The notes below the pieces were generated by a model. That model saw nothing but the letters and a program-made list of their open reading frames with translations, did not search any database and was not told the DNA's origin. This document shows, piece by piece, positions 1 to 64,000 of a stretch of DNA of 64,000 nt. The DNA comes from Bradyrhizobium sp. 1(2017) (lineage in GTDB: Bacteria; Pseudomonadota; Alphaproteobacteria; Rhizobiales; Xanthobacteraceae). The stretch lies in NCBI RefSeq assembly GCF_011602485.2, contig NZ_CP050022.2, forward strand, positions 3,244,001 to 3,308,000, given 5' to 3'. A program made the translations under genes and the position numbers. How positions within the stretch are numbered: the stretch's first letter is position 1; each line of letters begins with the position of its first letter.

Positions 1-47
1 GCCTGGCCCCGCGGCTGCGCAGGATAGCATCAGGAAGGAGCCCAGCC

Positions 48-1280
48 ATGCTTGAGCTGATGATCTGCTCCCTGGTGACGATCCTGCCGGACTATCTCTA
101 CCGCCGCTACGTCCAGGGCAAGCGGTTCGGCAAGGAGATCACCTTCTTCTCCGTTTGGTACGAGCTGCGCTGGGGCATCACCGGCTGCCTGATGCTGACG
201 GTGTCGCTGATCACAGTGATCTTCTACTTCCACCCCTCGACGTCATCGGCCACGCTCTATTTCCGCACCGTGCCGATCCTGCCCGAAGGTTCAGGCCGCG
301 TGGCAGAGGTGAATGTCAAGTTCACCCAGGCCGTGAAGAAGGGCGACGTGCTGTTTACGCTTGATGACTCCAAGCAGAAGGCTGCGCTCGAGACGGCGAA
401 GCGGAAGGTGGCTGAGGTCGACGCCACAATGCAGACGGCCCAGGCCGACGTAATCAAGGCCGAGGCGCAGGTCGGCGAGGCCAAGGCCAACTATCAGCAG
501 GCCAAGGACGAGCTCGAGGTCAAGAGCGAGCTCCAGCGCCGCAATCCCGGCATCGTCCCGCAACGTGACATCGACAAGCTGCAGGTGCTGGTCGATCAGC
601 GCCAGTCCGGCATCGATGCCGCGAACGCCGCAAGACAAGCGGCGGCGTTGCAGGTCTCGACTTCGCTGCCTGCGCAGAAAGCCAGCGCGGAGGCCGCGCG
701 CGATCAGGCCCAGGTCGATCTCGACAAGACCATCGTGCGCGCCGGCGTCGACGGCCGCGTCGAGCAGTTCCTGGTTCGTCCCGGCGACGTCGTCAATCAG
801 CTGATGCGCCCCGCCGGCGTGCTCATTCCTGAGGAGGCGGGCCGCAAGGTGCTGCAAGCCGGATTCGGCCAGATCGAGGCGCAAGTGATGCAGACGGGTA
901 TGGTCGCCGAAGCGACTTGCATGTCGAAGCCATGGGTGATCATCCCGATGGTGATCACGACAGTGCAGGACTACATCGCGGCCGGACAGTTCCGTTCCGG
1001 CGAGCAGTTGCTCGAGGCGCAGAATGCGATTCGACCCGGCACCATCCTCGTGTTCCTGGAGCCGCTCTACAAAGGCGGTCTCGACGGTGTGACGCCGGGT
1101 AGCAGCTGCATCGTCAACGCCTATACCAGCAATCACGAGGAGGTTTCGGCCAAGGACACGCCCGCGGGCCGGAGATTCGTACTGCACGCCATCGACGCCG
1201 TCGGCCTCGTTCACGCGCTGTTGCTGCGCATCCAGGCGCTGCTGCTGCCGGTCAAGACGCTCGTGCTGAGCGGACATTGA
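48..1280 (+). CDS. HlyD-family membrane fusion (periplasmic adaptor) protein
   Basis: This 410-residue protein looks like the inner-membrane-anchored adaptor of a secretion or efflux system. Residues about 43-61 form one hydrophobic membrane segment after a short cytoplasmic stretch. A split barrel-sandwich (biotinyl-lipoyl-like) domain follows: one half near 79-105 (GRVAEVNVKF, KKGDVLFTLD) and the other near 227-250 (VDGRVEQFLVRPGDVV). Between them lies an Ala/Gln/Lys-rich alpha-helical hairpin of about 120 residues. The start is supported by GGAAGGAG at about 31-38. No ABC or MFS partner is visible downstream, so the partner is elsewhere or lies before the window. The short stretch before the start could be the end of that upstream gene. 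The family call is firm; the substrate is unknown. Confidence 0.85.
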   Translation: MLELMICSLVTILPDYLYRRYVQGKRFGKEITFFSVWYELRWGITGCLMLTVSLITVIFYFHPSTSSATLYFRTVPILPEGSGRVAEVNVKFTQAVKKGDVLFTLDDSKQKAALETAKRKVAEVDATMQTAQADVIKAEAQVGEAKANYQQAKDELEVKSELQRRNPGIVPQRDIDKLQVLVDQRQSGIDAANAARQAAALQVSTSLPAQKASAEAARDQAQVDLDKTIVRAGVDGRVEQFLVRPGDVVNQLMRPAGVLIPEEAGRKVLQAGFGQIEAQVMQTGMVAEATCMSKPWVIIPMVITTVQDYIAAGQFRSGEQLLEAQNAIRPGTILVFLEPLYKGGLDGVTPGSSCIVNAYTSNHEEVSAKDTPAGRRFVLHAIDAVGLVHALLLRIQALLLPVKTLVLSGH

Positions 1281-1298
1281 GTGTGGGGGAATGACAGG

Positions 1299-1712
1299 AT
1301 GACGACACGGAAAGCAGCCGCGCTCGCTGCGATCATGCTCGCCTCGGGGCTTGCGGCAACCGGCCATGCCAATGCGCTCGAGCTCAACGGCGCATGGGCG
1401 ACCGGCGCCGACAACTGCGCCAAGGTGTTCGCTCGTAAGGGAACCCAGCTCGGCTTTACCGAGATGTCGGATGTTTATGGCGGCGGCTTCATTGTCGATG
1501 GCGATCAGATCATCGGAAAATTCGCACGCTGCCGGATCAAGGCGAGGAAAGACAGTGGGCCAAACGTCAACCTGATTGCCGCTTGCGCCACCGACATGAT
1601 GCTCTCCAGCGTCCAGTTCAGCCTCAAGGAGCTGGATGCGAACAGCATCATCCGCCAGTTCCCGGGTATGGAGGACATGGAGATCCGTTATCAGAGATGC
1701 CCGGCGTCCTAG
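1299..1712 (+). CDS. exported hypothetical protein with four cysteines
   Basis: A 137-residue protein of unrecognised family. It begins with a clear Sec signal peptide (MTTRKAAALAAIMLASG, predicted cleavage after GHANA) and is therefore probably periplasmic. The mature part has four Cys (DNCAK, ARCRIK, AACATD, QRCP), which could make two disulfides. The frame is open from a GTG at 1281, directly after the HlyD stop. The ATG at 1299 was chosen because it starts the signal peptide cleanly and has GGGGA eight bases upstream. Only 18 bases separate it from the HlyD-like gene, so the two are probably co-transcribed. No function can be assigned. Confidence 0.7.
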   Translation: MTTRKAAALAAIMLASGLAATGHANALELNGAWATGADNCAKVFARKGTQLGFTEMSDVYGGGFIVDGDQIIGKFARCRIKARKDSGPNVNLIAACATDMMLSSVQFSLKELDANSIIRQFPGMEDMEIRYQRCPAS

Positions 1713-1730
1713 CGACAAGATGTTCCGGTC

Positions 1731-1744
1731 TTGACTCATGTCAA
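1731..1744. promoter_or_regulatory. FNR/FixK-like box upstream of the DUF2092 gene
   Basis: TTGACTCATGTCAA is a perfect TTGAC-N4-GTCAA inverted repeat, ending 51 bases before the ATG at 1796. It fits the TTG-N8-CAA pattern bound by CRP/FNR-family regulators such as FixK2 or FnrN. The position relative to the gene is similar to that of the second box at 4932. Binding by a FixK-type protein is inferred. Confidence 0.5.
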
Positions 1745-1795
1745 GCAAATGAGTGGCCGGCGCCCTCAAGGTCCTTCACTCCTGGAGGATACGCG

Positions 1796-2581
1796 ATGAG
1801 ATCAACAACGACCCTTCGTGCGACATTGCTCACAATCGGCGCAGCGACACTGCTGGCGTCAACCTCGCCTGCGCGAGCGGATGACCCGGCCAAGATACTA
1901 AAGTCGATGACAGACTATTTGACCGGCCAGAAAACACTGGCCGCGTCCTTCGACAGCGATATCGAGATAATTACGCCCGAACTGCAGAAAATCCAGTTTG
2001 CGAGCTCCGGCCAGATCAAGCTGAGCAGGCCCGACAAGCTGCGCGTCAGGCGCACCGGCGGCTATGCCGACGTCGAGCTGGTCTATGACGGCAAGACCGT
2101 CTCGCTTTATGGCAACGACGCCAAGGCCTACATGCAAGCCGAGATGGCCGGCACCGTCGATCAGATGATCGCAGAGATGCAGAGCCATTCCGGCCTTGGC
2201 ATGCCCGGCACAGACCTGTTGCTCACCAACACGTTTGACGAGCTGACGGCCACCGTTACTGAAGGCAAGCATGTCGGTCAGGGTGTGATCGACGGCGTCG
2301 AATGCGAGCACCTCGCCTTCCGCACGCCTGACACCGATTGGCAGATTTGGATCGAAACAGGCGCAAAGCCCGTACCGCGCAAATATGTGATCACCAGCAA
2401 GACGGTCACGGGCGCTCCGCAATACACACTGCGGATCAAGGACTGGAAGACCGACGTTCTTGCCGACGAGACATTCACGTTCAAGGCGCCTGCCGGTGCG
2501 GCAAAGATCGAGCTCAGCTCCGCCGCCATGGCCGATTTCGACGAACTGCCACCGGGCACACCGACAGGAGCCAAAAAATGA
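1796..2581 (+). CDS. DUF2092 family periplasmic protein (LolA-like fold)
   Basis: A 261-residue exported protein. It has a signal peptide (MRSTTTLRATLLTIGAATLL, ending TSPARA). The body matches the DUF2092 style: an early YLTGQKTLAASFDSD stretch, then GQIKLSRPDKLRVRR, YDGKTVSLYG and a late PVPRKYVITSK segment. This pattern recalls the LolA/LolB lipoprotein-binding fold. A role in envelope maintenance or lipid handling is therefore plausible but not shown. The frame is open back to 1583, but the ATG at 1796 has GGAGG six to eight bases upstream and starts the signal peptide. The TGA overlaps the ATG of the next gene (ATGA), so the two are translationally coupled. An FNR/FixK-like box lies just upstream. 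Confidence 0.8.
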   Translation: MRSTTTLRATLLTIGAATLLASTSPARADDPAKILKSMTDYLTGQKTLAASFDSDIEIITPELQKIQFASSGQIKLSRPDKLRVRRTGGYADVELVYDGKTVSLYGNDAKAYMQAEMAGTVDQMIAEMQSHSGLGMPGTDLLLTNTFDELTATVTEGKHVGQGVIDGVECEHLAFRTPDTDWQIWIETGAKPVPRKYVITSKTVTGAPQYTLRIKDWKTDVLADETFTFKAPAGAAKIELSSAAMADFDELPPGTPTGAKK

Positions 2582-2862
2582 TCGTGCTGCGAAAAGTATT
2601 GATCGGCGCGGCCGCAATGGTCGCCTTCGCCGCCGGACTGTCCTGGAATGGTACGTCTCGCCTCGGTGAGGGCACCTTGCTCTCGGAGGCACAAGCGAGG
2701 GTGGGGCGTCCGCTCACGCCGATGAGCTATGCGGGCGTCGCGCGTCGAACCACGCGCCGGGCGGTTGCGGTCGGTGCCGCGGCGGGAGCTGCCGGCGCCT
2801 ATGCCGCCCCATCCTGCGTGCAGGTCGTGGACGCCTATGGGCGGGTCACCACCCGCTGCTGA
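2578..2862 (+). CDS. small exported hypothetical protein
   Basis: A 94-residue protein whose ATG overlaps the stop of the DUF2092 gene (ATGA), with AGGAG just upstream. The N-terminus is a hydrophobic export signal (MIVLRKVLIGAAAMVAFAAG). A basic ARRTTRR patch and an Ala/Gly/Val-rich stretch follow, which could be a second membrane-inserting segment. The C-terminus ends in Cys after VVDAYGRVTTR, and a second Cys sits in APSCVQV. It is not a recognised family. Co-expression with the DUF2092 protein suggests a shared envelope role, but nothing in the sequence fixes a function. Confidence 0.6.
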   Translation: MIVLRKVLIGAAAMVAFAAGLSWNGTSRLGEGTLLSEAQARVGRPLTPMSYAGVARRTTRRAVAVGAAAGAAGAYAAPSCVQVVDAYGRVTTRC

Positions 2863-2938
2863 GGCGTCGGGTTGGGCCTGTCCGCCCCGCGAAATTCCCG
2901 CTAGAATTGCCTGGAAAGCAGCAGTGGAAGCTGCGGGA

Positions 2939-4840
2939 ATGGAGCTGAGCGGGCGCATGTGCCGTGTTTCGGTCAGGCCGTGGCCAGCCGCGGCCGCACT
3001 GTTGTGCCTCGGCGTGTTCCTCGCCGCGTGCCTGCCGCCCAAGCGCGCCGATGCCGTCGAGCGAAACCGGGGCGGCGAGCTCAAGCGCGTGCTGGTGCTG
3101 CACTCCTTTGGCCGCGAGTTTAGGCCGTGGAGCGAGTATGCGCGCGACATCAAGACCCAACTCGAGCGGCAATCGCCATGGCCCCTCGATATCCAGGAGC
3201 ACGCGCTGCTCACGGCGCGGTTCAACAGTCCCGGTCCCGAGGCGCCTTTCGTCGAATATCTGCACTCGCTGTACCAGGGCGCGTTGCCCGACATCGTGTT
3301 GAGCATTGGCGCGCCTGCGGCCCGGTTTGCCCAAAAATACCGCGCGAGACTGTTTCCGGACACGCCGCTCATTCTCGCTGCGGTCGAGCATCGGCTAATC
3401 AATCGCGCCGATCTCAGCGGCAACGACGTCGTCGTGGCGGTCCGCAACGATTTCCTGGCCGCATTCGAGAACATCCTGCAGGTTCTGCCGGACACCAGGT
3501 CGGTTGCTGTCGTGGTCGGAGCCTCGCCGCTGGAAAAGTTCTGGCTGGAGGAGGTGAAGCGGGAGCTGAAACCTCTCGACGAGCGGATCGAGCTGGTCTG
3601 GTACTCGGATCTCTCATTCGATGACATACTAAAGCGCGCAGCAAAGCTCCCGCCACACACTGCGCTGTTTTGGGGCCTGATGTCGGTTGATGGGGCTGGG
3701 GTTGTCCACGAGAGCGACGTCGCCCTGCGAAGCCTGCATGCAGTCGCGAATGCTCCGATCTTCTCCTATCAGGAGCCGTTCTTCGGTGACAGCACCGTGG
3801 GTGGGCCGATGCATCGGATCACGGAAACGAGTTCAAGGACCGTCAGCGCCGCGATCGGCGTTCTCGGCGGCGCCAAACCGGGGAGCATCAATTACGAGCC
3901 TATCGGCTTCGCGGCGCCGCGATATGATTGGCGGGAATTGCGGCGCTGGGGCATCAGCGAGACCCGTTTGCCTCCCGGCAGCGAAATCCTGTTTCGCGAG
4001 CCGAACATCTGGCAGCGCTATCGCTGGCAAATGTTGATGATCGCAGCGGTATTCCTGGTGCAGGCTGGTCTCATCAGCGGGCTGCTGCACGAGCGGCGGC
4101 GGCGGCGGTTTGCCGAGGTCGAATCGCGCCAGCGTCTGGCCGAACTCGCTCACGCCAATCGCTATTCCGCTGTCGGCGAGTTGACCACGTCCATCGCCCA
4201 CGAACTGAACCAGCCGCTCGGCTCCATCCTGACCAATGCCGAGACGGCGGAACTCATCCTCAGCGCCAATTCGCCCGACATCAACGAAGTTCGTCAGATT
4301 CTCGCCGACATCAGGCGCGACGATCATCGGGCAAGCGAGGTGATCCGCAGGCTGCGCTCAGTTCTGAAAAAGTCGCCCTTCGAGGTCAAGGACATCGAGC
4401 TCAACGATACCGTTCGCGAAGCGCTCGGCCTTGTGAAGGCCGTCGCCGACGGGCGCCGCATCGCTTTGACATACGTGCCTGTCCTGGCTGATCTCCACGT
4501 CAGGGGCGATCCGGTCCAGCTTCAGCAGGTCATCCTGAATTTGATCATCAACGCGATGGATTCGGTGTCCGATGCAGACGCCGGAAAGCGAGAGGTCAGC
4601 GTCTCAACCCTCCTGGCCGGCCATCAGGCTGAAATCAGGATTGCCGATACCGGACCCGGAATAGCCGCGACCGACCTCGCCAACGTCTTCGATCCGTTCT
4701 TTACGACCAAGCCGCAAGGCATGGGAATGGGACTCGCGATCGCCAAAACCATTATCGAGGCCCATCACGGCGAAATTGTCGCGGCAAACCATGCCGCGGG
4801 TGGCGCCCTGTTCACGATCCGGCTTCCGATCGCGAGCTGA
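2939..4840 (+). CDS. sensor histidine kinase with periplasmic binding-protein-like sensor domain
   Basis: About 633 residues. The N-terminus is hydrophobic and ends in LAACLPP, so it is a signal anchor or lipoprotein-like signal. Residues about 45-340 resemble an ABC-type substrate-binding fold (KRVLVLHSFGREF, then DIVLSIGAPAARFAQ). A membrane segment follows at about 362-382 (MLMIAAVFLVQAGLIS). The kinase core has the H-box SIAHELNQPLGS with the phospho-acceptor His near 420, the N-box VILNLIINAMDS, DTGPGI, FDPFFTTK and GMGMGLAI. All catalytic motifs are present. No response regulator is adjacent, so it is an orphan whose partner lies elsewhere. The start is uncertain: ATG at 2939 was chosen, 2957 is an alternative, and the frame is open to 2729. 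The ligand is unknown. Confidence 0.85.
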   Translation: MELSGRMCRVSVRPWPAAAALLCLGVFLAACLPPKRADAVERNRGGELKRVLVLHSFGREFRPWSEYARDIKTQLERQSPWPLDIQEHALLTARFNSPGPEAPFVEYLHSLYQGALPDIVLSIGAPAARFAQKYRARLFPDTPLILAAVEHRLINRADLSGNDVVVAVRNDFLAAFENILQVLPDTRSVAVVVGASPLEKFWLEEVKRELKPLDERIELVWYSDLSFDDILKRAAKLPPHTALFWGLMSVDGAGVVHESDVALRSLHAVANAPIFSYQEPFFGDSTVGGPMHRITETSSRTVSAAIGVLGGAKPGSINYEPIGFAAPRYDWRELRRWGISETRLPPGSEILFREPNIWQRYRWQMLMIAAVFLVQAGLISGLLHERRRRRFAEVESRQRLAELAHANRYSAVGELTTSIAHELNQPLGSILTNAETAELILSANSPDINEVRQILADIRRDDHRASEVIRRLRSVLKKSPFEVKDIELNDTVREALGLVKAVADGRRIALTYVPVLADLHVRGDPVQLQQVILNLIINAMDSVSDADAGKREVSVSTLLAGHQAEIRIADTGPGIAATDLANVFDPFFTTKPQGMGMGLAIAKTIIEAHHGEIVAANHAAGGALFTIRLPIAS

Positions 4841-4931
4841 CCGAATGCCCGCGGTCGGCGTATTGACCTCCTGATGGATGCCGAACTGATCGAATGAGAG
4901 CTTGCTCTTGCGCTGCAGCAGTCTCGTTTCG

Positions 4932-4945
4932 TTGATCTTGATCAA
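4932..4945. promoter_or_regulatory. FNR/FixK box upstream of the DUF3300 operon
   Basis: TTGATCTTGATCAA, within a longer CG(TTGATC TT GATCAA)CG palindrome at 4930-4947, is an exact match to the FNR/FixK consensus TTGAT-N4-ATCAA. It ends 55 bases before the DUF3300 start codon, a distance that fits an activator site near -41 of a promoter. Control by FixK2 or FnrN under low oxygen is inferred. Confidence 0.7.
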
Positions 4946-5000
4946 CGAACGCCTCCGATCTGGCTCGATCTTCCGAAGCTGAAGTGCGAAGGAGGATGTG

Positions 5001-6698
5001 ATGTTTCGCTGCGGCAAGGTCCTGATGGCGCTTGCGTTCACAATGGCGACTTCGTTCGCTGCAACGGCGCAGACCCCAACGACGCCTGCGGCCCCGACTT
5101 CGCAGGCACAGCCGGCGAGCCCGCCGGCGCCGTCGGCCGAGCTTCTGAAGCCCGAGCAGCTCGAGGCTCTCGTAGCCCCGATTGCGCTCTATCCGGATGA
5201 ACTCCTTGCCAACGTTCTGGCCGCCTCGACCTATCCGCTCGAGGTGGTGCAGGCTGACCGCTGGCTGAAGGAGCGCAAGAGCCTCAAAGGTGACGCACTG
5301 AAGACCGAGGTGGACAAGCAGGGCTGGGATGACAGCGTCAAGGCGCTGGCCAGCACCGCTTCCGTTCTGACCATGATGAGCGACCAACTCGAATGGACCC
5401 AGAAGCTTGGCGACGCCTTTCTCGCGCAGCAGCCCGACGTGATGGATGCGATCCAGCGTTTGCGCACCAAGGCCTATGACAACAAGAAGCTGGTCACGAC
5501 CAAGCAGCAGAAGGTCAGTGTCCAGTCTCAGGAAGGCAAGCAGGTCGTCGTGATCCAGCAGACCGATCCTGCGGCCATGTACGTGCCGTATTACGATCCG
5601 GCGACCGTCTACGGCAGCTGGCCCTATGCAGAGTATCCGCCCTATTATTGGGGTTACCCGTCCTATATCGGCGCCGGAGTGATCGCGGCCGGCCTCGCCT
5701 TCGGCACGGCCTGGGCGATCGGGCGCTGGGGCAATTACTGGGGCGGCGGCTGCAACTGGGGCAACCGCAACGTCTATGTCAATCACCGTACTACTAACAT
5801 TGGCAACGGCTGGCAGCACAATCCGGCGCACCGCCAGGGCGTGCGCTACAACAACGTCAATGTCCAGCAGCGCTTCGGCAACAACAACATCAGGGCCGGC
5901 GCGTCGGACCGGATGGATTTTCGCGGTCGTGACGGCAACCAGGTTCTGCGTCCCAATCAGGGCGCGGGAGATCGCGCCGGTGATCGTGCGGGCGACCGCG
6001 CTGGCGATCGTGGCGGGCCGGGTGATCGTGCTGGCGATCGCGCAGGTGATCGGGCCGGCAACCGCGGCGATCGGCCCGGCGGTGGCGATCGCGCTGGGGC
6101 CGCGGATCGTGCCAAGGGCGGCGGCGACCGGGCCAAGGGAGCAAGCAAGGGTAGCGGAGATCGCGCCAAGGCCGCGAACCGCGCCGGCGGCGGTGCTGCT
6201 GCCAACCGTGGTGGCGGCAATCGCGGCGGAGCGATGAATGTCTCGTCCGGCCGGTCTGCGGCAGCGGCGTCGGCGCGTGGACGATCCAGCATGGCGAGCA
6301 TGCCGCGAGGTGGCGGCGGACCGAGCATGGCCGGCCGTGGCGGCGGCGGCGGAATGGCGATGCGTGGTGGCGGCGGCGGTGGCTTCCGCGGTGGAGGCGG
6401 CGGAGGCGGCCGCGGAGGTGGCGGCGGCCGACGCTCCGATATCGCATTGAAGCATGATGTCGTCCTGCTCGGCCATCTCGGTAACGGCCTCGGCTACTAT
6501 CGCTTCAGTTATATCGGCAGCGACAAGGCCTATGTCGGCGTCATGGCGCAGGAGGTCGAGCAAGTCATGCCTGCCGCCGTGACGCGCGGCAGCGACGGAT
6601 ATCTGCGTGTCCATTACGAAAAACTCGGACTGACATTCCGCACCTACCGCGACTGGCTCGCCGGCGGCGCGAAGATTCCTGCGGAGGTGACGCCATGA
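5001..6698 (+). CDS. DUF3300 protein with RAGD repeats and an S74-like C-terminal domain
   Basis: 565 residues, exported (signal peptide ending AATAQ). Residues about 45-250 are the DUF3300 domain (LVAPIALYPDELLANVLAAS, then VYVPYYDP-like and YPPYYWGYP segments). A low-complexity region follows. Residues about 320-375 carry repeated GDRAGDRAGDR units, and about 445-478 are almost pure Gly/Arg. The last 87 residues resemble the intramolecular chaperone domain of endosialidase tailspikes (peptidase S74): SDIALK at 479-484, then YVGVMAQEVEQVMPAAV and DGYLRVHYEKLG. Ser479 and Lys484 have the spacing of the S74 Ser/Lys dyad, so self-cleavage is possible. ATG at 5001 has GGAGG five bases upstream; a GTG lies just before it. 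The stop overlaps the DUF2950 start. The cellular role is unknown. Confidence 0.85.
   Translation: MFRCGKVLMALAFTMATSFAATAQTPTTPAAPTSQAQPASPPAPSAELLKPEQLEALVAPIALYPDELLANVLAASTYPLEVVQADRWLKERKSLKGDALKTEVDKQGWDDSVKALASTASVLTMMSDQLEWTQKLGDAFLAQQPDVMDAIQRLRTKAYDNKKLVTTKQQKVSVQSQEGKQVVVIQQTDPAAMYVPYYDPATVYGSWPYAEYPPYYWGYPSYIGAGVIAAGLAFGTAWAIGRWGNYWGGGCNWGNRNVYVNHRTTNIGNGWQHNPAHRQGVRYNNVNVQQRFGNNNIRAGASDRMDFRGRDGNQVLRPNQGAGDRAGDRAGDRAGDRGGPGDRAGDRAGDRAGNRGDRPGGGDRAGAADRAKGGGDRAKGASKGSGDRAKAANRAGGGAAANRGGGNRGGAMNVSSGRSAAAASARGRSSMASMPRGGGGPSMAGRGGGGGMAMRGGGGGGFRGGGGGGGRGGGGGRRSDIALKHDVVLLGHLGNGLGYYRFSYIGSDKAYVGVMAQEVEQVMPAAVTRGSDGYLRVHYEKLGLTFRTYRDWLAGGAKIPAEVTP
5966..6105 (+). repeat. 12-base tandem repeat encoding GDRA units
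   Basis: This coding stretch of the DUF3300 gene repeats a degenerate 12-base unit (GATCGNGCNGGY-like) about nine times with interruptions, giving GDRAGDRAGDR in the protein. It is a likely hotspot for length change by slippage. The units are not identical, so it has diverged since expansion. Confidence 0.75.
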
Positions 6699-7612
6699 CT
6701 GGTCTGAGATCGTTCCGCCGCGCGGTAATGCCGGGCATCGTCACGCTGGTGATGTTCGGCTCTTTGTCACAGGCCCAGCAGTCCTTCAAAACGCCGGAGG
6801 ATGCGGCGGCTGCGCTCGCAGCCGCGGTCAAGAACGGACCAAGCGACATCCTGAAAGTGCTTGGGCGCGCTGCGGACGACATCGTTTCCTCCGGCGACGA
6901 GATCGCCGACAACGACATCCGCCAGCGCTTCACGTCGATGTATGACGCCAAGCACGGCATCAAGGCCGAGGGCAACAAGACCGCGACCCTGATGCTGGGA
7001 CCGGACGATTTCCCGTTCCCGATTCCGCTGGTCAACTCCAAGGCCGGCTGGGAATTCGACACCGCCGAGGGACGCATCGAGGTGTTGCGCCGGCGCATCG
7101 GACGCAACGAGCTCGACGCGATCCAGACCGCGCTCGCCATTGTCGATGCGCAGAACGAATATGCCGACAAGGACCGCGGCGAGGGCGCCGGCGTCTATGC
7201 GCAGCGCATCGTCTCATCGCCCGGCAAGAAGGACGGCCTGTTCTGGCGCGACGACAACGATCCGAGCCCGCTTGGCGCGCTGGCGGCCGAGGCCTCGAAG
7301 GAGGGCTACCGCGCAGGCGACGTCGGACCAGCGCCCTATCACGGCTACTACTTCCACATCCTCAAAGGGCAGGGACGGGATGCGCCCGGCGGCGCACTCA
7401 ACTACGTCGTCAAGGGCAAGATGATCGGCGGCTTTGCCCTGATCGCCTGGCCAGCGGAGTACGGCAATTCGGGCATCATGACCTTCCTGGTCAATCACGA
7501 CGGCACCGTCTTTCAGAAGGATCTCGGCAAGCGCACGGAGTTCGTCGCCGAGCGCACCACGCTGTTCGATCCCGATGAGACTTGGAAGAAGGTCGATGCG
7601 GCAAAACCCTGA
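6695..7612 (+). CDS. DUF2950 domain-containing exported protein
   Basis: A 305-residue protein. It has a signal peptide (core PGIVTLVMFGSLSQAQ) and a full-length DUF2950 body: FKTPEDAAAALAAAVKNG near the start, then GWEFDTAEGRIEVLRRRIGR, a QNEYADKDR stretch, and a C-terminal GGFALIAWPAEYGNSGIMTF followed by VFQKDLG. DUF2950 genes commonly follow DUF3300 genes, which is the arrangement here (start and stop overlap as ATGA). The pair probably works together in the envelope, but the biochemical role is not known. It lies in the operon behind the 4932 FNR/FixK box. Confidence 0.85.
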   Translation: MTGLRSFRRAVMPGIVTLVMFGSLSQAQQSFKTPEDAAAALAAAVKNGPSDILKVLGRAADDIVSSGDEIADNDIRQRFTSMYDAKHGIKAEGNKTATLMLGPDDFPFPIPLVNSKAGWEFDTAEGRIEVLRRRIGRNELDAIQTALAIVDAQNEYADKDRGEGAGVYAQRIVSSPGKKDGLFWRDDNDPSPLGALAAEASKEGYRAGDVGPAPYHGYYFHILKGQGRDAPGGALNYVVKGKMIGGFALIAWPAEYGNSGIMTFLVNHDGTVFQKDLGKRTEFVAERTTLFDPDETWKKVDAAKP

Positions 7613-8066
7613 AGGGCGCACGCCCACGCGCCGGCCCGCGTTCCGCCTCGTGACGCTCCTCCTGCTGGTGCTCGGGCTGACCCTGCCGACGCCGCCGTCC
7701 TTCGCGCAGGCGACCGGTCACGTCAGGGCCAAGATCGTCAAGGCCGGCCTTGTGGTCGGCGGCGGCGCCGGAAATGGTGTGCTGACATATCGCGGCAAGG
7801 CCTATCCGTTCAGGATCAGCGGTGTCAGTTTCGGCATAACGGTCGGCGCGACGATCGGCCGGCTCGATGGCTGGGCTTCGGGGATCCGCGAGGTCGGCGA
7901 CTTCGCCGGCACCTACAGCTCCGTCGGCGGCGGTTTCGCTCTGGTCGGCGGCGTCAACGGCGTCCACCTCCGCAATGAGAAGGGCGTGACGATCGTGCTG
8001 CAAGGCCCCAAGGCGGGGCTCGAGCTGGCGGCCAATATCAGCCGAATCACCATCTTTCTGCGATAG
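7596..8066 (+). CDS. small exported protein, distantly EipA (DUF1134)/SYLF-like
   Basis: A 156-residue protein with a Sec signal (FRLVTLLLLVLGLTLPTPP, ending SFAQA). The body is Gly-rich with alternating small and hydrophobic residues (VVGGGAGNGVLTYRGKAYPF, GVSFGITVGATIGRLDGW). The end, GPKAGLELAANISRITIFL, recalls the ending of EipA/DUF1134 envelope proteins and the SYLF lipid-binding fold. This resemblance was judged by eye and is weak. ATG at 7596 was chosen because GAAGG precedes it and it overlaps the DUF2950 stop by 17 bases, making it the third gene of the operon. An upstream in-frame ATG at 7575 is less likely. Confidence 0.6.
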   Translation: MRQNPEGRTPTRRPAFRLVTLLLLVLGLTLPTPPSFAQATGHVRAKIVKAGLVVGGGAGNGVLTYRGKAYPFRISGVSFGITVGATIGRLDGWASGIREVGDFAGTYSSVGGGFALVGGVNGVHLRNEKGVTIVLQGPKAGLELAANISRITIFLR

Positions 8067-8415
8067 GCAGCATGAGGTCGCGTCACCGAAGTTCAGGGCC
8101 GGACATTTTGACCTGTCCGTCGCTTGCACCGGAAGGGCGGCCGACCGAGACACACAGTCGAAGCCGATAAGCTTTCACGGAAAGCTGAAGCGCATGTCCG
8201 AAAGCACCAAGACGTTGTTCACAGGGACCGTCACATTGGTGGCAGCGATTTGCCGGGCTCAAGATTGCCGGCAATAGCTCGCAGCTGGAAGCGGCCTCGT
8301 TGGCTGTTGCGCAGCGAAGGACCACTGGTGGGATCGATGCCGTGATCCGGCCCATCGCAATCCGATTACCGGTAACAGATTCACAAAGCAAATCAAAAAG
8401 AGAGATGAAAGAGAC
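8067..8415. other. intergenic stretch without a recognisable gene
   Basis: About 350 bases between the exported-protein operon and the nitronate monooxygenase gene. Only short unconvincing frames occur, and no strong hairpin terminator or operator was seen. The last 60 bases are AT-richer than the surroundings and probably hold the promoter of the next gene. Confidence 0.4.
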
Positions 8416-9480
8416 ATGAGCTTCCAAAGCCAGTCAATTGTTGATCTGCTAGGAATCGAAGTTCCGATCATTCAAGCGCCAATGCTGGGTGCTGTTACGG
8501 CCGAGATGATAATTGGAGTCGCGGAAGCGGGCGGGCTAGGTTCGCTTCCTGCGTCTCATTTGGGTGCAGAAGAGACGCGAGATATTGTCGCCAAGATTCG
8601 ACGGCAGACGTCGAAACCTATAAGTCTGAATTTTCTTTGCCATGAACAACCGATGGCGAACCCGGAGCAGGAGGAGGCCTGGGTTCAGCGTTTGAGGCCG
8701 TACTATAGCGAGCTCGGCCTCGCATCCGAGCCAAGCCGTTCCAGCATTCAATTGTCGACATTCGGGAGTGCCCATTGCACGCTCTTGGAAGAACTTGCGC
8801 CTGAGGTCGTCAGCTTTCACTTCGGCCTTCCGCCCAAACATCTTCTGAAGCGAGTACGCAACACCGGCGCAAAGATCCTATCGTCGGCGACGACCGTCGA
8901 AGAAGCGGAGTGGCTTGAGGAAGCCGGTTGCGATGCCATTATCGCCCAGGGCCTCGAGGCTGGAGGGCATCGCGGAACGTTCCTCCGACACAAACTTGAC
9001 GCGCAAATCGGCACGATGGCATTAGTCCCGCAGATCGTCGACGCGGTGAAAGTGCCAGTCATAGCAGCCGGCGGTATCGCAGATCCCAGGGGAGTCACCG
9101 CTGCATTCGCGTTGGGAGCTGCCGCGGTCCAGGTCGGCACTGCATTTCTCTTCTGTGAGGAAGCGAACATTTCTCCTTTGTGCCGCAAGGCGCTAAAGGC
9201 TGCTCGCCCCGAGCAAACGCTGGTCACAAATGTCTTTACCGGGCGGCCGGCCCGCGTGTGCGAGACGAGGATCGTTCGAGAGCTTGGTCCAATTGCGAAG
9301 AATGTACCGGCCTTTCCCCTCGCCGCGAGCCCTTTGGCGCCCTTGCGCGCCGCTTCTGAGCCGCATGGCAGCACAGACTTCATGCCTTTATGGTGCGGTC
9401 AGGCTGCGCGGCTAAGCCCGGAACTGTCGGCCGCGGAACTGACGATATGGTTGTCGAAGTCGGGTGAGCGACACTTGTAG
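8416..9480 (+). CDS. nitronate monooxygenase (2-nitropropane dioxygenase family)
   Basis: A 354-residue TIM-barrel flavoenzyme of the NMO family, which oxidises alkyl nitronates such as propionate-3-nitronate using FMN. Family features are the N-terminal VPIIQAPMLGAVTAEMI, the glycine-rich EAGGLGSLPASHL, the catalytic-His region QGLEAGGHRG, the FMN phosphate-binding PVIAAGGIADPRG and the later GAAAVQVGTAFL. ATG at 8416 gives the expected family N-terminus. It precedes an AraC regulator on the same strand and faces an SDR gene; a common detoxification role is possible but unproven. Base composition here is slightly lower in GC than in the flanking operons. Confidence 0.9.
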   Translation: MSFQSQSIVDLLGIEVPIIQAPMLGAVTAEMIIGVAEAGGLGSLPASHLGAEETRDIVAKIRRQTSKPISLNFLCHEQPMANPEQEEAWVQRLRPYYSELGLASEPSRSSIQLSTFGSAHCTLLEELAPEVVSFHFGLPPKHLLKRVRNTGAKILSSATTVEEAEWLEEAGCDAIIAQGLEAGGHRGTFLRHKLDAQIGTMALVPQIVDAVKVPVIAAGGIADPRGVTAAFALGAAAVQVGTAFLFCEEANISPLCRKALKAARPEQTLVTNVFTGRPARVCETRIVRELGPIAKNVPAFPLAASPLAPLRAASEPHGSTDFMPLWCGQAARLSPELSAAELTIWLSKSGERHL

Positions 9481-9926
9481 AGCCTCGTTCGCGATACAGC
9501 CTCCTGCCACGTCGTGCGGCGTCAACGGCAAGCCCGTCGCATCGGTTGAACCACATGGAGCATCCCAACCGGGTCGCTCAGAGTTTCCGGAATATGTCGC
9601 GGGCGCCGCAATTCACAACCAGCGCTGCTATTCTTGTCAAGATTGGCGGTTCGCGGTCGCAGTTGCGGCCTTGTATTTCAACACCTGCAAAACGCAGCAT
9701 GCCTGTCCGCGGTGGGAGAGCTGCAATTGGACAGCGGCTGCTGTCTCTCTGCCAAACAGGCATTCCGGCGTCGGAGCCCTTTCGGCCTTGGTGCATTTCG
9801 GACAAAATTGTCAACTTCCTGTGACATTCAGCTTCCAGTGGCTTGAACCGCAATTGTGGTCCGGGATTTGATGCCAAATGTGCTAGCTCGCGAACACTGA
9901 GAAGGCATTGGCAAGGTACGAGCCCC
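9481..9926. other. intergenic region before AraC regulator gene
   Basis: About 446 bases. The overlapping frames here lack recognisable protein features or good ribosome sites. No clear inverted repeat was found. The 3' part must hold the promoter of the AraC-type gene that starts at 9927. Confidence 0.35.
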
Positions 9927-10808
9927 ATGAACTTCATCGACCATTCCACTGACTTCGGAACGCGAGAGCCAGCTGCGATTGGCGCCGGCTCCATTCGATG
10001 TTTCCGCCCAAAATTGCTGACGGGTATCATTGATGCGATCTGGGATCTGGACATTCCTGATAGCGAAACGGCCAAAGCGTTCACCATCAAATGGGCGCCT
10101 GGCACGTCTCTGCTGTTGATGGCGCAATACAGAGCGCCGGCGCTCGTCCGTCAGGGAGGACGAATCTTACCGTACAAATGCGCAACCCAGATCCAATCCT
10201 CGTCTCTCACGCTTCAGCCGACGGGGGCGCTTGGATTCGTCATAGTGTGTCTGCGGCCCGACGCGGCCAACCGCGTCGTCAGCGCGCCACTCGGCCAATT
10301 TGCAAATGCCAACATTCACCTGGGAAACATCTTTAGTCGCGGCGATGTATCGGCATGCGACGAACTTCTCGCCGGGGCGCGCAATAGCTCTGAGAGGATT
10401 GCAACCGTTGAAGCCTTCTTGATTCGGCGCGCCCGACCAGAGCGGGACAGCTTGGCTTCTCACGCCGCATCCTGCCTTAGAAGAAATCCGACGTTGCCGA
10501 TGAAGCAGGTCGCATCGATGCTGAACGTCAGCACAAGGCAGTTATCGCGATCTTTCAACGCTACATTTGGAATGCCTCCGAAGCAGTTCGCACGCCTTGC
10601 GCGCATCGAGAAGATTGTGGCCGAGCGGCGCAAGGGGTTGTCATGGGCTGAGATCGCATGCGCTTGCGATTTGGCCGATCAGTCGCATCTCGCCAGAGAG
10701 TTCAGGGGCATCATCGGCGAAGGACCTACGGAATTCTTCGCCCACGAGATACGCGAGGGTACTGGAAGAATGACAGAGGCCAATTTTGTCGTTCAGCGGA
10801 GCGTTTGA
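9927..10808 (+). CDS. AraC-family transcriptional regulator
   Basis: 293 residues. The C-terminal about 100 residues form the double helix-turn-helix domain: LPMKQVASMLNVSTRQLSRS is the first helix-turn-helix, and GLSWAEIACACDLADQSHLA followed by REFRGIIGEGPTEF is the second. The N-terminal 180 residues look like the effector domain seen before AraC domains in the DUF6597-like group (KWAPGTSLLLMAQYRAP). ATG at 9927 is preceded by AAGG at a suitable distance; the frame is open to 9843. It lies between a nitronate monooxygenase gene and a convergent SDR gene, either of which could be a target. The effector is unknown. Confidence 0.8.
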   Translation: MNFIDHSTDFGTREPAAIGAGSIRCFRPKLLTGIIDAIWDLDIPDSETAKAFTIKWAPGTSLLLMAQYRAPALVRQGGRILPYKCATQIQSSSLTLQPTGALGFVIVCLRPDAANRVVSAPLGQFANANIHLGNIFSRGDVSACDELLAGARNSSERIATVEAFLIRRARPERDSLASHAASCLRRNPTLPMKQVASMLNVSTRQLSRSFNATFGMPPKQFARLARIEKIVAERRKGLSWAEIACACDLADQSHLAREFRGIIGEGPTEFFAHEIREGTGRMTEANFVVQRSV

Positions 10809-11010
10809 AGCGAGCGGCTTTGAGATTCCGCGCGCGTGCGGCTTGCCGCCGCCGTGACAAACGCAGGTTTCAAACTTTCGGCGCCGGTCCGAAACGTCGA
10901 TAAATCCATGGTGCTTCCGGAATCGGCATCGGGATGATCGGTTCCTGCGAATCCAGGCAGAGCGCCGATCGCTCAACAGCGTCCGCCTGATATTCGGATG
11001 TCAAATTCGC

Positions 11011-11727
11011 TCACCAGCGACCGGCGTGAGCTCCGCCATCGACGTGCAAGATCTCTCCGGTGACGAAAGCGGCGCCTTCGAGATAGAGTACTGCGTCGGC
11101 GATTTCCTCAATTTCGCCGATGCGGCCCATTGGGTGTAGCGTTGCGAGGGCGGCGTGTGTATCGATCGCGTGCATTGGGGTGCGGATCGCTCCGGGAGCC
11201 ACTGCGTTCACGCGGATACCCTTGTCCGCATATTCGATCGCGAGGGATCGCGTCACGGCGTTGAGTCCACCCTTGGTGATCGCTGTCATGGCCGCGGGGA
11301 GGCTTTTCAATGGCTGCTCGGCCAGAAGACTGGACGTCATGTTGACGATGTGTCCGCTCCCTCGATTGAGCATTTCCACGATGGCTCGCTGCGTGACGTG
11401 AAAGAAGCCTCCGAGGTTTACTTGCGCGAGCGTCGCAAATTCGCTCTCGGTGTACTCGGTAAAAGGTTTTGGCAGAAAGGCTCCGACATTATTAACGAGA
11501 GTGTCCACGCGTCCGAAGCGCTGTTTCGCTGTCCTGACGACCAACGAGGCCGTTTCTGGCTGAGAGATGTCACCGGCGACTTCGGCCAGGTTTGGTTGAC
11601 CGGTTGTCGCGATCGTTCGTGAACAGGCTACGACTCCATAGCCCTTCGCGAGGAGCCGCTGGACTATTCCGGCGCCAATTCCCCGAGAGGCGCCCGTTAC
11701 TATGACAACTTTCTCAGCTTGATCCAT
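11011..11727 (-). CDS. SDR family oxidoreductase lacking the catalytic Tyr
   Basis: A 238-residue short-chain dehydrogenase/reductase. The NAD(P) motif TGASRGIGAG is near the N-terminus, NNVGAF is the NNAG equivalent, VNMTSS carries the Ser, and NAVAPGAIRTPMH and GEILHVDGG follow. At the YxxxK position the sequence is TAITK, so the proton-donating Tyr is Thr while Lys is kept. A group of proteobacterial SDRs shows similar changes here, so this is probably a stable subfamily, but a classical reductase mechanism cannot be assumed. ATG at 11727 has GAGGGCGGC upstream; the frame is open to 11850. It converges with the AraC regulator and is transcribed away from the hybrid kinase promoter side. 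Confidence 0.85.
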   Translation of the reverse strand: MDQAEKVVIVTGASRGIGAGIVQRLLAKGYGVVACSRTIATTGQPNLAEVAGDISQPETASLVVRTAKQRFGRVDTLVNNVGAFLPKPFTEYTESEFATLAQVNLGGFFHVTQRAIVEMLNRGSGHIVNMTSSLLAEQPLKSLPAAMTAITKGGLNAVTRSLAIEYADKGIRVNAVAPGAIRTPMHAIDTHAALATLHPMGRIGEIEEIADAVLYLEGAAFVTGEILHVDGGAHAGRW

Positions 11728-11931
11728 CGTGCCGCCCTCGTTGATGTGTACCAAAAAGCGAGCACAAGTCTGACGATGGATGTGTAGATCGTCTTGGGTT
11801 TTTCGGACGCGCGCTTCAGCTTTTCGTGACGATGCCAGCGCAGAATCCAAGCGAGATGCGGCAAACGAACGTGCTCATTTCGAAGGCGGGGGATAGATCT
11901 TGAGGGTTCGCCAATCCGGTCAGGCAAGAGA

Positions 11932-14490
11932 TCATGTTTCGCGCAAGGCTGACCGGACACGTCTCGCCAGGTCGGCCAAGCTGAAGGGCTTGTCGATAAC
12001 AGGAAATTCGCCAACGGCATCATTTCGTTGCAGCATGCCCTCGGCGTAGCCGGAGGTGAGCAGCACCTTGATATCTTTGCGTAGCCGCCTCGCTTCGCGG
12101 GCTAGCTCAATGCCGTTTATTCCGTTTGGCATCACGATATCACTGAACAGAAGTTCGAACTGTTGGTCGCCCCGGAGAGTCCGAAGCGCTTCTGCGCCAT
12201 TGTGGGCACAGGAAACCTGATAGCCGAATGTGGACAGCATTGCCGAAGTGACGTTCAGGAGGTCATCGTTGTCGTCGACGACCAAAACTCTCTCCGAGCC
12301 CGCGGGCAGTGTGAGAGTCTCGGTGGCATCCGGTTTGGTGTCGCGCTCCTGTCTGCTTGCAGGCAGATATAGCGTGATCGTGGTACCTGCTCCCTGTGCG
12401 CTCTGTACAGCTATATGTCCTCCGGATTGTCGGACAAAGCCATAGACCATGCTGAGCCCGAGCCCGGTACCCTTACCAGGCTCTTTGGTCGTGAAGAAAG
12501 GTTCAAACACCCGATCCTGCACTTCGCGGGGCATGCCGCTGCCGTTATCTGTGACGGACAGGCGAACGTACGATCCTGGAGAACATTCAGGCATGCCCGG
12601 TTCCACGACAATGTTCTGCGTCTCGATGCAGAGAACGCCTTTTTCCGCCATGGCGTCCCGAGCATTCAGGGCAAGGTTAAGCAGAGCGGTCTCCAGCAGA
12701 GCAGGATCGACATGGCACAGCCACAGCTTCTCATCCGTCTGCAGACGGACTTCGCAGCCATCCCCGACGGCCTGTTGAATGAGCCCTTGAAACTCGAAAA
12801 TGAGCTCGTTAGCGTCGACCAATTTCGGCCTTAGCGCCTGCCGCCGCGAGAAGGCGAGTAGTTGGGCCGTCAGCTTTGCCCCCCGATCAGTAGCGCGTCG
12901 CGCGGCCTCGGCACACCGACGGATTTTACCAAGATCCGTCGTGCCCTCGATGAGCTCAAGGTTCGCGGAAATGACAGTAAGGAGGTTATTGAAGTCATGA
13001 GCAACGCCGCCGGTAAGCTGTCCGACGGACTCCATTTTTTGACTCTGATGGAGTTGCTCTTCGATCGAACGCCGTGCTTCAAGGGCGTGCTTGTGTTCGG
13101 TGATATCCCGTAGGAAGACCGCCAGGCCCTGACTCGATGGGAACGCGCTTATTGTGTACCAGACTTGAGTGAGTTGACAGAATGTCTCGAGAAAGATCGG
13201 TCGTTGCTCCGACGCCGCCTCACGAATTTGCTTCAGGACGGCGAGGTCGGCGGCGGCGGGAAAGGCTTCCGCAAGGGGTAGGCCGATGACATGTCGGTCA
13301 TGGGCCAGTCGCAGCTTGGCAGGTCCGTTGAGATAGCTGACTGACCAGTCTCGATCGATTATGATCACGCCGTCGGTGGTACTCTCGAAGATCATCGTGA
13401 TCCGAGCTGCAGCTTCCTCTGCTTTCTCCTTTGCTTCGGATAATTGATGCTCACGGTGGTCCAGCGCGTCTGCCATCGTATTGAATGCCTCGGCCACTCT
13501 TGCTATTTCTGACGTACCGTGGATGTCCACACGCTGGTCAAATTTGCCGAAGCGCCATTGATTGGCGGCATCGACGAGCTTCCCGAGCGGACGATGGATA
13601 AATCGACGGGCGCTTAACGATGTCAGGATCAGAACCAGTGCCGTGCTCAGCACGATCTGAAGGATCCCCCTCTGAGTACCGCGTTGGATCTCGGCGAATG
13701 CCCGGGCCTTGTCCAGACCAAAGCTGATGAGAAGCCCTCCGGAAACATCCTTCAGCGTCGAGTAGCCCACGATCCGTTCAACGCCATCGCGGTCAACGAG
13801 ATCGGCCGTGGTGCGATCGTTGCGGCTGAGATCATGGTCACTAGCCATCTTGCGGCCGACAAACCGGGCATTGTCGGGGTAGTGGGCAAGGTATGTGCCA
13901 TTCCGGTCGACGACGGCAAGCGCGGCACCAGGCGGAACATTCCGCCGATTGAGGGAGTCGGCCAGCCAATCCAGGCCGAGAGCGGCTATAACGACACCGC
14001 CGACGCTGCCATCATCGCCGAAGAACGGCAGAGCGAAATGAAGGACGTTCCGGCCGGTCTGGCGGCCGATCGCGAATTGGCCGACAGTAAATTCACCGGA
14101 TCTCAGCACATCCGCGAAGTAGGGTCTACCCGCAGCGGTCGAAGGCTTGTGGTCATCGGTCGCATCGCAGAACGAGGTACCATTTCTGTCGACCACGACG
14201 AAACTGATGAACCCCGGAGATCGTTGCTTGATCTTGGCGAGGTAAGCATTGCATCCCGCTGCGTCCTTGGCCTTTATCGCAGGAAGCTCCGACAAGGCAA
14301 TCAGCGTCTGATGAATCCCCTGGACGATCTGCCGCTGCTCAGCAGCGGCGAGTTCGGCGAGGTTGAGAGCCTGACCCTGCACCTCAATCTGGCGGGTTCG
14401 ACGCAGGTCGAACTCGTTGTAGATCAGCAGCGCGATCGCGGGCAGCAACGCGACAACGATCAGCACATGTAACCGCAGTAGGAGAGTCAC
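11932..14490 (-). CDS. hybrid sensor histidine kinase (Cache-HAMP-PAS-HisKA-HATPase-REC)
   Basis: 852 residues. TM1 is at about 5-24, followed by a periplasmic double-Cache-like sensor to about 275 (AVVDRNGTYLAHYPD, TADLVDRDGVERIVGYS). TM2 is near 278-297, then HAMP (RPLGKLVDAANQWR, RVAEAFNTMADALD). A PAS domain spans about 365-475 and a coiled linker follows (RRSIEEQLHQSQKMESVGQL). The H-box is GGVAHDFNNLLTVIS, the ATPase motifs are LLNLALNARDAM, DNGSGM and GTGLGLSMV, and a C-terminal receiver has the phospho-acceptor region LLFSDIVMPN and conserved Lys in IDKPF. The start is a GTG at 14490 with GAGAG upstream. The output is probably phosphotransfer to a separate regulator, as there is no DNA-binding domain. 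The OmpR-type regulator at 15070 is near but divergent. Confidence 0.9.
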   Translation of the reverse strand: MTLLLRLHVLIVVALLPAIALLIYNEFDLRRTRQIEVQGQALNLAELAAAEQRQIVQGIHQTLIALSELPAIKAKDAAGCNAYLAKIKQRSPGFISFVVVDRNGTSFCDATDDHKPSTAAGRPYFADVLRSGEFTVGQFAIGRQTGRNVLHFALPFFGDDGSVGGVVIAALGLDWLADSLNRRNVPPGAALAVVDRNGTYLAHYPDNARFVGRKMASDHDLSRNDRTTADLVDRDGVERIVGYSTLKDVSGGLLISFGLDKARAFAEIQRGTQRGILQIVLSTALVLILTSLSARRFIHRPLGKLVDAANQWRFGKFDQRVDIHGTSEIARVAEAFNTMADALDHREHQLSEAKEKAEEAAARITMIFESTTDGVIIIDRDWSVSYLNGPAKLRLAHDRHVIGLPLAEAFPAAADLAVLKQIREAASEQRPIFLETFCQLTQVWYTISAFPSSQGLAVFLRDITEHKHALEARRSIEEQLHQSQKMESVGQLTGGVAHDFNNLLTVISANLELIEGTTDLGKIRRCAEAARRATDRGAKLTAQLLAFSRRQALRPKLVDANELIFEFQGLIQQAVGDGCEVRLQTDEKLWLCHVDPALLETALLNLALNARDAMAEKGVLCIETQNIVVEPGMPECSPGSYVRLSVTDNGSGMPREVQDRVFEPFFTTKEPGKGTGLGLSMVYGFVRQSGGHIAVQSAQGAGTTITLYLPASRQERDTKPDATETLTLPAGSERVLVVDDNDDLLNVTSAMLSTFGYQVSCAHNGAEALRTLRGDQQFELLFSDIVMPNGINGIELAREARRLRKDIKVLLTSGYAEGMLQRNDAVGEFPVIDKPFSLADLARRVRSALRET

Positions 14491-15069
14491 CTCTCATCGT
14501 GCTCCATCCTGGCGTCCGGTCGCGTTGAAAACAATGTCGCATCTGTCTGGGGCGACGGTCCAACAATGTTGCTGACGCATCCGTTGTCCCGTCCGGTCTG
14601 CGTCATCACAGCTACGCCCGTCCCGCCTCATGCAAGCCTCCTTGGTATGCACTGCAAAATCGCTACGCCGTGTTACGGCTCTGTTTCAAATCCCGGAAAA
14701 CCCGGTTACACGGGCAACGGGCCCTCCCAGAAAATCTTTGCATCGATGCCGGCAGTGTTGGGGTTGACCGTGCATCGGCAATCGCGCGCTCACCCCGGTC
14801 CCCGATGGGAAGCGATTGGAACTACCTCGGCCGATGACGTGACGCGGGCTCCGAGCCTTGACATGAAAATGTCATGATATTGTCATGTGCAAACTATCCG
14901 AGGTGCCAGAAGGGTGCGTGTGGAATCTCCTTGTCGCGGCGCGTCCTAGTGAGTGCTCCGGAGCGCACTTCTAGGCGCAGCAGAACTGTCGGCTGCTCGG
15001 GCCAACTTCTATATGGCTCGTGCACGAAATTGGCTTCTTAGCCCGCAGCCGACAAGCAAGAGAGCAAGC
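14491..15069. other. 579-base divergent region between hybrid kinase and response regulator
   Basis: No convincing gene. An open frame at 14566-14877 has no recognisable protein character. The key content is the Pho-box-like repeat array at 14858-14886. The rest probably holds the leftward promoter of the hybrid kinase and the 5' leader of the rightward regulator. Confidence 0.5.
14858..14886 (+). promoter_or_regulatory. Pho-box-like triple direct repeat (11-bp spacing)
   Basis: Three heptamers, TTGACAT (14858), ATGTCAT (14869) and TTGTCAT (14880), are separated by GAAA and GATA, so they repeat every 11 bases. This is the layout of PhoB/OmpR-family sites: the Pho box is two (C)TGTCAT units 11 bp apart. 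It lies about 185 bases before the response regulator start at 15070. The site may be bound by PhoB or by the encoded OmpR-type regulator itself. Confidence 0.65.
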
Positions 15070-15843
15070 ATGAGCGTCCGCGAAGGAACTGCACTCATTA
15101 GAACGGACACGGCGGAAATACTCGTCCCCACCAGTCATCTTCTCCTTATCGACGGCGATCCCGGTATTCGGCGGTCACTGGCCAGCTTCTTCGAGGCGCA
15201 CAACATGCCGGTCCGTGCTGTCCCAGACTGGCGCACGAGCCGCCAGGATTTCGAGGCAAGCAATCTAAGCCTGATCGTCCTTGATCTGCCATTGGGAGGC
15301 GATGATCGCCTCCGGCCTTTGCGAGAGATACGATCCCGCTCCGACCTGCCGATTATCGTGACGACCGATCATCAATGCGACGAGAGTGATCGCATAATCG
15401 CGCTGGAGATGGGAGCCGATGACCACCTGGCCAAGCCATTCAGCATGAGGGAGCTTCTCGCGCGCGTACGCGCCGTGCTCAGGCGCAGGAAAATGGGAAA
15501 AATGGCTCGAGCGCGCGACCCCGAACGGGGAGGATTCAGGTTCAGTGGATGGCAGCTTCATAGACGCGCGCGGCACCTCGCTGGCCCCAAGGGCAATACC
15601 GTACTGCTGACCAAAGGCGAGTACGCTCTGCTCCTCGCCTTCCTCGAGACACCGCAGCGGCCGCTCTCGCGCGAGCGTCTGTTGCAGGCGACCCGCGTCC
15701 TCGAAGACGTTTTTGATCGAAGCATCGATGTCCAGGTGATGCGTCTCAGGCGCAAATTGGAGGATGACCCGGGTTCGCCTCAAATCATCAGAACCGAACG
15801 TGGCGTCGGCTACGTCTTCATTCCCTCAGTCGATCCATTCTAG
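15070..15843 (+). CDS. OmpR/PhoB-family response regulator (module 1)
   Basis: 257 residues. The receiver domain spans about 20-135: LLLIDGDPG acidic pocket, LIVLDLPLGG phospho-acceptor Asp, IIVTTDH with the conserved Thr, and LAKPFSMRELLARV with the conserved Lys. The winged helix-turn-helix effector follows (LLTKGEYALLLAFLE, RPLSRERLL, RSIDVQVMRLRRKLE, IIRTERGVGYVF). All receiver residues needed for phosphorylation are present. ATG at 15070 gives a normal family N-terminus; the frame is open to 14953. No kinase is encoded in the same direction; the hybrid kinase at 11932-14490 is the nearest. A close paralogue, now frameshifted, lies at 17628. It is followed by an AraC-type regulator gene. 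Confidence 0.9.
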   Translation: MSVREGTALIRTDTAEILVPTSHLLLIDGDPGIRRSLASFFEAHNMPVRAVPDWRTSRQDFEASNLSLIVLDLPLGGDDRLRPLREIRSRSDLPIIVTTDHQCDESDRIIALEMGADDHLAKPFSMRELLARVRAVLRRRKMGKMARARDPERGGFRFSGWQLHRRARHLAGPKGNTVLLTKGEYALLLAFLETPQRPLSRERLLQATRVLEDVFDRSIDVQVMRLRRKLEDDPGSPQIIRTERGVGYVFIPSVDPF

Positions 15844-15956
15844 CAGAGTTGAGGTCGAATCCGGGAAACGTCCAGCGTGCCTCTCGGGTCGCAAACTATT
15901 GACCCTGATCCGGGCGACCTTTTGGTGGCCTCGGCCGTGAATGATCCAGCGATGAT

Positions 15957-15980
15957 ATAGCGATGGTCGTAAGTCGCTAT
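15957..15980. promoter_or_regulatory. inverted repeat upstream of AraC-type gene (module 1)
   Basis: ATAGCGA and TCGCTAT form a perfect 7-base inverted repeat with a 10-base spacer, so the half-sites are 17 bases apart centre to centre. It lies about 165 bases before the ATG at 16144. It could be an operator or a small hairpin. No copy was found near the paralogous module 2. Confidence 0.3.
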
Positions 15981-16143
15981 GCCGCGCTTACGTGGCGCGG
16001 GCGGGTACGGTGTCAACAGATGTTCAGAAGTTGAAGACGGTCGAAACATCACGCTTTCGTTAGGCGATAAGCCGGGGATGTTGGGATATTCGAAGCCGCT
16101 CGACCTTCATCGCACACTCGTTGGCTCGAAGACCGGAGGTAGC

Positions 16144-17127
16144 ATGATTGCCAGTCGCAAATTTCTCATTGAGTCGACCTCGAACTACGAGGCTTGGGTC
16201 ACCGGCCTCCAGTCGCTCGGTTACAGCTCGTTTGAATCCGATGTTTTTGAGGGTTCTGTGCGTCGCTCGGATATGTGGGGAATTTCCGCGGTTGATGTGG
16301 CATTTGCAAGCCGCCGTGTTAGCAGAGCCGAGCGAACGCATCGGCAGACACGCGTTGATGGGAGAGATTACTACAAAGCGGTGTTTCAGATCTCGGGTAG
16401 ATCAACCGTGATCCAGAATGATTGCGTCATGGAGATCGCTGCAGGTGAGTTTGCACTCGTCGACATGGCGCAGTCATCAAGCCTCATCACCAATAGCAGC
16501 CGGTGGCTTGCCATGTATATGCCGCGGCGATCGCTGAGGTCCCATCTGGGCATGGAGCCGCGCGGCGGCACGTGCTGGCATAATGCGGCACCCGTAAGTC
16601 GCGTCCTTTTCCGCCTCGTTTCGGACACTCTTGCCGAAATCGACGAGCCGTTCTGCGCGGGTGAGCCATACATGGAGTTGGCGATTTATGATCTTTTCGG
16701 CGCACTACTCCGAGTGTCGGATGCTTCGCCAAGTCGTTCTCCGTCCGACAAACTGTTTATGCGTGTCTGTAGCATCGCCAAGGGGCGATTCTCGGAGCCT
16801 GGAATTAGCTACCTTGATGTAGCCAATGAAGCGGGCATTTCCTTGCGCTATCTCCAGAAGCTGTTTACGACCCGCGGAACGACCTGTGGCCGGTTCATTC
16901 AATCCCTTCGCCTGGACCAGGCGGCGCGTCTTCTGAGGCGACGCAAGCTCATCAAATCTGACCAGCCTCTCTCGGAGATTGCCCACGCTTGTGGGTTTCG
17001 TGACTACGGCCATTTTTGCCGTACGTTCCGCCGTCGATTCGGGTGCTCGCCGACCGCGGCTTCAGACGGACATCTTGCCGGCGACGAATGGCCTCGCGAA
17101 GCTGGCAGACGGATCGAAATTGCCTGA
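16144..17127 (+). CDS. AraC-family regulator (module 1), AraC_binding_2-like N-terminus
   Basis: 327 residues. The N-terminal 200 residues match the FeaR/AraC-binding-like sensor group (YYKAVFQISGRSTVIQND, GEFALVDMAQSSSL, SSRWLAMYMPRRSL). The C-terminus is the AraC helix-turn-helix pair: ISYLDVANEAGISLRYLQKL and LSEIAHACGFRDYGHFCRTF. ATG at 16144 follows CGGAGG; the frame is open to 15979. It is a clear paralogue of the gene at 18583-19545: SLRYLQKLFT, RFIQSLRLD and IAHACGFRDY/IAYACGFRDY are nearly identical. Together with the preceding response regulator it forms a module that occurs twice here. The effector and targets are unknown. Confidence 0.85.
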   Translation: MIASRKFLIESTSNYEAWVTGLQSLGYSSFESDVFEGSVRRSDMWGISAVDVAFASRRVSRAERTHRQTRVDGRDYYKAVFQISGRSTVIQNDCVMEIAAGEFALVDMAQSSSLITNSSRWLAMYMPRRSLRSHLGMEPRGGTCWHNAAPVSRVLFRLVSDTLAEIDEPFCAGEPYMELAIYDLFGALLRVSDASPSRSPSDKLFMRVCSIAKGRFSEPGISYLDVANEAGISLRYLQKLFTTRGTTCGRFIQSLRLDQAARLLRRRKLIKSDQPLSEIAHACGFRDYGHFCRTFRRRFGCSPTAASDGHLAGDEWPREAGRRIEIA

Positions 17128-17627
17128 AGGCTAGCGCCCTTTGGGGACGCGCTCAGTTCAACGGCGCGCGCCGGCCGCGACTGGCGTTGGCGCCCACTGG
17201 CCGCTTTGTCGCGATGGATGCGTCGGGTTCACGGGGTTTCGATCATGCGGCTGCTCGCTAAACTGTGAGCGCTGGCGGTAGGAATCTTCAAGACCGGATA
17301 GTCCCGCTCATCTAGATCGAGGTCTCTGCACGCGGACTTATCTGTGCCGCCGAAACTGCGAGATAGGAGGATGATGCACGGAATCGGAGGCGTTCCTGGT
17401 CGCCGTCGAAACGCGCGGTCGAGCAGGAGCGGACCGAAACGTATGATTGTGAATTAGCGAGATGGATCGAAATGCAGTCGTCCCACGGATACGCTCGAGG
17501 GCAGGTGACACGCGATCTTGCCTGAAAGTAATTTTGCAATCGGGGCTGATTTCATCCTTGGCGAAGTGGCCGGGCGAAGATGGTGCAAGCCTTCGCGATA
17601 AGTTCGCCTCAATTCAAGAGACTGAGT
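17128..17627. other. 500-base intergenic region before frameshifted response regulator
   Basis: No convincing gene or known repeat seen, and the Pho-box-like array found before module 1 is absent. The stretch from about 17440 to 17560 is AT-richer and could hold the promoter of the module 2 regulator. Confidence 0.35.
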
Positions 17628-18358
17628 ATGTTGGCAGATGTCGGTCACATCATAGTCGTCGATGACGATTCCGCGTTGCGTCAAATGGTGATTACCTATC
17701 TGGAAGAGCACAATGTGTCGACCAGGTCTGCATCCGATCGAGTAGAACTGCACCGGCTTCTCGAAGGGACGCAGCCGAGCTTGATACTTCTTGATCTTCG
17801 GCTCGGTCAGGACGATGGACTGGATCTGCTGCGAGAAATCCGGTCGCATTCGGATGTACCCGTCATCATCACGACCGGGCATCATCCGGACGAAATCGAT
17901 CGCATCGTCGGTCTTGAGCTTGGTGCCGACGACTACATCATCAAGCCCTTTAGCCTGAGAGAGCTTCTGGCGCGCGTTCGCGCGGTGTTGCGGCGTCAGG
18001 AGATGGGACGGATCGAGCGCGTCCGTGATCCGGAACGCGGCGGGTACCGCTTCAACGGCTGGATCCTCGAACGTCGCGGTCGCAAGGTCATTGACCCGAA
18101 TGGCGTGCCAGTTCTATTGAGCAAAGGCGAGTATGCGCTGCGCTACTACTGGCCTTTCTCGAGGCGCCGCTGCGGCCTTTGACACGCGAGCATCTTCTGC
18201 AGGCAACACGCGTGCACGAAGACATATTCGACCGTAGCATCGACGTGCAAGTCTTGCGGCTGCGACGCAAGTTGGATACCGAACCCAGCGCGCCACGCGT
18301 TATCCAGACCGAGCGTGGCGTTGGTTACGTCTTTGCAGTACCAGTGGAGCCATTCTAA
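17628..18358 (+). pseudogene. OmpR-family response regulator broken by a 5-base insertion (module 2)
   Basis: Close paralogue of the regulator at 15070. The receiver is intact: HIIVVDDDSALRQM, LILLDLRLGQDDG, VIITTGHHPDE and IIKPFSLRELLARVRAV. The helix-turn-helix domain starts normally (LLSKGEYAL) and then leaves frame, stopping at 18182 after 184 residues. Removing CGCTA at 18141-18145 restores LLAFLEAPLRPLTREHLLQ, RSIDVQVLRLRRKL and ERGVGYVF, ending at TAA 18356-18358 with a normal 241-residue length. The protein as encoded keeps its receiver but lacks the recognition helix, so it cannot bind DNA normally. The downstream part shows no extra stop, so the break is recent or a sequencing error. 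ATG at 17628 fits the family start. Confidence 0.85.
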
Positions 18359-18582
18359 GGCGTGACCGGCCAGTGCGTGCGGTGCGTGACCAGGCATACG
18401 CTCGTGTAGACGCAATGTCGGCAGGCTGCAGATGTAACCGTATTTCCCGGTGATGGTGGCATAACAGCGAAGCGCCAGGCTGCCTCCTGCACACATCGAG
18501 CAGGAGCTCATGTGTTGAAGCAGAATTGCTACGATGCGCCGGGCGAGGGCATGCGAACTCGTTCCGGTTGCCGGCGCCGCGC

Positions 18583-19545
18583 TCAACCCGGCGCCGAAAG
18601 ACGTCCTTCGGAGGCGGCACTTGGCGTGCAACCAAATCGAAGGTGGAATGTCCGAGAGAAATGCGCGTAGTCGCGGAAGCCGCAGGCATAAGCGATCTCG
18701 GTAAGCGGCTGGCCGGAGTCTAGCAGGTTCTGTCTGTTCAGAAGTTGCGCCGCGTGGTCTAGGCGAAGCGATTGTATGAACCGGCTGTACGTTGTTCCGC
18801 GCGCGGTAAAAAGCTTCTGAAGATAGCGCAATGAAATGCCTGCTTCACCGGCCACATCGCGGAGAGAAAGCTCGGGATTGGAGAAGTGGTTCGTGGCGAT
18901 GCGGCATATGCGTGTGAACAACTTGTCGGTATGAGAGGTACCGGACGGCAAATCGGAGTCAGCGAACAAAGCGCCGATAAGGTCGTAGACCGCGAGCCGC
19001 ATAAAGGCATCGGCTGCGCCGGCTGAAGTATCGCCCTCGCCAAGGGCGTCGGAAACGAGACGGAACAGGCGGCGGCTCGCGGGTGTTGCACCGTGGCAGT
19101 GCATCCCGCCGTGCGGCTCCCGACCCACGTGGGAAACTAGCGCACGTCGTGGCAGGGACAGAGAAAGCCATCGGCAGGACGGGTCGCAGGAGATCAGACT
19201 GACCGGTCTCGCCACATCGACAAACCCGATGTCACCTACAGCAAGTGTCATCACACGATCTTTCTGAATCAGGGTCGAGCGGCCAAAGATCTGAAACACG
19301 GCGTTGTAATAGTCGCTACATTCTAGACGCGGGTCCCGATGCATCCGTTCAAACCGGCAGACGCTGAGGCTTGCAAACGTAGTTTCGAGTGTAGTGATCC
19401 CCCACAGGCATGAGCCACGCACCGAACCTCTAAACGCATTGGATTCGACGCCCTGAGAGCTGAGAACGCCGACTGAGCGGATGCCGGTCAGCCATGCCTC
19501 GCGATCGGACGTTGGCCCGATGAGAAAATCACTTCCGCTGGTCAT
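18583..19545 (-). CDS. AraC-family regulator (module 2), paralogue of 16144-17127
   Basis: 320 residues. The N-terminal sensor has YYNAVFQIFGRSTLIQKD and GDIGFVDVARPVSLI, matching the module 1 protein motif for motif. The DNA-binding end has LSLRDVAGEAGISLRYLQKL and LTEIAYACGFRDYAHFSRTF. ATG at 19545 is preceded by AAAGGACGG; the frame is open to 19629. It is convergent with the broken response regulator at 17628, whereas in module 1 both genes point the same way, so the AraC gene is inverted relative to its partner. It is about as long as its paralogue and appears intact. Confidence 0.85.
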   Translation of the reverse strand: MTSGSDFLIGPTSDREAWLTGIRSVGVLSSQGVESNAFRGSVRGSCLWGITTLETTFASLSVCRFERMHRDPRLECSDYYNAVFQIFGRSTLIQKDRVMTLAVGDIGFVDVARPVSLISCDPSCRWLSLSLPRRALVSHVGREPHGGMHCHGATPASRRLFRLVSDALGEGDTSAGAADAFMRLAVYDLIGALFADSDLPSGTSHTDKLFTRICRIATNHFSNPELSLRDVAGEAGISLRYLQKLFTARGTTYSRFIQSLRLDHAAQLLNRQNLLDSGQPLTEIAYACGFRDYAHFSRTFHLRFGCTPSAASEGRLSAPG

Positions 19546-19900
19546 GTTGCCGTCCTTTTCGCACCGAGGAGCAAAGCAACCCGCATACTCCAAGTCGGCG
19601 CAAGGCTGGAAGCTGCGGCCGCGGCACACTAAAATGTGTTCGCCAAGTCGTTGCCGAGAACGGGAGCTCCGGATCGTTCAATGAGTGCGCATTACCGCAT
19701 TGGAAAGGGCGCGCCAACCACTCCAGAGTCATGCTTCATTGTTCTAGATATTGGTCGCCCGGGAGAGTGAATGGACCGGCACAGTCCCTGTGTCAGCCTG
19801 ATGCTCTCTGACGGCATTGGAGTCAAACTGCTGCGGTCAACACGTTGATCGTCACCTGCAAATGGTTAGTCTGCCAGCATCATGAAAGAGGCCTCCGACA
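19546..19900. other. divergent promoter region, AraC module 2 / cupin gene
   Basis: 355 bases between divergent genes. No gene is seen. It should contain the promoters of both the leftward AraC-type gene and the rightward cupin gene, but no strong palindrome was picked out by eye. Confidence 0.35.
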
Positions 19901-20428
19901 ATGTCTGACAATCTCAATCCGAATGATCTTCGTTCGAAGAGTGCACCCGATGTCCAGGAGGTGTTCTCGCCGCAGGAGCACCTGCGTCCGACGAACGAGT
20001 ATCTCACGGAAATTTCCGGTACGGCGGGAGACTACTGTCTCATTCGATGTACCCTGCCGGCGGGCGTGGTGGTGCCGATGCATAGTCACGCCGATCGAGA
20101 GACGTTTTACGTGCTGTCCGGGAAGATAGATGCTCTGAGGGAAGATCGGTGGGAGGTGCTTGGACCGGGTGACGTTTTCGACGTGCGAGACGGGGCCAAG
20201 CATGCGTGGAGAAACGCGTCGCAGGCGGCCGCTTCGATCATGTGCGTGACGACGACGGAGATGGCCCGATTTTTGCAGGATATATCGATCTCACCCGCCG
20301 GCTCCTCGCCGGAAGAGCAGGCACGGCGCTTCCTCGATCTTGTCCATGCAAAAGGGTATTGGTTGGCAAGTCCGGCCGAGAATGCGGCGGTCGGGCTGGA
20401 CGTCAATTGGGGTGGACCTCGTGATTGA
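19901..20428 (+). CDS. cupin domain protein
   Basis: 175 residues. The central cupin barrel has the metal-binding motif 1 as PMHSHADRETFYVLSGK (two His, Glu) and motif 2 around GDVFDVRDGAKHAWRN (third His), so a metal site of 3-His-1-Glu type is expected. Such single cupins act as dioxygenases, isomerases or sensors, and the substrate cannot be told from sequence. A C-terminal helix-rich tail (SSPEEQARRFLDLVHAKGYW) follows the barrel. The start has AAAGAGG upstream. It lies next to oxidative or hydrolytic accessory genes and a convergent hydrolase gene, suggesting small-molecule metabolism. Confidence 0.8.
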   Translation: MSDNLNPNDLRSKSAPDVQEVFSPQEHLRPTNEYLTEISGTAGDYCLIRCTLPAGVVVPMHSHADRETFYVLSGKIDALREDRWEVLGPGDVFDVRDGAKHAWRNASQAAASIMCVTTTEMARFLQDISISPAGSSPEEQARRFLDLVHAKGYWLASPAENAAVGLDVNWGGPRD

Positions 20429-20499
20429 CGGTGGCGCTCTCCTGACACCGCAATCCGGGCATGGCGCCGTGAGCTGCCGTGATGGAGTGTATTCAGCGT

Positions 20500-21738
20500 T
20501 CAAGCTTTCGGCGCGCTCTCGGTCCAGCGCGCCATCATCGTGTTGGAAGGTAGGGACTTCTCGACGAGCTTCCTCGCGGTCTCCACCCCCGCCACGGGAA
20601 GCGTCTTTGGATCCAGCAACCCGATCTGCACCAGCACCGAGGCTTGGTCCCAGTAGATGTGCTCGTTGTAGAGCTTGTCGCCGCGGAAGCATACGATCGC
20701 AACCAGCGGAATCTCGACATACCTGCCGGTCGGGGACACGCCCGGGAGCATCCAGTCGATCTCGATGTCATGGGTGAAGCAAAACAGCATCTCGTCGACG
20801 ACCCGGTCGGCGCCAATGGTGCGCGAGATGGGGGTGAGCCTGGTGTCCTTGGGCGTCTTCGGGATGAAGTGATTCTTATAGAAGCGCAGGAGATCGTGGT
20901 AGCCGACACCACCCGTCATGGTCGGGATGTGGTTGACATAGGGCTCGGCCACCATGGTACTCATGGTCGCTTCCGCCGAGCGGGTCACAAATTCCAGCTC
21001 GGTGTGCTTGTCCCACAGTGACGAGAGATCGTAATGGGGGCCGAGAAATGTTCGGAACATCGCGATCGAGCGCGAGTGCGCGATCAAGGTCGCCGTTTTG
21101 TTGAAGCTCGCACGTTCTGGCACCGCGAAGCCATGGTCGCAGCCGGGATAGAGATACAGCTCGACATCCGGACGACTTGCAAAGACTGCCGTGATCTGCA
21201 TCCGCACTTCGGCAGGGACAACGCGATCGAGTTCGGCGAGGTGAAATACGACCGGTCCCTTGATCCTCGCGGCCTCTCCAAATTCGGCCTCGATACCGAC
21301 GCCATAGTAGGAGACTGCGCAGTCGACGTCGGCGCGCGCTGCAGCGAGATAGGCGAGCTTGCCGCCAGGGCCAAAGCCGAGCGCGCCGACCTTGCCAGTG
21401 CATTCGGGGCGCGCGCGCAGTGCCTGCAATGCGTCGGCGGAATCCTTGATCGACTGGTTGGTGTCGAAGTCCTGATAGCGGTCCATCGCCCCGTCGAGAT
21501 CGCCGTCGCCGTCGGCAAGCTCGATGCCCGCTCCCACACGCCATAGCAGGTCGGGTGCCAATACCACATAGCCTTCCTCGGCATAGTAGTCGGCGAGGTT
21601 CCGCATCGAGGCGTTGACGCCGAAAATCTCATGCAGCAGCAGAATGCCGGGACCGGAGCCTGAAGCGGGAAGAGCGAGATAGCCTTTGAAAGTGCTGCCA
21701 TCTGTAGCCCCGATGTCGATCCACTGTTCCGCCATCGC
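20500..21738 (-). CDS. dienelactone-hydrolase-like domain fused to NTF2/SnoaL-like domain; nucleophile missing
   Basis: 412 residues. Residues 1 to about 235 are an alpha/beta-hydrolase of the dienelactone hydrolase family: FKGYLALPASGSGPGILLLH, FGVNASMRNLADYYAEEGY, a later LDRVVP carrying Asp, and CDHGFAV carrying His. The nucleophile elbow, normally GxCxGG, reads GFGPGG, so the catalytic Cys is replaced by Gly by a possible single-base change. The C-terminal 165 residues resemble an NTF2/SnoaL-like fold (FYKNHFIPKTPKDTRL, EMLFCFTHDIEIDWMLPG, YVEIPLVAIVCFRGDKLYNE). The start at 21738 has AAGGACAAAGCG upstream; 21774 is an in-frame alternative. Hydrolase activity is doubtful. Confidence 0.8.
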   Translation of the reverse strand, partial: AMAEQWIDIGATDGSTFKGYLALPASGSGPGILLLHEIFGVNASMRNLADYYAEEGYVVLAPDLLWRVGAGIELADGDGDLDGAMDRYQDFDTNQSIKDSADALQALRARPECTGKVGALGFGPGGKLAYLAAARADVDCAVSYYGVGIEAEFGEAARIKGPVVFHLAELDRVVPAEVRMQITAVFASRPDVELYLYPGCDHGFAVPERASFNKTATLIAHSRSIAMFRTFLGPHYDLSSLWDKHTELEFVTRSAEATMSTMVAEPYVNHIPTMTGGVGYHDLLRFYKNHFIPKTPKDTRLTPISRTIGADRVVDEMLFCFTHDIEIDWMLPGVSPTGRYVEIPLVAIVCFRGDKLYNEHIYWDQASVLVQIGLLDPKTLPVAGVETARKLVEKSLPSNTMMARWTESAPKA

Positions 21739-22541
21739 TTTGTCCTTCGTGTCGAGTTTCGCGAAAGTCTGCATAGAGACGTTCACAAGGTGAGCTTCTT
21801 TGCGGCGCCGCCGCTCTTTACGCGAAACTTTGCTTTTCAATTGGCGACAAGTGACGGGATGTCAAAGCCGAGCGTGGTCAGGGCCAATGCCTCGGACAGT
21901 TCCTGTAAGTCAACGTTGATCGGCTCGAGATTCGTCCGGCTCAGGTCGTGCGCGCTATCCTCAACGAGGACGAAGCCTCGGCAATCGGTGACACCATCGG
22001 CGGTCTCCTCACCATGGAAGTGCGCATAGCAGGCGTCGGCCGAACTGTGCATCAGAGGTTGGACCAGGAGGCGACAAGTCATGCCCAATTTGTAGCAGAA
22101 GACGACGGCCGCCCCGGCGCTGCCAACCTCAGAAGAAAAGTCTGCGACCCAAGTGCCGGCGTTGCGTCGCTCACGGCGATACGTCCAGCGTAGATAGTGC
22201 ACGCTACGACGTCACTTCAGTGTCGAGCGAACGCGTTACGATTGTCACAGAGCGCTTGTTAGAAGTCCGTCGCCGTCCTCGGTCATTAAAACGCCTCTGC
22301 CGTACGAGCTGGAGTTAGAGCGGGCGCTGGCGACCGAACCGGATGAGATGGTTTGAGATGCGCACGATTGGCTCACTTTGCGGGGGCTTTGCGCGGCGCG
22401 CGCATACCTTGCTCACGCGAGAAGCCGCTTTATCGCTGAGCCCCTCGCAGCTAGTCTCGCTCGCCTGTTTGGGCGTCATCCTCCTTACTCTCGTCGGGAG
22501 ACAGGAAATCGGTGCGTCGCTCACTTCGGAAGGAAGACAGG
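21739..22541. other. 800-base region without a firm gene
   Basis: A frame at 21837-22202 on the minus strand (121 residues, ending SEALALTTLGFDIPSLVAN) sits just upstream of the hydrolase gene. It matches no family I recognise and could be spurious. The 22260-22540 part has no convincing gene. The divergent promoters of the hydrolase and monooxygenase genes must lie here. The region sits among decaying genes, so degraded remnants are possible. Confidence 0.3.
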
Positions 22542-24222
22542 ATGAGGGCGGTAATCGTTGGTGCGGGGATGGGCGGGCTGATGACGGCATTGGCGCTGCG
22601 ACAGTCCGGTGTGTTCTCGTCGGTCGATGTCTACGAGCAAACAAAAGTGCCCAGCACCGCGGGTGCCGGGTTGAACATTCCGCCCAACGGGGCGCGGATA
22701 TGTCGTTGGCTGGGCGTCGACCTCGATGGCGGGGATCCCAAGGGCCCTGATGGAGCGATCGACGGTGGCCGGGCGGCAATTCTGGAATCAACACGGCAGT
22801 TCAACGCGGACGGGAGCGTGACGCAGAGGCCGTTCGATCATGTCACTGCCGTGGGTGACGGCGCCGGGTTCCATCACATGCACAGGCTGGACCTGTTGAT
22901 GTGCCTGTACAAGCGGGTGTTCGAGTTCGGTCCCGACAGCGGGGCGCCGTGCCCGATCATCTTGCACATGGACTGCAGGCTGACACAGTTGAGCCAGGCT
23001 GCCGGCGAGGTAACCGCCATCTTTTCGAATGGCCGAGCCGCTACCGGAGAGGTCCTCGTCGGTGCAGACGGCATCAATTCAGCCACGTTGCAACTGGCGT
23101 GGCCGAACCCGCGTCCCAAGCGCTGGACCGAGGTGACATGCTTTCGTGGCCTCATTCCGCGGGCAGTGGTCGCCTCGCTCCGCAAGGCCGACGGGAGCTC
23201 GCTGGACAACAATCCGATCGACTCCTTCAGCATGGACCGTCACCGGAACGACAGGAGCGGGGCAACGACATATTGGGTTCGCGGCGGCGAGTTGTTGAAC
23301 GTGTGGATCGCCCGCTATGAGCCCGACGCGGCTGCGTTCGAGCGGGAGGAGGGCGACTGGTTTCCCGTCAGCCGGGAGGAGATCCTTCGCGAGGTGGGAG
23401 AGGCGTGAGGGGAGCACCGGTCGCGAAGACCTGCTCGCACTGGCAGGGGCAATCGTTCGTCCGACCAAATGGGGTCTCTACGATCGTGATGCACTCGAAA
23501 CCTGGGTCCAAGGCCGCATCTGTCTTCTTGGAGACGCGGCGCACCCGATGCTTCCCACATTTGGCCAGGGCGCTGCGCAGTCCTTCGAGGACGCCGCCGC
23601 GCTCGCCGGCGCCTTCGCCTTGCATAAGCGCGATGTCGCGACAGCGTTGTTGCACTACGAGCGCGTGCGGCATTACCGCGCCACTCGTTTCCAACTCGGT
23701 TCCAAATTCGCCTTCGATCACTTGCGGGCAAAGGACACCGCTGAGCAGAAGGCGTTGCTCGAGAAGCTCGACGAGCGGGTGAGTCCGGCCTTTGCCCACG
23801 ACAAGCGCGGCGGCGAGGACGACTCCTGGATTTACGCGTACGACGCCCGCAATATCGGCGCCGAACTGCCCTACAAGAGATTGGGGCCGTGGGATTTCCG
23901 CCGAGCCGCCAAGGCCAACTACGCCACGATTACCGGTGCGCTGTGGAAGCCAGCTTCTCCTGCCAGCGCTCCACGCTCCGTCACGCGGGAAGAGGTCGCT
24001 CGGCACAACACGCGAAACGACTGCTGGGTCATTATCTCAGGCAAAGTTTACGACATCTCCGAGTGGGCGCCCCATCATCCCGGTGGTGCCGGGATTGCCC
24101 GAATGTATGCCGGCAGGGAAGCCACGGCGGAATTTGGGGACTACCATAGTGCCGAAGCTGTCGCGCACATGGCTCATTTTTGCATCGGCACCCTCGTTGA
24201 GGCTCCCGCCACCCTGCCGTGA
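22542..24222 (+). pseudogene. FAD-dependent monooxygenase fused to cytochrome b5 domain, split by a frameshift
   Basis: The first frame (22542-23408) encodes an aromatic-ring-hydroxylase-type N-terminus: AVIVGAGMGGLMTALAL for FAD binding, GAGLNIPPNGARI, and GEVLVGADGINS as the DG motif. It stops at TGA 23406. The next frame (+1) continues the same protein: KWGLYDRDALETW, RICLLGDAAHPMLPTFGQGA (GD motif), then SFEDAAALAGAF. Deleting one base in the GGG at 23396-23398 rejoins them in frame. After about 450 residues the protein adds a cytochrome b5 heme domain: REEVARHNTRNDCWVIISGK, HHPGGAG and DYHSAEA, with both axial His present. The total would be about 560 residues. GGAAGGAAG precedes the ATG at 22542. 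Whether it is a true pseudogene or a sequencing artefact cannot be told here. Confidence 0.8.
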
Positions 24223-24350
24223 CCGGGCACGACGGCAGCCCGGCGTTTCCAGCGCGGGGCAGTGCTCGCCTTCCGCAAGTGATCCACACGGACATTGGTG
24301 TCGGATCGGAAAGAAAGTAATATGTTGATCCGCTAGCGTCAGGGGCCGAT

Positions 24351-24605
24351 ATGAAGGCGCTTTATCGCCGCAGCCTTCTTCAGCCTTTTAGCTGCGCACT
24401 CGGTTCAAGCTGCCGACTCCGGCAACACGGTGACCCCAACGTGGACCGGGTCTTCCGACATCACAAAGCGCATCGACGCCGGTGAGGCTTTCGATCTTGT
24501 TATCGTGGGCGCGGCAGACAGCGACGCCTTCAATCAAGGACGGTAAGCTTGCGCGCGGAAGTCGCGTGGATATCGCAAGCACTGGGGTCGGCATGGCGGT
24601 CGACG
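24351..24605 (+). pseudogene. remnant of a molybdate-type ABC substrate-binding protein (ModA-like)
   Basis: Only fragments survive. From 24351, MKALYR is followed after one extra base by AAFFSLLAAHSVQAAD, a typical Sec signal. After an internal deletion, ITKRIDAGEAFDLVIVGAAD reads like the ModA/PBP-II core. It hits a stop at 24544. Another shift gives KDGKLARGSRVDIASTGVGM, the expected next segment of the same family. There are thus at least two frameshifts and a large deletion. The family is assigned from these three stretches in the correct order. No ABC partner genes remain nearby. Confidence 0.65.
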
Positions 24606-24666
24606 ACCGATGTGGATGCCGTGTCGTCGTATGAAATTGCCCTTCACAATCACCGAGGATTCCATC

Positions 24667-25860
24667 ATGCCTGACAAGTCTGCAAAAGGCGTCGATCGCC
24701 GCGATCTGATAATGGCATCCATTGCCACGGTCGGCTCCGCGGCCGCCGTCGCCGTCAACGCTGGTGCTGCGAATGCCCAGGGCGCAGCGACACGCCCTGT
24801 CAAACCGACATCAGGAACAGTCTATACCGGTGATGTTATCGAAGGCAAAAGGGTCGTCAGCGCGCTCGACGTCAACGATCTGGAGTCCGGAAAGAAGCAC
24901 CTCTTGTATTTTCAGGGCGTTGAGATGCCAACCGGACAGCACTGGTATGTGTCTGTGACGGTCGCGAAGGGAGCAAAGCCGGGCAAGCGCGGCGTCCTGA
25001 CCAGTGGCGTGCATGGCGACGAGATGAGTTCTGTGCACACAGTCCAGACCGTGATGAGCCAACTCGACCCGGCGCAGATGTCAGGCACGGTGATGGCGGT
25101 CACGGACGTGTCCCGCCCGGCCCTGGAAAGCATGCAGCGCAGATGGCCCAATCAGGGCAGAGGCATCGATCTGATCGATATGAATCGGGAGTGGCCCGGG
25201 AACGAGAACGGCGCCACGGCACCGAGCCGACACGCCGGGCTTCTGTTCAACCGGCTGCTGCGGCCGAACGCCGACTTCGCGATCGACTTCCACACTGGGA
25301 CGACCGGATTCGAAGTCACCGCATTCAATATAGGCGGTATGGATGTGCCGGAGGTCAAGGCGATGGTTGAGCTCTATCCCGTCGGCCAGATCTTCGACAA
25401 TCATGTATATCCCGGTGTCCTGCACAACGCGTTCATGGACGTGGGCATCCCGTCCTTCACGCCAGAAATCGGCGCTGCGCGCGTCCTGGACCTTGAGATG
25501 ATCTCGCTCTTCGTGGAAGGCACAATGAACGTCCTCAAGCATCACGGCATCGTTGCCGGGCGACTAGGACGTACAGGCAAGGACGTGGCTGTCTTTGTCG
25601 GTAACAGCGCCTACCCAATCCTGGCCACCGCGGGCGGTCTCGTTGAGCATCTGGTCAAGCTCAAAGACAAGGTCGAAGCCGGACAGAAGGTTGCCATTCA
25701 GCGCAATAGCTTCGGCGAGGTGATTGCGGAATATACAAGCGGCGTGGCCGGAGAGATAACGGGCCAGCGCAGCGATGCAATGTCCGAGCCTGGCAACCCC
25801 CTGGTATTCATCCTGTTCAACAAGCCGGGGCCGAAGGACGTTCAGGTCTATCCCGAGTAG
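24667..25860 (+). CDS. Tat-exported succinylglutamate desuccinylase/aspartoacylase-family hydrolase
   Basis: 397 residues, a member of the zinc carboxypeptidase-like AstE/AspA group that removes acyl or amide groups. The N-terminus has a twin-arginine signal (DRRDLIMASIATVG) ending NAGAANAQG, so the enzyme should reach the periplasm folded. Zinc ligands are visible: HGDE near residue 117 (HxxE) and the later DFHTG near 208 (third ligand His). TPEIGAARV near 265 could supply the catalytic Glu. A C-terminal beta-rich domain follows (FGEVIAEYTSGVAGE). ATG at 24667 has GAGG upstream; the frame is open to 24610. It stands alone between a ModA-like remnant and a P450. The substrate is unknown. Confidence 0.85.
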   Translation: MPDKSAKGVDRRDLIMASIATVGSAAAVAVNAGAANAQGAATRPVKPTSGTVYTGDVIEGKRVVSALDVNDLESGKKHLLYFQGVEMPTGQHWYVSVTVAKGAKPGKRGVLTSGVHGDEMSSVHTVQTVMSQLDPAQMSGTVMAVTDVSRPALESMQRRWPNQGRGIDLIDMNREWPGNENGATAPSRHAGLLFNRLLRPNADFAIDFHTGTTGFEVTAFNIGGMDVPEVKAMVELYPVGQIFDNHVYPGVLHNAFMDVGIPSFTPEIGAARVLDLEMISLFVEGTMNVLKHHGIVAGRLGRTGKDVAVFVGNSAYPILATAGGLVEHLVKLKDKVEAGQKVAIQRNSFGEVIAEYTSGVAGEITGQRSDAMSEPGNPLVFILFNKPGPKDVQVYPE

Positions 25861-26095
25861 TTGCCGCGACCTCAAGGCTGGTGACGCAACTTCACTGTGG
25901 CCGTTCACGAGGTTCATTCGTCCTGGGGCAATGTCACAAATTGGCCGATCGCGTCATTGGCGGTGCGACGGGAATTGGAGCGGTAGCGCGGCGGCCCATT
26001 ACGATTGCAACGAACTTGGGCTGTCCAGCAATCGAGATGTAAAACTGGAAGTCTAGAGAGAGGAGAAGTCGCGGTCAGGGACGAGAGGAATGCCA

Positions 26096-27334
26096 ATGGC
26101 AGACGTTGTCGGCGCAAACGATCTGGTGGCTCTCGCGGCTCCTGAAGATCTGCCGGTTCTCAATGTGGCAGACCTCGACGCGGATCCTCACGCCATGTTC
26201 CGCAGGTATCGCGCCGACTATCCCGTTGTCGGACATGAAACGGGAGCTTTTCTGGTGCTCCGTCATGCCGACATTGAGCGGCTTGGCAGCGGTTCCTGCA
26301 TGGCCGCATCCGAAACGGTCCACCCTGAATTGTTCGGTGTCACGGAGGGAGCGCTCTTTGACTTCTTCGATCAGGGAATGCTCACCGCCAATGGAGCCAT
26401 TCATCGTCGCCGGCGATCACCGTTCTCAAGAAGCTTCGCGGCTCGAACGATCGCCGGTCTGCGGCCGCACATACGGCGTTCGTCGGAGGAATTGATCGAG
26501 AGCTGGTATGCCGATGGTCAGGTCGAGTTTGTCGGTCAGTTCGCGGCTCAGCTTCCCGCCCGCGTCATTGGCGATCTTCTCGGCCTGCCGCGAGCCGACA
26601 TCCCATCCTTCACAGAACTTGTCTACTCCGTGACACGATTCATTAGCTCCAGCGTACTGCCGGACGAAATCCCTGAAGCGGATGCGGCGTGCCAACAGTT
26701 GCGCGACTACGTGGAAAAGACGCTCGAAGACAGGCGGCGCGCCCCTCGCGACGATTTCCTCTCGGATTTCCTGGAGAGGGTAGACGCAGCGGGTGAACTA
26801 TCACCTCTCGAGATCATATTTCAGATCGTTCAGTTGATCGTCGGCGGCACCGACACGACTCGCGTCGCCATCGTGGTGCAACTGGCGCTTCTGCTCCAGC
26901 ACAGGGAGCAATGGGAAGCGGTATGTCGCGATCCCTTGCTCATTCCAGGCGCGGTTGCGGAGGCGATGCGATTCGAGCCGAGCGTGGCGTCGTTCGTCAG
27001 GGTGACAACTGAAGACATCGAGGTTGGCGGCGCTGTTCTTCCGGCCCGGCAATTCGTCATCTTGTCAACCATGTCCGCCGCGCGTGACGAAGAGGCCTAT
27101 GAACATCCCGACGTGTTTGACATCCGTCGAACCGACCAACCACGTTTACTTCCCGCCTTCGGTGCCGGCGCCCATCGTTGCATTGGTGAAGCGCTGGCAC
27201 GTGTCGAACTCGAGGAGAGCCTGGCGGCGCTCGCGGCCCGCATCCCGAAACTTCAATTGGATGAAGCGCCTGTGATCAAGGGGCACAGCGGCATCCGTCG
27301 CGTCGATACTATGCGGATATCCTGGCAGCCGTGA
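26096..27334 (+). CDS. cytochrome P450
   Basis: About 412 residues, a soluble bacterial class P450 with no membrane anchor. The I-helix motif is GGTDTTR near residue 250 (acid and Thr for oxygen activation), the ExxR is EAMR near 289, and the heme-thiolate loop is FGAGAHRCIGEALAR with the axial Cys at about 362. The start could be 26090 or 26096; 26096 has GAGAGG at better spacing. No ferredoxin or reductase gene adjoins it, so redox partners come from elsewhere. A GC-rich 235-base spacer separates it from the hydrolase gene upstream. The substrate cannot be predicted. Confidence 0.9.
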   Translation: MADVVGANDLVALAAPEDLPVLNVADLDADPHAMFRRYRADYPVVGHETGAFLVLRHADIERLGSGSCMAASETVHPELFGVTEGALFDFFDQGMLTANGAIHRRRRSPFSRSFAARTIAGLRPHIRRSSEELIESWYADGQVEFVGQFAAQLPARVIGDLLGLPRADIPSFTELVYSVTRFISSSVLPDEIPEADAACQQLRDYVEKTLEDRRRAPRDDFLSDFLERVDAAGELSPLEIIFQIVQLIVGGTDTTRVAIVVQLALLLQHREQWEAVCRDPLLIPGAVAEAMRFEPSVASFVRVTTEDIEVGGAVLPARQFVILSTMSAARDEEAYEHPDVFDIRRTDQPRLLPAFGAGAHRCIGEALARVELEESLAALAARIPKLQLDEAPVIKGHSGIRRVDTMRISWQP

Positions 27335-27624
27335 AATCCGGATGAGGCATCGGCGTCAAGGTCCGAAGATCGGCCCGTGCTGAGGGCCTCACACGCGTTC
27401 GCTGGAGATGCAAATGATGATAGGCGCAACGGCGATATCGCGCCAGACCGAGCTCGTTGCGGCGGCGTGTCTTCGTCTCAGGGAGCTCGATTCAGCAGAC
27501 AATTGCGCGTTGGCAACAACGCCGATCGATAAGCTGCCGCCACGCTGGGAACCGGATGCGCGGGCGCATGAAGTCGCTCTGCACATCTTTCCGGAGCCAA
27601 CGTGATCGTCCGCGCTCCCGGTCG

Positions 27625-28548
27625 TCACTCGCGCTGTGGCATACTGCTGGGAACGATCGTTTGAACGATCGACGAATCGAGCGCTTCATAGTCGTGCAGG
27701 CCGATGGTCGCGTAGAGCTCCGCGCGTGTCTGCATCCGTTCGACGACCCTGTGCGTGCCTCCATCCCGCGAGATCGCGGCGTATAGATCGGCCTGGGCCT
27801 TGTTTGCCATCCGCAGAGAAGACACCGGCCAGATCACCATCGCGTAACCCATGGCTTCGAACTCGGCAGCGGTGAAGAACGGTGTCTTGCCGAACTCCGT
27901 CATGTTAGCGAGGAGAGGGACACCAGGCATGCGCTCGGCGAAGGCGCGGAACATCTCGGCCGTGTTCAGCGCTTCTGGAAAGATCGCATCGGCACCCGCT
28001 TCGATATAGAGTTTTGCGCGCGCGATCGCGCCGTCGAGACCTTCGCTTGCGGCGGCGTCGGTCCTGGCGACGATGACGAGATCGCGCCGTGCCTTCGCGG
28101 CGGCTGCGACCTTGGCGGCCATGTCGTGCGCGTCGGCGATCTTCTTGTCGTTGAGATGGCCGCACTTTTTTGGCAAAATCTGATCTTCGAGATGAAGCGC
28201 GCCTGCACCTGCGTCCTCGAAGACACGCGTCGCATGCATCACGTTCAACGCTTCGCCGTAACCGGTGTCGGCGTCGACGAGGAGCGGAAGTCCCGCCGCG
28301 CGGACGATCTGGCGAACGAAGAAGGCGACTTCATCTACGGCGATGATGCCGAGATCGGGCAGGCCCATCGATGCTGTCATCGCTGCGCCAGACAGATAAA
28401 GCGCGTCGAAGCCGGCGGCCTTGGCTTGCAGCGCTGCCATGCCGTTGTGAGCGCCCGGCAGTTGCAGAATGCCGGGCTGTTTCAACAACTCGCGGAAACG
28501 CCGGCCGGCGGATTCGCGGGGAAGGTCGGCGGCAACGAGATAAGTCAT
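27625..28548 (-). CDS. isocitrate lyase/PEP mutase superfamily, methylisocitrate or dimethylmalate lyase-like
   Basis: 307 residues, a TIM-barrel carbon-carbon lyase of the PrpB/dimethylmalate lyase group. Visible features are the N-terminal FRELLKQPGILQLPGAHNG, PLLVDADTGYGEALNV with the Mg-binding Asp, LEDQ, the catalytic loop KKCGH near 126-130, and VARTDAA. PrpB-type enzymes cleave 2-methylisocitrate to pyruvate and succinate, while close relatives cleave 2,3-dimethylmalate to propionate and pyruvate. Sequence alone does not separate them. It is the second gene of a leftward pair, 21 bases behind the PrpF-like gene. No prpC or canonical prpD is nearby, which argues against a standard propionate operon. 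Confidence 0.85.
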   Translation of the reverse strand: MTYLVAADLPRESAGRRFRELLKQPGILQLPGAHNGMAALQAKAAGFDALYLSGAAMTASMGLPDLGIIAVDEVAFFVRQIVRAAGLPLLVDADTGYGEALNVMHATRVFEDAGAGALHLEDQILPKKCGHLNDKKIADAHDMAAKVAAAAKARRDLVIVARTDAAASEGLDGAIARAKLYIEAGADAIFPEALNTAEMFRAFAERMPGVPLLANMTEFGKTPFFTAAEFEAMGYAMVIWPVSSLRMANKAQADLYAAISRDGGTHRVVERMQTRAELYATIGLHDYEALDSSIVQTIVPSSMPQRE

Positions 28549-28569
28549 CCTTCAGAGCTCCAGCAATGA

Positions 28570-29748
28570 TTATGCGCTGCGCCGTGCTTGCACAGTTGCT
28601 TTGGCAGGTCGATAGAACACGCTGCCTTCGAATAGCCGCCTGGCGGTGCGATACACCGCGCCATGAATGGCGCGCGCCTTGGCGGGGTCGTCGGCGTGTT
28701 CGACGGCGGCATCGACCACGGTCGTGCCGGAGGGATGCGCGATGGTGATCGGACCATCCCCGACGCGGGCCAGCCGATTCGCAAGCGTGCCCTTGATACG
28801 CACCGCGATGGCGAGGCAGGTGGCGCCGGTGATTGGGACCGCGCGATGCGGCTGGCCGATCGAAATCATCCGGATGCCGAGCGACATGTCGGAAGGCTCG
28901 AGCCCCTGACCCGACAAGGTCGTCATCTGCCGCGGTGCCACGATCATCGCGACCTTGGGCACGCTCGGGATCTTTGCGGCCGCCGCGACATCGGGAGCAA
29001 GGTCCATCGCCACGGAGGCCGCGCAGCGAATCGCCTCCATCCGTTCGAGGAAGCCCGCATCGCTCTCCAGCGCTTCGGGCATCTCGCTGCCGTCCTTGCC
29101 GAGCGCGGCGGCAGCGACGAAGACGCAGGGGTTGGCGGCATCGACGAGCGATGCCTCGACCGGACCGAGGCCGGGAATATCGAGGGTGTCGGAGACGTGT
29201 CCTGTCGGCAGCAGGCGTCCGGTCCTGGTGCCGCCGGGATCGGTGAATTCAAGCCGGACCGGCGCGCCCTGTCGGCCGACGCCGTCGATGCTCATCTCAC
29301 CTTCGGTCTCCACCTCCCCATCATTCATCGGGAAACGCGCGACGATGATCTTGCCGGTGTTGGTGTTGTGGATGCGTACAACGGCCTCGCCGTTCGCGGG
29401 CGCCGTTACCAGCCCTTCGCTGACGGCGAACGGGCCCATCGCCGAAGACATGTTGCCGCAATTTGCGCTGTAATCGACTGCGGCGCTGTTCACCGAGATT
29501 TGCGCAAAGGTGTAATCGATATCGGCATCGGAGCGCGTCGGTGCGCCGACTACGCAGACCTTCGACAAGGACGACAGCCCACCGCCCATTCCGTCCAGCT
29601 GACGGCCATTGGGATCCGGCGAGCCCATCACGGCCAGGAAGATCGGGTCCCATAGGGCGGGATCTGCCGGCAGGTCTTTTCTGTTGAAGACGACGGCCTT
29701 CGACGTGCCGCCGCGCATGAAAGTGGCTCTGAGCTTGTGCTGCGGCAT
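28570..29748 (-). CDS. PrpF-family isomerase (methylaconitate/methylitaconate/oxalomesaconate type)
   Basis: 392 residues. PrpF proteins have a diaminopimelate-epimerase-like fold and move a double bond by proton transfer. Hallmarks are ATFMRGGTSKAVVF at the N-terminus, DGMGGGLSSLSKVCVVG, and VDYSANCGNMSSAMGPFAV, which contains the conserved Cys region. Members act on 2-methylaconitate, 3-methylitaconate (Mii) or 4-oxalomesaconate. AAAGG precedes the ATG. TGTATAC motifs at 29764 and 29793 lie directly upstream and are candidate operators for the adjacent GntR protein. It is in an operon with the lyase gene downstream. Confidence 0.85.
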   Translation of the reverse strand: MPQHKLRATFMRGGTSKAVVFNRKDLPADPALWDPIFLAVMGSPDPNGRQLDGMGGGLSSLSKVCVVGAPTRSDADIDYTFAQISVNSAAVDYSANCGNMSSAMGPFAVSEGLVTAPANGEAVVRIHNTNTGKIIVARFPMNDGEVETEGEMSIDGVGRQGAPVRLEFTDPGGTRTGRLLPTGHVSDTLDIPGLGPVEASLVDAANPCVFVAAAALGKDGSEMPEALESDAGFLERMEAIRCAASVAMDLAPDVAAAAKIPSVPKVAMIVAPRQMTTLSGQGLEPSDMSLGIRMISIGQPHRAVPITGATCLAIAVRIKGTLANRLARVGDGPITIAHPSGTTVVDAAVEHADDPAKARAIHGAVYRTARRLFEGSVFYRPAKATVQARRSA

Positions 29749-29763
29749 GAAGCTGCCTTTTTA

Positions 29764-29800
29764 TGTATACCGTTGTATCCTTTGGATGCTTGTGTATACA
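29764..29800. promoter_or_regulatory. candidate GntR operators before the prpF-like gene
   Basis: TGTATAC occurs at 29764-29770, and the full palindrome TGTATACA at 29793-29800, 29 bases apart. Both lie within 55 bases upstream of the leftward prpF-like ATG. The same core is embedded in the 16-base palindrome at 30842. Binding by the GntR/FCD protein encoded at 29999 is inferred from position and symmetry. Confidence 0.5.
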
Positions 29801-29998
29801 TTATCGAGGCGGCCCGCTACCCTTATTCTATTCGGTGGACGCTGATGGCCTCGTTCCAGACAGGCGGCGCGACGCCGAATATCCTGCGTCGCTCGCGTGC
29901 CTCGTAAGGTCGGAAGAATCGACGCAGATCAGTGATGGACGGCCTGGTGCGCCTCGCTCGTATGAGCAGTGCCTGCCGAATGAGATCGGAAAGACTTC

Positions 29999-30703
29999 AT
30001 GAACGACGACATGGTGTTGCCGGACCGGGCGAAGTTTGCATCTGCTGCCGACTACGCCTACGCGGCGCTGCGGCGTGAGATCGTGGAGGGGCGTTTTGCT
30101 CCGGGGCGGCGCATGCGCGAAGTGGAGTTGGCGGAACATCTCGGCATCAGCCGAACACCGACGCGCCAGGCGCTGACGCGGCTCGAGCTGGAGGGGCTGC
30201 TCGATCTTCGCCCGAGGACGGGGCTCGTCGTATCGGTTCTCGACATGGATGCGGTCGAAGAACTCTACGAAATGCGTGCCGCGCTCGAAGGCACCGCGGC
30301 TGCGATGGCCGCCAAGCACGCAAGTCCGAAAGATCTTGCTGCATTGGCCAGGCTCGTTGCCGAAGGTGAAACGCTCGATCGCGATCCGCTCAAGCTTTAT
30401 CGCCACAACAGGGAATTGCACGACGCCATTCATGTTGCGGCTCACAACCGGTATCTCGAAAAGAGCTTGTCCGCTCTTCAGGATGCAATCGCGCTTCTCG
30501 GGCCGACGACATTGGCTGACAAGGGGCGTTTCGCTGTCGCTCAGGCGGAACACGCTGCGATCGTGCAGGCCATTTCGCAAAGGGAAGGCGAGAAGGCCGA
30601 TCGCCTGGCGCGCACGCACGTCTTGAATGCGCTCGAGACACGCCGTGTCATCCTGGCGAAGGAGCGTGAGCTCGAGGCCCGCCGGGAACAGGAGGGCGCC
30701 TGA
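29999..30703 (+). CDS. GntR-family transcriptional regulator with FCD domain
   Basis: 234 residues. The N-terminal winged helix spans about 10-80: YAALRREIVEGRFAPGRRMR, then LAEHLGISRTPTRQALTRLE. The all-helical FCD effector domain follows, with ELYEMRAALEGTAAAMAA and the putative metal/carboxylate-binding HNRELHDAIHVAAHNRYL. FCD regulators usually sense carboxylic acids. The gene is divergent from the prpF-lyase pair and precedes the TcuA-like gene, and TGTATACA palindromes stand before both arms. It is thus the likely repressor of the cluster, relieved by a pathway carboxylate. The start fits the family length. Confidence 0.9.
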   Translation: MNDDMVLPDRAKFASAADYAYAALRREIVEGRFAPGRRMREVELAEHLGISRTPTRQALTRLELEGLLDLRPRTGLVVSVLDMDAVEELYEMRAALEGTAAAMAAKHASPKDLAALARLVAEGETLDRDPLKLYRHNRELHDAIHVAAHNRYLEKSLSALQDAIALLGPTTLADKGRFAVAQAEHAAIVQAISQREGEKADRLARTHVLNALETRRVILAKERELEARREQEGA

Positions 30704-30841
30704 ATCGACGTGCGAGCTGCAGCTCGACTGCCGCTCGTACTGCTGCGCTGCCTGCTGACCCTTCTCCGTTGATATCTCCGTAACAGGCTGTTTTCATGGG
30801 AATTTTTCCAGAAAATGGCTGTCTTCAAATTGTCTTGCATT

Positions 30842-30857
30842 CCAATGTATACATTGG
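30842..30857. promoter_or_regulatory. perfect 16-bp palindrome, candidate GntR operator before tcuA-like gene
   Basis: CCAATGTATACATTGG is fully self-complementary and contains the TGTATACA core also present before the prpF-like gene. It lies 56 bases before the ATG at 30914. A second inverted repeat, GTATTC-ACCA-GAATAC (30857-30872), abuts it. Perfect symmetry and a shared core on both arms make it the strongest operator in the window. Confidence 0.65.
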
Positions 30858-30913
30858 TATTCACCAGAATACAGAAGCACAGAAGGCCGCGGGCCAAGCG
30901 GGAAGGAACGGAA

Positions 30914-32434
30914 ATGCACGAAGAGTTCGATGTGATCGTCGTCGGCGCGGGAAACGCTGCCTTGGCCGCGGCGGTCTCCGCGAAGGAAAACGGCGCAGAT
31001 CGTGTCGTCGTTCTCGAGAAGGCTCCCCGCGAAATGCGCGGCGGCAATACGCACTGGAGCGGCGGCGTGCTGCGCTTCGCCTATGACGAGCCGCGCGAGA
31101 TCGGCGCCTTGCTGCCGGGCGTCGAGGACGAGTTCGACAATTTCTACGACGGCATCTCGCCCTATACGCAGGAAGATTTTCACGGCGATCTCATGCGCGT
31201 GACCAATGGGCGCACCGATCCGACCTTGTCGCGGCTGCTGGTGTCGAACTCGCAGGCGACCGTTCGCTGGATGAAGGATACCGGCGGCATCAAGATGGAG
31301 CCGGCGATCAGCCTGTCCGCCGTCAAGAAGGACAATGTGATGGTGTGGGCGCGCGGCCTCGTGGTGCGCGCCGCCCATGAAGGTGTCGGCCTTTCGCGCA
31401 GCTGGTTCGCCACCTGCGAGCGCATGGGCATCGAGGTCCGCTACGGCAATGCGGTCTCGGAACTGCTCGTCGATGACAATGGCCGCGTGGTCGGCGTCAA
31501 GACCAAGGACGATGACGGTGTGCGCTCGCTCGGCGCAAAAGCCGTTGTGCTCGGCTGCGGCGGGTTCGAAGCCAACGTCCAGATGCGCACGCAGCACATC
31601 GGCCCTCTGGTCGGCGCGGCGAAGGTTCGCGGCACGCCGCACAATCAGGGCGACGGCCTGCGCATGGCGCTGGCCATCGGTGCTATGCCCTGGGGGCAGT
31701 GGAGCGGCTGCCATGCGACGCCGATCAGCGCGGACTGGGGCGATTTCGCGCCGCGTGAGATGACCGACCGCAGCAATCGGCTGTCCTATGTCTACTCGGT
31801 GATGATCAATCGCAAGGGCAAGCGCTTCGTCGACGAGGGCGAGGACGGCGCGCTCTTCACCTACGCCAAGTTCGGCCGCGCCATCCTGGCCGAGCCGGGT
31901 GCCAAGGCCTATCAGCTGTTCGACAGCAAGGTGATCCACCTGCTCGAGCCGCGCTATTCGACCAGCGATCCGATCAAGGCCAATTCGCTGGAAGATCTGA
32001 TTGCGCAGCTCGACATCGACGACAAGGCGCAGGCGCTCAAGACCGTCCTCAACTACAACGACCACGCGCGTGCGGCGGACGAAGGCTTCGATCCCACGAA
32101 GAAGGACGGCCTCTCGACCAAGGGGCTCGATCTCGAAAAGACCAACTGGGCGCTTCGGCTCGACAAGCCGCCTTATTATGCTTACAGCGCGACGGGCGGC
32201 ATCACCTTCACCTTCGGCGGATTGAAGATCAACGAGAACGCCGAGGTGATCGGCACCGACTGGCGTCCGATCAAGGGACTGTTCTGCTGCGGCGAACTGG
32301 TCGGCGGTCTCTTCTACGACAACTATCCCGCGGGCACCGGTCTCGTCTCCGGCGCGACCTTCGGACGGATCGCGGGCCGCAACGCTGCAAGCCAGCAGAG
32401 TGCGGCACCAGCCAAAGCGGTGGCTTCGCGATGA
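30914..32434 (+). CDS. FAD-dependent tricarballylate dehydrogenase-like flavoprotein (TcuA-like)
   Basis: 506 residues of the fumarate reductase/succinate dehydrogenase flavoprotein-like family. FAD binding is shown by FDVIVVGAGNAALAAAVSA near the N-terminus and VVLEKAP. The substrate region has GGNTHWSGGVLR, VVLGCGGFEANVQM, GDGLRMALAIGA and a C-terminal YNYPAGTG-like end (YDNYPAGTGLVSGATFGR). In Salmonella, TcuA oxidises tricarballylate to cis-aconitate. The substrate here may be another tricarboxylate. ATG at 30914 follows GGAAGGAACGG; the frame is open to 30815. Its stop overlaps the next start (ATGA). No TcuB electron-transfer partner was found nearby. It lies behind the 30842 palindrome. 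Confidence 0.8.
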   Translation: MHEEFDVIVVGAGNAALAAAVSAKENGADRVVVLEKAPREMRGGNTHWSGGVLRFAYDEPREIGALLPGVEDEFDNFYDGISPYTQEDFHGDLMRVTNGRTDPTLSRLLVSNSQATVRWMKDTGGIKMEPAISLSAVKKDNVMVWARGLVVRAAHEGVGLSRSWFATCERMGIEVRYGNAVSELLVDDNGRVVGVKTKDDDGVRSLGAKAVVLGCGGFEANVQMRTQHIGPLVGAAKVRGTPHNQGDGLRMALAIGAMPWGQWSGCHATPISADWGDFAPREMTDRSNRLSYVYSVMINRKGKRFVDEGEDGALFTYAKFGRAILAEPGAKAYQLFDSKVIHLLEPRYSTSDPIKANSLEDLIAQLDIDDKAQALKTVLNYNDHARAADEGFDPTKKDGLSTKGLDLEKTNWALRLDKPPYYAYSATGGITFTFGGLKINENAEVIGTDWRPIKGLFCCGELVGGLFYDNYPAGTGLVSGATFGRIAGRNAASQQSAAPAKAVASR

Positions 32435-33420
32435 GCGTCGCCGCCACGACCTCGGGATCCGGCTTTTGCGCCGAGAGTCTGGCCGAGCAGATCCTGACCC
32501 CGCAGCCGCGGGACGCCAGGACGCTTGCACAGGCGAGGGCAGCGGTCATTCAGGCGTTTGGCCAGACGCTGTCCGGTACCCGGGCAGGCCTGACGAAGGC
32601 CCTGCTGAATACATCAGGCGTCGCGATGGCCGACGGCGCGTCGCTCGTCTTCGGGACGGAGCGGCGGACCAGCGCGGTCGATGCTACGCTGATCAACGCC
32701 ACCGCAGCGGCGGCCGGGTCCGAAGCATCGCATGGTGGTATGAATGCGGCCTGCATCGTGACGCTGTTCGCGCTCTGTGAGGAGCGGCAAACGACCGGGC
32801 AGGAATTCCTCGATGCGTTGATATCGGGCGCAAAGGCGTCCGTTAGTCTCGCGCCCGCGCTGTCGCTGGCAGGCGACCAGTTCGGGCCCGCCTTGCTCGG
32901 TGGGGTAGCGGCCGCAACGCACGTGCTCGGATTGAGTCGTCCGAAAATTGCAGCCGCATTGCTCATGACCGGGATGGCGAACGTTGACAGTCCCGCCACG
33001 CAGGGCGGGCCGAAGTCGTTGATGGCTGGACTGAGCTTCAGGAGCGGACTGCTGGCCGCGCTGCTCGCCGAGGCGATGGACGAGGCTTCCTGCGCCGAGG
33101 TGATCGGCAGTGAGGGCGAAGCGATCTCACCTCAGGCCGCGGACAGCAGCGCGTCCGAAGCGGCGGCGTTCGATCTTCTTGCCGTTCAATTGCCGCCGGA
33201 AGCCGATCTCTGGGACCAGTTCGAACGGCAGGCGAGCGTCGTCCTGCAGCGCGATCAGATCGCTCCGCTGTTCGAGCGGCTTGAGACCATCGACAAGGTG
33301 AAGGATCTCGCGACGGTTTCGCGTCTGTTGCAGACGCGCGGCGCTCAGGCGGCGCCGAAGAAAGTCGTCTTCGCCGCGCGTGGAACGCACGAGCCGGAGG
33401 AGACGACCTGGGTTCCCTGA
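32431..33420 (+). CDS. MmgE/PrpD-like protein, short and diverged
   Basis: 329 residues; PrpD proteins are usually about 450-480. The N-terminal all-helical part matches the family (ARAAVIQAFGQTLSGTRAGL, DATLINATAAAAGSEASHGG, GQEFLDALISGAKASVSL, VAAATHVLGLSRPKIAAALL). The second alpha/beta domain seems mostly missing. The C-terminal 100 residues are a helix-rich tail (FERLETIDKVKDLATVSRLL) unlike canonical PrpD. The usual family HxxD region reads GSEASHGG, so dehydratase activity is uncertain. It overlaps TcuA by four bases, so translation is coupled. It may be a degenerate dehydratase, an isomerase or a structural partner. Confidence 0.65.
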   Translation: MSVAATTSGSGFCAESLAEQILTPQPRDARTLAQARAAVIQAFGQTLSGTRAGLTKALLNTSGVAMADGASLVFGTERRTSAVDATLINATAAAAGSEASHGGMNAACIVTLFALCEERQTTGQEFLDALISGAKASVSLAPALSLAGDQFGPALLGGVAAATHVLGLSRPKIAAALLMTGMANVDSPATQGGPKSLMAGLSFRSGLLAALLAEAMDEASCAEVIGSEGEAISPQAADSSASEAAAFDLLAVQLPPEADLWDQFERQASVVLQRDQIAPLFERLETIDKVKDLATVSRLLQTRGAQAAPKKVVFAARGTHEPEETTWVP

Positions 33421-33517
33421 ACCCGCGAAGGAATGCGAGGCAGCGAGGCTGCTTCGTGACAACAAGCCTGACAACAAGAGCAAGGCCGACAAAAGCAACA
33501 TCTGGGGAGAGATTGGA

Positions 33518-34675
33518 ATGAAGCGTTTTGAGTTGATTGCCGTACTCGCTGCATCGGCCGTGTGCTCTGCGGCGCACGCCGAAGACAGTGTCACGATCGG
33601 TGTTCACGCCAGCTTTTCCGGGGCCGGCGCAGCGTTCGCCGAAGGCATGCTCGCCGCGACGAATTTTGCCGCCGAAGATGTCAACAAGGACGGCGGCCTT
33701 GAGGTCGCCGGCAAGCGCTACAAGGTCCTGATTAAGCAATATGACGACCGCTACCGCGCCCAGGATGCGGTCACGGCCATGGATCGCCTCATCACCCAGG
33801 ACGGAATTCGCTTTGTCGTCGGTCCGATGGGGTCGGCGGCGGCGGTGGCGACGAAAGATCAGACCACCTCCGGTAAGGTCATCACCATGACGCTGGCGTT
33901 CACGCCGCGCGCGCTGGGCGCCGACGCGCCCTATGCGTACCGGCCGGTCATAACCACGGGTGAATTTTCCGACCCGCAAGTTGCGTGGCTCATGAAGAAT
34001 ACAGCGGCCAAGCAGGTCGTGTCGCTGCTGCCTAACGACGAGACCGGGCAGCAGATCGGTGTCGCGAACTTCAACTCCTACGCCAAGACCGGCGCAAAGC
34101 TGCAGGTCGAGTATTTCGAGCGCGAGCGCGTCGATTTCGTGCCGATCCTCACCCGCATCCTGATGAAGGCCGACGGCCTTGAGCTCGGCGGCAATTCTCC
34201 GACTACGGCCGGACTCATTCTCAAGCAGGCGCGCGAGCTCGGTTACAAGGGCCCGGTGTTCGTGACCGGCGGCGACGTCGCGGCCGAGATGCTCAAGGTC
34301 GCTGGCAAGGATGCGGCCGAAGACGTCTACGTCCACCTGCCGATCGACACCGGTCTGCCGGATACGGCCGCCTATGTCGCCCGCTTCAAGGCCAAGTATG
34401 GCCCGAATATGAACGGCTTCAGCCCGTTCTTCTATGCCGGCCTGCAGATGCTGTTCACCGCCATGAAGAAGGCCGGGACCGTGGACGACACCACCAAGAT
34501 CGCAACGACGCTCGACGGATTGTCCGACGTTCCCACCGCAATGGGCAAGGCGGGTTGGACCGGCGAGCAGAAGTACGGGATCAAGCACCAGATCGACCTG
34601 CCGTTCTATGTCGGGCAGTTCAAGGACGGCGTCGTCGCGAAGGTGGCGACCTGCGACGTCAACGCGTGCAGATAA
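33518..34675 (+). CDS. branched-chain-type ABC transporter substrate-binding protein (LivJ/K-like)
   Basis: 385 residues with signal MKRFELIAVLAASAVCSAAH. The mature protein has the type-I periplasmic binding fold: DSVTIGVHASFSGAGAAFAE, VNKDGGLEVAGKRYKVLIKQ, then FVVGPMGSAAAVATKDQ at the ligand region. Members bind amino acids, but also many aromatic and organic acids, so a carboxylate ligand is likely from context. GGGGAGA precedes the ATG; the frame is open to 33380. It begins a five-gene transporter set with two permeases and two ATPases. Two Cys in CDVNACR close the protein. Confidence 0.9.
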   Translation: MKRFELIAVLAASAVCSAAHAEDSVTIGVHASFSGAGAAFAEGMLAATNFAAEDVNKDGGLEVAGKRYKVLIKQYDDRYRAQDAVTAMDRLITQDGIRFVVGPMGSAAAVATKDQTTSGKVITMTLAFTPRALGADAPYAYRPVITTGEFSDPQVAWLMKNTAAKQVVSLLPNDETGQQIGVANFNSYAKTGAKLQVEYFERERVDFVPILTRILMKADGLELGGNSPTTAGLILKQARELGYKGPVFVTGGDVAAEMLKVAGKDAAEDVYVHLPIDTGLPDTAAYVARFKAKYGPNMNGFSPFFYAGLQMLFTAMKKAGTVDDTTKIATTLDGLSDVPTAMGKAGWTGEQKYGIKHQIDLPFYVGQFKDGVVAKVATCDVNACR

Positions 34676-34739
34676 GCAGCCGCTACATCGGGCGAGGCGC
34701 GCTGCTGCGCCTCGCTGAAGCGATTGGAGTTGTCGTCCC

Positions 34740-35615
34740 GTGAGCATGAACATCATTCTGGCCCAGACGGTCGTGAACGGCCTCATGGTGGGCATGATCT
34801 ATGTGCTGATGGCCATCGGCTTCACCATGGTGTTCGGCATCATGCGCATCGTGAACTTCGCGCATGGCGAATTCTACATGGTCGGCGCTTTTCTGTTCGC
34901 CATCCTCTACGGCAGCAACGATATGCCGTTCGCCGTCAGCGTCCTGCTCGCGGTTGGCGCCACGGCCGTGCTGGGACTGCTGATGGAGCGAGTCGTATTC
35001 CGAAAGTTTCGCGGCAACGAGCTGAACGGCATGATCGCTTCCGTCGGCGTCGCTCTCATAGTGCAGAACAGCGCGCTTCTGCTGTGGGGATCGTCGGCGC
35101 GCACCGTGGCCCCGATCGTCTCTGGAGTAGTGTCCGTCGGCGGCATCGTCTTTCCGTGGTCGCGGCTGGTAGTTATCATCGGTGCGATCGTGGCGGTGGT
35201 GTCGCTCAACCTGTTGGTCGGCCATACCAGGATCGGCCGTGCCATGCGCGCCGTCGCGCAAGACGCGGAGATCGCGCAGGTGCAGGGCATTCGCGTCGAC
35301 CTCATCTTCCCGGTCGCATTCGTGCTCGGGGTGAGCCTTGCCGCCTTTGCCGGTGTGCTGATGGCTCCGGTGCTGTCGGTCTCGCCGTTCATTGGTCTCG
35401 CGCCGACGTTGAAGGCCTTCGTGATCGTCGTGATTGGCGGGCTCGGCAGCGTCCCGGGTGCGGTGGCCGGCGGATTGCTGATCGGCCTGATCGAGAGTTT
35501 CGCCGGGACGTTCGTGAGTGCCTCGCTGTCCGAGATCCTCCAGTTCCTGGTCGTGATCGCCGTCGTGTTGCTGCGTCCGCAAGGTCTGCTTGGCCGAAAG
35601 GAGCGTGAGGCGTGA
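34740..35615 (+). CDS. branched-chain-type ABC transporter permease (LivH-like)
   Basis: 291 residues with about eight membrane segments. Typical LivH stretches are GLMVGMIYVLMAIGFTMVFG, MRIVNFAHGEFYMVGAF, and VRVDLIF-like IRVDLIFPVAFVLGVSLAAF followed by FVIVVIGGLGSVPGAVAGGL. It pairs with the LivM-like protein to form the channel. The start is a GTG at 34740 with GGAG upstream; ATG at 34746 is an alternative. The stop overlaps the next start (GTGA). No missing motif was noticed. Confidence 0.9.
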   Translation: MSMNIILAQTVVNGLMVGMIYVLMAIGFTMVFGIMRIVNFAHGEFYMVGAFLFAILYGSNDMPFAVSVLLAVGATAVLGLLMERVVFRKFRGNELNGMIASVGVALIVQNSALLLWGSSARTVAPIVSGVVSVGGIVFPWSRLVVIIGAIVAVVSLNLLVGHTRIGRAMRAVAQDAEIAQVQGIRVDLIFPVAFVLGVSLAAFAGVLMAPVLSVSPFIGLAPTLKAFVIVVIGGLGSVPGAVAGGLLIGLIESFAGTFVSASLSEILQFLVVIAVVLLRPQGLLGRKEREA

Positions 35616-36598
35616 TTCCTTCCACAACCAAGCCGATGCATTATCTCGGTGTCGCGATGGCGGTGATCGTCGCCGCCCTGCTGCCCTGGTTCGCGCCGAA
35701 CCAGTTCTATATCCATCTGGCGACGGTCGGTTGCATCAATCTCATGCTCGTGCTGGGCCTTGCCGTCATTGCGCGGGCAGGGCAGCTCTCGATGGGCCAT
35801 GGTGGCTTTGCGCTGGTCGGCGGATATGTCTCGGCGTTGCTGTCGATGAAGGGGTGGCCGCCGCTGCTCACCCTGTTCATCGCCGGGTTGGTCGCGGCCG
35901 TCATTGCCGCCGCTCTCGGCTGGATCATCCTCCGCTTGCGCGGCGTTTACTTCGTGCTGGTGGCCTTTGCGTTCGGCCAGATCGCGGTGTTGTTGGCGCT
36001 GGACATGAGCTCCATAACGGGCGGTGCCAACGGGCTGGTCGGCGTGCCCCCGATCTCGATCTTCGGCTACGTGCTTCGTGCCAAGCCGCAATTCTATCCC
36101 TTCGCACTGGCCTGCGCGCTGACGACGCTGCTTCTGATCTGGCTGCTTTATCGGTCGCCGCTGGGCACGATGATGGCGGCCACCGCCGAGAACCAGCGCC
36201 TCACCGAATCGAGTGGCATCGATACGCACCGGGTCCAGGTGATTGCCTTCACCATCGGCTCCGGCATCGCGGGCTTCGCCGGTGCGTTGTCCACGCACTA
36301 TCTCCGCTTCATCTCGCCGGACTCATATACGTTCTGGGAATCCGTTTCCTATTTGACCATGCTGGTCGTCGGCGGACGGGATGGCGTGCTGGGACCGATC
36401 GTCGGTGTGCTCGTGCTGACACCCTTGCCGGAGCTGCTGCGCTCCACCGAAGGATTGCAGCACATCATCTACGGCGCCGTGCTCGTGCTCTGCCTGATTT
36501 TCGTGCCGAACGGACTGGCAAGTCTCGTCCAGACCTGGCGTTCGCGCCAGCGGGTTGTAGCAGCAGGCACAGCGCGTGTGGCCGAGGAGGTCACATGA
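35612..36598 (+). CDS. branched-chain-type ABC transporter permease (LivM-like)
   Basis: 328 residues with about ten hydrophobic segments. Family stretches are INLMLVLGLAVIARAGQLSM, GHGGFALVGGYVSALL, ITGGANGLVGVPP and TMLVVGGRDGVLGPIVGVLV. The start is a GTG that overlaps the previous stop by four bases. GAGGAGG, just before its stop, serves the next gene. It acts in the inner membrane with the LivH-like subunit. Length and motif set are normal. Confidence 0.9.
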   Translation: MIPSTTKPMHYLGVAMAVIVAALLPWFAPNQFYIHLATVGCINLMLVLGLAVIARAGQLSMGHGGFALVGGYVSALLSMKGWPPLLTLFIAGLVAAVIAAALGWIILRLRGVYFVLVAFAFGQIAVLLALDMSSITGGANGLVGVPPISIFGYVLRAKPQFYPFALACALTTLLLIWLLYRSPLGTMMAATAENQRLTESSGIDTHRVQVIAFTIGSGIAGFAGALSTHYLRFISPDSYTFWESVSYLTMLVVGGRDGVLGPIVGVLVLTPLPELLRSTEGLQHIIYGAVLVLCLIFVPNGLASLVQTWRSRQRVVAAGTARVAEEVT

Positions 36599-37356
36599 GC
36601 ATGCTCGTGGTCGATCACCTGAAGCGGTCTTTCGGCGGACTTGTCGCCGTTCGAGACGTATCCTTCGAGGTCGAGGAGGGCGACTTCCTCGGCCTTATCG
36701 GCCCGAACGGCGCGGGCAAGACCACGTTGTTCAACGTGATCTCGGGCGTGTTGAGGCCTTCGGCGGGCACGGTCCGCTTTATGGGCCGGGACATCTCGGG
36801 GCAGCCCGCCAATCAAACGGTGCGGCAGGGGCTTTCGCGGACCTTCCAAGCCGCGACCATCTATCCAGAGGCGACGGTCATCGAGAATGCCGCGCGCGGC
36901 ACGTTGGCCTCTGATATCACCGGCCTGTGGAGCGGGTTTCTCTCGAGCAAATGGCGGCGGACCGCCGAGGAGAAAGCGCTTCATGTGCTCGACCTCCTTG
37001 GCCTGATGCGGCGCGCGGGCCTGAAGGCGCGCGAGCTGTCTTATGGCGAGCAGCGCCGTCTCGGCGTTGCAATCGCACTTGCGAGTGACCCAAAACTCTT
37101 GATGCTCGATGAACCCGTTGCCGGCCTCAATCCGGAGGAGGCCGCGGAACTCGCCTCGGTGCTCCGGCGAGTGAGATCGGAGCGCGACGTCACCATGGTT
37201 ATGGTCGAGCATCACATGCGCACCGTCATGGGCCTGTGCAATCGCGTCGTGGTGCTGGATCACGGCACGCTGATCGCGCAGGGAACGCCCGCGGAAGTCG
37301 TCGCGAATCCGGTCGTGATCGAGGCGTATCTCGGCAAGGAAGCCGTCCATGCTTGA
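36595..37356 (+). CDS. ABC transporter ATP-binding protein (LivG-like)
   Basis: 253 residues. It has Walker [10 protein letters not shown], an ABC signature of diverged type ([16 protein letters not shown]) as is usual for LivG, Walker [14 protein letters not shown] and an H-loop in [10 protein letters not shown]. The frame extends back to 35590 through the permease gene, but ATG at 36595 has GAGGAGG and overlaps the LivM stop. It couples ATP hydrolysis to import with the LivF-like partner. The C-terminus ends with the typical LivG segment ([14 protein letters not shown]). Confidence 0.9.
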
Positions 37357-38056
37357 TGTTCGCGGAATTAGTGTCGCCTACGGTGCGTTGACGGCGGTGC
37401 GCAATCTGAGCGTGTCTGTGGCCGACGGCGCGATCGTCTCCCTGATCGGCTCGAACGGTGCGGGGAAGACCACGACGATGAAGGCTATCATCGGCCTCAA
37501 GCCGGTCAGCGGCGGCGAGATCTATTTCGACGGCGAACGCATCGACGGCACGTCCGCGCCGCAGCGCGTCGGACGTGGCATCGCATTGTCGCCGGAGGGG
37601 CGACGCGTGTTCCCGCAAATGAGCGTGCTCGACAATCTGCTCGTCGGTGCCTATTCGCAGGGCGACAAGGCGAAGCAGAACAAAACGCTGGATCAGATCT
37701 ACGGCTATTTCCCGCGCCTGGTGGAGCGAAGGAGCCAAATGGCAGGCTCACTGTCGGGTGGCGAGCAGCAGATGGTCGCCATCGGCCGGGCGCTCATGGC
37801 AAGGCCACGCCTGTTGCTGCTGGATGAACCCTCGCTCGGGCTTGCGCCGATCATCGTCGATGAGATCGCGCGCATCATCGTGGAGATCAACCGCGATATC
37901 GGCATGTCGATCATCCTGGTCGAGCAGAACGCGAAGCTTGCGCTCAATCTATGCAACGAGGCCTTCGTGTTGGAGACTGGCGCGGTCGCGCTGAGCGGGA
38001 AAGGCAAGGACCTTCTGGCCAGCGACTATGTGCGGCGCGCCTATCTCGGCATCTGA
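37349..38056 (+). CDS. ABC transporter ATP-binding protein (LivF-like)
   Basis: 235 residues, the second ATPase of the importer. It has the Walker A-type GSNGAGKTTTMK, signature SLSGGEQQMVAIGRAL, Walker B RLLLLDEPSLGLAP and H-loop-region LVEQNAKLAL. The start overlaps the LivG-like stop by eight bases. It completes a five-component transporter that lies between TcuA/PrpD-like and dehydrogenase genes, so the ligand is expected to feed those enzymes. The family call is firm. Confidence 0.92.
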   Translation: MLDVRGISVAYGALTAVRNLSVSVADGAIVSLIGSNGAGKTTTMKAIIGLKPVSGGEIYFDGERIDGTSAPQRVGRGIALSPEGRRVFPQMSVLDNLLVGAYSQGDKAKQNKTLDQIYGYFPRLVERRSQMAGSLSGGEQQMVAIGRALMARPRLLLLDEPSLGLAPIIVDEIARIIVEINRDIGMSIILVEQNAKLALNLCNEAFVLETGAVALSGKGKDLLASDYVRRAYLGI

Positions 38057-38093
38057 AACATATTCCTCTATCTGGAAATTCCGGAGTTCTGAC

Positions 38094-38987
38094 ATGACTG
38101 GATCTCTCACCTTCGGCTTCATCGGCTTGGGCGTCATGGGCGAGCCCATGTGCCGACACCTCGTTCAGAAGACCAAGCAGCAGGTGCTGGTTCACGACCT
38201 CAACACTGAGCCCGTCGCGCGACTGATTCAGGCCGGCGCCGTCGATGCGGGCTCGGTCGCCGCGGTGGCCAAGGCCGACATCGTTTTCATCTCGATGCCG
38301 AGCGGCGAGCACCTCAAGAAAGTCTGCGAGATGCCGGGCGGGCTGCTCGAATTCGCGCGCGCCGGCCAAACCATTGTCGATCTCTCGACAAGCCCGCTGA
38401 AACTGACGCGCGAGCTGGCCGGCGCTTTTGCCGCCAAGGGTGCCGAATACGCCGATGCGCCCGTCGCCAGGACGCGTGCTGCGGCCGAGGCTGGCACGTT
38501 GGCAATTTCTGTCGGTGCGACCTCGGATGTGTTCAGCCGCATCGAACCGTTGCTGCGCCACTTCGCGTCCGAAGTGACCCTTTGCGGCGACGTCGGCTCG
38601 GGCCAAGTTGTGAAAATCCTCAACAACATGGTTGTGGTGGGCACCGTGACAGCGCTGTGCGAGGCGGCTGCGATCGCGGAATCGGCGGGTGTCTCGACCA
38701 AGACCCTGTTCGACGCCCTCTCGAAGGGCTCCGCCGACAGCTTCGCGCTGCGCAACCATGGATACAAGGCCGTCGCGGCGCGGGAGTTTCCCGAGCGCGT
38801 CTTCTCGACTGACTACATGCACAAGGACATGTCCTATGCGCTCGACATGGCGAAGGATGCCGGGATCGATGCCAGGGAAGCGGCGCTCGGCGCCCGTGTG
38901 CTGGTCGAAGCGTCCCAAGCGGGCTTTGGAGCGAATTACTGGCCGGTCATCGTGAAGGTCATCGAGCGCTCCTCGAAAAAGTCATGA
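38094..38987 (+). CDS. 3-hydroxyisobutyrate dehydrogenase-family oxidoreductase
   Basis: 297 residues of the beta-hydroxyacid dehydrogenase group. The NAD-binding start is FGFIGLGVMGEPM, the substrate motif is DAPVARTRAAAEAGTLAISV, a variant of DAPVSGG, and the catalytic Lys lies in GSGQVVKILNNMVVV. Relatives reduce or oxidise 3-hydroxyisobutyrate, tartronate semialdehyde or 2-(hydroxymethyl)glutarate. The change of SGG to ARTRA in the substrate loop suggests a ligand different from hydroxyisobutyrate. ATG at 38094 has GGAG upstream; the frame is open to 38028. It lies 37 bases after the LivF-like gene, so it is probably in the same transcript. Confidence 0.85.
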   Translation: MTGSLTFGFIGLGVMGEPMCRHLVQKTKQQVLVHDLNTEPVARLIQAGAVDAGSVAAVAKADIVFISMPSGEHLKKVCEMPGGLLEFARAGQTIVDLSTSPLKLTRELAGAFAAKGAEYADAPVARTRAAAEAGTLAISVGATSDVFSRIEPLLRHFASEVTLCGDVGSGQVVKILNNMVVVGTVTALCEAAAIAESAGVSTKTLFDALSKGSADSFALRNHGYKAVAAREFPERVFSTDYMHKDMSYALDMAKDAGIDAREAALGARVLVEASQAGFGANYWPVIVKVIERSSKKS

Positions 38988-39054
38988 CCGATGCGTGAAG
39001 GGCGGTCGAGCGTCGCCATTCGAGTTCAAGCAATAATGATCAAGGGAGGGCTCC

Positions 39055-40014
39055 GTGCGGGTGTTGTTGTTGACGATCACGCTGCTTCTGTCACACATGA
39101 ATCTGGCCGCAGCCACTGAAACCTATCCCTCTCAACGGATTACCGTCATCGCGCCGTTTGCTCCCGGCAGCGGAACCGATGGCGTCGCGCGCATCGTGTT
39201 TCAGCGGCTGTCGGAGCTGCTGAAAGCGACGATCATCATCGACAATCGCGTGGGCGCGAACGGCGCGCTGGGAGCGACAGCCGCCGCGCGTTCAGCGCCC
39301 GACGGCTACACGTTGCTAGTTGGCGGAACGTCGACGCACGCCGCGAATCCAAGCCTGCTGAAATCCATCCAGTACGATCCCATCACGGACTTTGTTCCGA
39401 TTTCGCAGTTCGGCGTGTTTCCATATTTTCTGATTGTCGATCCATCACTGCCCGTCCAGAGCGTGGCCGACCTCGTAGCCCTTGCGAAGAGCAAGCCCGG
39501 CACGTTGACGTTCGGTTATGCCAATGCACTCGGCCAATTGTCCGGCGAGGCGTTCAAGCGGCGGGCGGGGATCGACATTGCAGCCGTGCCCTACCGGAAC
39601 AGCCCGCAAGTTGTCACCGACATCATCGCCCAGCGCGTCTCCATGACCTTCATGGACATGGCGCCTGCGGTCTCCCAGGTCGAGGCTGGTTCGGCCCGTG
39701 CGCTTGCGACCACGAATCCGGACCGCGCGTCGCTCTTCCCGCAGATCCCGACGATGAAGGAGGGAGGCCTTGCATTCATCAACATCTCCGCATGGTCCGG
39801 CCTGTTCGCTCCCAAGGATACACCGCCGGAAATCGTCACGAAACTCTCCGAGGGCGTGCGTGAGGTGCTGGCGGAACCCGAGATCAAGAGCCGCCTCGCC
39901 GATATCGGCTTCGAGGTTCAGTGGATGGCCCCGTCCGATTTCGCCAGGCATCTCAAGGACGACATCGAATTGTGGGCCACGACAACGAAGGAAGCTGGCA
40001 TCGAACGCCAGTGA
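39055..40014 (+). CDS. Bug/TctC-family tripartite tricarboxylate transporter binding protein
   Basis: 319 residues with a short signal (VLLLTITLLLSHMNLAAA). The mature protein has the Bug pattern: PSQRITVIAPFAPGSGTDGV, IIDNRVGANGALGATAAARS, DGYTLLVGG, and YDPITDFVPISQ, with the ligand loops in normal positions. Bug proteins bind carboxylates and amides and are often present without the TctAB permease, as here. The start is GTG at 39055 following GGGAGG. It adds a second substrate-binding protein to a cluster that already has an ABC importer, so it may use a distant permease or act as a sensor. Confidence 0.88.
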   Translation: MRVLLLTITLLLSHMNLAAATETYPSQRITVIAPFAPGSGTDGVARIVFQRLSELLKATIIIDNRVGANGALGATAAARSAPDGYTLLVGGTSTHAANPSLLKSIQYDPITDFVPISQFGVFPYFLIVDPSLPVQSVADLVALAKSKPGTLTFGYANALGQLSGEAFKRRAGIDIAAVPYRNSPQVVTDIIAQRVSMTFMDMAPAVSQVEAGSARALATTNPDRASLFPQIPTMKEGGLAFINISAWSGLFAPKDTPPEIVTKLSEGVREVLAEPEIKSRLADIGFEVQWMAPSDFARHLKDDIELWATTTKEAGIERQ

Positions 40015-40023
40015 AAGATCGAC

Positions 40024-40827
40024 ATGTCCGAGTATGAAGTCTATGCCGTCCGATATGCCGCGAAGGACGAGCGCCGCGCATCAGAGAACTTCATCGACAA
40101 TAGCGGAATACCCGATGCTCCGATGCCGCTGGATTTCTTCGTCTGGGCGCTGGTCGGCCGGGGCCGCACGGTGATCGTCGATACCGGCTTCGATGAGAAG
40201 GCAGGAAAGCCGCGTAATTATGCCGTCACAAGACCGGTGGCCGAGGGCCTCAAGCAGGTCGGTATCAACCCTGACAACGTCAAGGACGTCATCCTGACCC
40301 ACATGCATTGGGATCATGCCGGCAACCACGATCTGTTCCCGCAGGCCCGCTATCACGTGCAGGAGCGCGAGATGCATTTCTGTACGAGCCGCTGCATGTG
40401 CGATGCCGAACAGAAGAAGGCCTACAACGCAGAGGACGTCAGCCACATCGTCAGGCGCAACTTCGAAGGGCGCGTGACCCTTCACGATGCCAATTCCGAT
40501 TTCGACGACGGGATATCACTGCACTGGCTGGGTGGCCATACCGCGGGACTTCAGGTCGTGCGGGTGAAGACGCGCCGCGGCTACGTGGTGCTGGCCTCGG
40601 ACGCCTCGCACTATTACGCCAACATTCTGCGGCGCCGGCCATTCCCGGTGCTGTTCGACACGAACCAGATGCTGAACGGCTTTGCGGTCATCCGGCAACT
40701 GGCCGACAGCCCCTCGCACATTATTCCGGGGCACGACCGGCAAGTGCTCTCGCTGTTTCCCGCCGCCCGCGAAGGGATCGACGGGATCGCGCGACTGGAT
40801 GCTGATCCCCGCGGAAGTCCTGCCTAA
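40024..40827 (+). CDS. metallo-beta-lactamase fold hydrolase, N-acyl-homoserine-lactonase-like
   Basis: 267 residues. The zinc motif is THMHWDHAGN (HxHxDH). A further ligand His lies in GGHTAGLQ, Asp in LASDASHYY, and the last His in IPGHDRQV, so the dinuclear zinc site is complete. The closest recognised group is the AHL lactonase family (AiiA/AttM-like), but many members open other lactones. Its place between a Bug-type binding protein gene (9 bases away) and an aldehyde dehydrogenase gene suggests a lactone step in the catabolic route rather than quorum quenching. It has no signal peptide, so it is cytoplasmic. Confidence 0.82.
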   Translation: MSEYEVYAVRYAAKDERRASENFIDNSGIPDAPMPLDFFVWALVGRGRTVIVDTGFDEKAGKPRNYAVTRPVAEGLKQVGINPDNVKDVILTHMHWDHAGNHDLFPQARYHVQEREMHFCTSRCMCDAEQKKAYNAEDVSHIVRRNFEGRVTLHDANSDFDDGISLHWLGGHTAGLQVVRVKTRRGYVVLASDASHYYANILRRRPFPVLFDTNQMLNGFAVIRQLADSPSHIIPGHDRQVLSLFPAAREGIDGIARLDADPRGSPA

Positions 40828-40914
40828 GCATCAACGAAGCTAGTCCAGACGGCCGGCGCAGCCTGCGCCATCCGGATCAGACACACCATTCGCCGGTTGC
40901 GGAGATGATCGACC

Positions 40915-42393
40915 ATGTCGAAGAAGTACGGAATTGCCATTGCCAACGAGACGGTGACCGCGCCGAACCAGGAATGGTTTGCCGCCATCAATCCCTTTAG
41001 CCGCGAGGAATGGGCGCAGATACCGCAGGCAATGCCCGCGCAGGTCGCCGATGCGGTCGCGGCGGCGAGACGAGCCTATGATTCCGTCTGGAGCAAGACC
41101 ACCGGTCTTGCCCGCGCGAAATTGCTGAACGGGCTGGCCGACCTGCTCGATGCGCAAGCCGAGCGCATCGCCATCATGGAGAGCACCGACAACGGCAAGA
41201 TCATCCGCGAGACGCACGGGCAGATGCATTTCGCCGCGCGTGCCTATCGGTTTTTCGCCGGCTGCGCCGACAAGATTTTTGGCGATACGATCCCGCTGGA
41301 TCAGCGCGACGTCTTCGACTTTACGCGTCGGGAGCCGATCGGCGTCGCCGTACTTATCACCGCCTGGAACTCGCCCATGGGGCTGCTTGCCAACAAGCTC
41401 GCGCCGGCGCTGGCGGCGGGCAATTGCGTCGTCATCAAGCCGTCCGAGCATGCATCCGTGACGACGCTGGAATTCGCTGAGTTGGTGCGGGAGGCGGGCT
41501 TCCCGCCGGGCGTTGTCAACGTCGTGACCGGTGATTACAGGGTAGGGCAGGCACTGCTGACGAGCGGCCGGATCGATCGTGTCAGTTTCACGGGCAGTCC
41601 GAACGTCGGTCGTCAGATCGCGGCGGAGGCAGGCCGGTCTCTCGTCCCGGTGACGTTGGAGCTGGGCGGCAAGTCTCCCAACATCATCTTCGAAGACGCT
41701 GACCTCGACAAGGCGACGGTCGGGGCTCTCGCCGGCATTTTTGGCGCAACCGGGCAGACATGTATCGCCGGCTCGCGGCTGCTCGTTCAGCGCTCGATTC
41801 ACGATGAGATCGCCAAGCGCCTGGTTGATCGGGCGGGCAAGATTCGTCTGGGCAATCCGTTGGACAAGACGACCGATATGGGCACCGTGGCGAACGAACC
41901 GCAATTTGGCCGCATCCTGAAATTCGTTTCCGACGCGCAAGCGGAGGGGGCGGTTCTGGCCTGCGGCGGAAAGCCTGCAGCTGGTGACGGATTGGGGAGA
42001 GGCCTGTTCATCGAGCCGACCATCTTTACCGGGGTGGATAACAGGATGGCCATTGCCCAGGAAGAGGTGTTCGGACCAGTGCTGTCGATCATTCCTTTCG
42101 ACACCGAGGAACAGGCGATCCTTATCGCCAATGACAGCAAGTATGGGCTGGCTTCCGGCGTCTGGACGACGAACCTGTCGCGCGCCTTGCGCGTGTCGCG
42201 GGCTGTCCATGCCGGGACCGTCTGGGTGAATACCTATCGCGCCTCAAGCGCGATGGCGCCGTTCGGCGGGTTCAAGGAGTCGGGCTTCGGCAAGGAACGC
42301 GGTGTCGCGGCGCTGGATGAATTTCTGCAAACCAAGAATGTGATGATCGATTTTTCCAACGAAGAGCGTGATCCGTTTGCTCTTAAATTGTAA
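40915..42393 (+). CDS. NAD(P)-dependent aldehyde dehydrogenase
   Basis: 492 residues, full length for the family. It has the oxyanion-region WNSPMGLLANKLAPALAAGN, cofactor motif FTGSPNVGRQIA, general base Glu in TLELGGKSPN and catalytic Cys in GATGQTCIAGSRL. It oxidises an aldehyde to an acid, and the substrate is not defined by sequence. It ends the rightward catabolic genes and is convergent with the GntP-like permease gene. A GGCGCAG-C-CTGCGCC hairpin lies in the 87-base gap before it. All catalytic residues are present. Confidence 0.9.
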   Translation: MSKKYGIAIANETVTAPNQEWFAAINPFSREEWAQIPQAMPAQVADAVAAARRAYDSVWSKTTGLARAKLLNGLADLLDAQAERIAIMESTDNGKIIRETHGQMHFAARAYRFFAGCADKIFGDTIPLDQRDVFDFTRREPIGVAVLITAWNSPMGLLANKLAPALAAGNCVVIKPSEHASVTTLEFAELVREAGFPPGVVNVVTGDYRVGQALLTSGRIDRVSFTGSPNVGRQIAAEAGRSLVPVTLELGGKSPNIIFEDADLDKATVGALAGIFGATGQTCIAGSRLLVQRSIHDEIAKRLVDRAGKIRLGNPLDKTTDMGTVANEPQFGRILKFVSDAQAEGAVLACGGKPAAGDGLGRGLFIEPTIFTGVDNRMAIAQEEVFGPVLSIIPFDTEEQAILIANDSKYGLASGVWTTNLSRALRVSRAVHAGTVWVNTYRASSAMAPFGGFKESGFGKERGVAALDEFLQTKNVMIDFSNEERDPFALKL

Positions 42394-42564
42394 GACACAG
42401 ACTGAGGCCTCCGGATGAAAGACAAATCGATCGCGAACGTCGCGGGGCCAGCGCCCCGCCTGGCGCGCTTTCTTCCGAATTCGATCAACTTGTTTGACGA
42501 CGGCATGCCCGTCCCAAGGCTGGTGCCACACCTCCACAGCGCGGCGACCGTCGACTTTCATCTG

Positions 42565-44010
42565 TCAAAATGACCCAAATATCGACCCCAGTATCAGGAC
42601 AGCAACAAGTGCGATGATGCAGCTGACGATCACGGTCATCACCATGTCGAGATAGCTTTCACGATGAGTGAGACCACTGATCTGCAATAGCAGCAAGACC
42701 GTTCCGTTGTGTGGGAGGGCGTCCAGGGTGCCGGCGCTCATCGTTGTGATACGATGCATCAATTCGCGGTCGAGGTGATACTCGCTGGCAAGACGCAAGA
42801 AGTCGTCGCCAAATGCATTGAGAACGATGGCCATTCCGCCGGAAGCAGTGCCGGTCAGCCCCGCCAGCACATTCATGGAGACGGCCAGCGAGACCAGCGG
42901 CCCTCCGCCAATCCCGAATAGCGCATCGCGAACCGTCGCGAATGCCGGCAACGCGGCAACGACCGCGCCAAAGCCGACAAGACTGGCGATCATCAACATC
43001 GGCAAGGCCGCCGAATTCGCACCGGCGTCGAGACTTTCGCGGAGGGTTGGCAAGCGTCGAAGGTTGCAGAGAAGGACGGTCAGGTTCGCCGCCGTGAGCG
43101 CCACGATCACTGACCAGACACCGGACACGGAGCCGATCGTCGTACCGCCCCACTGGTCCTCGGACAGGAACGAAAAATCGAGCCGCGGGAACACCACGAG
43201 AGACATCAGGAAATTCGTGGCGATAACGACCACGAGCGGCAGCACGGCCACGGCAAAGGGAGGATCGCTGTCGGCCTGCTTACCGTGTGGCAACTCCGCC
43301 GGGTCGAAGTCACCCGCCGGCGCCGCCTGCTCGCGAACGATCTCACTGACGACAGGAGCGGTTTCCGTCTCGCCACCGTAACCTTCGCCGGCCTTGCGCG
43401 CGGCCGCCTCGGCGCGGCGAAGCCACCACATGCCGAAGACGAAGATGATAGCCGATGCGATGATGCTCAGCCCGGGGGCCGCGAAGGTGGTGGTGCCGAA
43501 GTACGGCATCGGAATGGCGTTGTTGACCGAGGGGGTTCCCGGCATCACCGACATGGTGAACGTGAATGCGCCGAGGCCCACGGTTGCCGGCAACAACCGG
43601 CGCGGGATGTTCGCGGCCCGGAACATCTGATGTGCCATGGGCACCAGCACGAAGAATGCGACGAACACGCTCACGCCGCCGTAGGTCACAATGGCCGAGG
43701 CGATCACCACCGCCAGCATTGTGCGACTGGTTCCTAGCCTGTTGGTCAAATATCGCGCGATGGAGCTGATCGAACCGGTGTCGCCCATCAGCTTTCCGAA
43801 CAACCCGCCCAGCATGAACATGGGGAACCACTGCGCCACGAACCGCGCTCCCCCGCTCATGAACGTCTGCGTCCAGTGGGCGAGCAGCGGCTCGCCCGAG
43901 AACACGGCCGCGATCAGCGCCGCGATTGGCGCGACCAGCAGAACACTCACGCCTCGGTATGCGAGCCACATCAGCAGGGCCAGACCAAGCAATATCCCGA
44001 CAAGTCCCAT
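42565..44010 (-). CDS. GntP-family permease
   Basis: 481 residues with about twelve membrane segments. Family features are GLALLMWLAYRGVSVLLVAP, the conserved FMLGGLFGKLMGDTGS, VTYGGVSVFVAFFVLVP and VMPGTPSVNNAIPMPYFG. GntP relatives are proton symporters for gluconate, glycerate and other hydroxy acids. It is transcribed leftward, 48 bases after the urea channel gene, so it could be the last gene of the urease transcript. It might equally supply a hydroxy acid to the catabolic cluster on its other side. The substrate is unknown. Confidence 0.8.
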   Translation of the reverse strand: MGLVGILLGLALLMWLAYRGVSVLLVAPIAALIAAVFSGEPLLAHWTQTFMSGGARFVAQWFPMFMLGGLFGKLMGDTGSISSIARYLTNRLGTSRTMLAVVIASAIVTYGGVSVFVAFFVLVPMAHQMFRAANIPRRLLPATVGLGAFTFTMSVMPGTPSVNNAIPMPYFGTTTFAAPGLSIIASAIIFVFGMWWLRRAEAAARKAGEGYGGETETAPVVSEIVREQAAPAGDFDPAELPHGKQADSDPPFAVAVLPLVVVIATNFLMSLVVFPRLDFSFLSEDQWGGTTIGSVSGVWSVIVALTAANLTVLLCNLRRLPTLRESLDAGANSAALPMLMIASLVGFGAVVAALPAFATVRDALFGIGGGPLVSLAVSMNVLAGLTGTASGGMAIVLNAFGDDFLRLASEYHLDRELMHRITTMSAGTLDALPHNGTVLLLLQISGLTHRESYLDMVMTVIVSCIIALVAVLILGSIFGSF

Positions 44011-44058
44011 CGTCCACTTCCTCCGACAAATCCGAATCCCGAACGACCATGATGAGGG

Positions 44059-45075
44059 TTACGCCACGGCGGCGGGCCTTTCGCTTTCGTGGGTAGCGGC
44101 CGGCGCTGCCTCCAGGCGCTGCCGTGGCAACAGGAACAGCCACGTGACCAGCACGAACGGTACCGTCAGAGCCGGAATGGCGAACGGTGTCAGCGCCACG
44201 TTCAAGGCTGACTGGACAATCACCGTGAAAACCGTGGCGAGGACCGTGTACACCGCGACGCGCCAGCTCGGCTGATAGAAGACAGTGCCGAGTGCGATCG
44301 CCGTCAGGACAGGGCTGAATCCAAGGAGGCCGCCGGTGATCAGGTCGCTCTCAGCGCCGAAAAGATGGGCCGTCAGCACCGCCAATATCGCACCTCCAAG
44401 AGCGAAGGCGGCGGCTGCGAGCGAGCTTACGGCGAGCCCCGCAAGCAGGAGCAGCGCCGCAATGCTACTGGCCTTGAGGAAGACTTGCGAGATGCTCAGG
44501 AACACGCCCTGGACAAGGTCAACCAACTGGAGCGGGCTTCCCTTGTAAGGCTGGAACGCCGTCACAACGTTGCCGCTCGGCAGTGCTGCTCCCGCGAGGC
44601 CGGAAAATCCATATGTGGCCAACAGGAGAAGCCACGTTGTGAGCACGAAAGGAAATGTGAGAGCGCCACCCCATGATTTGACGACGTTGGTGGTCCCCAG
44701 CATCACGACGACGGATACCGCAGCCCCCAATATGACATACACCCAAAGCAGCGGTCCGGGAGCCAGGAACGTCGCCAGCGCAAGGCCGACGAGGATGCCG
44801 TTGAAGCCATAGAGCCCGGCATGGAGCGACTCGGTCTCGGCGCGCAGCAGCACCGCGGTGAGGTTTGCGACGAGGACTGCGAGGACGCCTGCGATTGCCA
44901 CCCGAGGGGCGCCGGCTGCATATGAGCCCCAGGCGATCGCAGCGAGGAAGAGAACCCCGGTCAGCGGGTTACTCTGAAACATGACTTGCCCAATGCTGCG
45001 CAAATTGATGTCCAGGAACCGCAGTAGGCCTGACGATGCGGCGAGGCTTTCCCACTTTGCCAAGGCCTGCTCCAT
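44059..45075 (-). CDS. urea transporter (UT family)
   Basis: 338 residues. The UT fold is made of two homologous halves of five membrane segments, and both are visible: SIGQVMFQSNPLTGVLFLAA with LYGFNGILVGLALATFL in the first, and SISQVFLKASSIAALLLLAG with GLLGFSPVLTAIALGTVFYQ in the second. The two paired (S/G)xxQVxF segments are the pseudo-repeat that lines the urea pore. It is channel-like rather than ATP-driven. The gene lies 36 bases downstream of ureD on the same strand, in line with urea import for the urease encoded upstream. The family call is firm. Confidence 0.88.
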   Translation of the reverse strand: MEQALAKWESLAASSGLLRFLDINLRSIGQVMFQSNPLTGVLFLAAIAWGSYAAGAPRVAIAGVLAVLVANLTAVLLRAETESLHAGLYGFNGILVGLALATFLAPGPLLWVYVILGAAVSVVVMLGTTNVVKSWGGALTFPFVLTTWLLLLATYGFSGLAGAALPSGNVVTAFQPYKGSPLQLVDLVQGVFLSISQVFLKASSIAALLLLAGLAVSSLAAAAFALGGAILAVLTAHLFGAESDLITGGLLGFSPVLTAIALGTVFYQPSWRVAVYTVLATVFTVIVQSALNVALTPFAIPALTVPFVLVTWLFLLPRQRLEAAPAATHESERPAAVA

Positions 45076-45111
45076 TGCTGCCTCCTCTGAGGTGTCGGCA
45101 CCCGCTCTCGG

Positions 45112-46062
45112 CTAGCGCCATAGATGGCGCGGAGGTAGCGCGGCGCCGATGATCTCCTGACGAACGATTTCCCAGAACTCGCGAACCTTGGCCTTCACCT
45201 GCGCAGTTTCGCGACCCAGCACCTTGAAGATCAGGCCGGCATCTTTGGGCAGACGACCAGCGCCGAACGCCAGGCCTTCCGCAAAATTCACATCGGCTCC
45301 CACACGCTCGTGTATGCGTTCGGCCTTGTCTTTGGGAGCGCACAGGATCACGTTGGCGAACACGTCGAAGGAGTCCATCACGCCGATCTGCCGCATCACA
45401 TATCGCCGAGGCTCGATGACCAGCTTCTCTGCGAACAACGAACGACCATCGGGCCGCACAGCTGACGTGGATAGCGACAGAACGCTCACTCCGAAGCACT
45501 CATCCGGATGATGGTGCTTGCGGCCTGGCTGAATGACTTCCGAGAAAAGCAGCGTTGCTGACGGGGCGACGGAGATCTGTGTGTCACTGAGAAACCGCGA
45601 GTGCCGGTGCGGGATCACGGGATCGGGAAGAAATTCCAGATATGCCTCATCGGCAAGCGTAATCGTCTGGATTTGCGCCGCGTAATTGGCGTCCATCCCG
45701 TGAATCTTGGTGGCCGACTGCGAGGTGAGGTGTGCCTGCGCGCGGGGACCAAGGGTGACGTCGAGAGCGAGCCTGTCTCCCTGCAGTACGCAGCCCGTGG
45801 TGGTGATCAGGAATACGCAGGCAAGGCCGGGCATTTCCTCGTCGCAATGCAGTGCGCGTTGCACCATGTAGGGCGCGCGGCGTTCCAGGGTCGCCAGGAT
45901 CGTTTGGCCGGAGCGGCGCTCGAAGCCAAGACGCAGGAAGCCCGTCTTGCCAACTGTGCCGCTCCTCATCTGCAGCGGCTCATCCTGGAAGGAGGCGAAC
46001 TCCGGCATCGATGCGCCGAGCGCTTCGGCGCGAGCCCAGGGAGGGAAGGCTGTCGGTATCAT
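45112..46062 (-). CDS. ureD: urease accessory protein UreD
   Basis: 316 residues, the scaffold (UreD/UreH) that binds apo-urease and carries UreF and UreG for nickel delivery. Family features are [62 protein letters not shown] and [19 protein letters not shown] residues ([15 protein letters not shown]). The start codon overlaps the ureG stop (ATGA). Its position after ureG differs from operons in which ureD comes first. The length is slightly over the usual, from an extended N-terminus. Confidence 0.92.
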
Positions 46063-46700
46063 GACGCCCGCGCCCGCGGATTGATATCGAACAAAAACTC
46101 CCGTTCGATCAGGGCGACCAACTCCGGAATTCCTTCCCCGCTCTTGCAGTTCGTGAAGAGGAACGGCTTGCTGCCGCGCATCATCCTTGAATCCTGTTTC
46201 ATCACGTCAAGGCTCGCTCCGACGTGGGGTGCAAGGTCGGTCTTGTTGATGACGAGGATGTCGGAATGCGTGATCCCGGGTCCGTTCTTGCGTGGGATCT
46301 TATCGCCCGCAGCGACATCGATGACATAGATGAAATAGTCCACCAGTGCCGGCGAGAAGGTCAGCGTCAGGTTATCGCCTCCACTTTCGATCAGCACGAC
46401 GTCGCTGTCCGGAAAGCGCCGTTCCATGTCCTCGACGGCGGCGAGGTTCATGCTTGGGTCTTCGCGCACCGCGGTATGAGGGCAGGCGCCCGTCTCAACT
46501 CCGAGAATACGTTCCTGGAGCAGAACACCCTTGAGCGTTCGCTGAACGTGCTTGGCGTCCTCGGTCGTCACCACGTCATTGGTAATGATGAGCACCTTGA
46601 TGCCCAAATCGAGCAAACGCGGTGTGATGGCTTCCACGATCGCGGTTTTGCCCGACCCGACCGGGCCGCCGATGCCGATGCGCGTGATACTCTTTGACAT
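46059..46700 (-). CDS. ureG: urease accessory GTPase UreG
   Basis: 213 residues, the SIMIBI-class GTPase that powers nickel insertion into urease. The P-loop is [10 protein letters not shown] (about 11-20). The nickel-binding metal motif lies in [18 protein letters not shown] (CPH), and the guanine specificity motif is [12 protein letters not shown]. Full family length. It overlaps ureD by four bases and follows ureF by 19 bases. Nothing is missing. Confidence 0.95.
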
Positions 46701-46719
46701 TCGGGAAGCTCCATTCGCG

Positions 46720-47439
46720 TCAACTCATGAACAGGCGTACATGCGCTCGTGTGTGGATGGCGGCCAGGATTTCTGTCAACGGAGCAAAGCCCGCCATGTC
46801 TGACAGCCGTGCCGCGGCGGCCGTCACGTACATCCCTTCTGTCTGGTCGGAGAGATCGTAGAGAATCTTCTGCGTCTCGATGTGGCTGACCTTCATCAGT
46901 CGCAGGGCTGCACCGAGGATCGTTGCCGCGACGCCATACTGGTGCACGACAAATGCCTGGCGGGCAGGCAGGCCTTGTGCGGCGAAATTGACTGCCAAGG
47001 CTATGGGGTAGCAACCGGGGGTAACGGACGTTTCAATGCAGTGACGCCAGGCACGAAGCAGCGGTGCGCCGACCACTTCCACACCCATCTCGGTGAACTT
47101 CTTGCCCATGCGTACCGACATTGCCCGGGCCTCGTCTGAAAGCTTGCGCTCATAGACCTGCGAATCAATTCGGGCGAGGGCATCGACGTCGCCCGCAATT
47201 GCCGCGCGATGCGCGGCGATCAACGCGATGCCGTCTCCGCGCGCCGCCTGCTCGACTGCAGTGCGCGTGAACGCTCGAAGCGTGGCCGCGTCGATGACGA
47301 CACGTTTCTGGATGGCCGATTCCAGGCCGGACGAAAACGAGAACCCGCCGATGGGAAACATCGAGTCGCCAAACTGCAGCGCCCGCGCGAGAAGGGCGGC
47401 AGTTCCAGATGCATCGTCGCCGTCACTCTCGATGATCAT
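46720..47439 (-). CDS. ureF: urease accessory protein UreF
   Basis: 239 residues, all-helical. UreF bridges UreD and UreG and acts as a fidelity checkpoint. Features are [20 protein letters not shown] near the N-terminus, [18 protein letters not shown] in the middle, and the C-terminal [13 protein letters not shown]. The start overlaps the ureE end by 17 bases. The C-terminal Phe-Met-Ser end is short. Family length is normal. Confidence 0.92.
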
Positions 47440-48115
47440 GCGCAGATCCGGTCATGGCCGGCGATGTCTGTTCCTGAGAACTGGCTCCCGAATGGGCGTG
47501 GACGTGCAACGGCGGATGTCCGTATGCATGTCCAGTCTCGTCGATACCGGCGTAGCTCTCGTGTGTATGGGAGTGCACAGGACCTTCGGCGCCACCGAAG
47601 AGTCGGCGTGATTCATGTGGAGCGAGATAGGGAACAACCTCGCGGCCGGGCACGAACTCGTAACGAATCCCCTCAAAGTGATGGGTATTCATCACGGACG
47701 TCATGACCTTGCGATCGACGGTGAGCGGGACATAGACAACGTTGTCCTTGACCAGTGCTGGCCAATGCTGATTGCCCATTGCGTGGCCCACTTCAACGCA
47801 GGTGCGCATTGCGACTTCGGGAGCGAATCTCGTCAGACCATCCAGATGCACGACCATCACGTCGCGCAGTTCGATTCGTACGACGAGCGCCGAGAGAGCC
47901 TGCGCATCCCAGAGCAGCACATCACCATCGCGGATGTGAGTGCCGCGGTCGACTGAGACTGCAATCTCTGCCCCCTTTGCGGTCGTCTTCCGGAAGCGGC
48001 TCTTCTGCGCTTCCCATTGGTCGATTTCCATCAGGTCGATGCTGGCGGTGGACAGACGTGCGGCCCAGGCGGGCTCACCGATATTGCCCAGAACGGTCTT
48101 GATGAGGATCACCAT
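47423..48115 (-). CDS. ureE: urease accessory nickel metallochaperone UreE
   Basis: 230 residues. The N-terminal peptide-binding domain (DGDVLLWDAQALSALVVRIE region) is followed by the metal-binding domain (VCVEVGHAMGNQHWPALV-like, with HxxGNxHWP as the nickel motif). The C-terminus is a His-rich tail (HSHTHESYAG, HAYGHPPLHVHAHSG) that can store several nickel ions. The N-terminus (LGNIGEPAWAARLSTASIDL) is longer than in many UreE proteins. It lies eight bases after ureC. Confidence 0.9.
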   Translation of the reverse strand: MVILIKTVLGNIGEPAWAARLSTASIDLMEIDQWEAQKSRFRKTTAKGAEIAVSVDRGTHIRDGDVLLWDAQALSALVVRIELRDVMVVHLDGLTRFAPEVAMRTCVEVGHAMGNQHWPALVKDNVVYVPLTVDRKVMTSVMNTHHFEGIRYEFVPGREVVPYLAPHESRRLFGGAEGPVHSHTHESYAGIDETGHAYGHPPLHVHAHSGASSQEQTSPAMTGSAHDHRE

Positions 48116-48122
48116 ACACTCC

Positions 48123-49844
48123 TCAGCTGAAGAAATATTTTTGGTTCAGAGAGATCGTCTTCAGGGGCGGCACGGTGGCGTGCTGTCCGTCGACGGTCAC
48201 AGCGAAGGTTTCCGGGCTTACTTCAATGTTCGGCGTTCCGGCATTTCGGATCATGTCGCGCTTGCCAATCTTGCGCACATTCCGCACCGGCATCACCTGC
48301 CGACGAAGCCCCAGCCGCTCCTTGACACCGGCAGCATGCGCCAGGCCGGAAACGAACGTGATGCAGTTGGCTGCCAACGCACTTCCGTAGGCGCCGAACA
48401 TCGGTCGATAGTATGTGGGCTGCGGCGTTGGCAGTGAAGCGTTCGGATCACCCATCACGGCCCAACTGATGAAGCCGTTCTTGATGACGATCTTGGGCTT
48501 GGCACCGAAGAATGCGGGCTCCCACAGGACGAGGTCGGCGATCTTGCCGACCTCGACCGAGCCCAGCACGTCGGCAATACCGTGGCTGATCGCCGGATTA
48601 ATCGTGATCTTCGCCACGTAACGCAGCACGCGGAAATTATCGTTGCCCGGTGCATCCTCCGGCAGCTTGCCTCGCCCGGTCTTCATTGCGTCGGCGGTCT
48701 GGATGCAGCGCAGCCAGCATTCTCCGATGCGTCCCATGGCCTGCGAATCGCTTGAGAACATCGAGATTACGCCGAGGTCCTGAAGGACGTTTTCCGCTGC
48801 GATGGTTTCAGCGCGGATTCGGCTCTCGGTGAATGCAACGTCCGACGGGATGTCGGGGCTGAGGTGGTGACACACCATGATCATGTCATAGAGCTCGGCC
48901 TGCGAATTGATGCCGTAGGGGAGCGTGGGATTGGTTGAAGACGGCAAGACATTGGGAAGTCCCGCGATCTTGATGATATCCGGCGCATGGCCGCCGCCGG
49001 AGCCCTCGGTATGGAACGAATGGACCGTCCGCCCCTCAAATGCCTCGATCGAATCGTCGACGAAGCCGGATTCGTTCAACGTGTCCGTGTGGATGCATAC
49101 TTGAGTGTCCGTCTCGTCTGCGACGGTGAGCGCGGACCGAAGCACCGCCGGCGTGGTGCCCCAGTCCTCGTGACATTTCACGCCGACGGCACCGGCCTCG
49201 ATCTGTTCAATCAGGGCCGCCTTGCCGTGTCCGTGCCCCTTGCCAAGAATGCCGACGTTGATCGGCCAGCTCTCGAACGCGCGCAACATCATGCTGATGT
49301 TTCCGGGACCCGAGGTGACCGTCGTGGCGTTGGAGCCGTCCGAAGGACCGGTTCCGCCGCCGATCAACGTCGTGGTGCCGTTTGAGAGCGCTGCCTCCGC
49401 CTGCTGCGGCGAAATGAAATGAATGTGTGTATCGATGCCGGCGGCCGTCAGGATCAGATGCGAGCCCGAGATGGTGTCGGTGGCCAGGCCAATCTCGAGG
49501 CCTGGTGTAACACGATCCATGACCTGCGGATTGCCCGCCTTGCCGATCGCACAGATGCGGCCATCCTTGATGCCCACATCTGCTTTCACCACGCCCAGCA
49601 CCGCGTCGATGACGGTCACGTTGGTGATCACCAGGTCAGGGGCACCCCCCGCCCGCGTCACCTGATTGTCCATGCCCATGCCCTCACGCATGCTCTTGCC
49701 GCCGCCGAAGACGATCTCGTCGCCATAGCCGCCGCGCAAATCGCGCTCGATCTCGACGAACAGCCCGGTATCGCCCAAGCGGATGCGGTCACCCGTGGTC
49801 GGTCCAAAGAGACCCACATATTCTTGACGAGAGATGGTCGCCAT
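48123..49844 (-). CDS. ureC: urease subunit alpha
   Basis: 573 residues, the catalytic subunit that hydrolyses urea to ammonia and carbamate at a dinickel centre. The ligands are visible: GIDTHIHF (two His), GVKCHEDWG with the Lys that is carbamylated and a further His, [10 protein letters not shown], and [13 protein letters not shown]. The mobile flap His lies in MVCHHLSP, and the Asp ligand in [10 protein letters not shown]. All are intact, so an active enzyme is expected. The N-terminus [19 protein letters not shown] is canonical. The gene is preceded by ureB with a 46-base gap and followed by ureE. Confidence 0.97.
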
Positions 49845-49890
49845 GGTGGTCCTCGCTCATTGAGTTTCGGCGGGCTCTCAGGCGTTTCCT

Positions 49891-50328
49891 CTATCGGGAG
49901 CGAAAGCCCCGCTTCGACGCCAGCGTCACCGCCTCGGATTTGACCGTGGCCGCGTCCTTGCCTGCCGTGGGGCCATCGACGAGGTTGTTGAAGCCGTAAA
50001 CCGCGCGCTTGCCGCCGTAGGGGACGAGTTGAACCTCGCGTTCGTCTCCGGGCTCGAACCGCGTTGCCGTTGATGACGGGATATTCAGGTGCAGCCCGAA
50101 GGCTGCTGCGCGATCAAATTCCAGCGCGCGGTTGACTTCAAAAAAATGGAAGTGCGATCCAACCTGTATCGGTCGGTCCCCCGCGTTACGCACCTTGAGC
50201 GTTGTCACCGGGCGGTCGGCGTCGAATGTGACCGCTGCCGAACTGCACACATAACCGCCGACCGATACCTCGACTGTGGCCGGATCGACATCGGCAGCAA
50301 CAGTGGGGCCCACTTTTGGTCCAGCCAT
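49891..50328 (-). CDS. ureB: urease subunit beta
   Basis: 145 residues, longer than the usual 100-110 because of a C-terminal extension (about 40 residues ending KRGFRSR). The core has the family signature [20 protein letters not shown], preceded by [14 protein letters not shown] residues ([12 protein letters not shown]), and [20 protein letters not shown]. It forms the structural layer of the (alpha-beta-gamma)3 enzyme. It lies 20 bases after ureA. No defect is seen. Confidence 0.94.
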
Positions 50329-50348
50329 GTTAACCTCCCGTTAGACAC

Positions 50349-50651
50349 TCACTGGATCGGCGTATGCACGGTGACCAAGCGGCTGCCGTCGGTGAAAACC
50401 GCCTCGATCTGCACCATTGGAATGAGATCGGCGACGCCATCCATCACGTCTGCCTTGGAAAGGGCGGTCCGCGCGTCCTTGGTCACGTCTTCGATGGTCT
50501 TCCCGCTGCGTGCACCGTCGAGGGCGACGGCCGAGATGACAGCGACGGCCTCCGGATAATTGAGCTTCAGGCCCTTGGCTTTTCGCTTCAAAGCAACGTC
50601 AGCCATCATGTAGACGAGCAGCTTATCGAACTCCCTCGGAGTGAGCTGCAT
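50349..50651 (-). CDS. ureA: urease subunit gamma
   Basis: 100 residues, the canonical length. It begins [20 protein letters not shown] and continues [19 protein letters not shown], all highly conserved in UreA. GGAGGATCAC precedes the ATG at 50651; the frame is open to 50765 but the family start is here. It is the first gene of the urease transcript that runs leftward as ureA-B-C-E-F-G-D followed by a urea channel gene. The promoter must lie in the 326 bases upstream, where no clear nitrogen-regulated site was recognised. Confidence 0.95.
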
Positions 50652-50728
50652 GTGATCCTCCTGAGCCTTGACTGCCTTAGCGGAAGAGCAGGCGCGCAAG
50701 CGGACTGCGTGAGCATATACACTTGCCA

Positions 50729-50744
50729 CCCCTGCATTTAGGGG
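50729..50744. other. small inverted repeat in the ureA upstream region
   Basis: CCCCT and AGGGG flank a six-base loop (GCATTT), about 80 bases upstream of ureA. It is short, so it may be an incidental hairpin or a regulatory site. No family of regulator can be named. Confidence 0.25.
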
Positions 50745-50795
50745 CGCCGCCCTTGGATGCGTCAATCAGGGTTTCCCTCGGGTTCATGTCGGAAA

Positions 50796-50954
50796 TCACC
50801 TGATGGACTGGCTGTCGCGCGGACGCATCTTTTGCTCGGCGAGGGCGATCAGCACGACGAGCTCTATCTGTCCATAGAGATCGAGATTGGGTCCGGCGAG
50901 CTTGATCCCGACATAGCGGCGAGGGAGGCTCCGCGCCCTCGCTCCGCTGCACAT
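50796..50954 (-). CDS. possible 52-residue small protein upstream of ureA
   Basis: A minus-strand frame too short for most ORF cutoffs. It encodes a 52-residue product with protein-like character: RRYVGIKLAGPNLDLYGQ followed by a hydrophobic IELVVLIALAEQK and a basic end. A potential start ATG is at 50954. No family was recognised and no strong ribosome site was seen. It lies between ureA and the AI-2E family gene on the same strand, 23 bases after the latter. It could be spurious. Confidence 0.3.
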   Translation of the reverse strand: MCSGARARSLPRRYVGIKLAGPNLDLYGQIELVVLIALAEQKMRPRDSQSIR

Positions 50955-50977
50955 CGATCTCACTCATGGCCGTCCAC

Positions 50978-52093
50978 TCACGATTGCTCGCCATTGAATC
51001 TCTGCCTGCGATCATCGCCAAGCCAGTCCTCGACGTAGAATCTGAGGATCGCGACCCGTCCGATCGCGATGAGCGGCATGGCGAGCGCGATGCCCAGGAC
51101 GCCGAACAGCGCGCCGAGGAGGACGATCGCGACCAGTGTCCACGCTGGAGGGATCTCGACGGCCTGACGCTGGATCAGCGGGCCGATCACATAGCCCTCG
51201 ATCGACTGGATGATCGTGTAGATGACGACGGCCCAGATCAGCAGGGAGGCGCCGAGCGGCATCGCCACAAGAGCGATCGGGATCGCGGCCACGATCGGCC
51301 CGAGATAGGGGATGAAATTGGAGAGACCCGCCTGGAGTCCCAGCACGAAGGGACCAGGCAGTCCGATCCAGTAGAGCGCGACCCAGACGCACAGGGTCAT
51401 GAGGACGATGCGGATCGACTGCCCGACGAGCCACAGCCGCATGACGCTACCCATCTCGTCCATGACGTCGCGGGTCCGCGCGCGGTAGGACTGCCTCACG
51501 AGCATGACCAAGCTGTCGCGGTGGCTGGTCGGATCGAAGGCAAAGAGGATCCCGAGGAACAGGATCACGAGTGCGCCGGTCAGAAGGCTTGATGCGCCGC
51601 CAAGGACGAACTGGGCGTGGCTGAGGAACCTGCCCTGGTCGGAGAGCAGCCATTGCGAGAAGTTGCGGCCACCTTCCGGCCCGAGCAGTTCCACGCCATA
51701 GGACAACAGGTGCCCCTGCACGACGTCGAGCTGGGTATCCATGACCTTGATCAGCAGCCGCGTCTGTTCCGGCAGTTTGCCGGCGCCCCAGTCAAGGCCA
51801 AATCCTGTGAGGCCCGCAAGCAGCAACAGCACCAGCGTCAGCCGCCAGGCGCGATTGAGCGGAACAACCGGCGCCAGCGCCCGCGCCGAGGCGTCCAGAA
51901 ATGCTGCAAACAGCACGCCTGCGAACAGGACAAGCAGGCTCGACATCGTTTGCCAGACCAGGAACAGCGCGACGCATGCGGCGAGCAAAGTGAGGCCCGT
52001 CGCCAACATGCTGCGGGGTGCGGGATGATCGGCCGGATCATCGCGGAGCGCGACCTCGCCGTGTCTCTCCTGTCCCGCCCTCGTGTCGTTCAT
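50978..52093 (-). CDS. AI-2E family transporter (TqsA/PerM-like permease)
   Basis: 371 residues with about eight membrane segments: LATGLTLLAACVALFLVWQT and LLVLFAGVLFAAFLDASA at the start, LTLVLLLLAGLTGFGLDWG, and a C-terminal cluster (FVLGLQAGLSNFIPYLGPIV, IIQSIEGYVIGPLIQRQAVE, LLGALFGVLGIALAMPLIAI). The IPYLGP and PLIQRQAVEIPP motifs are diagnostic of the family. Members export or import small molecules, with a proton or ion-coupled role known for some. The name AI-2E does not mean that the substrate is autoinducer-2. The N-terminal 30 residues are polar and charged. Confidence 0.88.
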   Translation of the reverse strand: MNDTRAGQERHGEVALRDDPADHPAPRSMLATGLTLLAACVALFLVWQTMSSLLVLFAGVLFAAFLDASARALAPVVPLNRAWRLTLVLLLLAGLTGFGLDWGAGKLPEQTRLLIKVMDTQLDVVQGHLLSYGVELLGPEGGRNFSQWLLSDQGRFLSHAQFVLGGASSLLTGALVILFLGILFAFDPTSHRDSLVMLVRQSYRARTRDVMDEMGSVMRLWLVGQSIRIVLMTLCVWVALYWIGLPGPFVLGLQAGLSNFIPYLGPIVAAIPIALVAMPLGASLLIWAVVIYTIIQSIEGYVIGPLIQRQAVEIPPAWTLVAIVLLGALFGVLGIALAMPLIAIGRVAILRFYVEDWLGDDRRQRFNGEQS

Positions 52094-52115
52094 TGGTCAG
52101 TCAACCCGCCGGGAT

Positions 52116-52397
52116 CTATTGTGACGCTTTTTGTTGGGCTTGGGACTGGGTGCGGACACGCCGACTGCCAAAGTGCGGATGAGTGCCGCCGCGATGACGC
52201 CAGTAACGGTGCTTGGTCGGGGTCATGTTGGTGTTGGGCGTCGCGGTCTTCGTCGCGCCCTTCGCCCCGCCCTTGACCTCGTCCGTGGGCGCAGGTGCGG
52301 CGGGAGCATTCGACTGGGCCAGGGACAGGGGCGACGGCGCGGCAACCGCCATTAGTCCGGCCAGGATCAGAGCGCCGCAGAGAGTCCGGGTCTTCAT
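52116..52397 (-). CDS. small exported hypothetical protein, Ala/Pro/Lys-rich
   Basis: 93 residues. A signal peptide (MKTRTLCGALILAGLMAVAA, ending SLAQS) leads to a short mature part rich in Ala, Pro, Thr and Gly. It ends with a basic His/Arg/Gln tail (KHRYWRHRGGTHPHFGSRR, then QSQAQQKASQ). GGAGG precedes the ATG at 52397; the frame is open to 52490. No function is recognised. It lies 22 bases upstream of the AI-2E family gene on the same strand, so they may be co-transcribed. Confidence 0.55.
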   Translation of the reverse strand: MKTRTLCGALILAGLMAVAAPSPLSLAQSNAPAAPAPTDEVKGGAKGATKTATPNTNMTPTKHRYWRHRGGTHPHFGSRRVRTQSQAQQKASQ

Positions 52398-52596
52398 GTT
52401 CGCCTCCACGTAGTCGGCCTCGTTCGACGAAGGAGCCATGACGCACGCCGGCCTTCCAATCCGGGCTGAGGCGGGCACGGATGTGGCCAACCACCTGGTG
52501 AAGACTTTAGAGGCGGCTTTCCCGCTCGCACATCAGGGTTTCTCTGTAGGGAGCCTGGGCAGGAAATCGGCTGCCGTCGGCTTCTGTGAGCCGTCG

Positions 52597-52809
52597 TCAG
52601 GTCGCACCCGGATCACGACTGCAGGATGATGCGGGAACGGCGGCCCGCGCCACAAACACGACACCGGCGCGGAAGAATTCACCAGCCTTCGCGAGTTCGG
52701 CCGCGATGTGTCTGGCGTGCAGGATGGCCGCATCCTGATCGGGGTGTTCGCACCCGGTCGCGTCGGATGAGAGGCCGTATTTGTCGACGATGTGGAAGAA
52801 GAAGCGCAT
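52597..52809 (-). CDS. DUF6894-like small protein
   Basis: 70 residues, beginning MRFFFHIVDKYGLSSDATG, followed by PDQDAAILHARHIAAELA. The N-terminal FFHIxD pattern, the acidic turn, then an Ala-rich helix are typical of the DUF6894 proteins abundant in Bradyrhizobium and relatives. GGTGG precedes the ATG at 52809; the frame is open to 52908. The function is unknown. It stands alone between the exported-protein gene and the Bax-inhibitor-1 gene. A Ser/Arg-rich tail follows the conserved part. Confidence 0.6.
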   Translation of the reverse strand: MRFFFHIVDKYGLSSDATGCEHPDQDAAILHARHIAAELAKAGEFFRAGVVFVARAAVPASSCSRDPGAT

Positions 52810-53048
52810 GCCACCGGTTAAGCCGGGCCACGGCCGGCTTCCAAGTGACAACGGCGTAAGGAGCGCCATCCAAAGGGATGAGACGTACGCGGCAGTTCCG
52901 GATTGCACTTCTTATCTGCCGTGAAAGCTGCCTGAACTGCCACGGAATACGTGATTATCGCAGCCGGAACTCGGGTGAATGTCCGATGCCGCCGCGTGGG
53001 CAACGGGGATAGCGTGGCCTGGTCCGCGAGTTCAGGAGGAGGCAAGCG

Positions 53049-53762
53049 ATGTCAAATTTTGATCAGAAGCTGACTACCTCCGGCGCGACCGGCCGCGGCA
53101 CAATCGCGGTGGACGCCGGGCTGCGCAACTACATGATGCGCATCTACAATTACATGGCTGCGGGCGTCGGCCTCACCGCTGTCGTCGCGTGGCTGACCTA
53201 CCAGCTTACCGGCCCGGAACTACTTCAAAATCCACTGATGTGGGTCTTCATCCTGGCGCCGCTGGGGTTGGTGTTCTTCATCGGCGCGCGTATCAATACG
53301 CTGTCGGTGGCAACAGCGCGCCTCCTGTTCTTTGTCTATGCAGCGCTGGTCGGCGTATCGCTCTCGACCCTGTTCCACATCTATACCAGTGCCTCGATCA
53401 CCCGCGTCTTCTTCATCTCAGCCGCGACGTTCGGCGCGCTCAGCGTCTTTGGCTACACGACGCGGCGCGACCTGTCGGGCCTCGGCACCTTCCTGTTCAT
53501 GGGCCTGATCGGAATCATCATCGCGAGCCTGGTCAACCTATTTCTGCGGTCGACCGGGCTCGACTGGCTGATCTCGATCGTCGGTGTGGGTGTCTTCGCA
53601 GGCCTCACAGCCTACGATACGCAGCGGATCAAGGCGATGTACGACAGCAGGGATGACGAAACCTCCGCCGGCCGCAAGTCCGTGATCGCCGCGCTGTCGC
53701 TCTACCTTAATTTCATCAACCTTTTCATGATGATGCTGCGCCTCTTCGGCGGCCGGCGTTGA
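53049..53762 (+). CDS. Bax inhibitor-1/YccA (UPF0005) family membrane protein
   Basis: 237 residues with seven membrane segments. Features are the N-terminal DAGLRNYMMRIYNYMAAGVG, WVFILAPLGLVFFIGARIN, TSASITRVFFISAATFGALS, and the C-terminal acidic-residue pore region FAGLTAYDTQRIKAMYD, where the conserved Asp is thought to act as a pH-sensitive calcium-leak gate. AGGAGG lies a few bases before the ATG. Family length is normal. It is a housekeeping membrane protein convergent with the DUF1269 gene. Confidence 0.93.
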   Translation: MSNFDQKLTTSGATGRGTIAVDAGLRNYMMRIYNYMAAGVGLTAVVAWLTYQLTGPELLQNPLMWVFILAPLGLVFFIGARINTLSVATARLLFFVYAALVGVSLSTLFHIYTSASITRVFFISAATFGALSVFGYTTRRDLSGLGTFLFMGLIGIIIASLVNLFLRSTGLDWLISIVGVGVFAGLTAYDTQRIKAMYDSRDDETSAGRKSVIAALSLYLNFINLFMMMLRLFGGRR

Positions 53763-53820
53763 CAGATCAGCGTACGACAACCGATCGCGTGAAGACGCTA
53801 CGCGAGGCGATCGCCGCGCT

Positions 53821-54324
53821 TCAAGCCGCTGGGCGCGCCGCCTCGCTGGCGAGCGCGTCGCGCAGCACTTTTTCCTTGGTCTCGTCCAGGGAGGTCTTCA
53901 GCACGATCCCGCCGGCGTCCTTGATTTCCTTGAGGACCTTGTCCGCAGTCATGTGCTTGATCAGGACGAACAGCGCCGCGTTGCCGGGCTGAAGGGTTTT
54001 GGACAGATCCTTCATGAAGGCGTCGTCGATGCCGAAATCGGACAGCGCGCCGCCGAGCGCGCCGGATGCAGCGCCCACTGCAACACCGATAATCGGGTTC
54101 AGGAACAGCACACCGATCAGGAGCCCCCAGAAGCTCCCCGTCATCGCGCCGACCGCGGTCGTGTTGACGAGCTGATTGAGCTTGATGCCGCCGGAGTCGG
54201 TTTTGACTGCGATCACCGCGTCGCTGATGGTGATCAGATACTCCTTCTGCAATTTGAAGAGGCGTTGACGTACATCTTCGGCTTTCGCTTCGGACGGATA
54301 CACGATCGCTACTAGATCGGACAT
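53821..54324 (-). CDS. DUF1269 domain membrane protein
   Basis: 167 residues. It starts MSDLVAIVYPSEAKAEDVRQ, then has a glycine-rich membrane hairpin: GAMTGSFWGLLIGVLFLNP and IIGVAVGAASGALGGALSDF. It continues with GIDDAFMKDLSKTLQPGNAA, typical of DUF1269. The tail is rich in Lys and Ala. AGGAGG precedes the ATG at 54324; a GTG at 54330 is less likely. These proteins are often seen near stress or ion-transport genes, as here. The function is unknown. Confidence 0.87.
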   Translation of the reverse strand: MSDLVAIVYPSEAKAEDVRQRLFKLQKEYLITISDAVIAVKTDSGGIKLNQLVNTTAVGAMTGSFWGLLIGVLFLNPIIGVAVGAASGALGGALSDFGIDDAFMKDLSKTLQPGNAALFVLIKHMTADKVLKEIKDAGGIVLKTSLDETKEKVLRDALASEAARPAA

Positions 54325-54509
54325 GGACACCTCCTGCTGGATCGCGCTCGGCCAATGCGGCTGCTAGGCGCACGTCTTGAGATTAACTATCGGCCCGCGC
54401 GCGCGGCATCGGAGGAAACCCTGAGGCGCCGGGATGAATGTTCCTGATCATCCGAACCGGAGAATTCTTCTACTCGCCCGGCAGGCCACCGACTCATGCG
54501 ATCGTTTGC

Positions 54510-56291
54510 TCAGGGAGCCAGGAACATGAGCGCGCCGAGCAGCAGCGCCAGCATCAGAAGGCAGATGCTGGCCACCGGCCACTGGCAAAGGACCTCGTTC
54601 GCCCCCTCGACAATCCGTCCGAATGCCAGGCAAGTGCGTCGGAAAGGACCGAGCGGTCGCATGAGGGGCTTCCAGGCGGTCGAAGACGTGTGCGGATGCG
54701 GCCAGGGACTAAGCAGGATTGCCAATACGGCGCCTCCCATGATCGGCAGAAGTAATTTGGATAGCATCTCAGGGATAAAGAGACCCGATTTGCCTTCGTA
54801 GCTGATTGGCAGATACCGCTCCCAGGGCAACAGGCCGAGCAGCAATGAGCATAGCGCGAGAAGAAGCGGCGCCATGTCCCGAATGCGCGGCGTGACAGGA
54901 CCAGCCGAGGCAAGCGACTGACCTGACGGTGCGAGCGCATACGCGAGGACGAGCATGACGTAGGCAGCCGTAAACATTCCGCCAACCTGGATCACGACCA
55001 CCCACCACCACTGCTCCTTGTCGGCCGCCGCCTGGAGCAACAGGTCCTTCGCGAGGGATGCACCACTTGGTTGTATGCCCATCAAGGCGACGCCGCCCAA
55101 TGCAAAGGCCAGGACGCTTAAGGGCAGGGCCCGCGCGGCCCCGCGCAGCTCCGCGATGCGATCGTGACCGAGCGCCGCGTAGATTGATCCGACGGCCATG
55201 AACATCGCTGCCTTCGCGGTCGCATGAGAGATCGCCTGCAGCAGGCCGCCCGCCAACGCGTCGCCACTCTCAAGCCTGCCTGAAGCATCGAATGCAAGCG
55301 GAAACATCAGGAAGAGATATCCGATCTGGGCCAGCGTCGAATATGCGATCAAAAGCTTGAGGCGCTCCTGTCGCAGCGCGACGATGCTGGCGAACACGAT
55401 TGCTGCGGCTCCCAGCGCAGCAAGCAGCTGTGATGCGGCGAAACCAGGCAGGCCGGGCATGACGTTGAACCAAAGCCGTACAATGATGAAGAAGGACCCC
55501 TTCACGACTAGGCCGGACAGGATGGCACTGGCGGCGGCCGGCGCGCCAGCATGGGCGGGCGGTAGCCAAAGGTGCAGCGGAAAAAGCGCAGTCTTCGCCA
55601 GAAGGCCCGTTGTCATCAATGCCGCGGCAACAAGCGCAGCAGGCTCTGGCCCAACGCGTCGCGACAGCAGCACGATGTCAAGTGTGCCATGGAGGCCATA
55701 GAACAGCGCCGTGCCCAGCAAGTAGAGGACCGAACCGAGCAATGCAAAGAGCAGATATCGCATGGCGGCGCGCAGCGTCTCCGGTCGGCCATCGAGCGAG
55801 ACCAGCGGCACCGCGGCAAATGTCAGCAATTCGAGGGCAACATAGAGGGTGAAGAGATCCCCACCGACGAAAATTGCGTTCAGCGCCCCCCAGATCGCCA
55901 GCAGCAAGATCCAGAACGCGAACGATGCACGCGCTTGCGTCGTCGCGGGACCAAAGTCAGTTGTAGCGAAGATGGCCACTGCGGAGATCACGACCGCCGT
56001 CGCCGCGAGCATCACCGCTGACAATCCGTCCGCCCGTAGCGCGACACCCAGCGGTGGCGTCCAGCCGCCAAGCAGATAAGAGAGCGGGCCATCATGCTGT
56101 GGTAGCGCGAGGAGGATAGCGGCGGCAATCGCGAGCCCAAGCGGAATGGCTGCGAGCACGACCAGCCGGACGTAGCGGACGCCAAGAACAAAAGCCAGCA
56201 GAATGCCCGCGACCGGGACGACGATCGAGAGCACGAGCAGGAGACCACCTGTGGTCGTCTCGGCAGCCGACGTTGCGTCAGGGGGGAGCAT
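54510..56291 (-). CDS. mnhD: Mrp-type cation/H+ antiporter subunit D (NuoM/N-like)
   Basis: 593 residues with about fourteen membrane segments. It is the antiporter-like subunit homologous to NuoM/N. Conserved proton-path regions are LYVALELLTFAAVPLVSLD (Glu in TM5), LLAKTALFPLHLWLPPAHAG (Lys in TM7 and the following His) and QAISHATAKAAMFMAVGSIY (Lys/His region). The start overlaps the subunit C stop. It is the only large antiporter-like subunit here, since no MrpA with its 14-segment part is encoded. The C-terminus is extended relative to many MrpD proteins. GC content and operon structure match the neighbours. Confidence 0.88.
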   Translation of the reverse strand: MLPPDATSAAETTTGGLLLVLSIVVPVAGILLAFVLGVRYVRLVVLAAIPLGLAIAAAILLALPQHDGPLSYLLGGWTPPLGVALRADGLSAVMLAATAVVISAVAIFATTDFGPATTQARASFAFWILLLAIWGALNAIFVGGDLFTLYVALELLTFAAVPLVSLDGRPETLRAAMRYLLFALLGSVLYLLGTALFYGLHGTLDIVLLSRRVGPEPAALVAAALMTTGLLAKTALFPLHLWLPPAHAGAPAAASAILSGLVVKGSFFIIVRLWFNVMPGLPGFAASQLLAALGAAAIVFASIVALRQERLKLLIAYSTLAQIGYLFLMFPLAFDASGRLESGDALAGGLLQAISHATAKAAMFMAVGSIYAALGHDRIAELRGAARALPLSVLAFALGGVALMGIQPSGASLAKDLLLQAAADKEQWWWVVVIQVGGMFTAAYVMLVLAYALAPSGQSLASAGPVTPRIRDMAPLLLALCSLLLGLLPWERYLPISYEGKSGLFIPEMLSKLLLPIMGGAVLAILLSPWPHPHTSSTAWKPLMRPLGPFRRTCLAFGRIVEGANEVLCQWPVASICLLMLALLLGALMFLAP

Positions 56292-56632
56292 CAGCCACCG
56301 GACGGATCGGGGCCGACGCGCGTGGGCTCGCCACCGCGCAGCGACGTGGAGCCGGAAGTCTGGAACAACCGCAGCAACAGGGCGATCGTCAACGCGGTTG
56401 CGGAAAATGCGACGACGACCCCGGTAATCACCAGGGCCTGCGGCACCGGATCGTTGCCAAAGCCCGCTGCCGCCCCCCGCCGTCCGACGATGCCGAACAG
56501 GAGGAATACGCCGCTGCCCAGAAGATTGAATGCGATGACCTTACGAAGCGGTTGCGGATTCGTGATCAGGCCATAGAGCCCGAGCCCGACTGCGGCTGCA
56601 GCGCACAACCCGAACACCGTGACGCCGCTCAT
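56291..56632 (-). CDS. mnhC: Mrp-type antiporter subunit C (NuoK-like)
   Basis: 113 residues with three membrane segments: VTVFGLCAAAAVGLGLYGLI, VIAFNLLGSGVFLLFGIVG and DPVPQALVITGVVVAFSATA. The pattern PVPQALVITGIVV is the family signature of NuoK-like MrpC. The start at 56632 overlaps the subunit B stop; the frame is open to 56890. Its stop overlaps the subunit D start. It is smaller than NuoK and lacks nothing obvious. Confidence 0.9.
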   Translation of the reverse strand: MSGVTVFGLCAAAAVGLGLYGLITNPQPLRKVIAFNLLGSGVFLLFGIVGRRGAAAGFGNDPVPQALVITGVVVAFSATALTIALLLRLFQTSGSTSLRGGEPTRVGPDPSGG

Positions 56633-57576
56633 GGCTCCGTGCTCCGTTCCGGTGCACCGGCGAGCAGCAGGCCGAGTGTCGCCGCGATCGTCAGGACCAT
56701 GGCAACCTCGATGCCCAGGATCAGTGGCTTGGCGAACGTCGGTGGATAGCCGAGGAATGCCGGACCAAAATGGATGCCGCCGAGGCCGACAAGAAGGAAC
56801 AGGCCGGGGCCGGCGATCAGGACGAGCCTCAGCAATCGGTTGCTTACGGGTGGCGTGTCCGCCAATCCTGCCATGATGACCAACAGCCACATGGCCGCAA
56901 GAATTGCGCCGCCCTGAAAGGCTCCCCCAGGGTGGTTGGCTCCCGTCCAGAAGACATAGATGCCCACGACGATGCCGACTGGCGGCAACAAGCGAGCCAG
57001 AAACGCGAGGATCCCGCGTGGATCCGACCGATGGCGTGGTCCGGGGCGTCCGTCCCAGGCGCGGTCCGATGCAAGCGACCAGACACCTACGATCGCCAGC
57101 AGGAGTACGACTTTTTCGAGCATGGTATCCATCGCGCGAAACGCCATGAGCACATTGGTGACGGGATTGGCCAAGCCCGTCGCGGAGGCATTCGCAACCG
57201 CCGCCGGCGCGAGCGTGGGTGCAGGTTCGGGCAATTGCAGCACCGCGCTTGCGATCGCCGCCGCGACCGCCGCGGAGAGCGCCGCCGCGCCAAGGCGCAC
57301 GCCCTTGCCGGGTACTTCCGCCGCAGCCATCACCTCGGTCGCCCGCAGTCGCGCGGCTGCACCCAGCAGCAGCACGCCGCCAAGTCCTCCGCCGATTGCA
57401 GCTTCAGTCAAGGCAACATCGACCGCGTCGAGACGCACCCAAATGAGCGCCACTAGGAGCCCGTAAACGATGAAACCCACGGCCGCCGCATAAGTATCGC
57501 GGGCTACGATCGTCCAGATTCCCAGCCCCAACACCACGGCCGCGAGCATAATCTCGAGGAACGTTGCGAAGGTCAT
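56629..57576 (-). CDS. fused DUF4040 (MrpA C-terminal-like) and MnhB-like subunit
   Basis: 315 residues. Residues about 1-90 resemble the DUF4040/MbhD part that ends MrpA in other systems (GFIVYGLLVALIWVRLDAVD, then VALTEAAIGGGLGGVLLLGA). Residues about 190-310 are MnhB: LLPPVGIVVGIYVFWTGANH, PGGAFQGGAILAAMWLLVIM and a C-terminal GIEVAMVLTIAATLGLLLAG. Joining them replaces the usual separate MrpA C-terminus and MrpB. The start at 57576 overlaps subunit G; the frame is open to 57924. Four or more membrane segments per half are seen. The split point is estimated. Confidence 0.85.
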   Translation of the reverse strand: MTFATFLEIMLAAVVLGLGIWTIVARDTYAAAVGFIVYGLLVALIWVRLDAVDVALTEAAIGGGLGGVLLLGAAARLRATEVMAAAEVPGKGVRLGAAALSAAVAAAIASAVLQLPEPAPTLAPAAVANASATGLANPVTNVLMAFRAMDTMLEKVVLLLAIVGVWSLASDRAWDGRPGPRHRSDPRGILAFLARLLPPVGIVVGIYVFWTGANHPGGAFQGGAILAAMWLLVIMAGLADTPPVSNRLLRLVLIAGPGLFLLVGLGGIHFGPAFLGYPPTFAKPLILGIEVAMVLTIAATLGLLLAGAPERSTEP

Positions 57577-57866
57577 CTCGTTGGCTCGTCCTGACGCGCA
57601 GTGCGCGCGATGAGTTGGGAGACCGTCGCGCCGGCCAGCAGCCCGAGCAGCCAGATGCTGAGGAGCTTCAACCCGTCGCGTACACTTCCAGCCTGCGGGA
57701 GAAGCCCCAGCACGACGAGACCCAGGCCGAGATTGTCGGCCTTGGAGAGTGCGTGCAGGCGCGTCAGAGTGTCCGGGAAACGAAGCAGGCCGACCGTGCC
57801 AGCGAGAAAAAAGAACGCGCCGGCCGAAACGGCGACAATCGTCATCGTGTCGAGTGCGAAGCTCAT
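57573..57866 (-). CDS. mnhG: Mrp-type antiporter subunit G
   Basis: 97 residues with three membrane segments. Family features are VSAGAFFFLAGTVGLLRFPD and TRLHALSKADNLGLGLVVLG, the second carrying the conserved RxHxxxKxxxxG pattern. The start overlaps the subunit F stop by four bases and its end overlaps the fused DUF4040/B gene. Length is typical for MnhG/MrpG. Confidence 0.92.
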   Translation of the reverse strand: MSFALDTMTIVAVSAGAFFFLAGTVGLLRFPDTLTRLHALSKADNLGLGLVVLGLLPQAGSVRDGLKLLSIWLLGLLAGATVSQLIARTARQDEPTR

Positions 57867-58153
57867 CGATCCTCCCCTGACGCGGCCTCGTCAGCTTCAA
57901 GATGGGCGCGCCCCTTCTTGACAAAGGCGATGGAAGCGAAGGTGGCGAGAAGTGCGAGCGTTAACGCGACGTCGATTGCTGCGGGCACGCCCGTCACCGT
58001 GCCGAGCAGCAGCAAGGCTGCGATACCTCCGGTCCCGATCAACTGCGCTGCCATCATGCGGTCGGCGTCTCCAGGGCCCCGCAGAATGGGCACGAGCCCA
58101 AGCGCGACCATCACGAGAATGAAGCCGAGGGCAGCGGTCAGGAACTCAGCCAC
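57863..58153 (-). CDS. mnhF: Mrp-type antiporter subunit F
   Basis: 96 residues with three membrane segments (FLTAALGFILVMVALGLVPI, QLIGTGGIAALLLLGTVTGV, AIDVALTLALLATFASIAFV). RGPGDADRMMAAQLIGTGGI is the MnhF signature, with the Asp in DR conserved. The start is a GTG at 58153, which overlaps the subunit E stop. The frame is open to 58393. Its end overlaps subunit G. Confidence 0.9.
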   Translation of the reverse strand: MAEFLTAALGFILVMVALGLVPILRGPGDADRMMAAQLIGTGGIAALLLLGTVTGVPAAIDVALTLALLATFASIAFVKKGRAHLEADEAASGEDR

Positions 58154-58643
58154 CGTCGAGCACTCGGGCCAACGCAGCTTCCTCCGCTGCAAGCTGGGCC
58201 GCGATAGGCTGCCCGACATCGAGACAGTGGTAGATGAGCTGCTCCTCTTCATCTCCGGTTGGCACAGTACCAGGCAACAGGCTGGTGAGCGTGGCGAACA
58301 CGTTGCGACGCTCACCACGTGGAAGCTCGGTCGGGTAGAGCACGAACCCCGGGTGCAGGGGCAGCCGCGGATCGAGCGCGCGCCTTGCGACATCTACACT
58401 GGCAACGACGGACTCGCAGAAAAAGCGCAACGCTAGTTGTGCCATGGCGATCGGCGAGCGGCGCTGGGTGCCGGGCGCCAGGAGGCGCAGGCTCGTCCAG
58501 GTTGCCGCGATAACCGCTGCTGCCGCGGCAGGAAGGTCGACGGGATCGACGCCGGCAAGCACGAGCCAGAGGCAGAGAAACCATACCGCGCGCGATGCTG
58601 CGCTCGTCACCGCGGCCGCATGTTCATGGACGCCCCCGGGCAT
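58146..58643 (-). CDS. mnhE: Mrp-type antiporter subunit E
   Basis: 165 residues. Two N-terminal membrane segments (AVWFLCLWLVLAGVDPVDLP, AAAAAVIAATWTSLRLL) are followed by a cytoplasmic domain. It contains ALRFFCESVVASVDVARRAL and the family segment FATLTSLLPGTVPTGDEEEQ. MnhE is needed for assembly and function of Mrp complexes. It is the first gene of the leftward six-gene operon E-F-G-(DUF4040/B)-C-D. The start is an ATG following GGGAGG; no regulator was found upstream. Confidence 0.88.
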   Translation of the reverse strand: MPGGVHEHAAAVTSAASRAVWFLCLWLVLAGVDPVDLPAAAAAVIAATWTSLRLLAPGTQRRSPIAMAQLALRFFCESVVASVDVARRALDPRLPLHPGFVLYPTELPRGERRNVFATLTSLLPGTVPTGDEEEQLIYHCLDVGQPIAAQLAAEEAALARVLDGG

Positions 58644-59120
58644 CTGAAACCTCCCTGGTCCATCGAGTCGATTGAAGCGTCATTCGAGCGCCAGTTGCGG
58701 CGCCCACCCGGGGACTCTTCCGTCATCACGCCATGACGGCTTCGACGGCTGTCGGCCACGAGTTCCACCAGCATTGCATCGCGCGATCACCTTGCTTGAA
58801 GCCTGCACCATGCGCTCTCAGTGGATTCCGGGATATCGGGTGATTGCCTGATCAAGGCCAAGGAATCCCCTAGGAGATTTTCGCCACTATCGGCGGCCTC
58901 AATTGGGCCGAGCGACGGGCGTTTGCCTGATTTGGCTCAACGCGGCAGACCACGATTACATCCGCCAGTACCGGGTAGATTTACTGATACCTGGGACCTA
59001 TTCCTTGGGCAAAAGTACTGGGTGGCGATGCTGAGAACTCCAATCTCGCCCGAATGCTAACCTGTCGCTCTGATGCAGTTGACCGGCCGGGCGAAGCTTG
59101 CGGAATTCGAAGGGGTAGTC
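58644..59120. other. divergent region between the Mrp operon and the RND efflux genes
   Basis: 477 bases with no convincing gene. Promoters of both operons are expected here. Some AT-richer patches occur near 58820-58880 and 58980-59040, but no regulator palindrome was identified by eye. No TetR-family gene lies next to the RND genes. Confidence 0.35.
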
Positions 59121-60233
59121 ATGGCTATTGCCGGCGGCCGAACGACACCAAGATCCATGCTCGAGGGGGTGCTCATGGCGGCGCTATCCTCACTCGTGTT
59201 GGCAGCCTGCAACCGAGACGCGGGAACGGCGACTACGCCGACACCGCGCGCGGTACGGACGGTGACTGTCGAGAAGCGCGAGACGTCAACACCGCTGACC
59301 TTTAGCGGCCGAATCGAAGCCGAAGATGAAGTGAGCATCGCATTCCGGATTTCGGGGCGCCTTTCGGCGAACGACACCAAGATCGGCGACCGCGTCAAGG
59401 CCGGGCAGGTATTGGCGCGATTGGAGCCACAGAACGAGCTGAACGCGCTGCGACAGGCGCAAGCCGCCCTTGCCGCCGCTCAGGGCCAGCTGACGCAGGC
59501 GCGAAATCATTTCGATCGCCAGCAGACCTTGCTGGGACAGGGATGGACCACGCGCGCCAATTTCGATGCGGCAACCCAGGCCCAACAGACCGCGCAGTCC
59601 CAGGTGGACGCAGCCGAAGCTCAGCTCAACTCCGCACACGACCTGGTCGGCTTCACCGAAGTCAAGGCCGATGCACCGGGCGTAATCACCGCGACGGGGC
59701 CTGGTGCCGGCGAAGTCGTCCAGGCCGGGCAGATGATAGCCAGGATTGCCCGACAGGATGGCCGCGACGCGGTCTTTGATGTTCCCGCCCAATTGATCCG
59801 GTCGGGATCGGCCGATCCGCAAATCACTGTCAGTCTCGCGGATGACCCGACGATAACGGCACAAGGCCGTATCCGGGAAGTCGCCGCGCAAGCCAGTCCT
59901 GTAACCCGGACCTTCGAGGTCAAGGTCGGGCTGACGGATCCACCGGCCGCGATGCGACTCGGTGCGACCGTCGTGGGGCGGGTCAAAACGAATGCGGGGC
60001 CCATGATCGACATTCCGGCGACGGCCTTGACCAAGATGAATCAGCAGCCCGCCGTTTGGGTTGTCGATCCATCGGCCAAAACGGTCTCAATCCGCAACGT
60101 CGATGTGGCGCGGTTCGACGAGGCGCAAGCGATTATTTCCCAGGGACTTGATACCGGCGAAATAATCGTCACGGCCGGAGTCCAGGCACTTCATCCGGGT
60201 CAAAAGGTCCGGGTGCTCGGGGCAGAGCCATGA
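59121..60233 (+). CDS. RND efflux periplasmic adaptor lipoprotein
   Basis: 370 residues. The N-terminal signal ends in a lipobox (SSLVLAAC), so the protein is probably a lipoprotein of the periplasmic side of the inner membrane. The split lipoyl domain has GRIEAEDEVSIAFRISGRLS and GDRVKAGQVLARLEP; the helical hairpin has ALAAAQGQLTQARNHFDRQQ. The other half is TEVKADAPGVITATGPGAGE. It is the MFP partner of the RND pump encoded next, with overlapping start (ATGA). ATG at 59121 has AAGGGG upstream; the frame is open to 59073. No outer membrane factor is adjacent, so a shared TolC is likely. Confidence 0.92.
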   Translation: MAIAGGRTTPRSMLEGVLMAALSSLVLAACNRDAGTATTPTPRAVRTVTVEKRETSTPLTFSGRIEAEDEVSIAFRISGRLSANDTKIGDRVKAGQVLARLEPQNELNALRQAQAALAAAQGQLTQARNHFDRQQTLLGQGWTTRANFDAATQAQQTAQSQVDAAEAQLNSAHDLVGFTEVKADAPGVITATGPGAGEVVQAGQMIARIARQDGRDAVFDVPAQLIRSGSADPQITVSLADDPTITAQGRIREVAAQASPVTRTFEVKVGLTDPPAAMRLGATVVGRVKTNAGPMIDIPATALTKMNQQPAVWVVDPSAKTVSIRNVDVARFDEAQAIISQGLDTGEIIVTAGVQALHPGQKVRVLGAEP

Positions 60234-63200
60234 ATCTCTCCGATTGGGCCCTCAGGCACCGCTCGCTCGTCGTCTACATGATGATCGTGGCAGTGGTCGC
60301 CGGCGTGCTGTCCTATTACCGGCTCGGCCGGAACGAGGATCCCGCGTTCATCATCAAGACCATGGTCGTTCAGGCTGCCTGGCCGGGTGCATCCGTCGAA
60401 GAAACGATGAAGCAGGTGACGGAGCGGCTCGAACGCCAGCTTCAGGAAACGCCTCATCTGGATTTTCTGCGCAGCTTCACCCGGGCAGGCGTCACGACCA
60501 TCTTTGTAAATCTGCAAGGAAGTGCCAGTGCCAAGCAAGTCTCCGACACCTGGTATGAGGTCCGGAAGTCTGTCGGCGACATGCGCCACACGCTGCCTGC
60601 CGGTGTTATCGGGCCCGGCTTCAACGACGATTTCGGCGACACGTTCGGAATAATCTATGGCTTTACCAGCGACGGCTTCACACAGCGCGAACTGCGCGAC
60701 CGTGTCGAGGATATCCGCTCCAGGCTGCTTCTTGTGCGTGACGTGTCAAAGATCGAGCTGCTGGGCGCGCAGGACGAAGTGATTTTCGTCGAGTTTTCCA
60801 AGCAGCAGCTTGCGACTCTGGGGGTCGATCGATCGGCTCTGGTTGCGGCGCTGCAGGCGCAAAACTTCGTGCGGCCGGCCGGAATGATCCAGACCGGCTC
60901 CGAAAGCATTTCGCTTCGGGTGTCGGGAGGCTTCTCGTCCGAGCAGGACATTGCCAACATCAACTTTGCCGCAGGTGGTCGCATGCTCCGCTTGAGCGAC
61001 ATCGCGCGGGTGCGGCGCGGTTATACCGACCCACCCCAGCCGATGTTTCGCATCAACGGCCACCCGGCCATCGGGCTTGCCATTTCTATGCGGGAGGGCG
61101 GCGACATTCTCGCGCTCGGCGCAAATATCAAGAAGGCAATGGAGCAGATCACTACGGATCTGCCGATCGGCATCGAGCCGAGCCTGGTCGCGGACCAATC
61201 GGTCGTCGTGCACAATGCGATCGGCGAGTTCATGACGTCGCTACTGCAGGCGATCGCGATCATTCTCGCCGTCAGCTTCATCAGTCTCGGCGTACGTCCC
61301 GGCCTCATTATCGCGCTTGCGATTCCATTGACGCTCGCGATCGTGTTTCCGATCATGGAGCTCGCCCGCATCGATATGCAGCGAATATCCCTTGGTGCGC
61401 TGATCATTGCGCTTGCCCTGCTCGTCGACGACGCGATGACGACTACCGACGCCACGCTTACGCGGTTGGCACAGGGCGGTAGCAAGGTCGAGGCTGCGAC
61501 CTACGCATTCCGGACCCACGCCTTCGCCATGCTGGCGGGGACGCTGGTGACGATTGCCGGGTTCATTCCGGTCGGCTTTGCCGCCAGCTCGGCGGGCGAA
61601 TATACCTTCTCGCTGTTTGCCGTGGTCACCATCGCACTGCTCGTGTCCTGGTTCGTTGCAGTCATCTTCACGCCTTTGCTGGGCGCCGTCATTCTGGTTC
61701 CGCCAAAGCAGAACAACGCCGATTCGCCCGGCAGGATCTACCGGCTGTATCGAAACTTCCTCACATCCGCGATGCGGGCAAAATGGTTGACGATCCTCGT
61801 GTCACTGGCGCTGTTCGTCGCATCCCTTCTCGCGCTCCCTCTCATCCCGCGTCAGTTCTTTCCGTCGTCCGATCGACCGGAACTGCTTGTCGATCTCAGC
61901 CTGCCGCAGAACTCATCGATCTATGCGAGCGAAACGGCCGCCAAACGCCTCGACACGAAGTTGACAGGAGATCCGGATGTCGCGCACTGGAGCACTTACG
62001 TGGGTCGCGGTGCCATTCGCTTCTATCTGCCACTTAATGTCCAGCTACCCAATGATTTCTTCACGCAAGCGATTGTCGTTGCAAAAGACGTCGCGGCTCG
62101 CGAGCGCTTGCATGCGAAACTTGAGAAATTCCTGGCCGAGGAGTTTCCAAACGCGATTTCGTACATTTCTCCGCTCGAGCTCGGCCCCCCGGTTGGATGG
62201 CCGGTGCAGTATCGGGTCAGCGGTCCTGACATAGGGCGGGTCCGTGAGATCGCGCTCAAGGTGGCGCAGATCGTGTCCGCCAATCCCCAGGCCAAGCAGG
62301 TAAACTTCGACTGGATGGAGCCCGACCGCCAGGTGCGTATTCGCGTCGATCAGGATGAAGCGCGTCTTCTCGGGCTCGGCTCGCAGGCGATCGCAACCGT
62401 CCTGAACACCGTCATATCCGGCAGCCCGGTTACCCAGGTTCGCGACGATATCTATCTGGTCAACGTGTTGGCGCGCGCAACCGACGAAGAGCGTGTGTCG
62501 CTGGCCAACCTGCGGACCTTGCAGGTGCCGCTGCCGGGCGGGCAAACGGTCCCGCTCAGTCAGTTTGCTACCTTCGAGTATGACCAGGAATTTCCTCTGA
62601 TCTGGCGACGTGACCGCGTTCCGACACTGACGGTCCAAGCTGCCATCGCCGGCGACACACTGCCGGACGCGGTGGTGGACTCGCTTTCGCCCGCGATAGA
62701 GAATCTGAAGAAGACGCTCCCCGCATCATACGATGTGGTTGTCGGCGGCACCGTGGAAGAAAGCCGGAAGTCGCAAGCTTCCGTCATGGCTGTGATACCC
62801 TTGATGCTGTTCGTGATGTTCACGATTCTCATGGTTCAGCTGCAGAGCTTCGCACGATTATTCATGGTCGTGAGCGTGGCGCCGCTCGGCTTGATAGGTG
62901 TCATTGCGGCGCTGATGCTTTTCGGCAGACCCCTGGGTTTCGTCGCCATTCTCGGCGTCCTGGCGCTGATCGGCATGATCAGCAAGAACGCGGTGATCCT
63001 GATCGGTCAGATTGAAGCCGAGCGGGCTCAAGGGAAGACGCCCTGGGAAGCCGCGGTGGATGCGAGCAGCTCCCGCTTCCGTCCCATCATGTTGACGGCC
63101 GTGTCCACGGTCCTCGGCATGATACCAATCGCCCCGACGGTGTTCTGGGGACCGATGGCCTTTGCGATCATGGGCGGCCTGCTGGTCGCGACCGTTTTGA

Positions 63201-63286
63201 CGCTGGTTTTCCTGCCGACCCTTTATGTGACCTGGTTCGGGAACAAGGGGCCAGCCGATGCTCCGGCCGTATCAACGCCACCTTGA
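60230..63286 (+). CDS. RND-family efflux permease (AcrB-like)
   Basis: 1018 residues, full length for a hydrophobe/amphiphile RND pump. Features are the N-terminal WALRHRSLVVYMMIVAVVAG, then a large periplasmic domain. The TM4 motif is LALLVDDAMTTTDATLTRLA with the proton-relay Asp pair. A second half with VEESRKSQASVMAVIPLMLF follows, then TM10-11 with SKNAVILIGQIEAERAQGKT carrying the conserved Lys. FRPIMLTAVSTVLGMIPIAP is a late family stretch. Usual residues AIVVVEN after DD are replaced by AMTTTDA, as in several soluble-drug or acriflavin-type relatives. It works with the adaptor encoded just before. Confidence 0.93.
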   Translation: MNLSDWALRHRSLVVYMMIVAVVAGVLSYYRLGRNEDPAFIIKTMVVQAAWPGASVEETMKQVTERLERQLQETPHLDFLRSFTRAGVTTIFVNLQGSASAKQVSDTWYEVRKSVGDMRHTLPAGVIGPGFNDDFGDTFGIIYGFTSDGFTQRELRDRVEDIRSRLLLVRDVSKIELLGAQDEVIFVEFSKQQLATLGVDRSALVAALQAQNFVRPAGMIQTGSESISLRVSGGFSSEQDIANINFAAGGRMLRLSDIARVRRGYTDPPQPMFRINGHPAIGLAISMREGGDILALGANIKKAMEQITTDLPIGIEPSLVADQSVVVHNAIGEFMTSLLQAIAIILAVSFISLGVRPGLIIALAIPLTLAIVFPIMELARIDMQRISLGALIIALALLVDDAMTTTDATLTRLAQGGSKVEAATYAFRTHAFAMLAGTLVTIAGFIPVGFAASSAGEYTFSLFAVVTIALLVSWFVAVIFTPLLGAVILVPPKQNNADSPGRIYRLYRNFLTSAMRAKWLTILVSLALFVASLLALPLIPRQFFPSSDRPELLVDLSLPQNSSIYASETAAKRLDTKLTGDPDVAHWSTYVGRGAIRFYLPLNVQLPNDFFTQAIVVAKDVAARERLHAKLEKFLAEEFPNAISYISPLELGPPVGWPVQYRVSGPDIGRVREIALKVAQIVSANPQAKQVNFDWMEPDRQVRIRVDQDEARLLGLGSQAIATVLNTVISGSPVTQVRDDIYLVNVLARATDEERVSLANLRTLQVPLPGGQTVPLSQFATFEYDQEFPLIWRRDRVPTLTVQAAIAGDTLPDAVVDSLSPAIENLKKTLPASYDVVVGGTVEESRKSQASVMAVIPLMLFVMFTILMVQLQSFARLFMVVSVAPLGLIGVIAALMLFGRPLGFVAILGVLALIGMISKNAVILIGQIEAERAQGKTPWEAAVDASSSRFRPIMLTAVSTVLGMIPIAPTVFWGPMAFAIMGGLLVATVLTLVFLPTLYVTWFGNKGPADAPAVSTPP

Positions 63287-63682
63287 GCGTCCATGCGGCG
63301 AGGTGAAGAAGTCCAGCGCGCAGTCGCAGCGACCGGTAACGCATGTTGTCCGACAGTTGTGACGGTCCGGCAATGGTGCCAACGATTCCTGCGTGATACT
63401 CGATCGTGTGTCAGCATTGATGCGCTCGCACGAGCAGCAGCTTGTGAACCATCTAAGGCAGTTTTAGTATTTGTTGCATTGCTTTTGATTTTCACTGCGG
63501 GGCTGGCACAAACTGCATAATGGTATCTCCGGATTTCATCTCACACATTCGCGAATTCAGTCCGGCCAGAATGCTACCTGATGGTGTAGTGCATCTGGCG
63601 GTGTATAATCCTCCGAGCCTAGGGGCGTGGGTTTTCTGATCCGGTGATGATGCCTCGCTGGCGGGCAGGGAGGAGAGTTCCG
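63287..63682. other. intergenic region, candidate promoter
   Basis: 396 bases after the RND pump gene. A frame at 63293-63520 ends in a hydrophobic segment (VLVFVALLLIFTAGL) but has no recognisable family and no convincing ribosome site. TATAAT at 63604-63609 is a possible -10, but no matching -35 was recognised. GGAGGAGAG at 63669-63677 serves the short frame at 63683. Confidence 0.3.
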
Positions 63683-63733
63683 ATGTTGAGCTTCAATGTC
63701 TGGAGTCGCCGGAGAAGAGTGAGCGTACCGTGA
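63683..63733 (+). CDS. possible 16-residue leader peptide overlapping the PAS gene start
   Basis: ATG at 63683 has AGGAG at good spacing and encodes 16 residues (MLSFNVWSRRRRVSVP) before TGA at 63731. The TGA overlaps the GTG start of the following PAS-protein frame as GTGA. This could be a real translationally coupled leader. It could also show that the true kinase start is misjudged. Very short, so low confidence. Confidence 0.3.
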   Translation: MLSFNVWSRRRRVSVP

Positions 63734-64000
63734 AGCTTCATAACTCCCCCGCCTGTGAGTCGAACCGAGCCGGCGTCAGCCGGTGGCCTCGAATTGCTTC
63801 GGAAGAGGCGAGCGACCGGCTCTACTGGATGTTTTCGACGGATCTGCTCTTCGCGGTACGCCCTTCATACGGAGGTCGCTTCGTGTACGAGGGGATCAAT
63901 CCGGCGTTCGAGTCTGTTCTTGGCATCTCTTCCGACGAGATCCAGCAGAGGGACGTCCCCGACTGCATGAGCCAAGAGGATGCTGAATCCGTCTGCGAAG
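63730..64000 (+). CDS. N-terminal part of a PAS-domain protein, probably a sensor kinase (runs off window)
   Basis: The frame from GTG at 63730 is open to the window end with about 90 residues. It reads SDRLYWMFSTDLLFAVRPSY, FVYEGINPAFESVLGISSDE and IQQRDVPDCMSQEDAESV. The FxYEGINPAFExxLGISxxE stretch is a PAS-fold start, typical of sensor histidine kinases and diguanylate cyclases. The output domain is beyond the window, so the kinase call is inference. It is partial at the 3' end. Confidence 0.6.
   Translation, partial: MKLHNSPACESNRAGVSRWPRIASEEASDRLYWMFSTDLLFAVRPSYGGRFVYEGINPAFESVLGISSDEIQQRDVPDCMSQEDAESVCE

Follow-up and report, generated by a model that had tools for sequence, protein, structure and literature searches.

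A conserved Bradyrhizobium gene cluster, probably under one GntR regulator, encodes a lid-less MmgE/PrpD pseudoenzyme beside a TcuA-like flavoprotein

Fourteen neighbouring genes of Bradyrhizobium sp. 1(2017) form a cluster that is conserved within the genus and, judging from sequence comparison, is probably controlled by a single GntR regulator. We propose that they represent a single inducible, GntR-controlled catabolic unit, which would import and degrade a branched di- or tricarboxylate, its lactone or its hydroxy form; we regard this reading as evenly balanced. The cluster also includes a short MmgE/PrpD protein, here assigned as a lid-less pseudoenzyme, a feature that is new relative to the earlier reading of the sequence alone. 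The genes occupy positions 27625-42393 of the window (the whole stretch of 64 kb that was analysed), with prpB and prpF on the minus strand and gntR, tcuA-like, short prpD, livKHMGF, hibadh, tctC, mbl and aldh on the plus strand:

27625..28548, minus strand: prpB-type C-C lyase of the methylisocitrate-lyase subfamily, 307 aa (TIGR02317, aligned residues)
28570..29748, minus strand: PrpF-family double-bond isomerase, 392 aa (PF04303, 389 bits)
29793..29800, no strand assigned: putative operator octamer TGTATACA, 44 nt upstream of the prpF start (same position in 10/10 clusters)
29999..30703, plus strand: GntR/FCD-family regulator, 234 aa (PF00392 and PF07729)
30846..30853, no strand assigned: putative operator octamer TGTATACA, 60 nt upstream of the tcuA start (same position in 10/10 clusters)
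30914..32434, plus strand: TcuA-like FAD dehydrogenase, 506 aa (NF006130; gene-caller start, with a conserved gap ahead of it)
32431..33420, plus strand: lid-less MmgE/PrpD pseudoenzyme, 329 aa (4-nt overlap with the end of tcuA)
33518..34675, plus strand: LivK-type binding protein, 385 aa (PF13458, 155.5 bits on the longer ORF from 33380; gene-caller start)
34746..35615, plus strand: LivH permease (PF02653, 139.6 bits on the ORF from 34740; gene-caller start)
35612..36598, plus strand: LivM permease (PF02653, 132.4 bits)
36595..37356, plus strand: LivG ATPase (PF00005, PF12399)
37349..38056, plus strand: LivF ATPase (PF00005)
38094..38987, plus strand: 3-hydroxyisobutyrate-dehydrogenase-family oxidoreductase (HIBADH), 297 aa (PF03446 and PF14833; longer ORF from 38028)
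39061..40014, plus strand: TctC/Bug-type binding protein (PF03401, 194 bits on the ORF from 39055)
40024..40827, plus strand: metallo-beta-lactamase-fold (MBL), lactonase-like hydrolase (mbl), 267 aa (PF00753)
40915..42393, plus strand: aldehyde dehydrogenase (ALDH), 492 aa (PF00171, 566 bits)

Every gene named in the sequence-only reading was recovered, each with a profile match to its family. The likely starts of tcuA (30914), livK (33518) and hibadh (38094) differ from those of the longest ORFs. The LivH reading frame is 34740-35615, and the overlapping ORF 34724-35608 had no family match. An apparent LivM-LivG fusion was rejected as artefactual, because the first 330 residues of the long ORF 35590-37356 are read across LivM in a different frame. 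The 64-kb window harbors no tRNA, and its one Rfam match, at 49398, lies outside the cluster. Promoter-like sites (one, vs 2.9 in shuffles) included none that was prominent, and there were about as many terminator-like sites as expected by chance (12 vs 10.7). Upstream, the P450 and AstE-like genes were unmatched beside the related clusters scored for them; downstream, the urea-transporter, UreD and GntP-like genes had no match in 80 PrpF loci. Thus, none of these flanking genes was counted in the unit.

The cluster is kept in ten distinct Bradyrhizobium sequences (the window and nine related ones), and all ten share the order prpB, prpF, gntR, tcuA, short prpD, livKHMGF, hibadh, tctC, the last of which is cut by the end of the locus in several of them. 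The mbl and aldh genes come next in all six clusters whose stretch extends far enough. Of 146 genomes of the genus, 10 encode a TcuA with 82% identity or more, and each of these belongs to the 11 whose full-length PrpF reaches at least 61% identity, a count that ignores kinship. Within the window, the octamer TGTATACA has exactly two copies, one ahead of each arm, against a chance expectation of 0.002 matches for the two gaps combined (from single-base composition), and in each of the nine related clusters it again stands twice, ahead of prpF and of tcuA; the copy ahead of prpF is embedded in a block of conserved GTATAC-like repeats. When one mismatch is tolerated, TGTATACATT has three matches in the window, compared with a shuffled mean of 0.41, and this number was equalled in two of 100 shuffles.

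That the two arms might be separate units, neighbours by chance, is in our view very improbable. Its one point of support is the genome G027 (L143), which has prpB and only the C-terminal part of prpF, with none of the right arm; this lone case, however, is a remnant whose prpF is truncated, and in G071 (L146) just a prpF-prpB piece is present. The octamer common to both arms in all ten clusters, and the presence of PrpF in all ten genomes of the genus with the close TcuA, argue against separateness. The proposal of one cluster, probably under one GntR regulator, therefore stood up to the comparison of neighbourhoods across Bradyrhizobium, in which every intact cluster of this type had both arms side by side. 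The octamer class extends beyond this regulator, since the third genome-wide TGTATACATT, at 2.018766 Mb, precedes an unrelated set comprising a Rieske oxygenase, a GntR protein and a reductase, which by eye looks like vanA-vanR-vanB; a reversed control pattern gave one match.

Rearranged sister clusters combining many of the same enzymes were found in other Bradyrhizobium, marine Rhodobacterales and Ferrovibrio-like genomes. Three types were distinguished: gntR, tcuA, full PrpD, another HIBADH, SDR, mbl, prpF, gntR, prpB and Liv (L115/L117); prpB, prpF, tcuA2, Liv, aldh, SDR, mbl and the start of a PrpD (L016/L019); and tcuA2, SDR, mbl, prpF, gntR, prpB, aldh and Liv (L127). The octamer and three near forms were absent from L016-L019, L127, L128, L131, L143, L148 and L150, and in L116 and L118 none was positioned ahead of tcuA or prpF. 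Among 54 PrpF loci outside Bradyrhizobium (of at least 13 kb, with some reference proteins derived from these same loci), 16 have a TcuA, all 16 of these also a PrpD, and 10 a PrpB relative; none of the 54 has any of five further window genes that served as a control. TctC lies near 34 of the 54 and is a very common kind of protein, a point against the proposed unit. The side pathway may differ between the window and the sister types, because an SDR accompanies mbl in the latter and is missing from the window cluster, and the window HIBADH shares only about 30% identity with that of the L115-L118 type (L091-L093). Similarly, the lyase of L011 and L119 may have been exchanged, since their prpB is only 74-75% identical to that of the window, compared with 86-98% for most of their other genes, short prpD excepted. 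As candidates for an aconitase-type hydratase in sister clusters, a 652-aa protein of L127 proved to be an Old-Yellow-Enzyme-type oxidoreductase, and a 647-aa protein of L116 also looks, by eye, to be of that type.

The sequence-only reading had listed a short PrpD-like protein; its presence was borne out, while the loss of the lid and the absence of the catalytic residues had been missed. Only the N-terminal domain matches (PF03972, 46.8 bits vs a cut-off of 32.1), in agreement with the helical-domain fold. The structural model is helical and largely confident, and all 23 Foldseek matches with E up to 0.001 are MmgE/PrpD-family structures (query TM-score 0.48-0.66). The lid domain PF19305, which scores 117 and 129 bits in two full-length sisters, has no match in the window protein, and the lid region is a gap in the alignment. 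H106, D109, H120, H171, K219 and K287 (L115 sister numbering) are identical in all five full-length sisters, and these six catalytic residues are lost in all ten short PrpDs, except for K219, kept in the window copy only. In six short-type genomes, the search for a full-length orthologue elsewhere retrieved, apart from the short protein, only MmgE/PrpD proteins at most 33% identical to the full-length sister.

Is this protein a decaying relic without function? This is possible, albeit somewhat doubtful: the loss of the catalytic residues, a dN/dS of 0.26 above the medians of the other thirteen genes (0.04-0.11) and a very long stem branch in the tree (1.51 changes per column) all speak for decay. 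Nevertheless, short prpD is under purifying selection; the gene is open and in frame in all ten clusters, and no pair exceeds a dN/dS of 0.32. Moreover, dN is lowest (0.084) in the C-terminal 73 residues, which are also closest to the full-length sisters (56-58%, vs 39-41% for residues 8-219), and the tree indicates a single origin followed by retention in ten sequences. The largely confident helical model likewise counts against a relic. We favor a protein that has lost its lid and active site in this lineage and would have been retained as a non-catalytic partner, most likely of TcuA. The narrower idea of an obligate non-catalytic subunit of a TcuA-type dehydrogenase, serving as a scaffold or for electron-transfer docking and replacing TcuB within an undescribed branched-tricarboxylate or lactone route, appears rather unlikely.

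Concerning the lyase, PrpB scores 421.4 bits with the methylisocitrate lyase model TIGR02317 (cut-off 354.4) and 323.4 with PRK11320, just under the cut-off of 353. Its KKCGH loop and other residues align with E. coli PrpB. The best solved match (4iqd, 310 bits) is deposited as a CPEP phosphorylmutase and is presumably a Bacillus protein; entries named methylisocitrate lyase reach 215-243 bits and dimethylmalate lyase 165. Hence, of the methylisocitrate/dimethylmalate-type lyase first suggested, the methylisocitrate side gained support and the dimethylmalate side weakened. PrpF keeps the lysine that is E in entry 5k87 and the cysteine of the aligned CGN motif (K73/C107 in PMC5690661). It falls under the NCBIfam cut-offs of both GalD and PrpF, and for the 4-oxalomesaconate tautomerase of the gallate route (NF033377) it scored 328 vs a cut-off of 440.

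The lower nicotinate pathway of E. barkeri employs Hgd, Mii, Dml, a B12 mutase and DmdAB. An aerobic cousin of this route, in which methylitaconate- or dimethylmaleate-type acids would enter past the B12 mutase step, is unlikely. The best solved relative of PrpF is indeed a 3-methylitaconate isomerase entry (265.7 bits, vs 262.9 for the methylaconitate isomerase PrpF), and that of HIBADH is 3cky, named 2-hydroxymethyl glutarate dehydrogenase (153.8, vs 140.1 for the next); the echo noticed earlier is real but weak, both margins being small. The lyase scores given above, lowest for dimethylmalate lyase, also disfavor this route, and the fourteen genes include no B12 mutase and no DmdAB-type hydratase, as the sequence-only reading had stated. 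The missing hydratase need not be fatal, since housekeeping aconitase accepts 2-methyl-cis-aconitate, according to PMC5690661, and a 919-aa frame of this genome matches the aconitase family.

Canonical tricarballylate/aconitate catabolism, with TcuA converting tricarballylate to aconitate, PrpF isomerising it and PrpB acting as an isocitrate lyase, is still less probable. The window TcuA does pass NF006130 (534.7 bits vs 369, ORF from 30815), and betaproteobacterial loci show TcuA, PrpF and Bug-type proteins; however, the same ORF stays under the TIGR02485 cut-off (245.4 vs 372.55), PrpB is of the methylisocitrate type, and no TcuB lies beside TcuA in the cluster. A better TcuA (724 and 597 bits, over both cut-offs) is found with TcuB at 1.907-1.910 Mb, this TcuB, at 1.909 Mb, being the only TIGR02484 match of the genome. 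Because this pair lies elsewhere, the window TcuA is not a specific pointer to tricarballylate, as which it had first been taken.

Recognisable active-site motifs are kept in PrpB, PrpF, MBL, HIBADH and ALDH. The mbl translation contains the HxHxDH motif; AHL-lactonase models gave weak matches, all under cut-off, and the solved relatives of LivK, TctC and MBL offered substrate hints too weak or too broad to use. In the scheme that we propose, the GntR/FCD protein would bind a TGTATACA operator ahead of each divergent arm and be released by the substrate or an intermediate. The Liv-type ABC importer, perhaps helped by TctC, would take up the branched di- or tricarboxylate, lactone or hydroxy form; MBL would open the lactone, and the HIBADH-family enzyme and ALDH would convert a hydroxymethyl group to a carboxylate. 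The TcuA-like flavoprotein may then introduce a C=C bond between carboxylated carbons by FAD-dependent desaturation, PrpF may isomerise it, and a hydratase (housekeeping aconitase or, in sister clusters, full-length PrpD) may add water; finally, PrpB would split the resulting 2-methylisocitrate-like acid into pyruvate and a dicarboxylate.

The claim that no known pathway accounts for the full gene set holds for the known pathways tested, as the cluster could be assigned neither to the tricarballylate system nor to the methylcitrate cycle nor to the E. barkeri nicotinate route. Among open-licence PMC full texts, we recognised no paper describing this cluster, and for MmgE with a pseudoenzyme or lid domain only cis-aconitate decarboxylase/IRG1 papers surfaced. 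The family-model names (methylisocitrate lyase, TcuA, PrpD) imply pathways that lack comparative support here; the cluster is a defined, testable candidate regulon for a carbon source, and a case in which an MmgE/PrpD enzyme has shed its catalytic part and yet been retained under selection beside a flavoprotein.

Compared with known systems, the cluster shares a TcuA-like flavoprotein with tricarballylate utilisation (TcuABC), but lacks TcuB and a TcuC-type permease, the better TcuAB pair being elsewhere in the genome. Its families match Hgd, Mii and Dml of the E. barkeri route, whose B12 mutase and DmdAB it lacks, and its lyase is nearer PrpB than Dml. With the AcnD/PrpF variant of the 2-methylcitrate cycle, in which prpC, acnD, prpF and prpB occur together (PMC5373536), it has in common the PrpF isomerase and the PrpB-type lyase (PMC5690661), and the same C-C cleavage to pyruvate and a dicarboxylate is expected. 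It differs in harboring neither PrpC, AcnD nor PrpE among the fourteen genes (the 2-methylcitrate synthase is missing, and so is a working dehydratase of either the PrpD or the AcnD type) and PrpD only as a dead protein, and in adding the FAD dehydrogenase, importer, lactonase-like protein, HIBADH and ALDH. The methylsuccinate/itaconate cluster of Pseudomonas and Cupriavidus (PMC12290011, PMC9875883) likewise embeds an MmgE/PrpD among genes for a branched dicarboxylate, and that of P. aeruginosa also has a lactonase. There, however, the pathway depends on CoA, with a CoA transferase, a hydratase, a citramalyl-CoA lyase and an acyl-CoA dehydrogenase; the MmgE/PrpD protein is catalytically active, as an isomerase, and the lactonase, RdoPA, has 127 residues and carries the annotation of a ring-cleaving dioxygenase. 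Finally, L158, a 19.5-kb stretch of this genome at 5.98 Mb to which L124 and L126 of other Bradyrhizobium are related, had no TcuA, PrpF or PrpB match and differs in carrying two full-length-sized PrpD genes and, by eye, carboxymuconolactone-decarboxylase-like genes; as in the window, an MBL protein (46%), MmgE/PrpD, a HIBADH-like protein and a Liv importer occur there together.

The contig bearing the window (3,244,001 to 3,308,000) is a single one of 7.86 Mb. The fourteen genes named in the sequence-only reading are real: family matches confirmed the observation, and gene calling by code usage retrieved the identical set, with corrected starts. They are organized in two divergent arms as follows.

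Genes of the cluster (window positions 27625 to 42393)
minus strand: prpB, prpF
plus strand: gntR, tcuA-like, short prpD, livKHMGF, hibadh, tctC, mbl, aldh

From tcuA onward the genes overlap or are separated by short gaps, and the G+C content of the cluster (0.60–0.64 in 2-kb steps) lies inside the range of the window. Upstream of prpB (24610–27334) there are an AstE/DoeB-like deacylase and a cytochrome P450, for which no match adjoined the related clusters scored for them. On the other side, a match to the 5' ureB sRNA (Rfam RF02514; 40.7 bits against a gathering threshold of 40) was found at 49398–49680, near a urea transporter (44059–45075) and UreD (45112–46062).

The conservation of the two arms was checked through a PrpF scan of named genomes, from which the best 80 of 299 relatives were taken as loci; among these, seven Bradyrhizobium harbor the complete segment from prpB through tctC. 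Additional genomes of the genus supplied more copies, and duplicates were removed (loci L120, L122, and L123, identical to L007, L009, and L008, respectively). The same gene order is shared by ten distinct clusters, the window included, tctC being truncated in several of them where the locus stops; mbl followed by aldh is present in all six clusters whose stretch extends far enough. A TcuA of at least 82% identity occurs in 10 of 146 genus genomes and a full-length PrpF of at least 61% in 11, including all the former ten (relatedness ignored, the best first-look candidates being scored per search). Two genomes have remnants, one (G027) retaining just prpB and the end of prpF (matching 27650–28936), the other (G071) with a piece matching 28332–29223. 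On this comparative evidence, the two arms appear to be one unit and not two.

Two local variations were also observed. In two clusters (L011 and L119) prpB is only 74–75% identical to that of the window, most neighboring genes being 86–98% identical, possibly a replacement by another allele. Beyond aldh, L119 and L120 harbor succinyl-CoA-ligase-like subunits and a MaoC/FAS1-dehydratase-like protein, which do not adjoin aldh in the window.

Ahead of tcuA, the intergenic sequence shows little conservation outside a block that surrounds TGTATACA and the part that runs from this block to the gene. The same octamer lies in the prpF-gntR gap, within a block of GTATAC-like repeats; between this block and gntR a second stretch (about 29810–29900) is conserved in most of the ten clusters. 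The 64-kb window contains two copies of the octamer and no more, one 44 nt ahead of prpF and the other 60 nt ahead of tcuA, and each of the nine other loci likewise has exactly two, at these same positions (the second one of L122 lying within a tcuA call that is too long); from single-base composition, 0.3 copies would be expected in the window and 0.002 in both gaps combined. When one mismatch was tolerated, TGTATACATT matched three times in the window, two of these matches being a single palindromic site, and 2 of 100 shuffles attained that number. In the whole genome it is found at three places, the two cluster sites and 2.018766 Mb, the reversed control pattern being found at one. The third site (own-genome position 2018766; L156 position 9267) precedes, by eye, a vanA/vanR/vanB-like set with another GntR, an indication that this class of operator is common to several FCD regulators. 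We infer that the octamer is a putative binding site of the cluster's own GntR.

As for related loci, the octamer directly precedes prpF in L012–L015 and, in L115 and L117, a gntR. No copy was found in L016–L019, L127, L128, L131, L143, L148, or L150. The clusters L115 and L117 carry tcuA, a full-length PrpD, another HIBADH, an SDR of the NAD-dependent epimerase/dehydratase type, mbl, prpF, gntR, prpB, and Liv, a set found in part in L116, L118, and L150. L127 harbors tcuA2, SDR, mbl, prpF, an Old-Yellow-Enzyme-type reductase, gntR, prpB, aldh, and Liv. The marine Rhodobacterales loci L016 and L019 have prpB, prpF, tcuA2, Liv, aldh, SDR, mbl, and the initial part of a PrpD that is truncated where the locus stops. 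L017, L018, and L131 have tcuA2, aldh, prpB, SDR, and prpF; PrpD and acyl-CoA genes lie close to these. Among 54 non-Bradyrhizobium PrpF loci of at least 13 kb each, PrpD occurs in 24, TcuA in 16 (all with PrpD), a PrpB relative in 10, and TctC, a very common kind of protein, in 34; these counts are approximate, since PrpF itself was retrieved by gene calling in 52 of these 54 loci, which were also the source of some reference proteins. Five control genes of the window were found in none of the 54. Within the window's own genome, locus L158 (5974500–5994000) harbors an MBL (46% identical to the window's), two full-length-sized MmgE/PrpD proteins, a HIBADH-like protein, and a Liv importer; inspection by eye adds two binding proteins and genes resembling carboxymuconolactone decarboxylase. 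L124 and L126 of other Bradyrhizobium contain similar sets.

The most unusual part of the cluster is the short PrpD, a predicted conserved pseudoenzyme. In a relative, according to an extract of PMC7347537, a helical domain of about 260 N-terminal and 40 C-terminal residues surrounds a lid of about 140 residues. Aligned with its full-length sisters, the short protein retains both its helical domain and its C-terminal segment, with ETxWVP at the end of the tail; the entire lid is missing. Pfam assigns it the N domain only, and both N and C domains to the two sisters scanned. Residues H106, D109, H120, H171, K219, and K287 (L115 numbering), which by motif order appear to correspond to the family catalytic residues listed in the extract of PMC12290011, are identical in all five full-length sisters and lost in all ten short proteins, except for K219, kept in the window only. 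The AlphaFold model of the short protein (mean pLDDT 80, pTM 0.81) consists almost entirely of helix, confidence being low at the ends and in the linker, and each of its 23 PDB matches at an E of 0.001 or below is a structure of the MmgE/PrpD family; the model of the full-length relative from L012 (87.7 and 0.89) has additional strands.

In a tree of 58 rows the short proteins fall into a single clade (100/100), whose stem measures 1.51 changes per column and which joins the four full-length Bradyrhizobium proteins (98/82; 93/71 for these four themselves) with L012 outside; the program warned of long branches elsewhere. The median Nei-Gojobori dN/dS of short prpD over 45 pairs is 0.26 (largest 0.32), and the medians of the other thirteen genes are 0.04–0.11, values that leave some room for a relic without function, to which we give somewhat less than an even chance. 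At the same time, the gene is retained in all ten clusters, dN is lowest (0.084) over its final 73 residues, and its four-base overlap with tcuA is found in the window and in eight of the nine other clusters (the called start differs in L121). The loss of lid and catalytic residues, together with this retention, argues for a conserved pseudoenzyme, most simply read as a partner of TcuA. In the six short-type genomes searched, no other MmgE/PrpD protein exceeds 33% identity to the full-length sister; three further family members in the window genome could supply a related activity.

Concerning the enzymes, PrpB scores over the methylisocitrate-lyase model TIGR02317 and slightly under PRK11320; among solved entries it matches those named methylisocitrate lyase with 215–243 bits and dimethylmalate lyase with 165, its top match (310 bits) being deposited as CPEP phosphorylmutase. 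PrpF is about equally close to methylitaconate and methylaconitate isomerases and retains the Lys and Cys reported as needed in vivo in the extract of PMC5690661. According to the same extract, housekeeping aconitase accepts 2-methyl-cis-aconitate, so that the absence of a hydratase from the cluster is no obstacle; the window genome has two aconitase family matches, one in a 919-aa frame. The closest solved entry to the HIBADH protein is named 2-hydroxymethyl glutarate dehydrogenase, which, together with MBL and ALDH, suggests entry as a lactone or hydroxymethyl-acid. The compound would then be oxidized to a carboxylate, desaturated by the FAD enzyme, isomerized, hydrated, and finally cleaved. 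The gene set suggests such a route; the order of the steps and the substrate are what we infer from it.

The interpretation of the cluster as an undescribed carboxylic-acid pathway is partly supported: the single unit with a shared octamer and the failure of the known pathways tested stand, and the pointer to tricarballylate is weakened. The tricarballylate system as defined was rejected, the genome having a better TcuA with TcuB at 1.907–1.910 Mb (724 bits, cut-off 369, and 597 bits, cut-off 372.55). This stretch (L160; own genome 1900000–1918000) also harbors a GntR (44%) and a HIBADH that shares 53% identity with that of the window; by eye, it further includes IclR-like, periplasmic-binding-protein-like, and alpha/beta-hydrolase-like genes. 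The cluster does not represent the methylcitrate cycle, because it has neither PrpC nor an active PrpD, nor the E. barkeri route, because both the mutase and DmdAB are absent from it. Finally, the methylsuccinate/itaconate cluster, as presented in extracts of PMC12290011 and PMC9875883, is CoA-dependent, and the window cluster differs from it and is not of this type.
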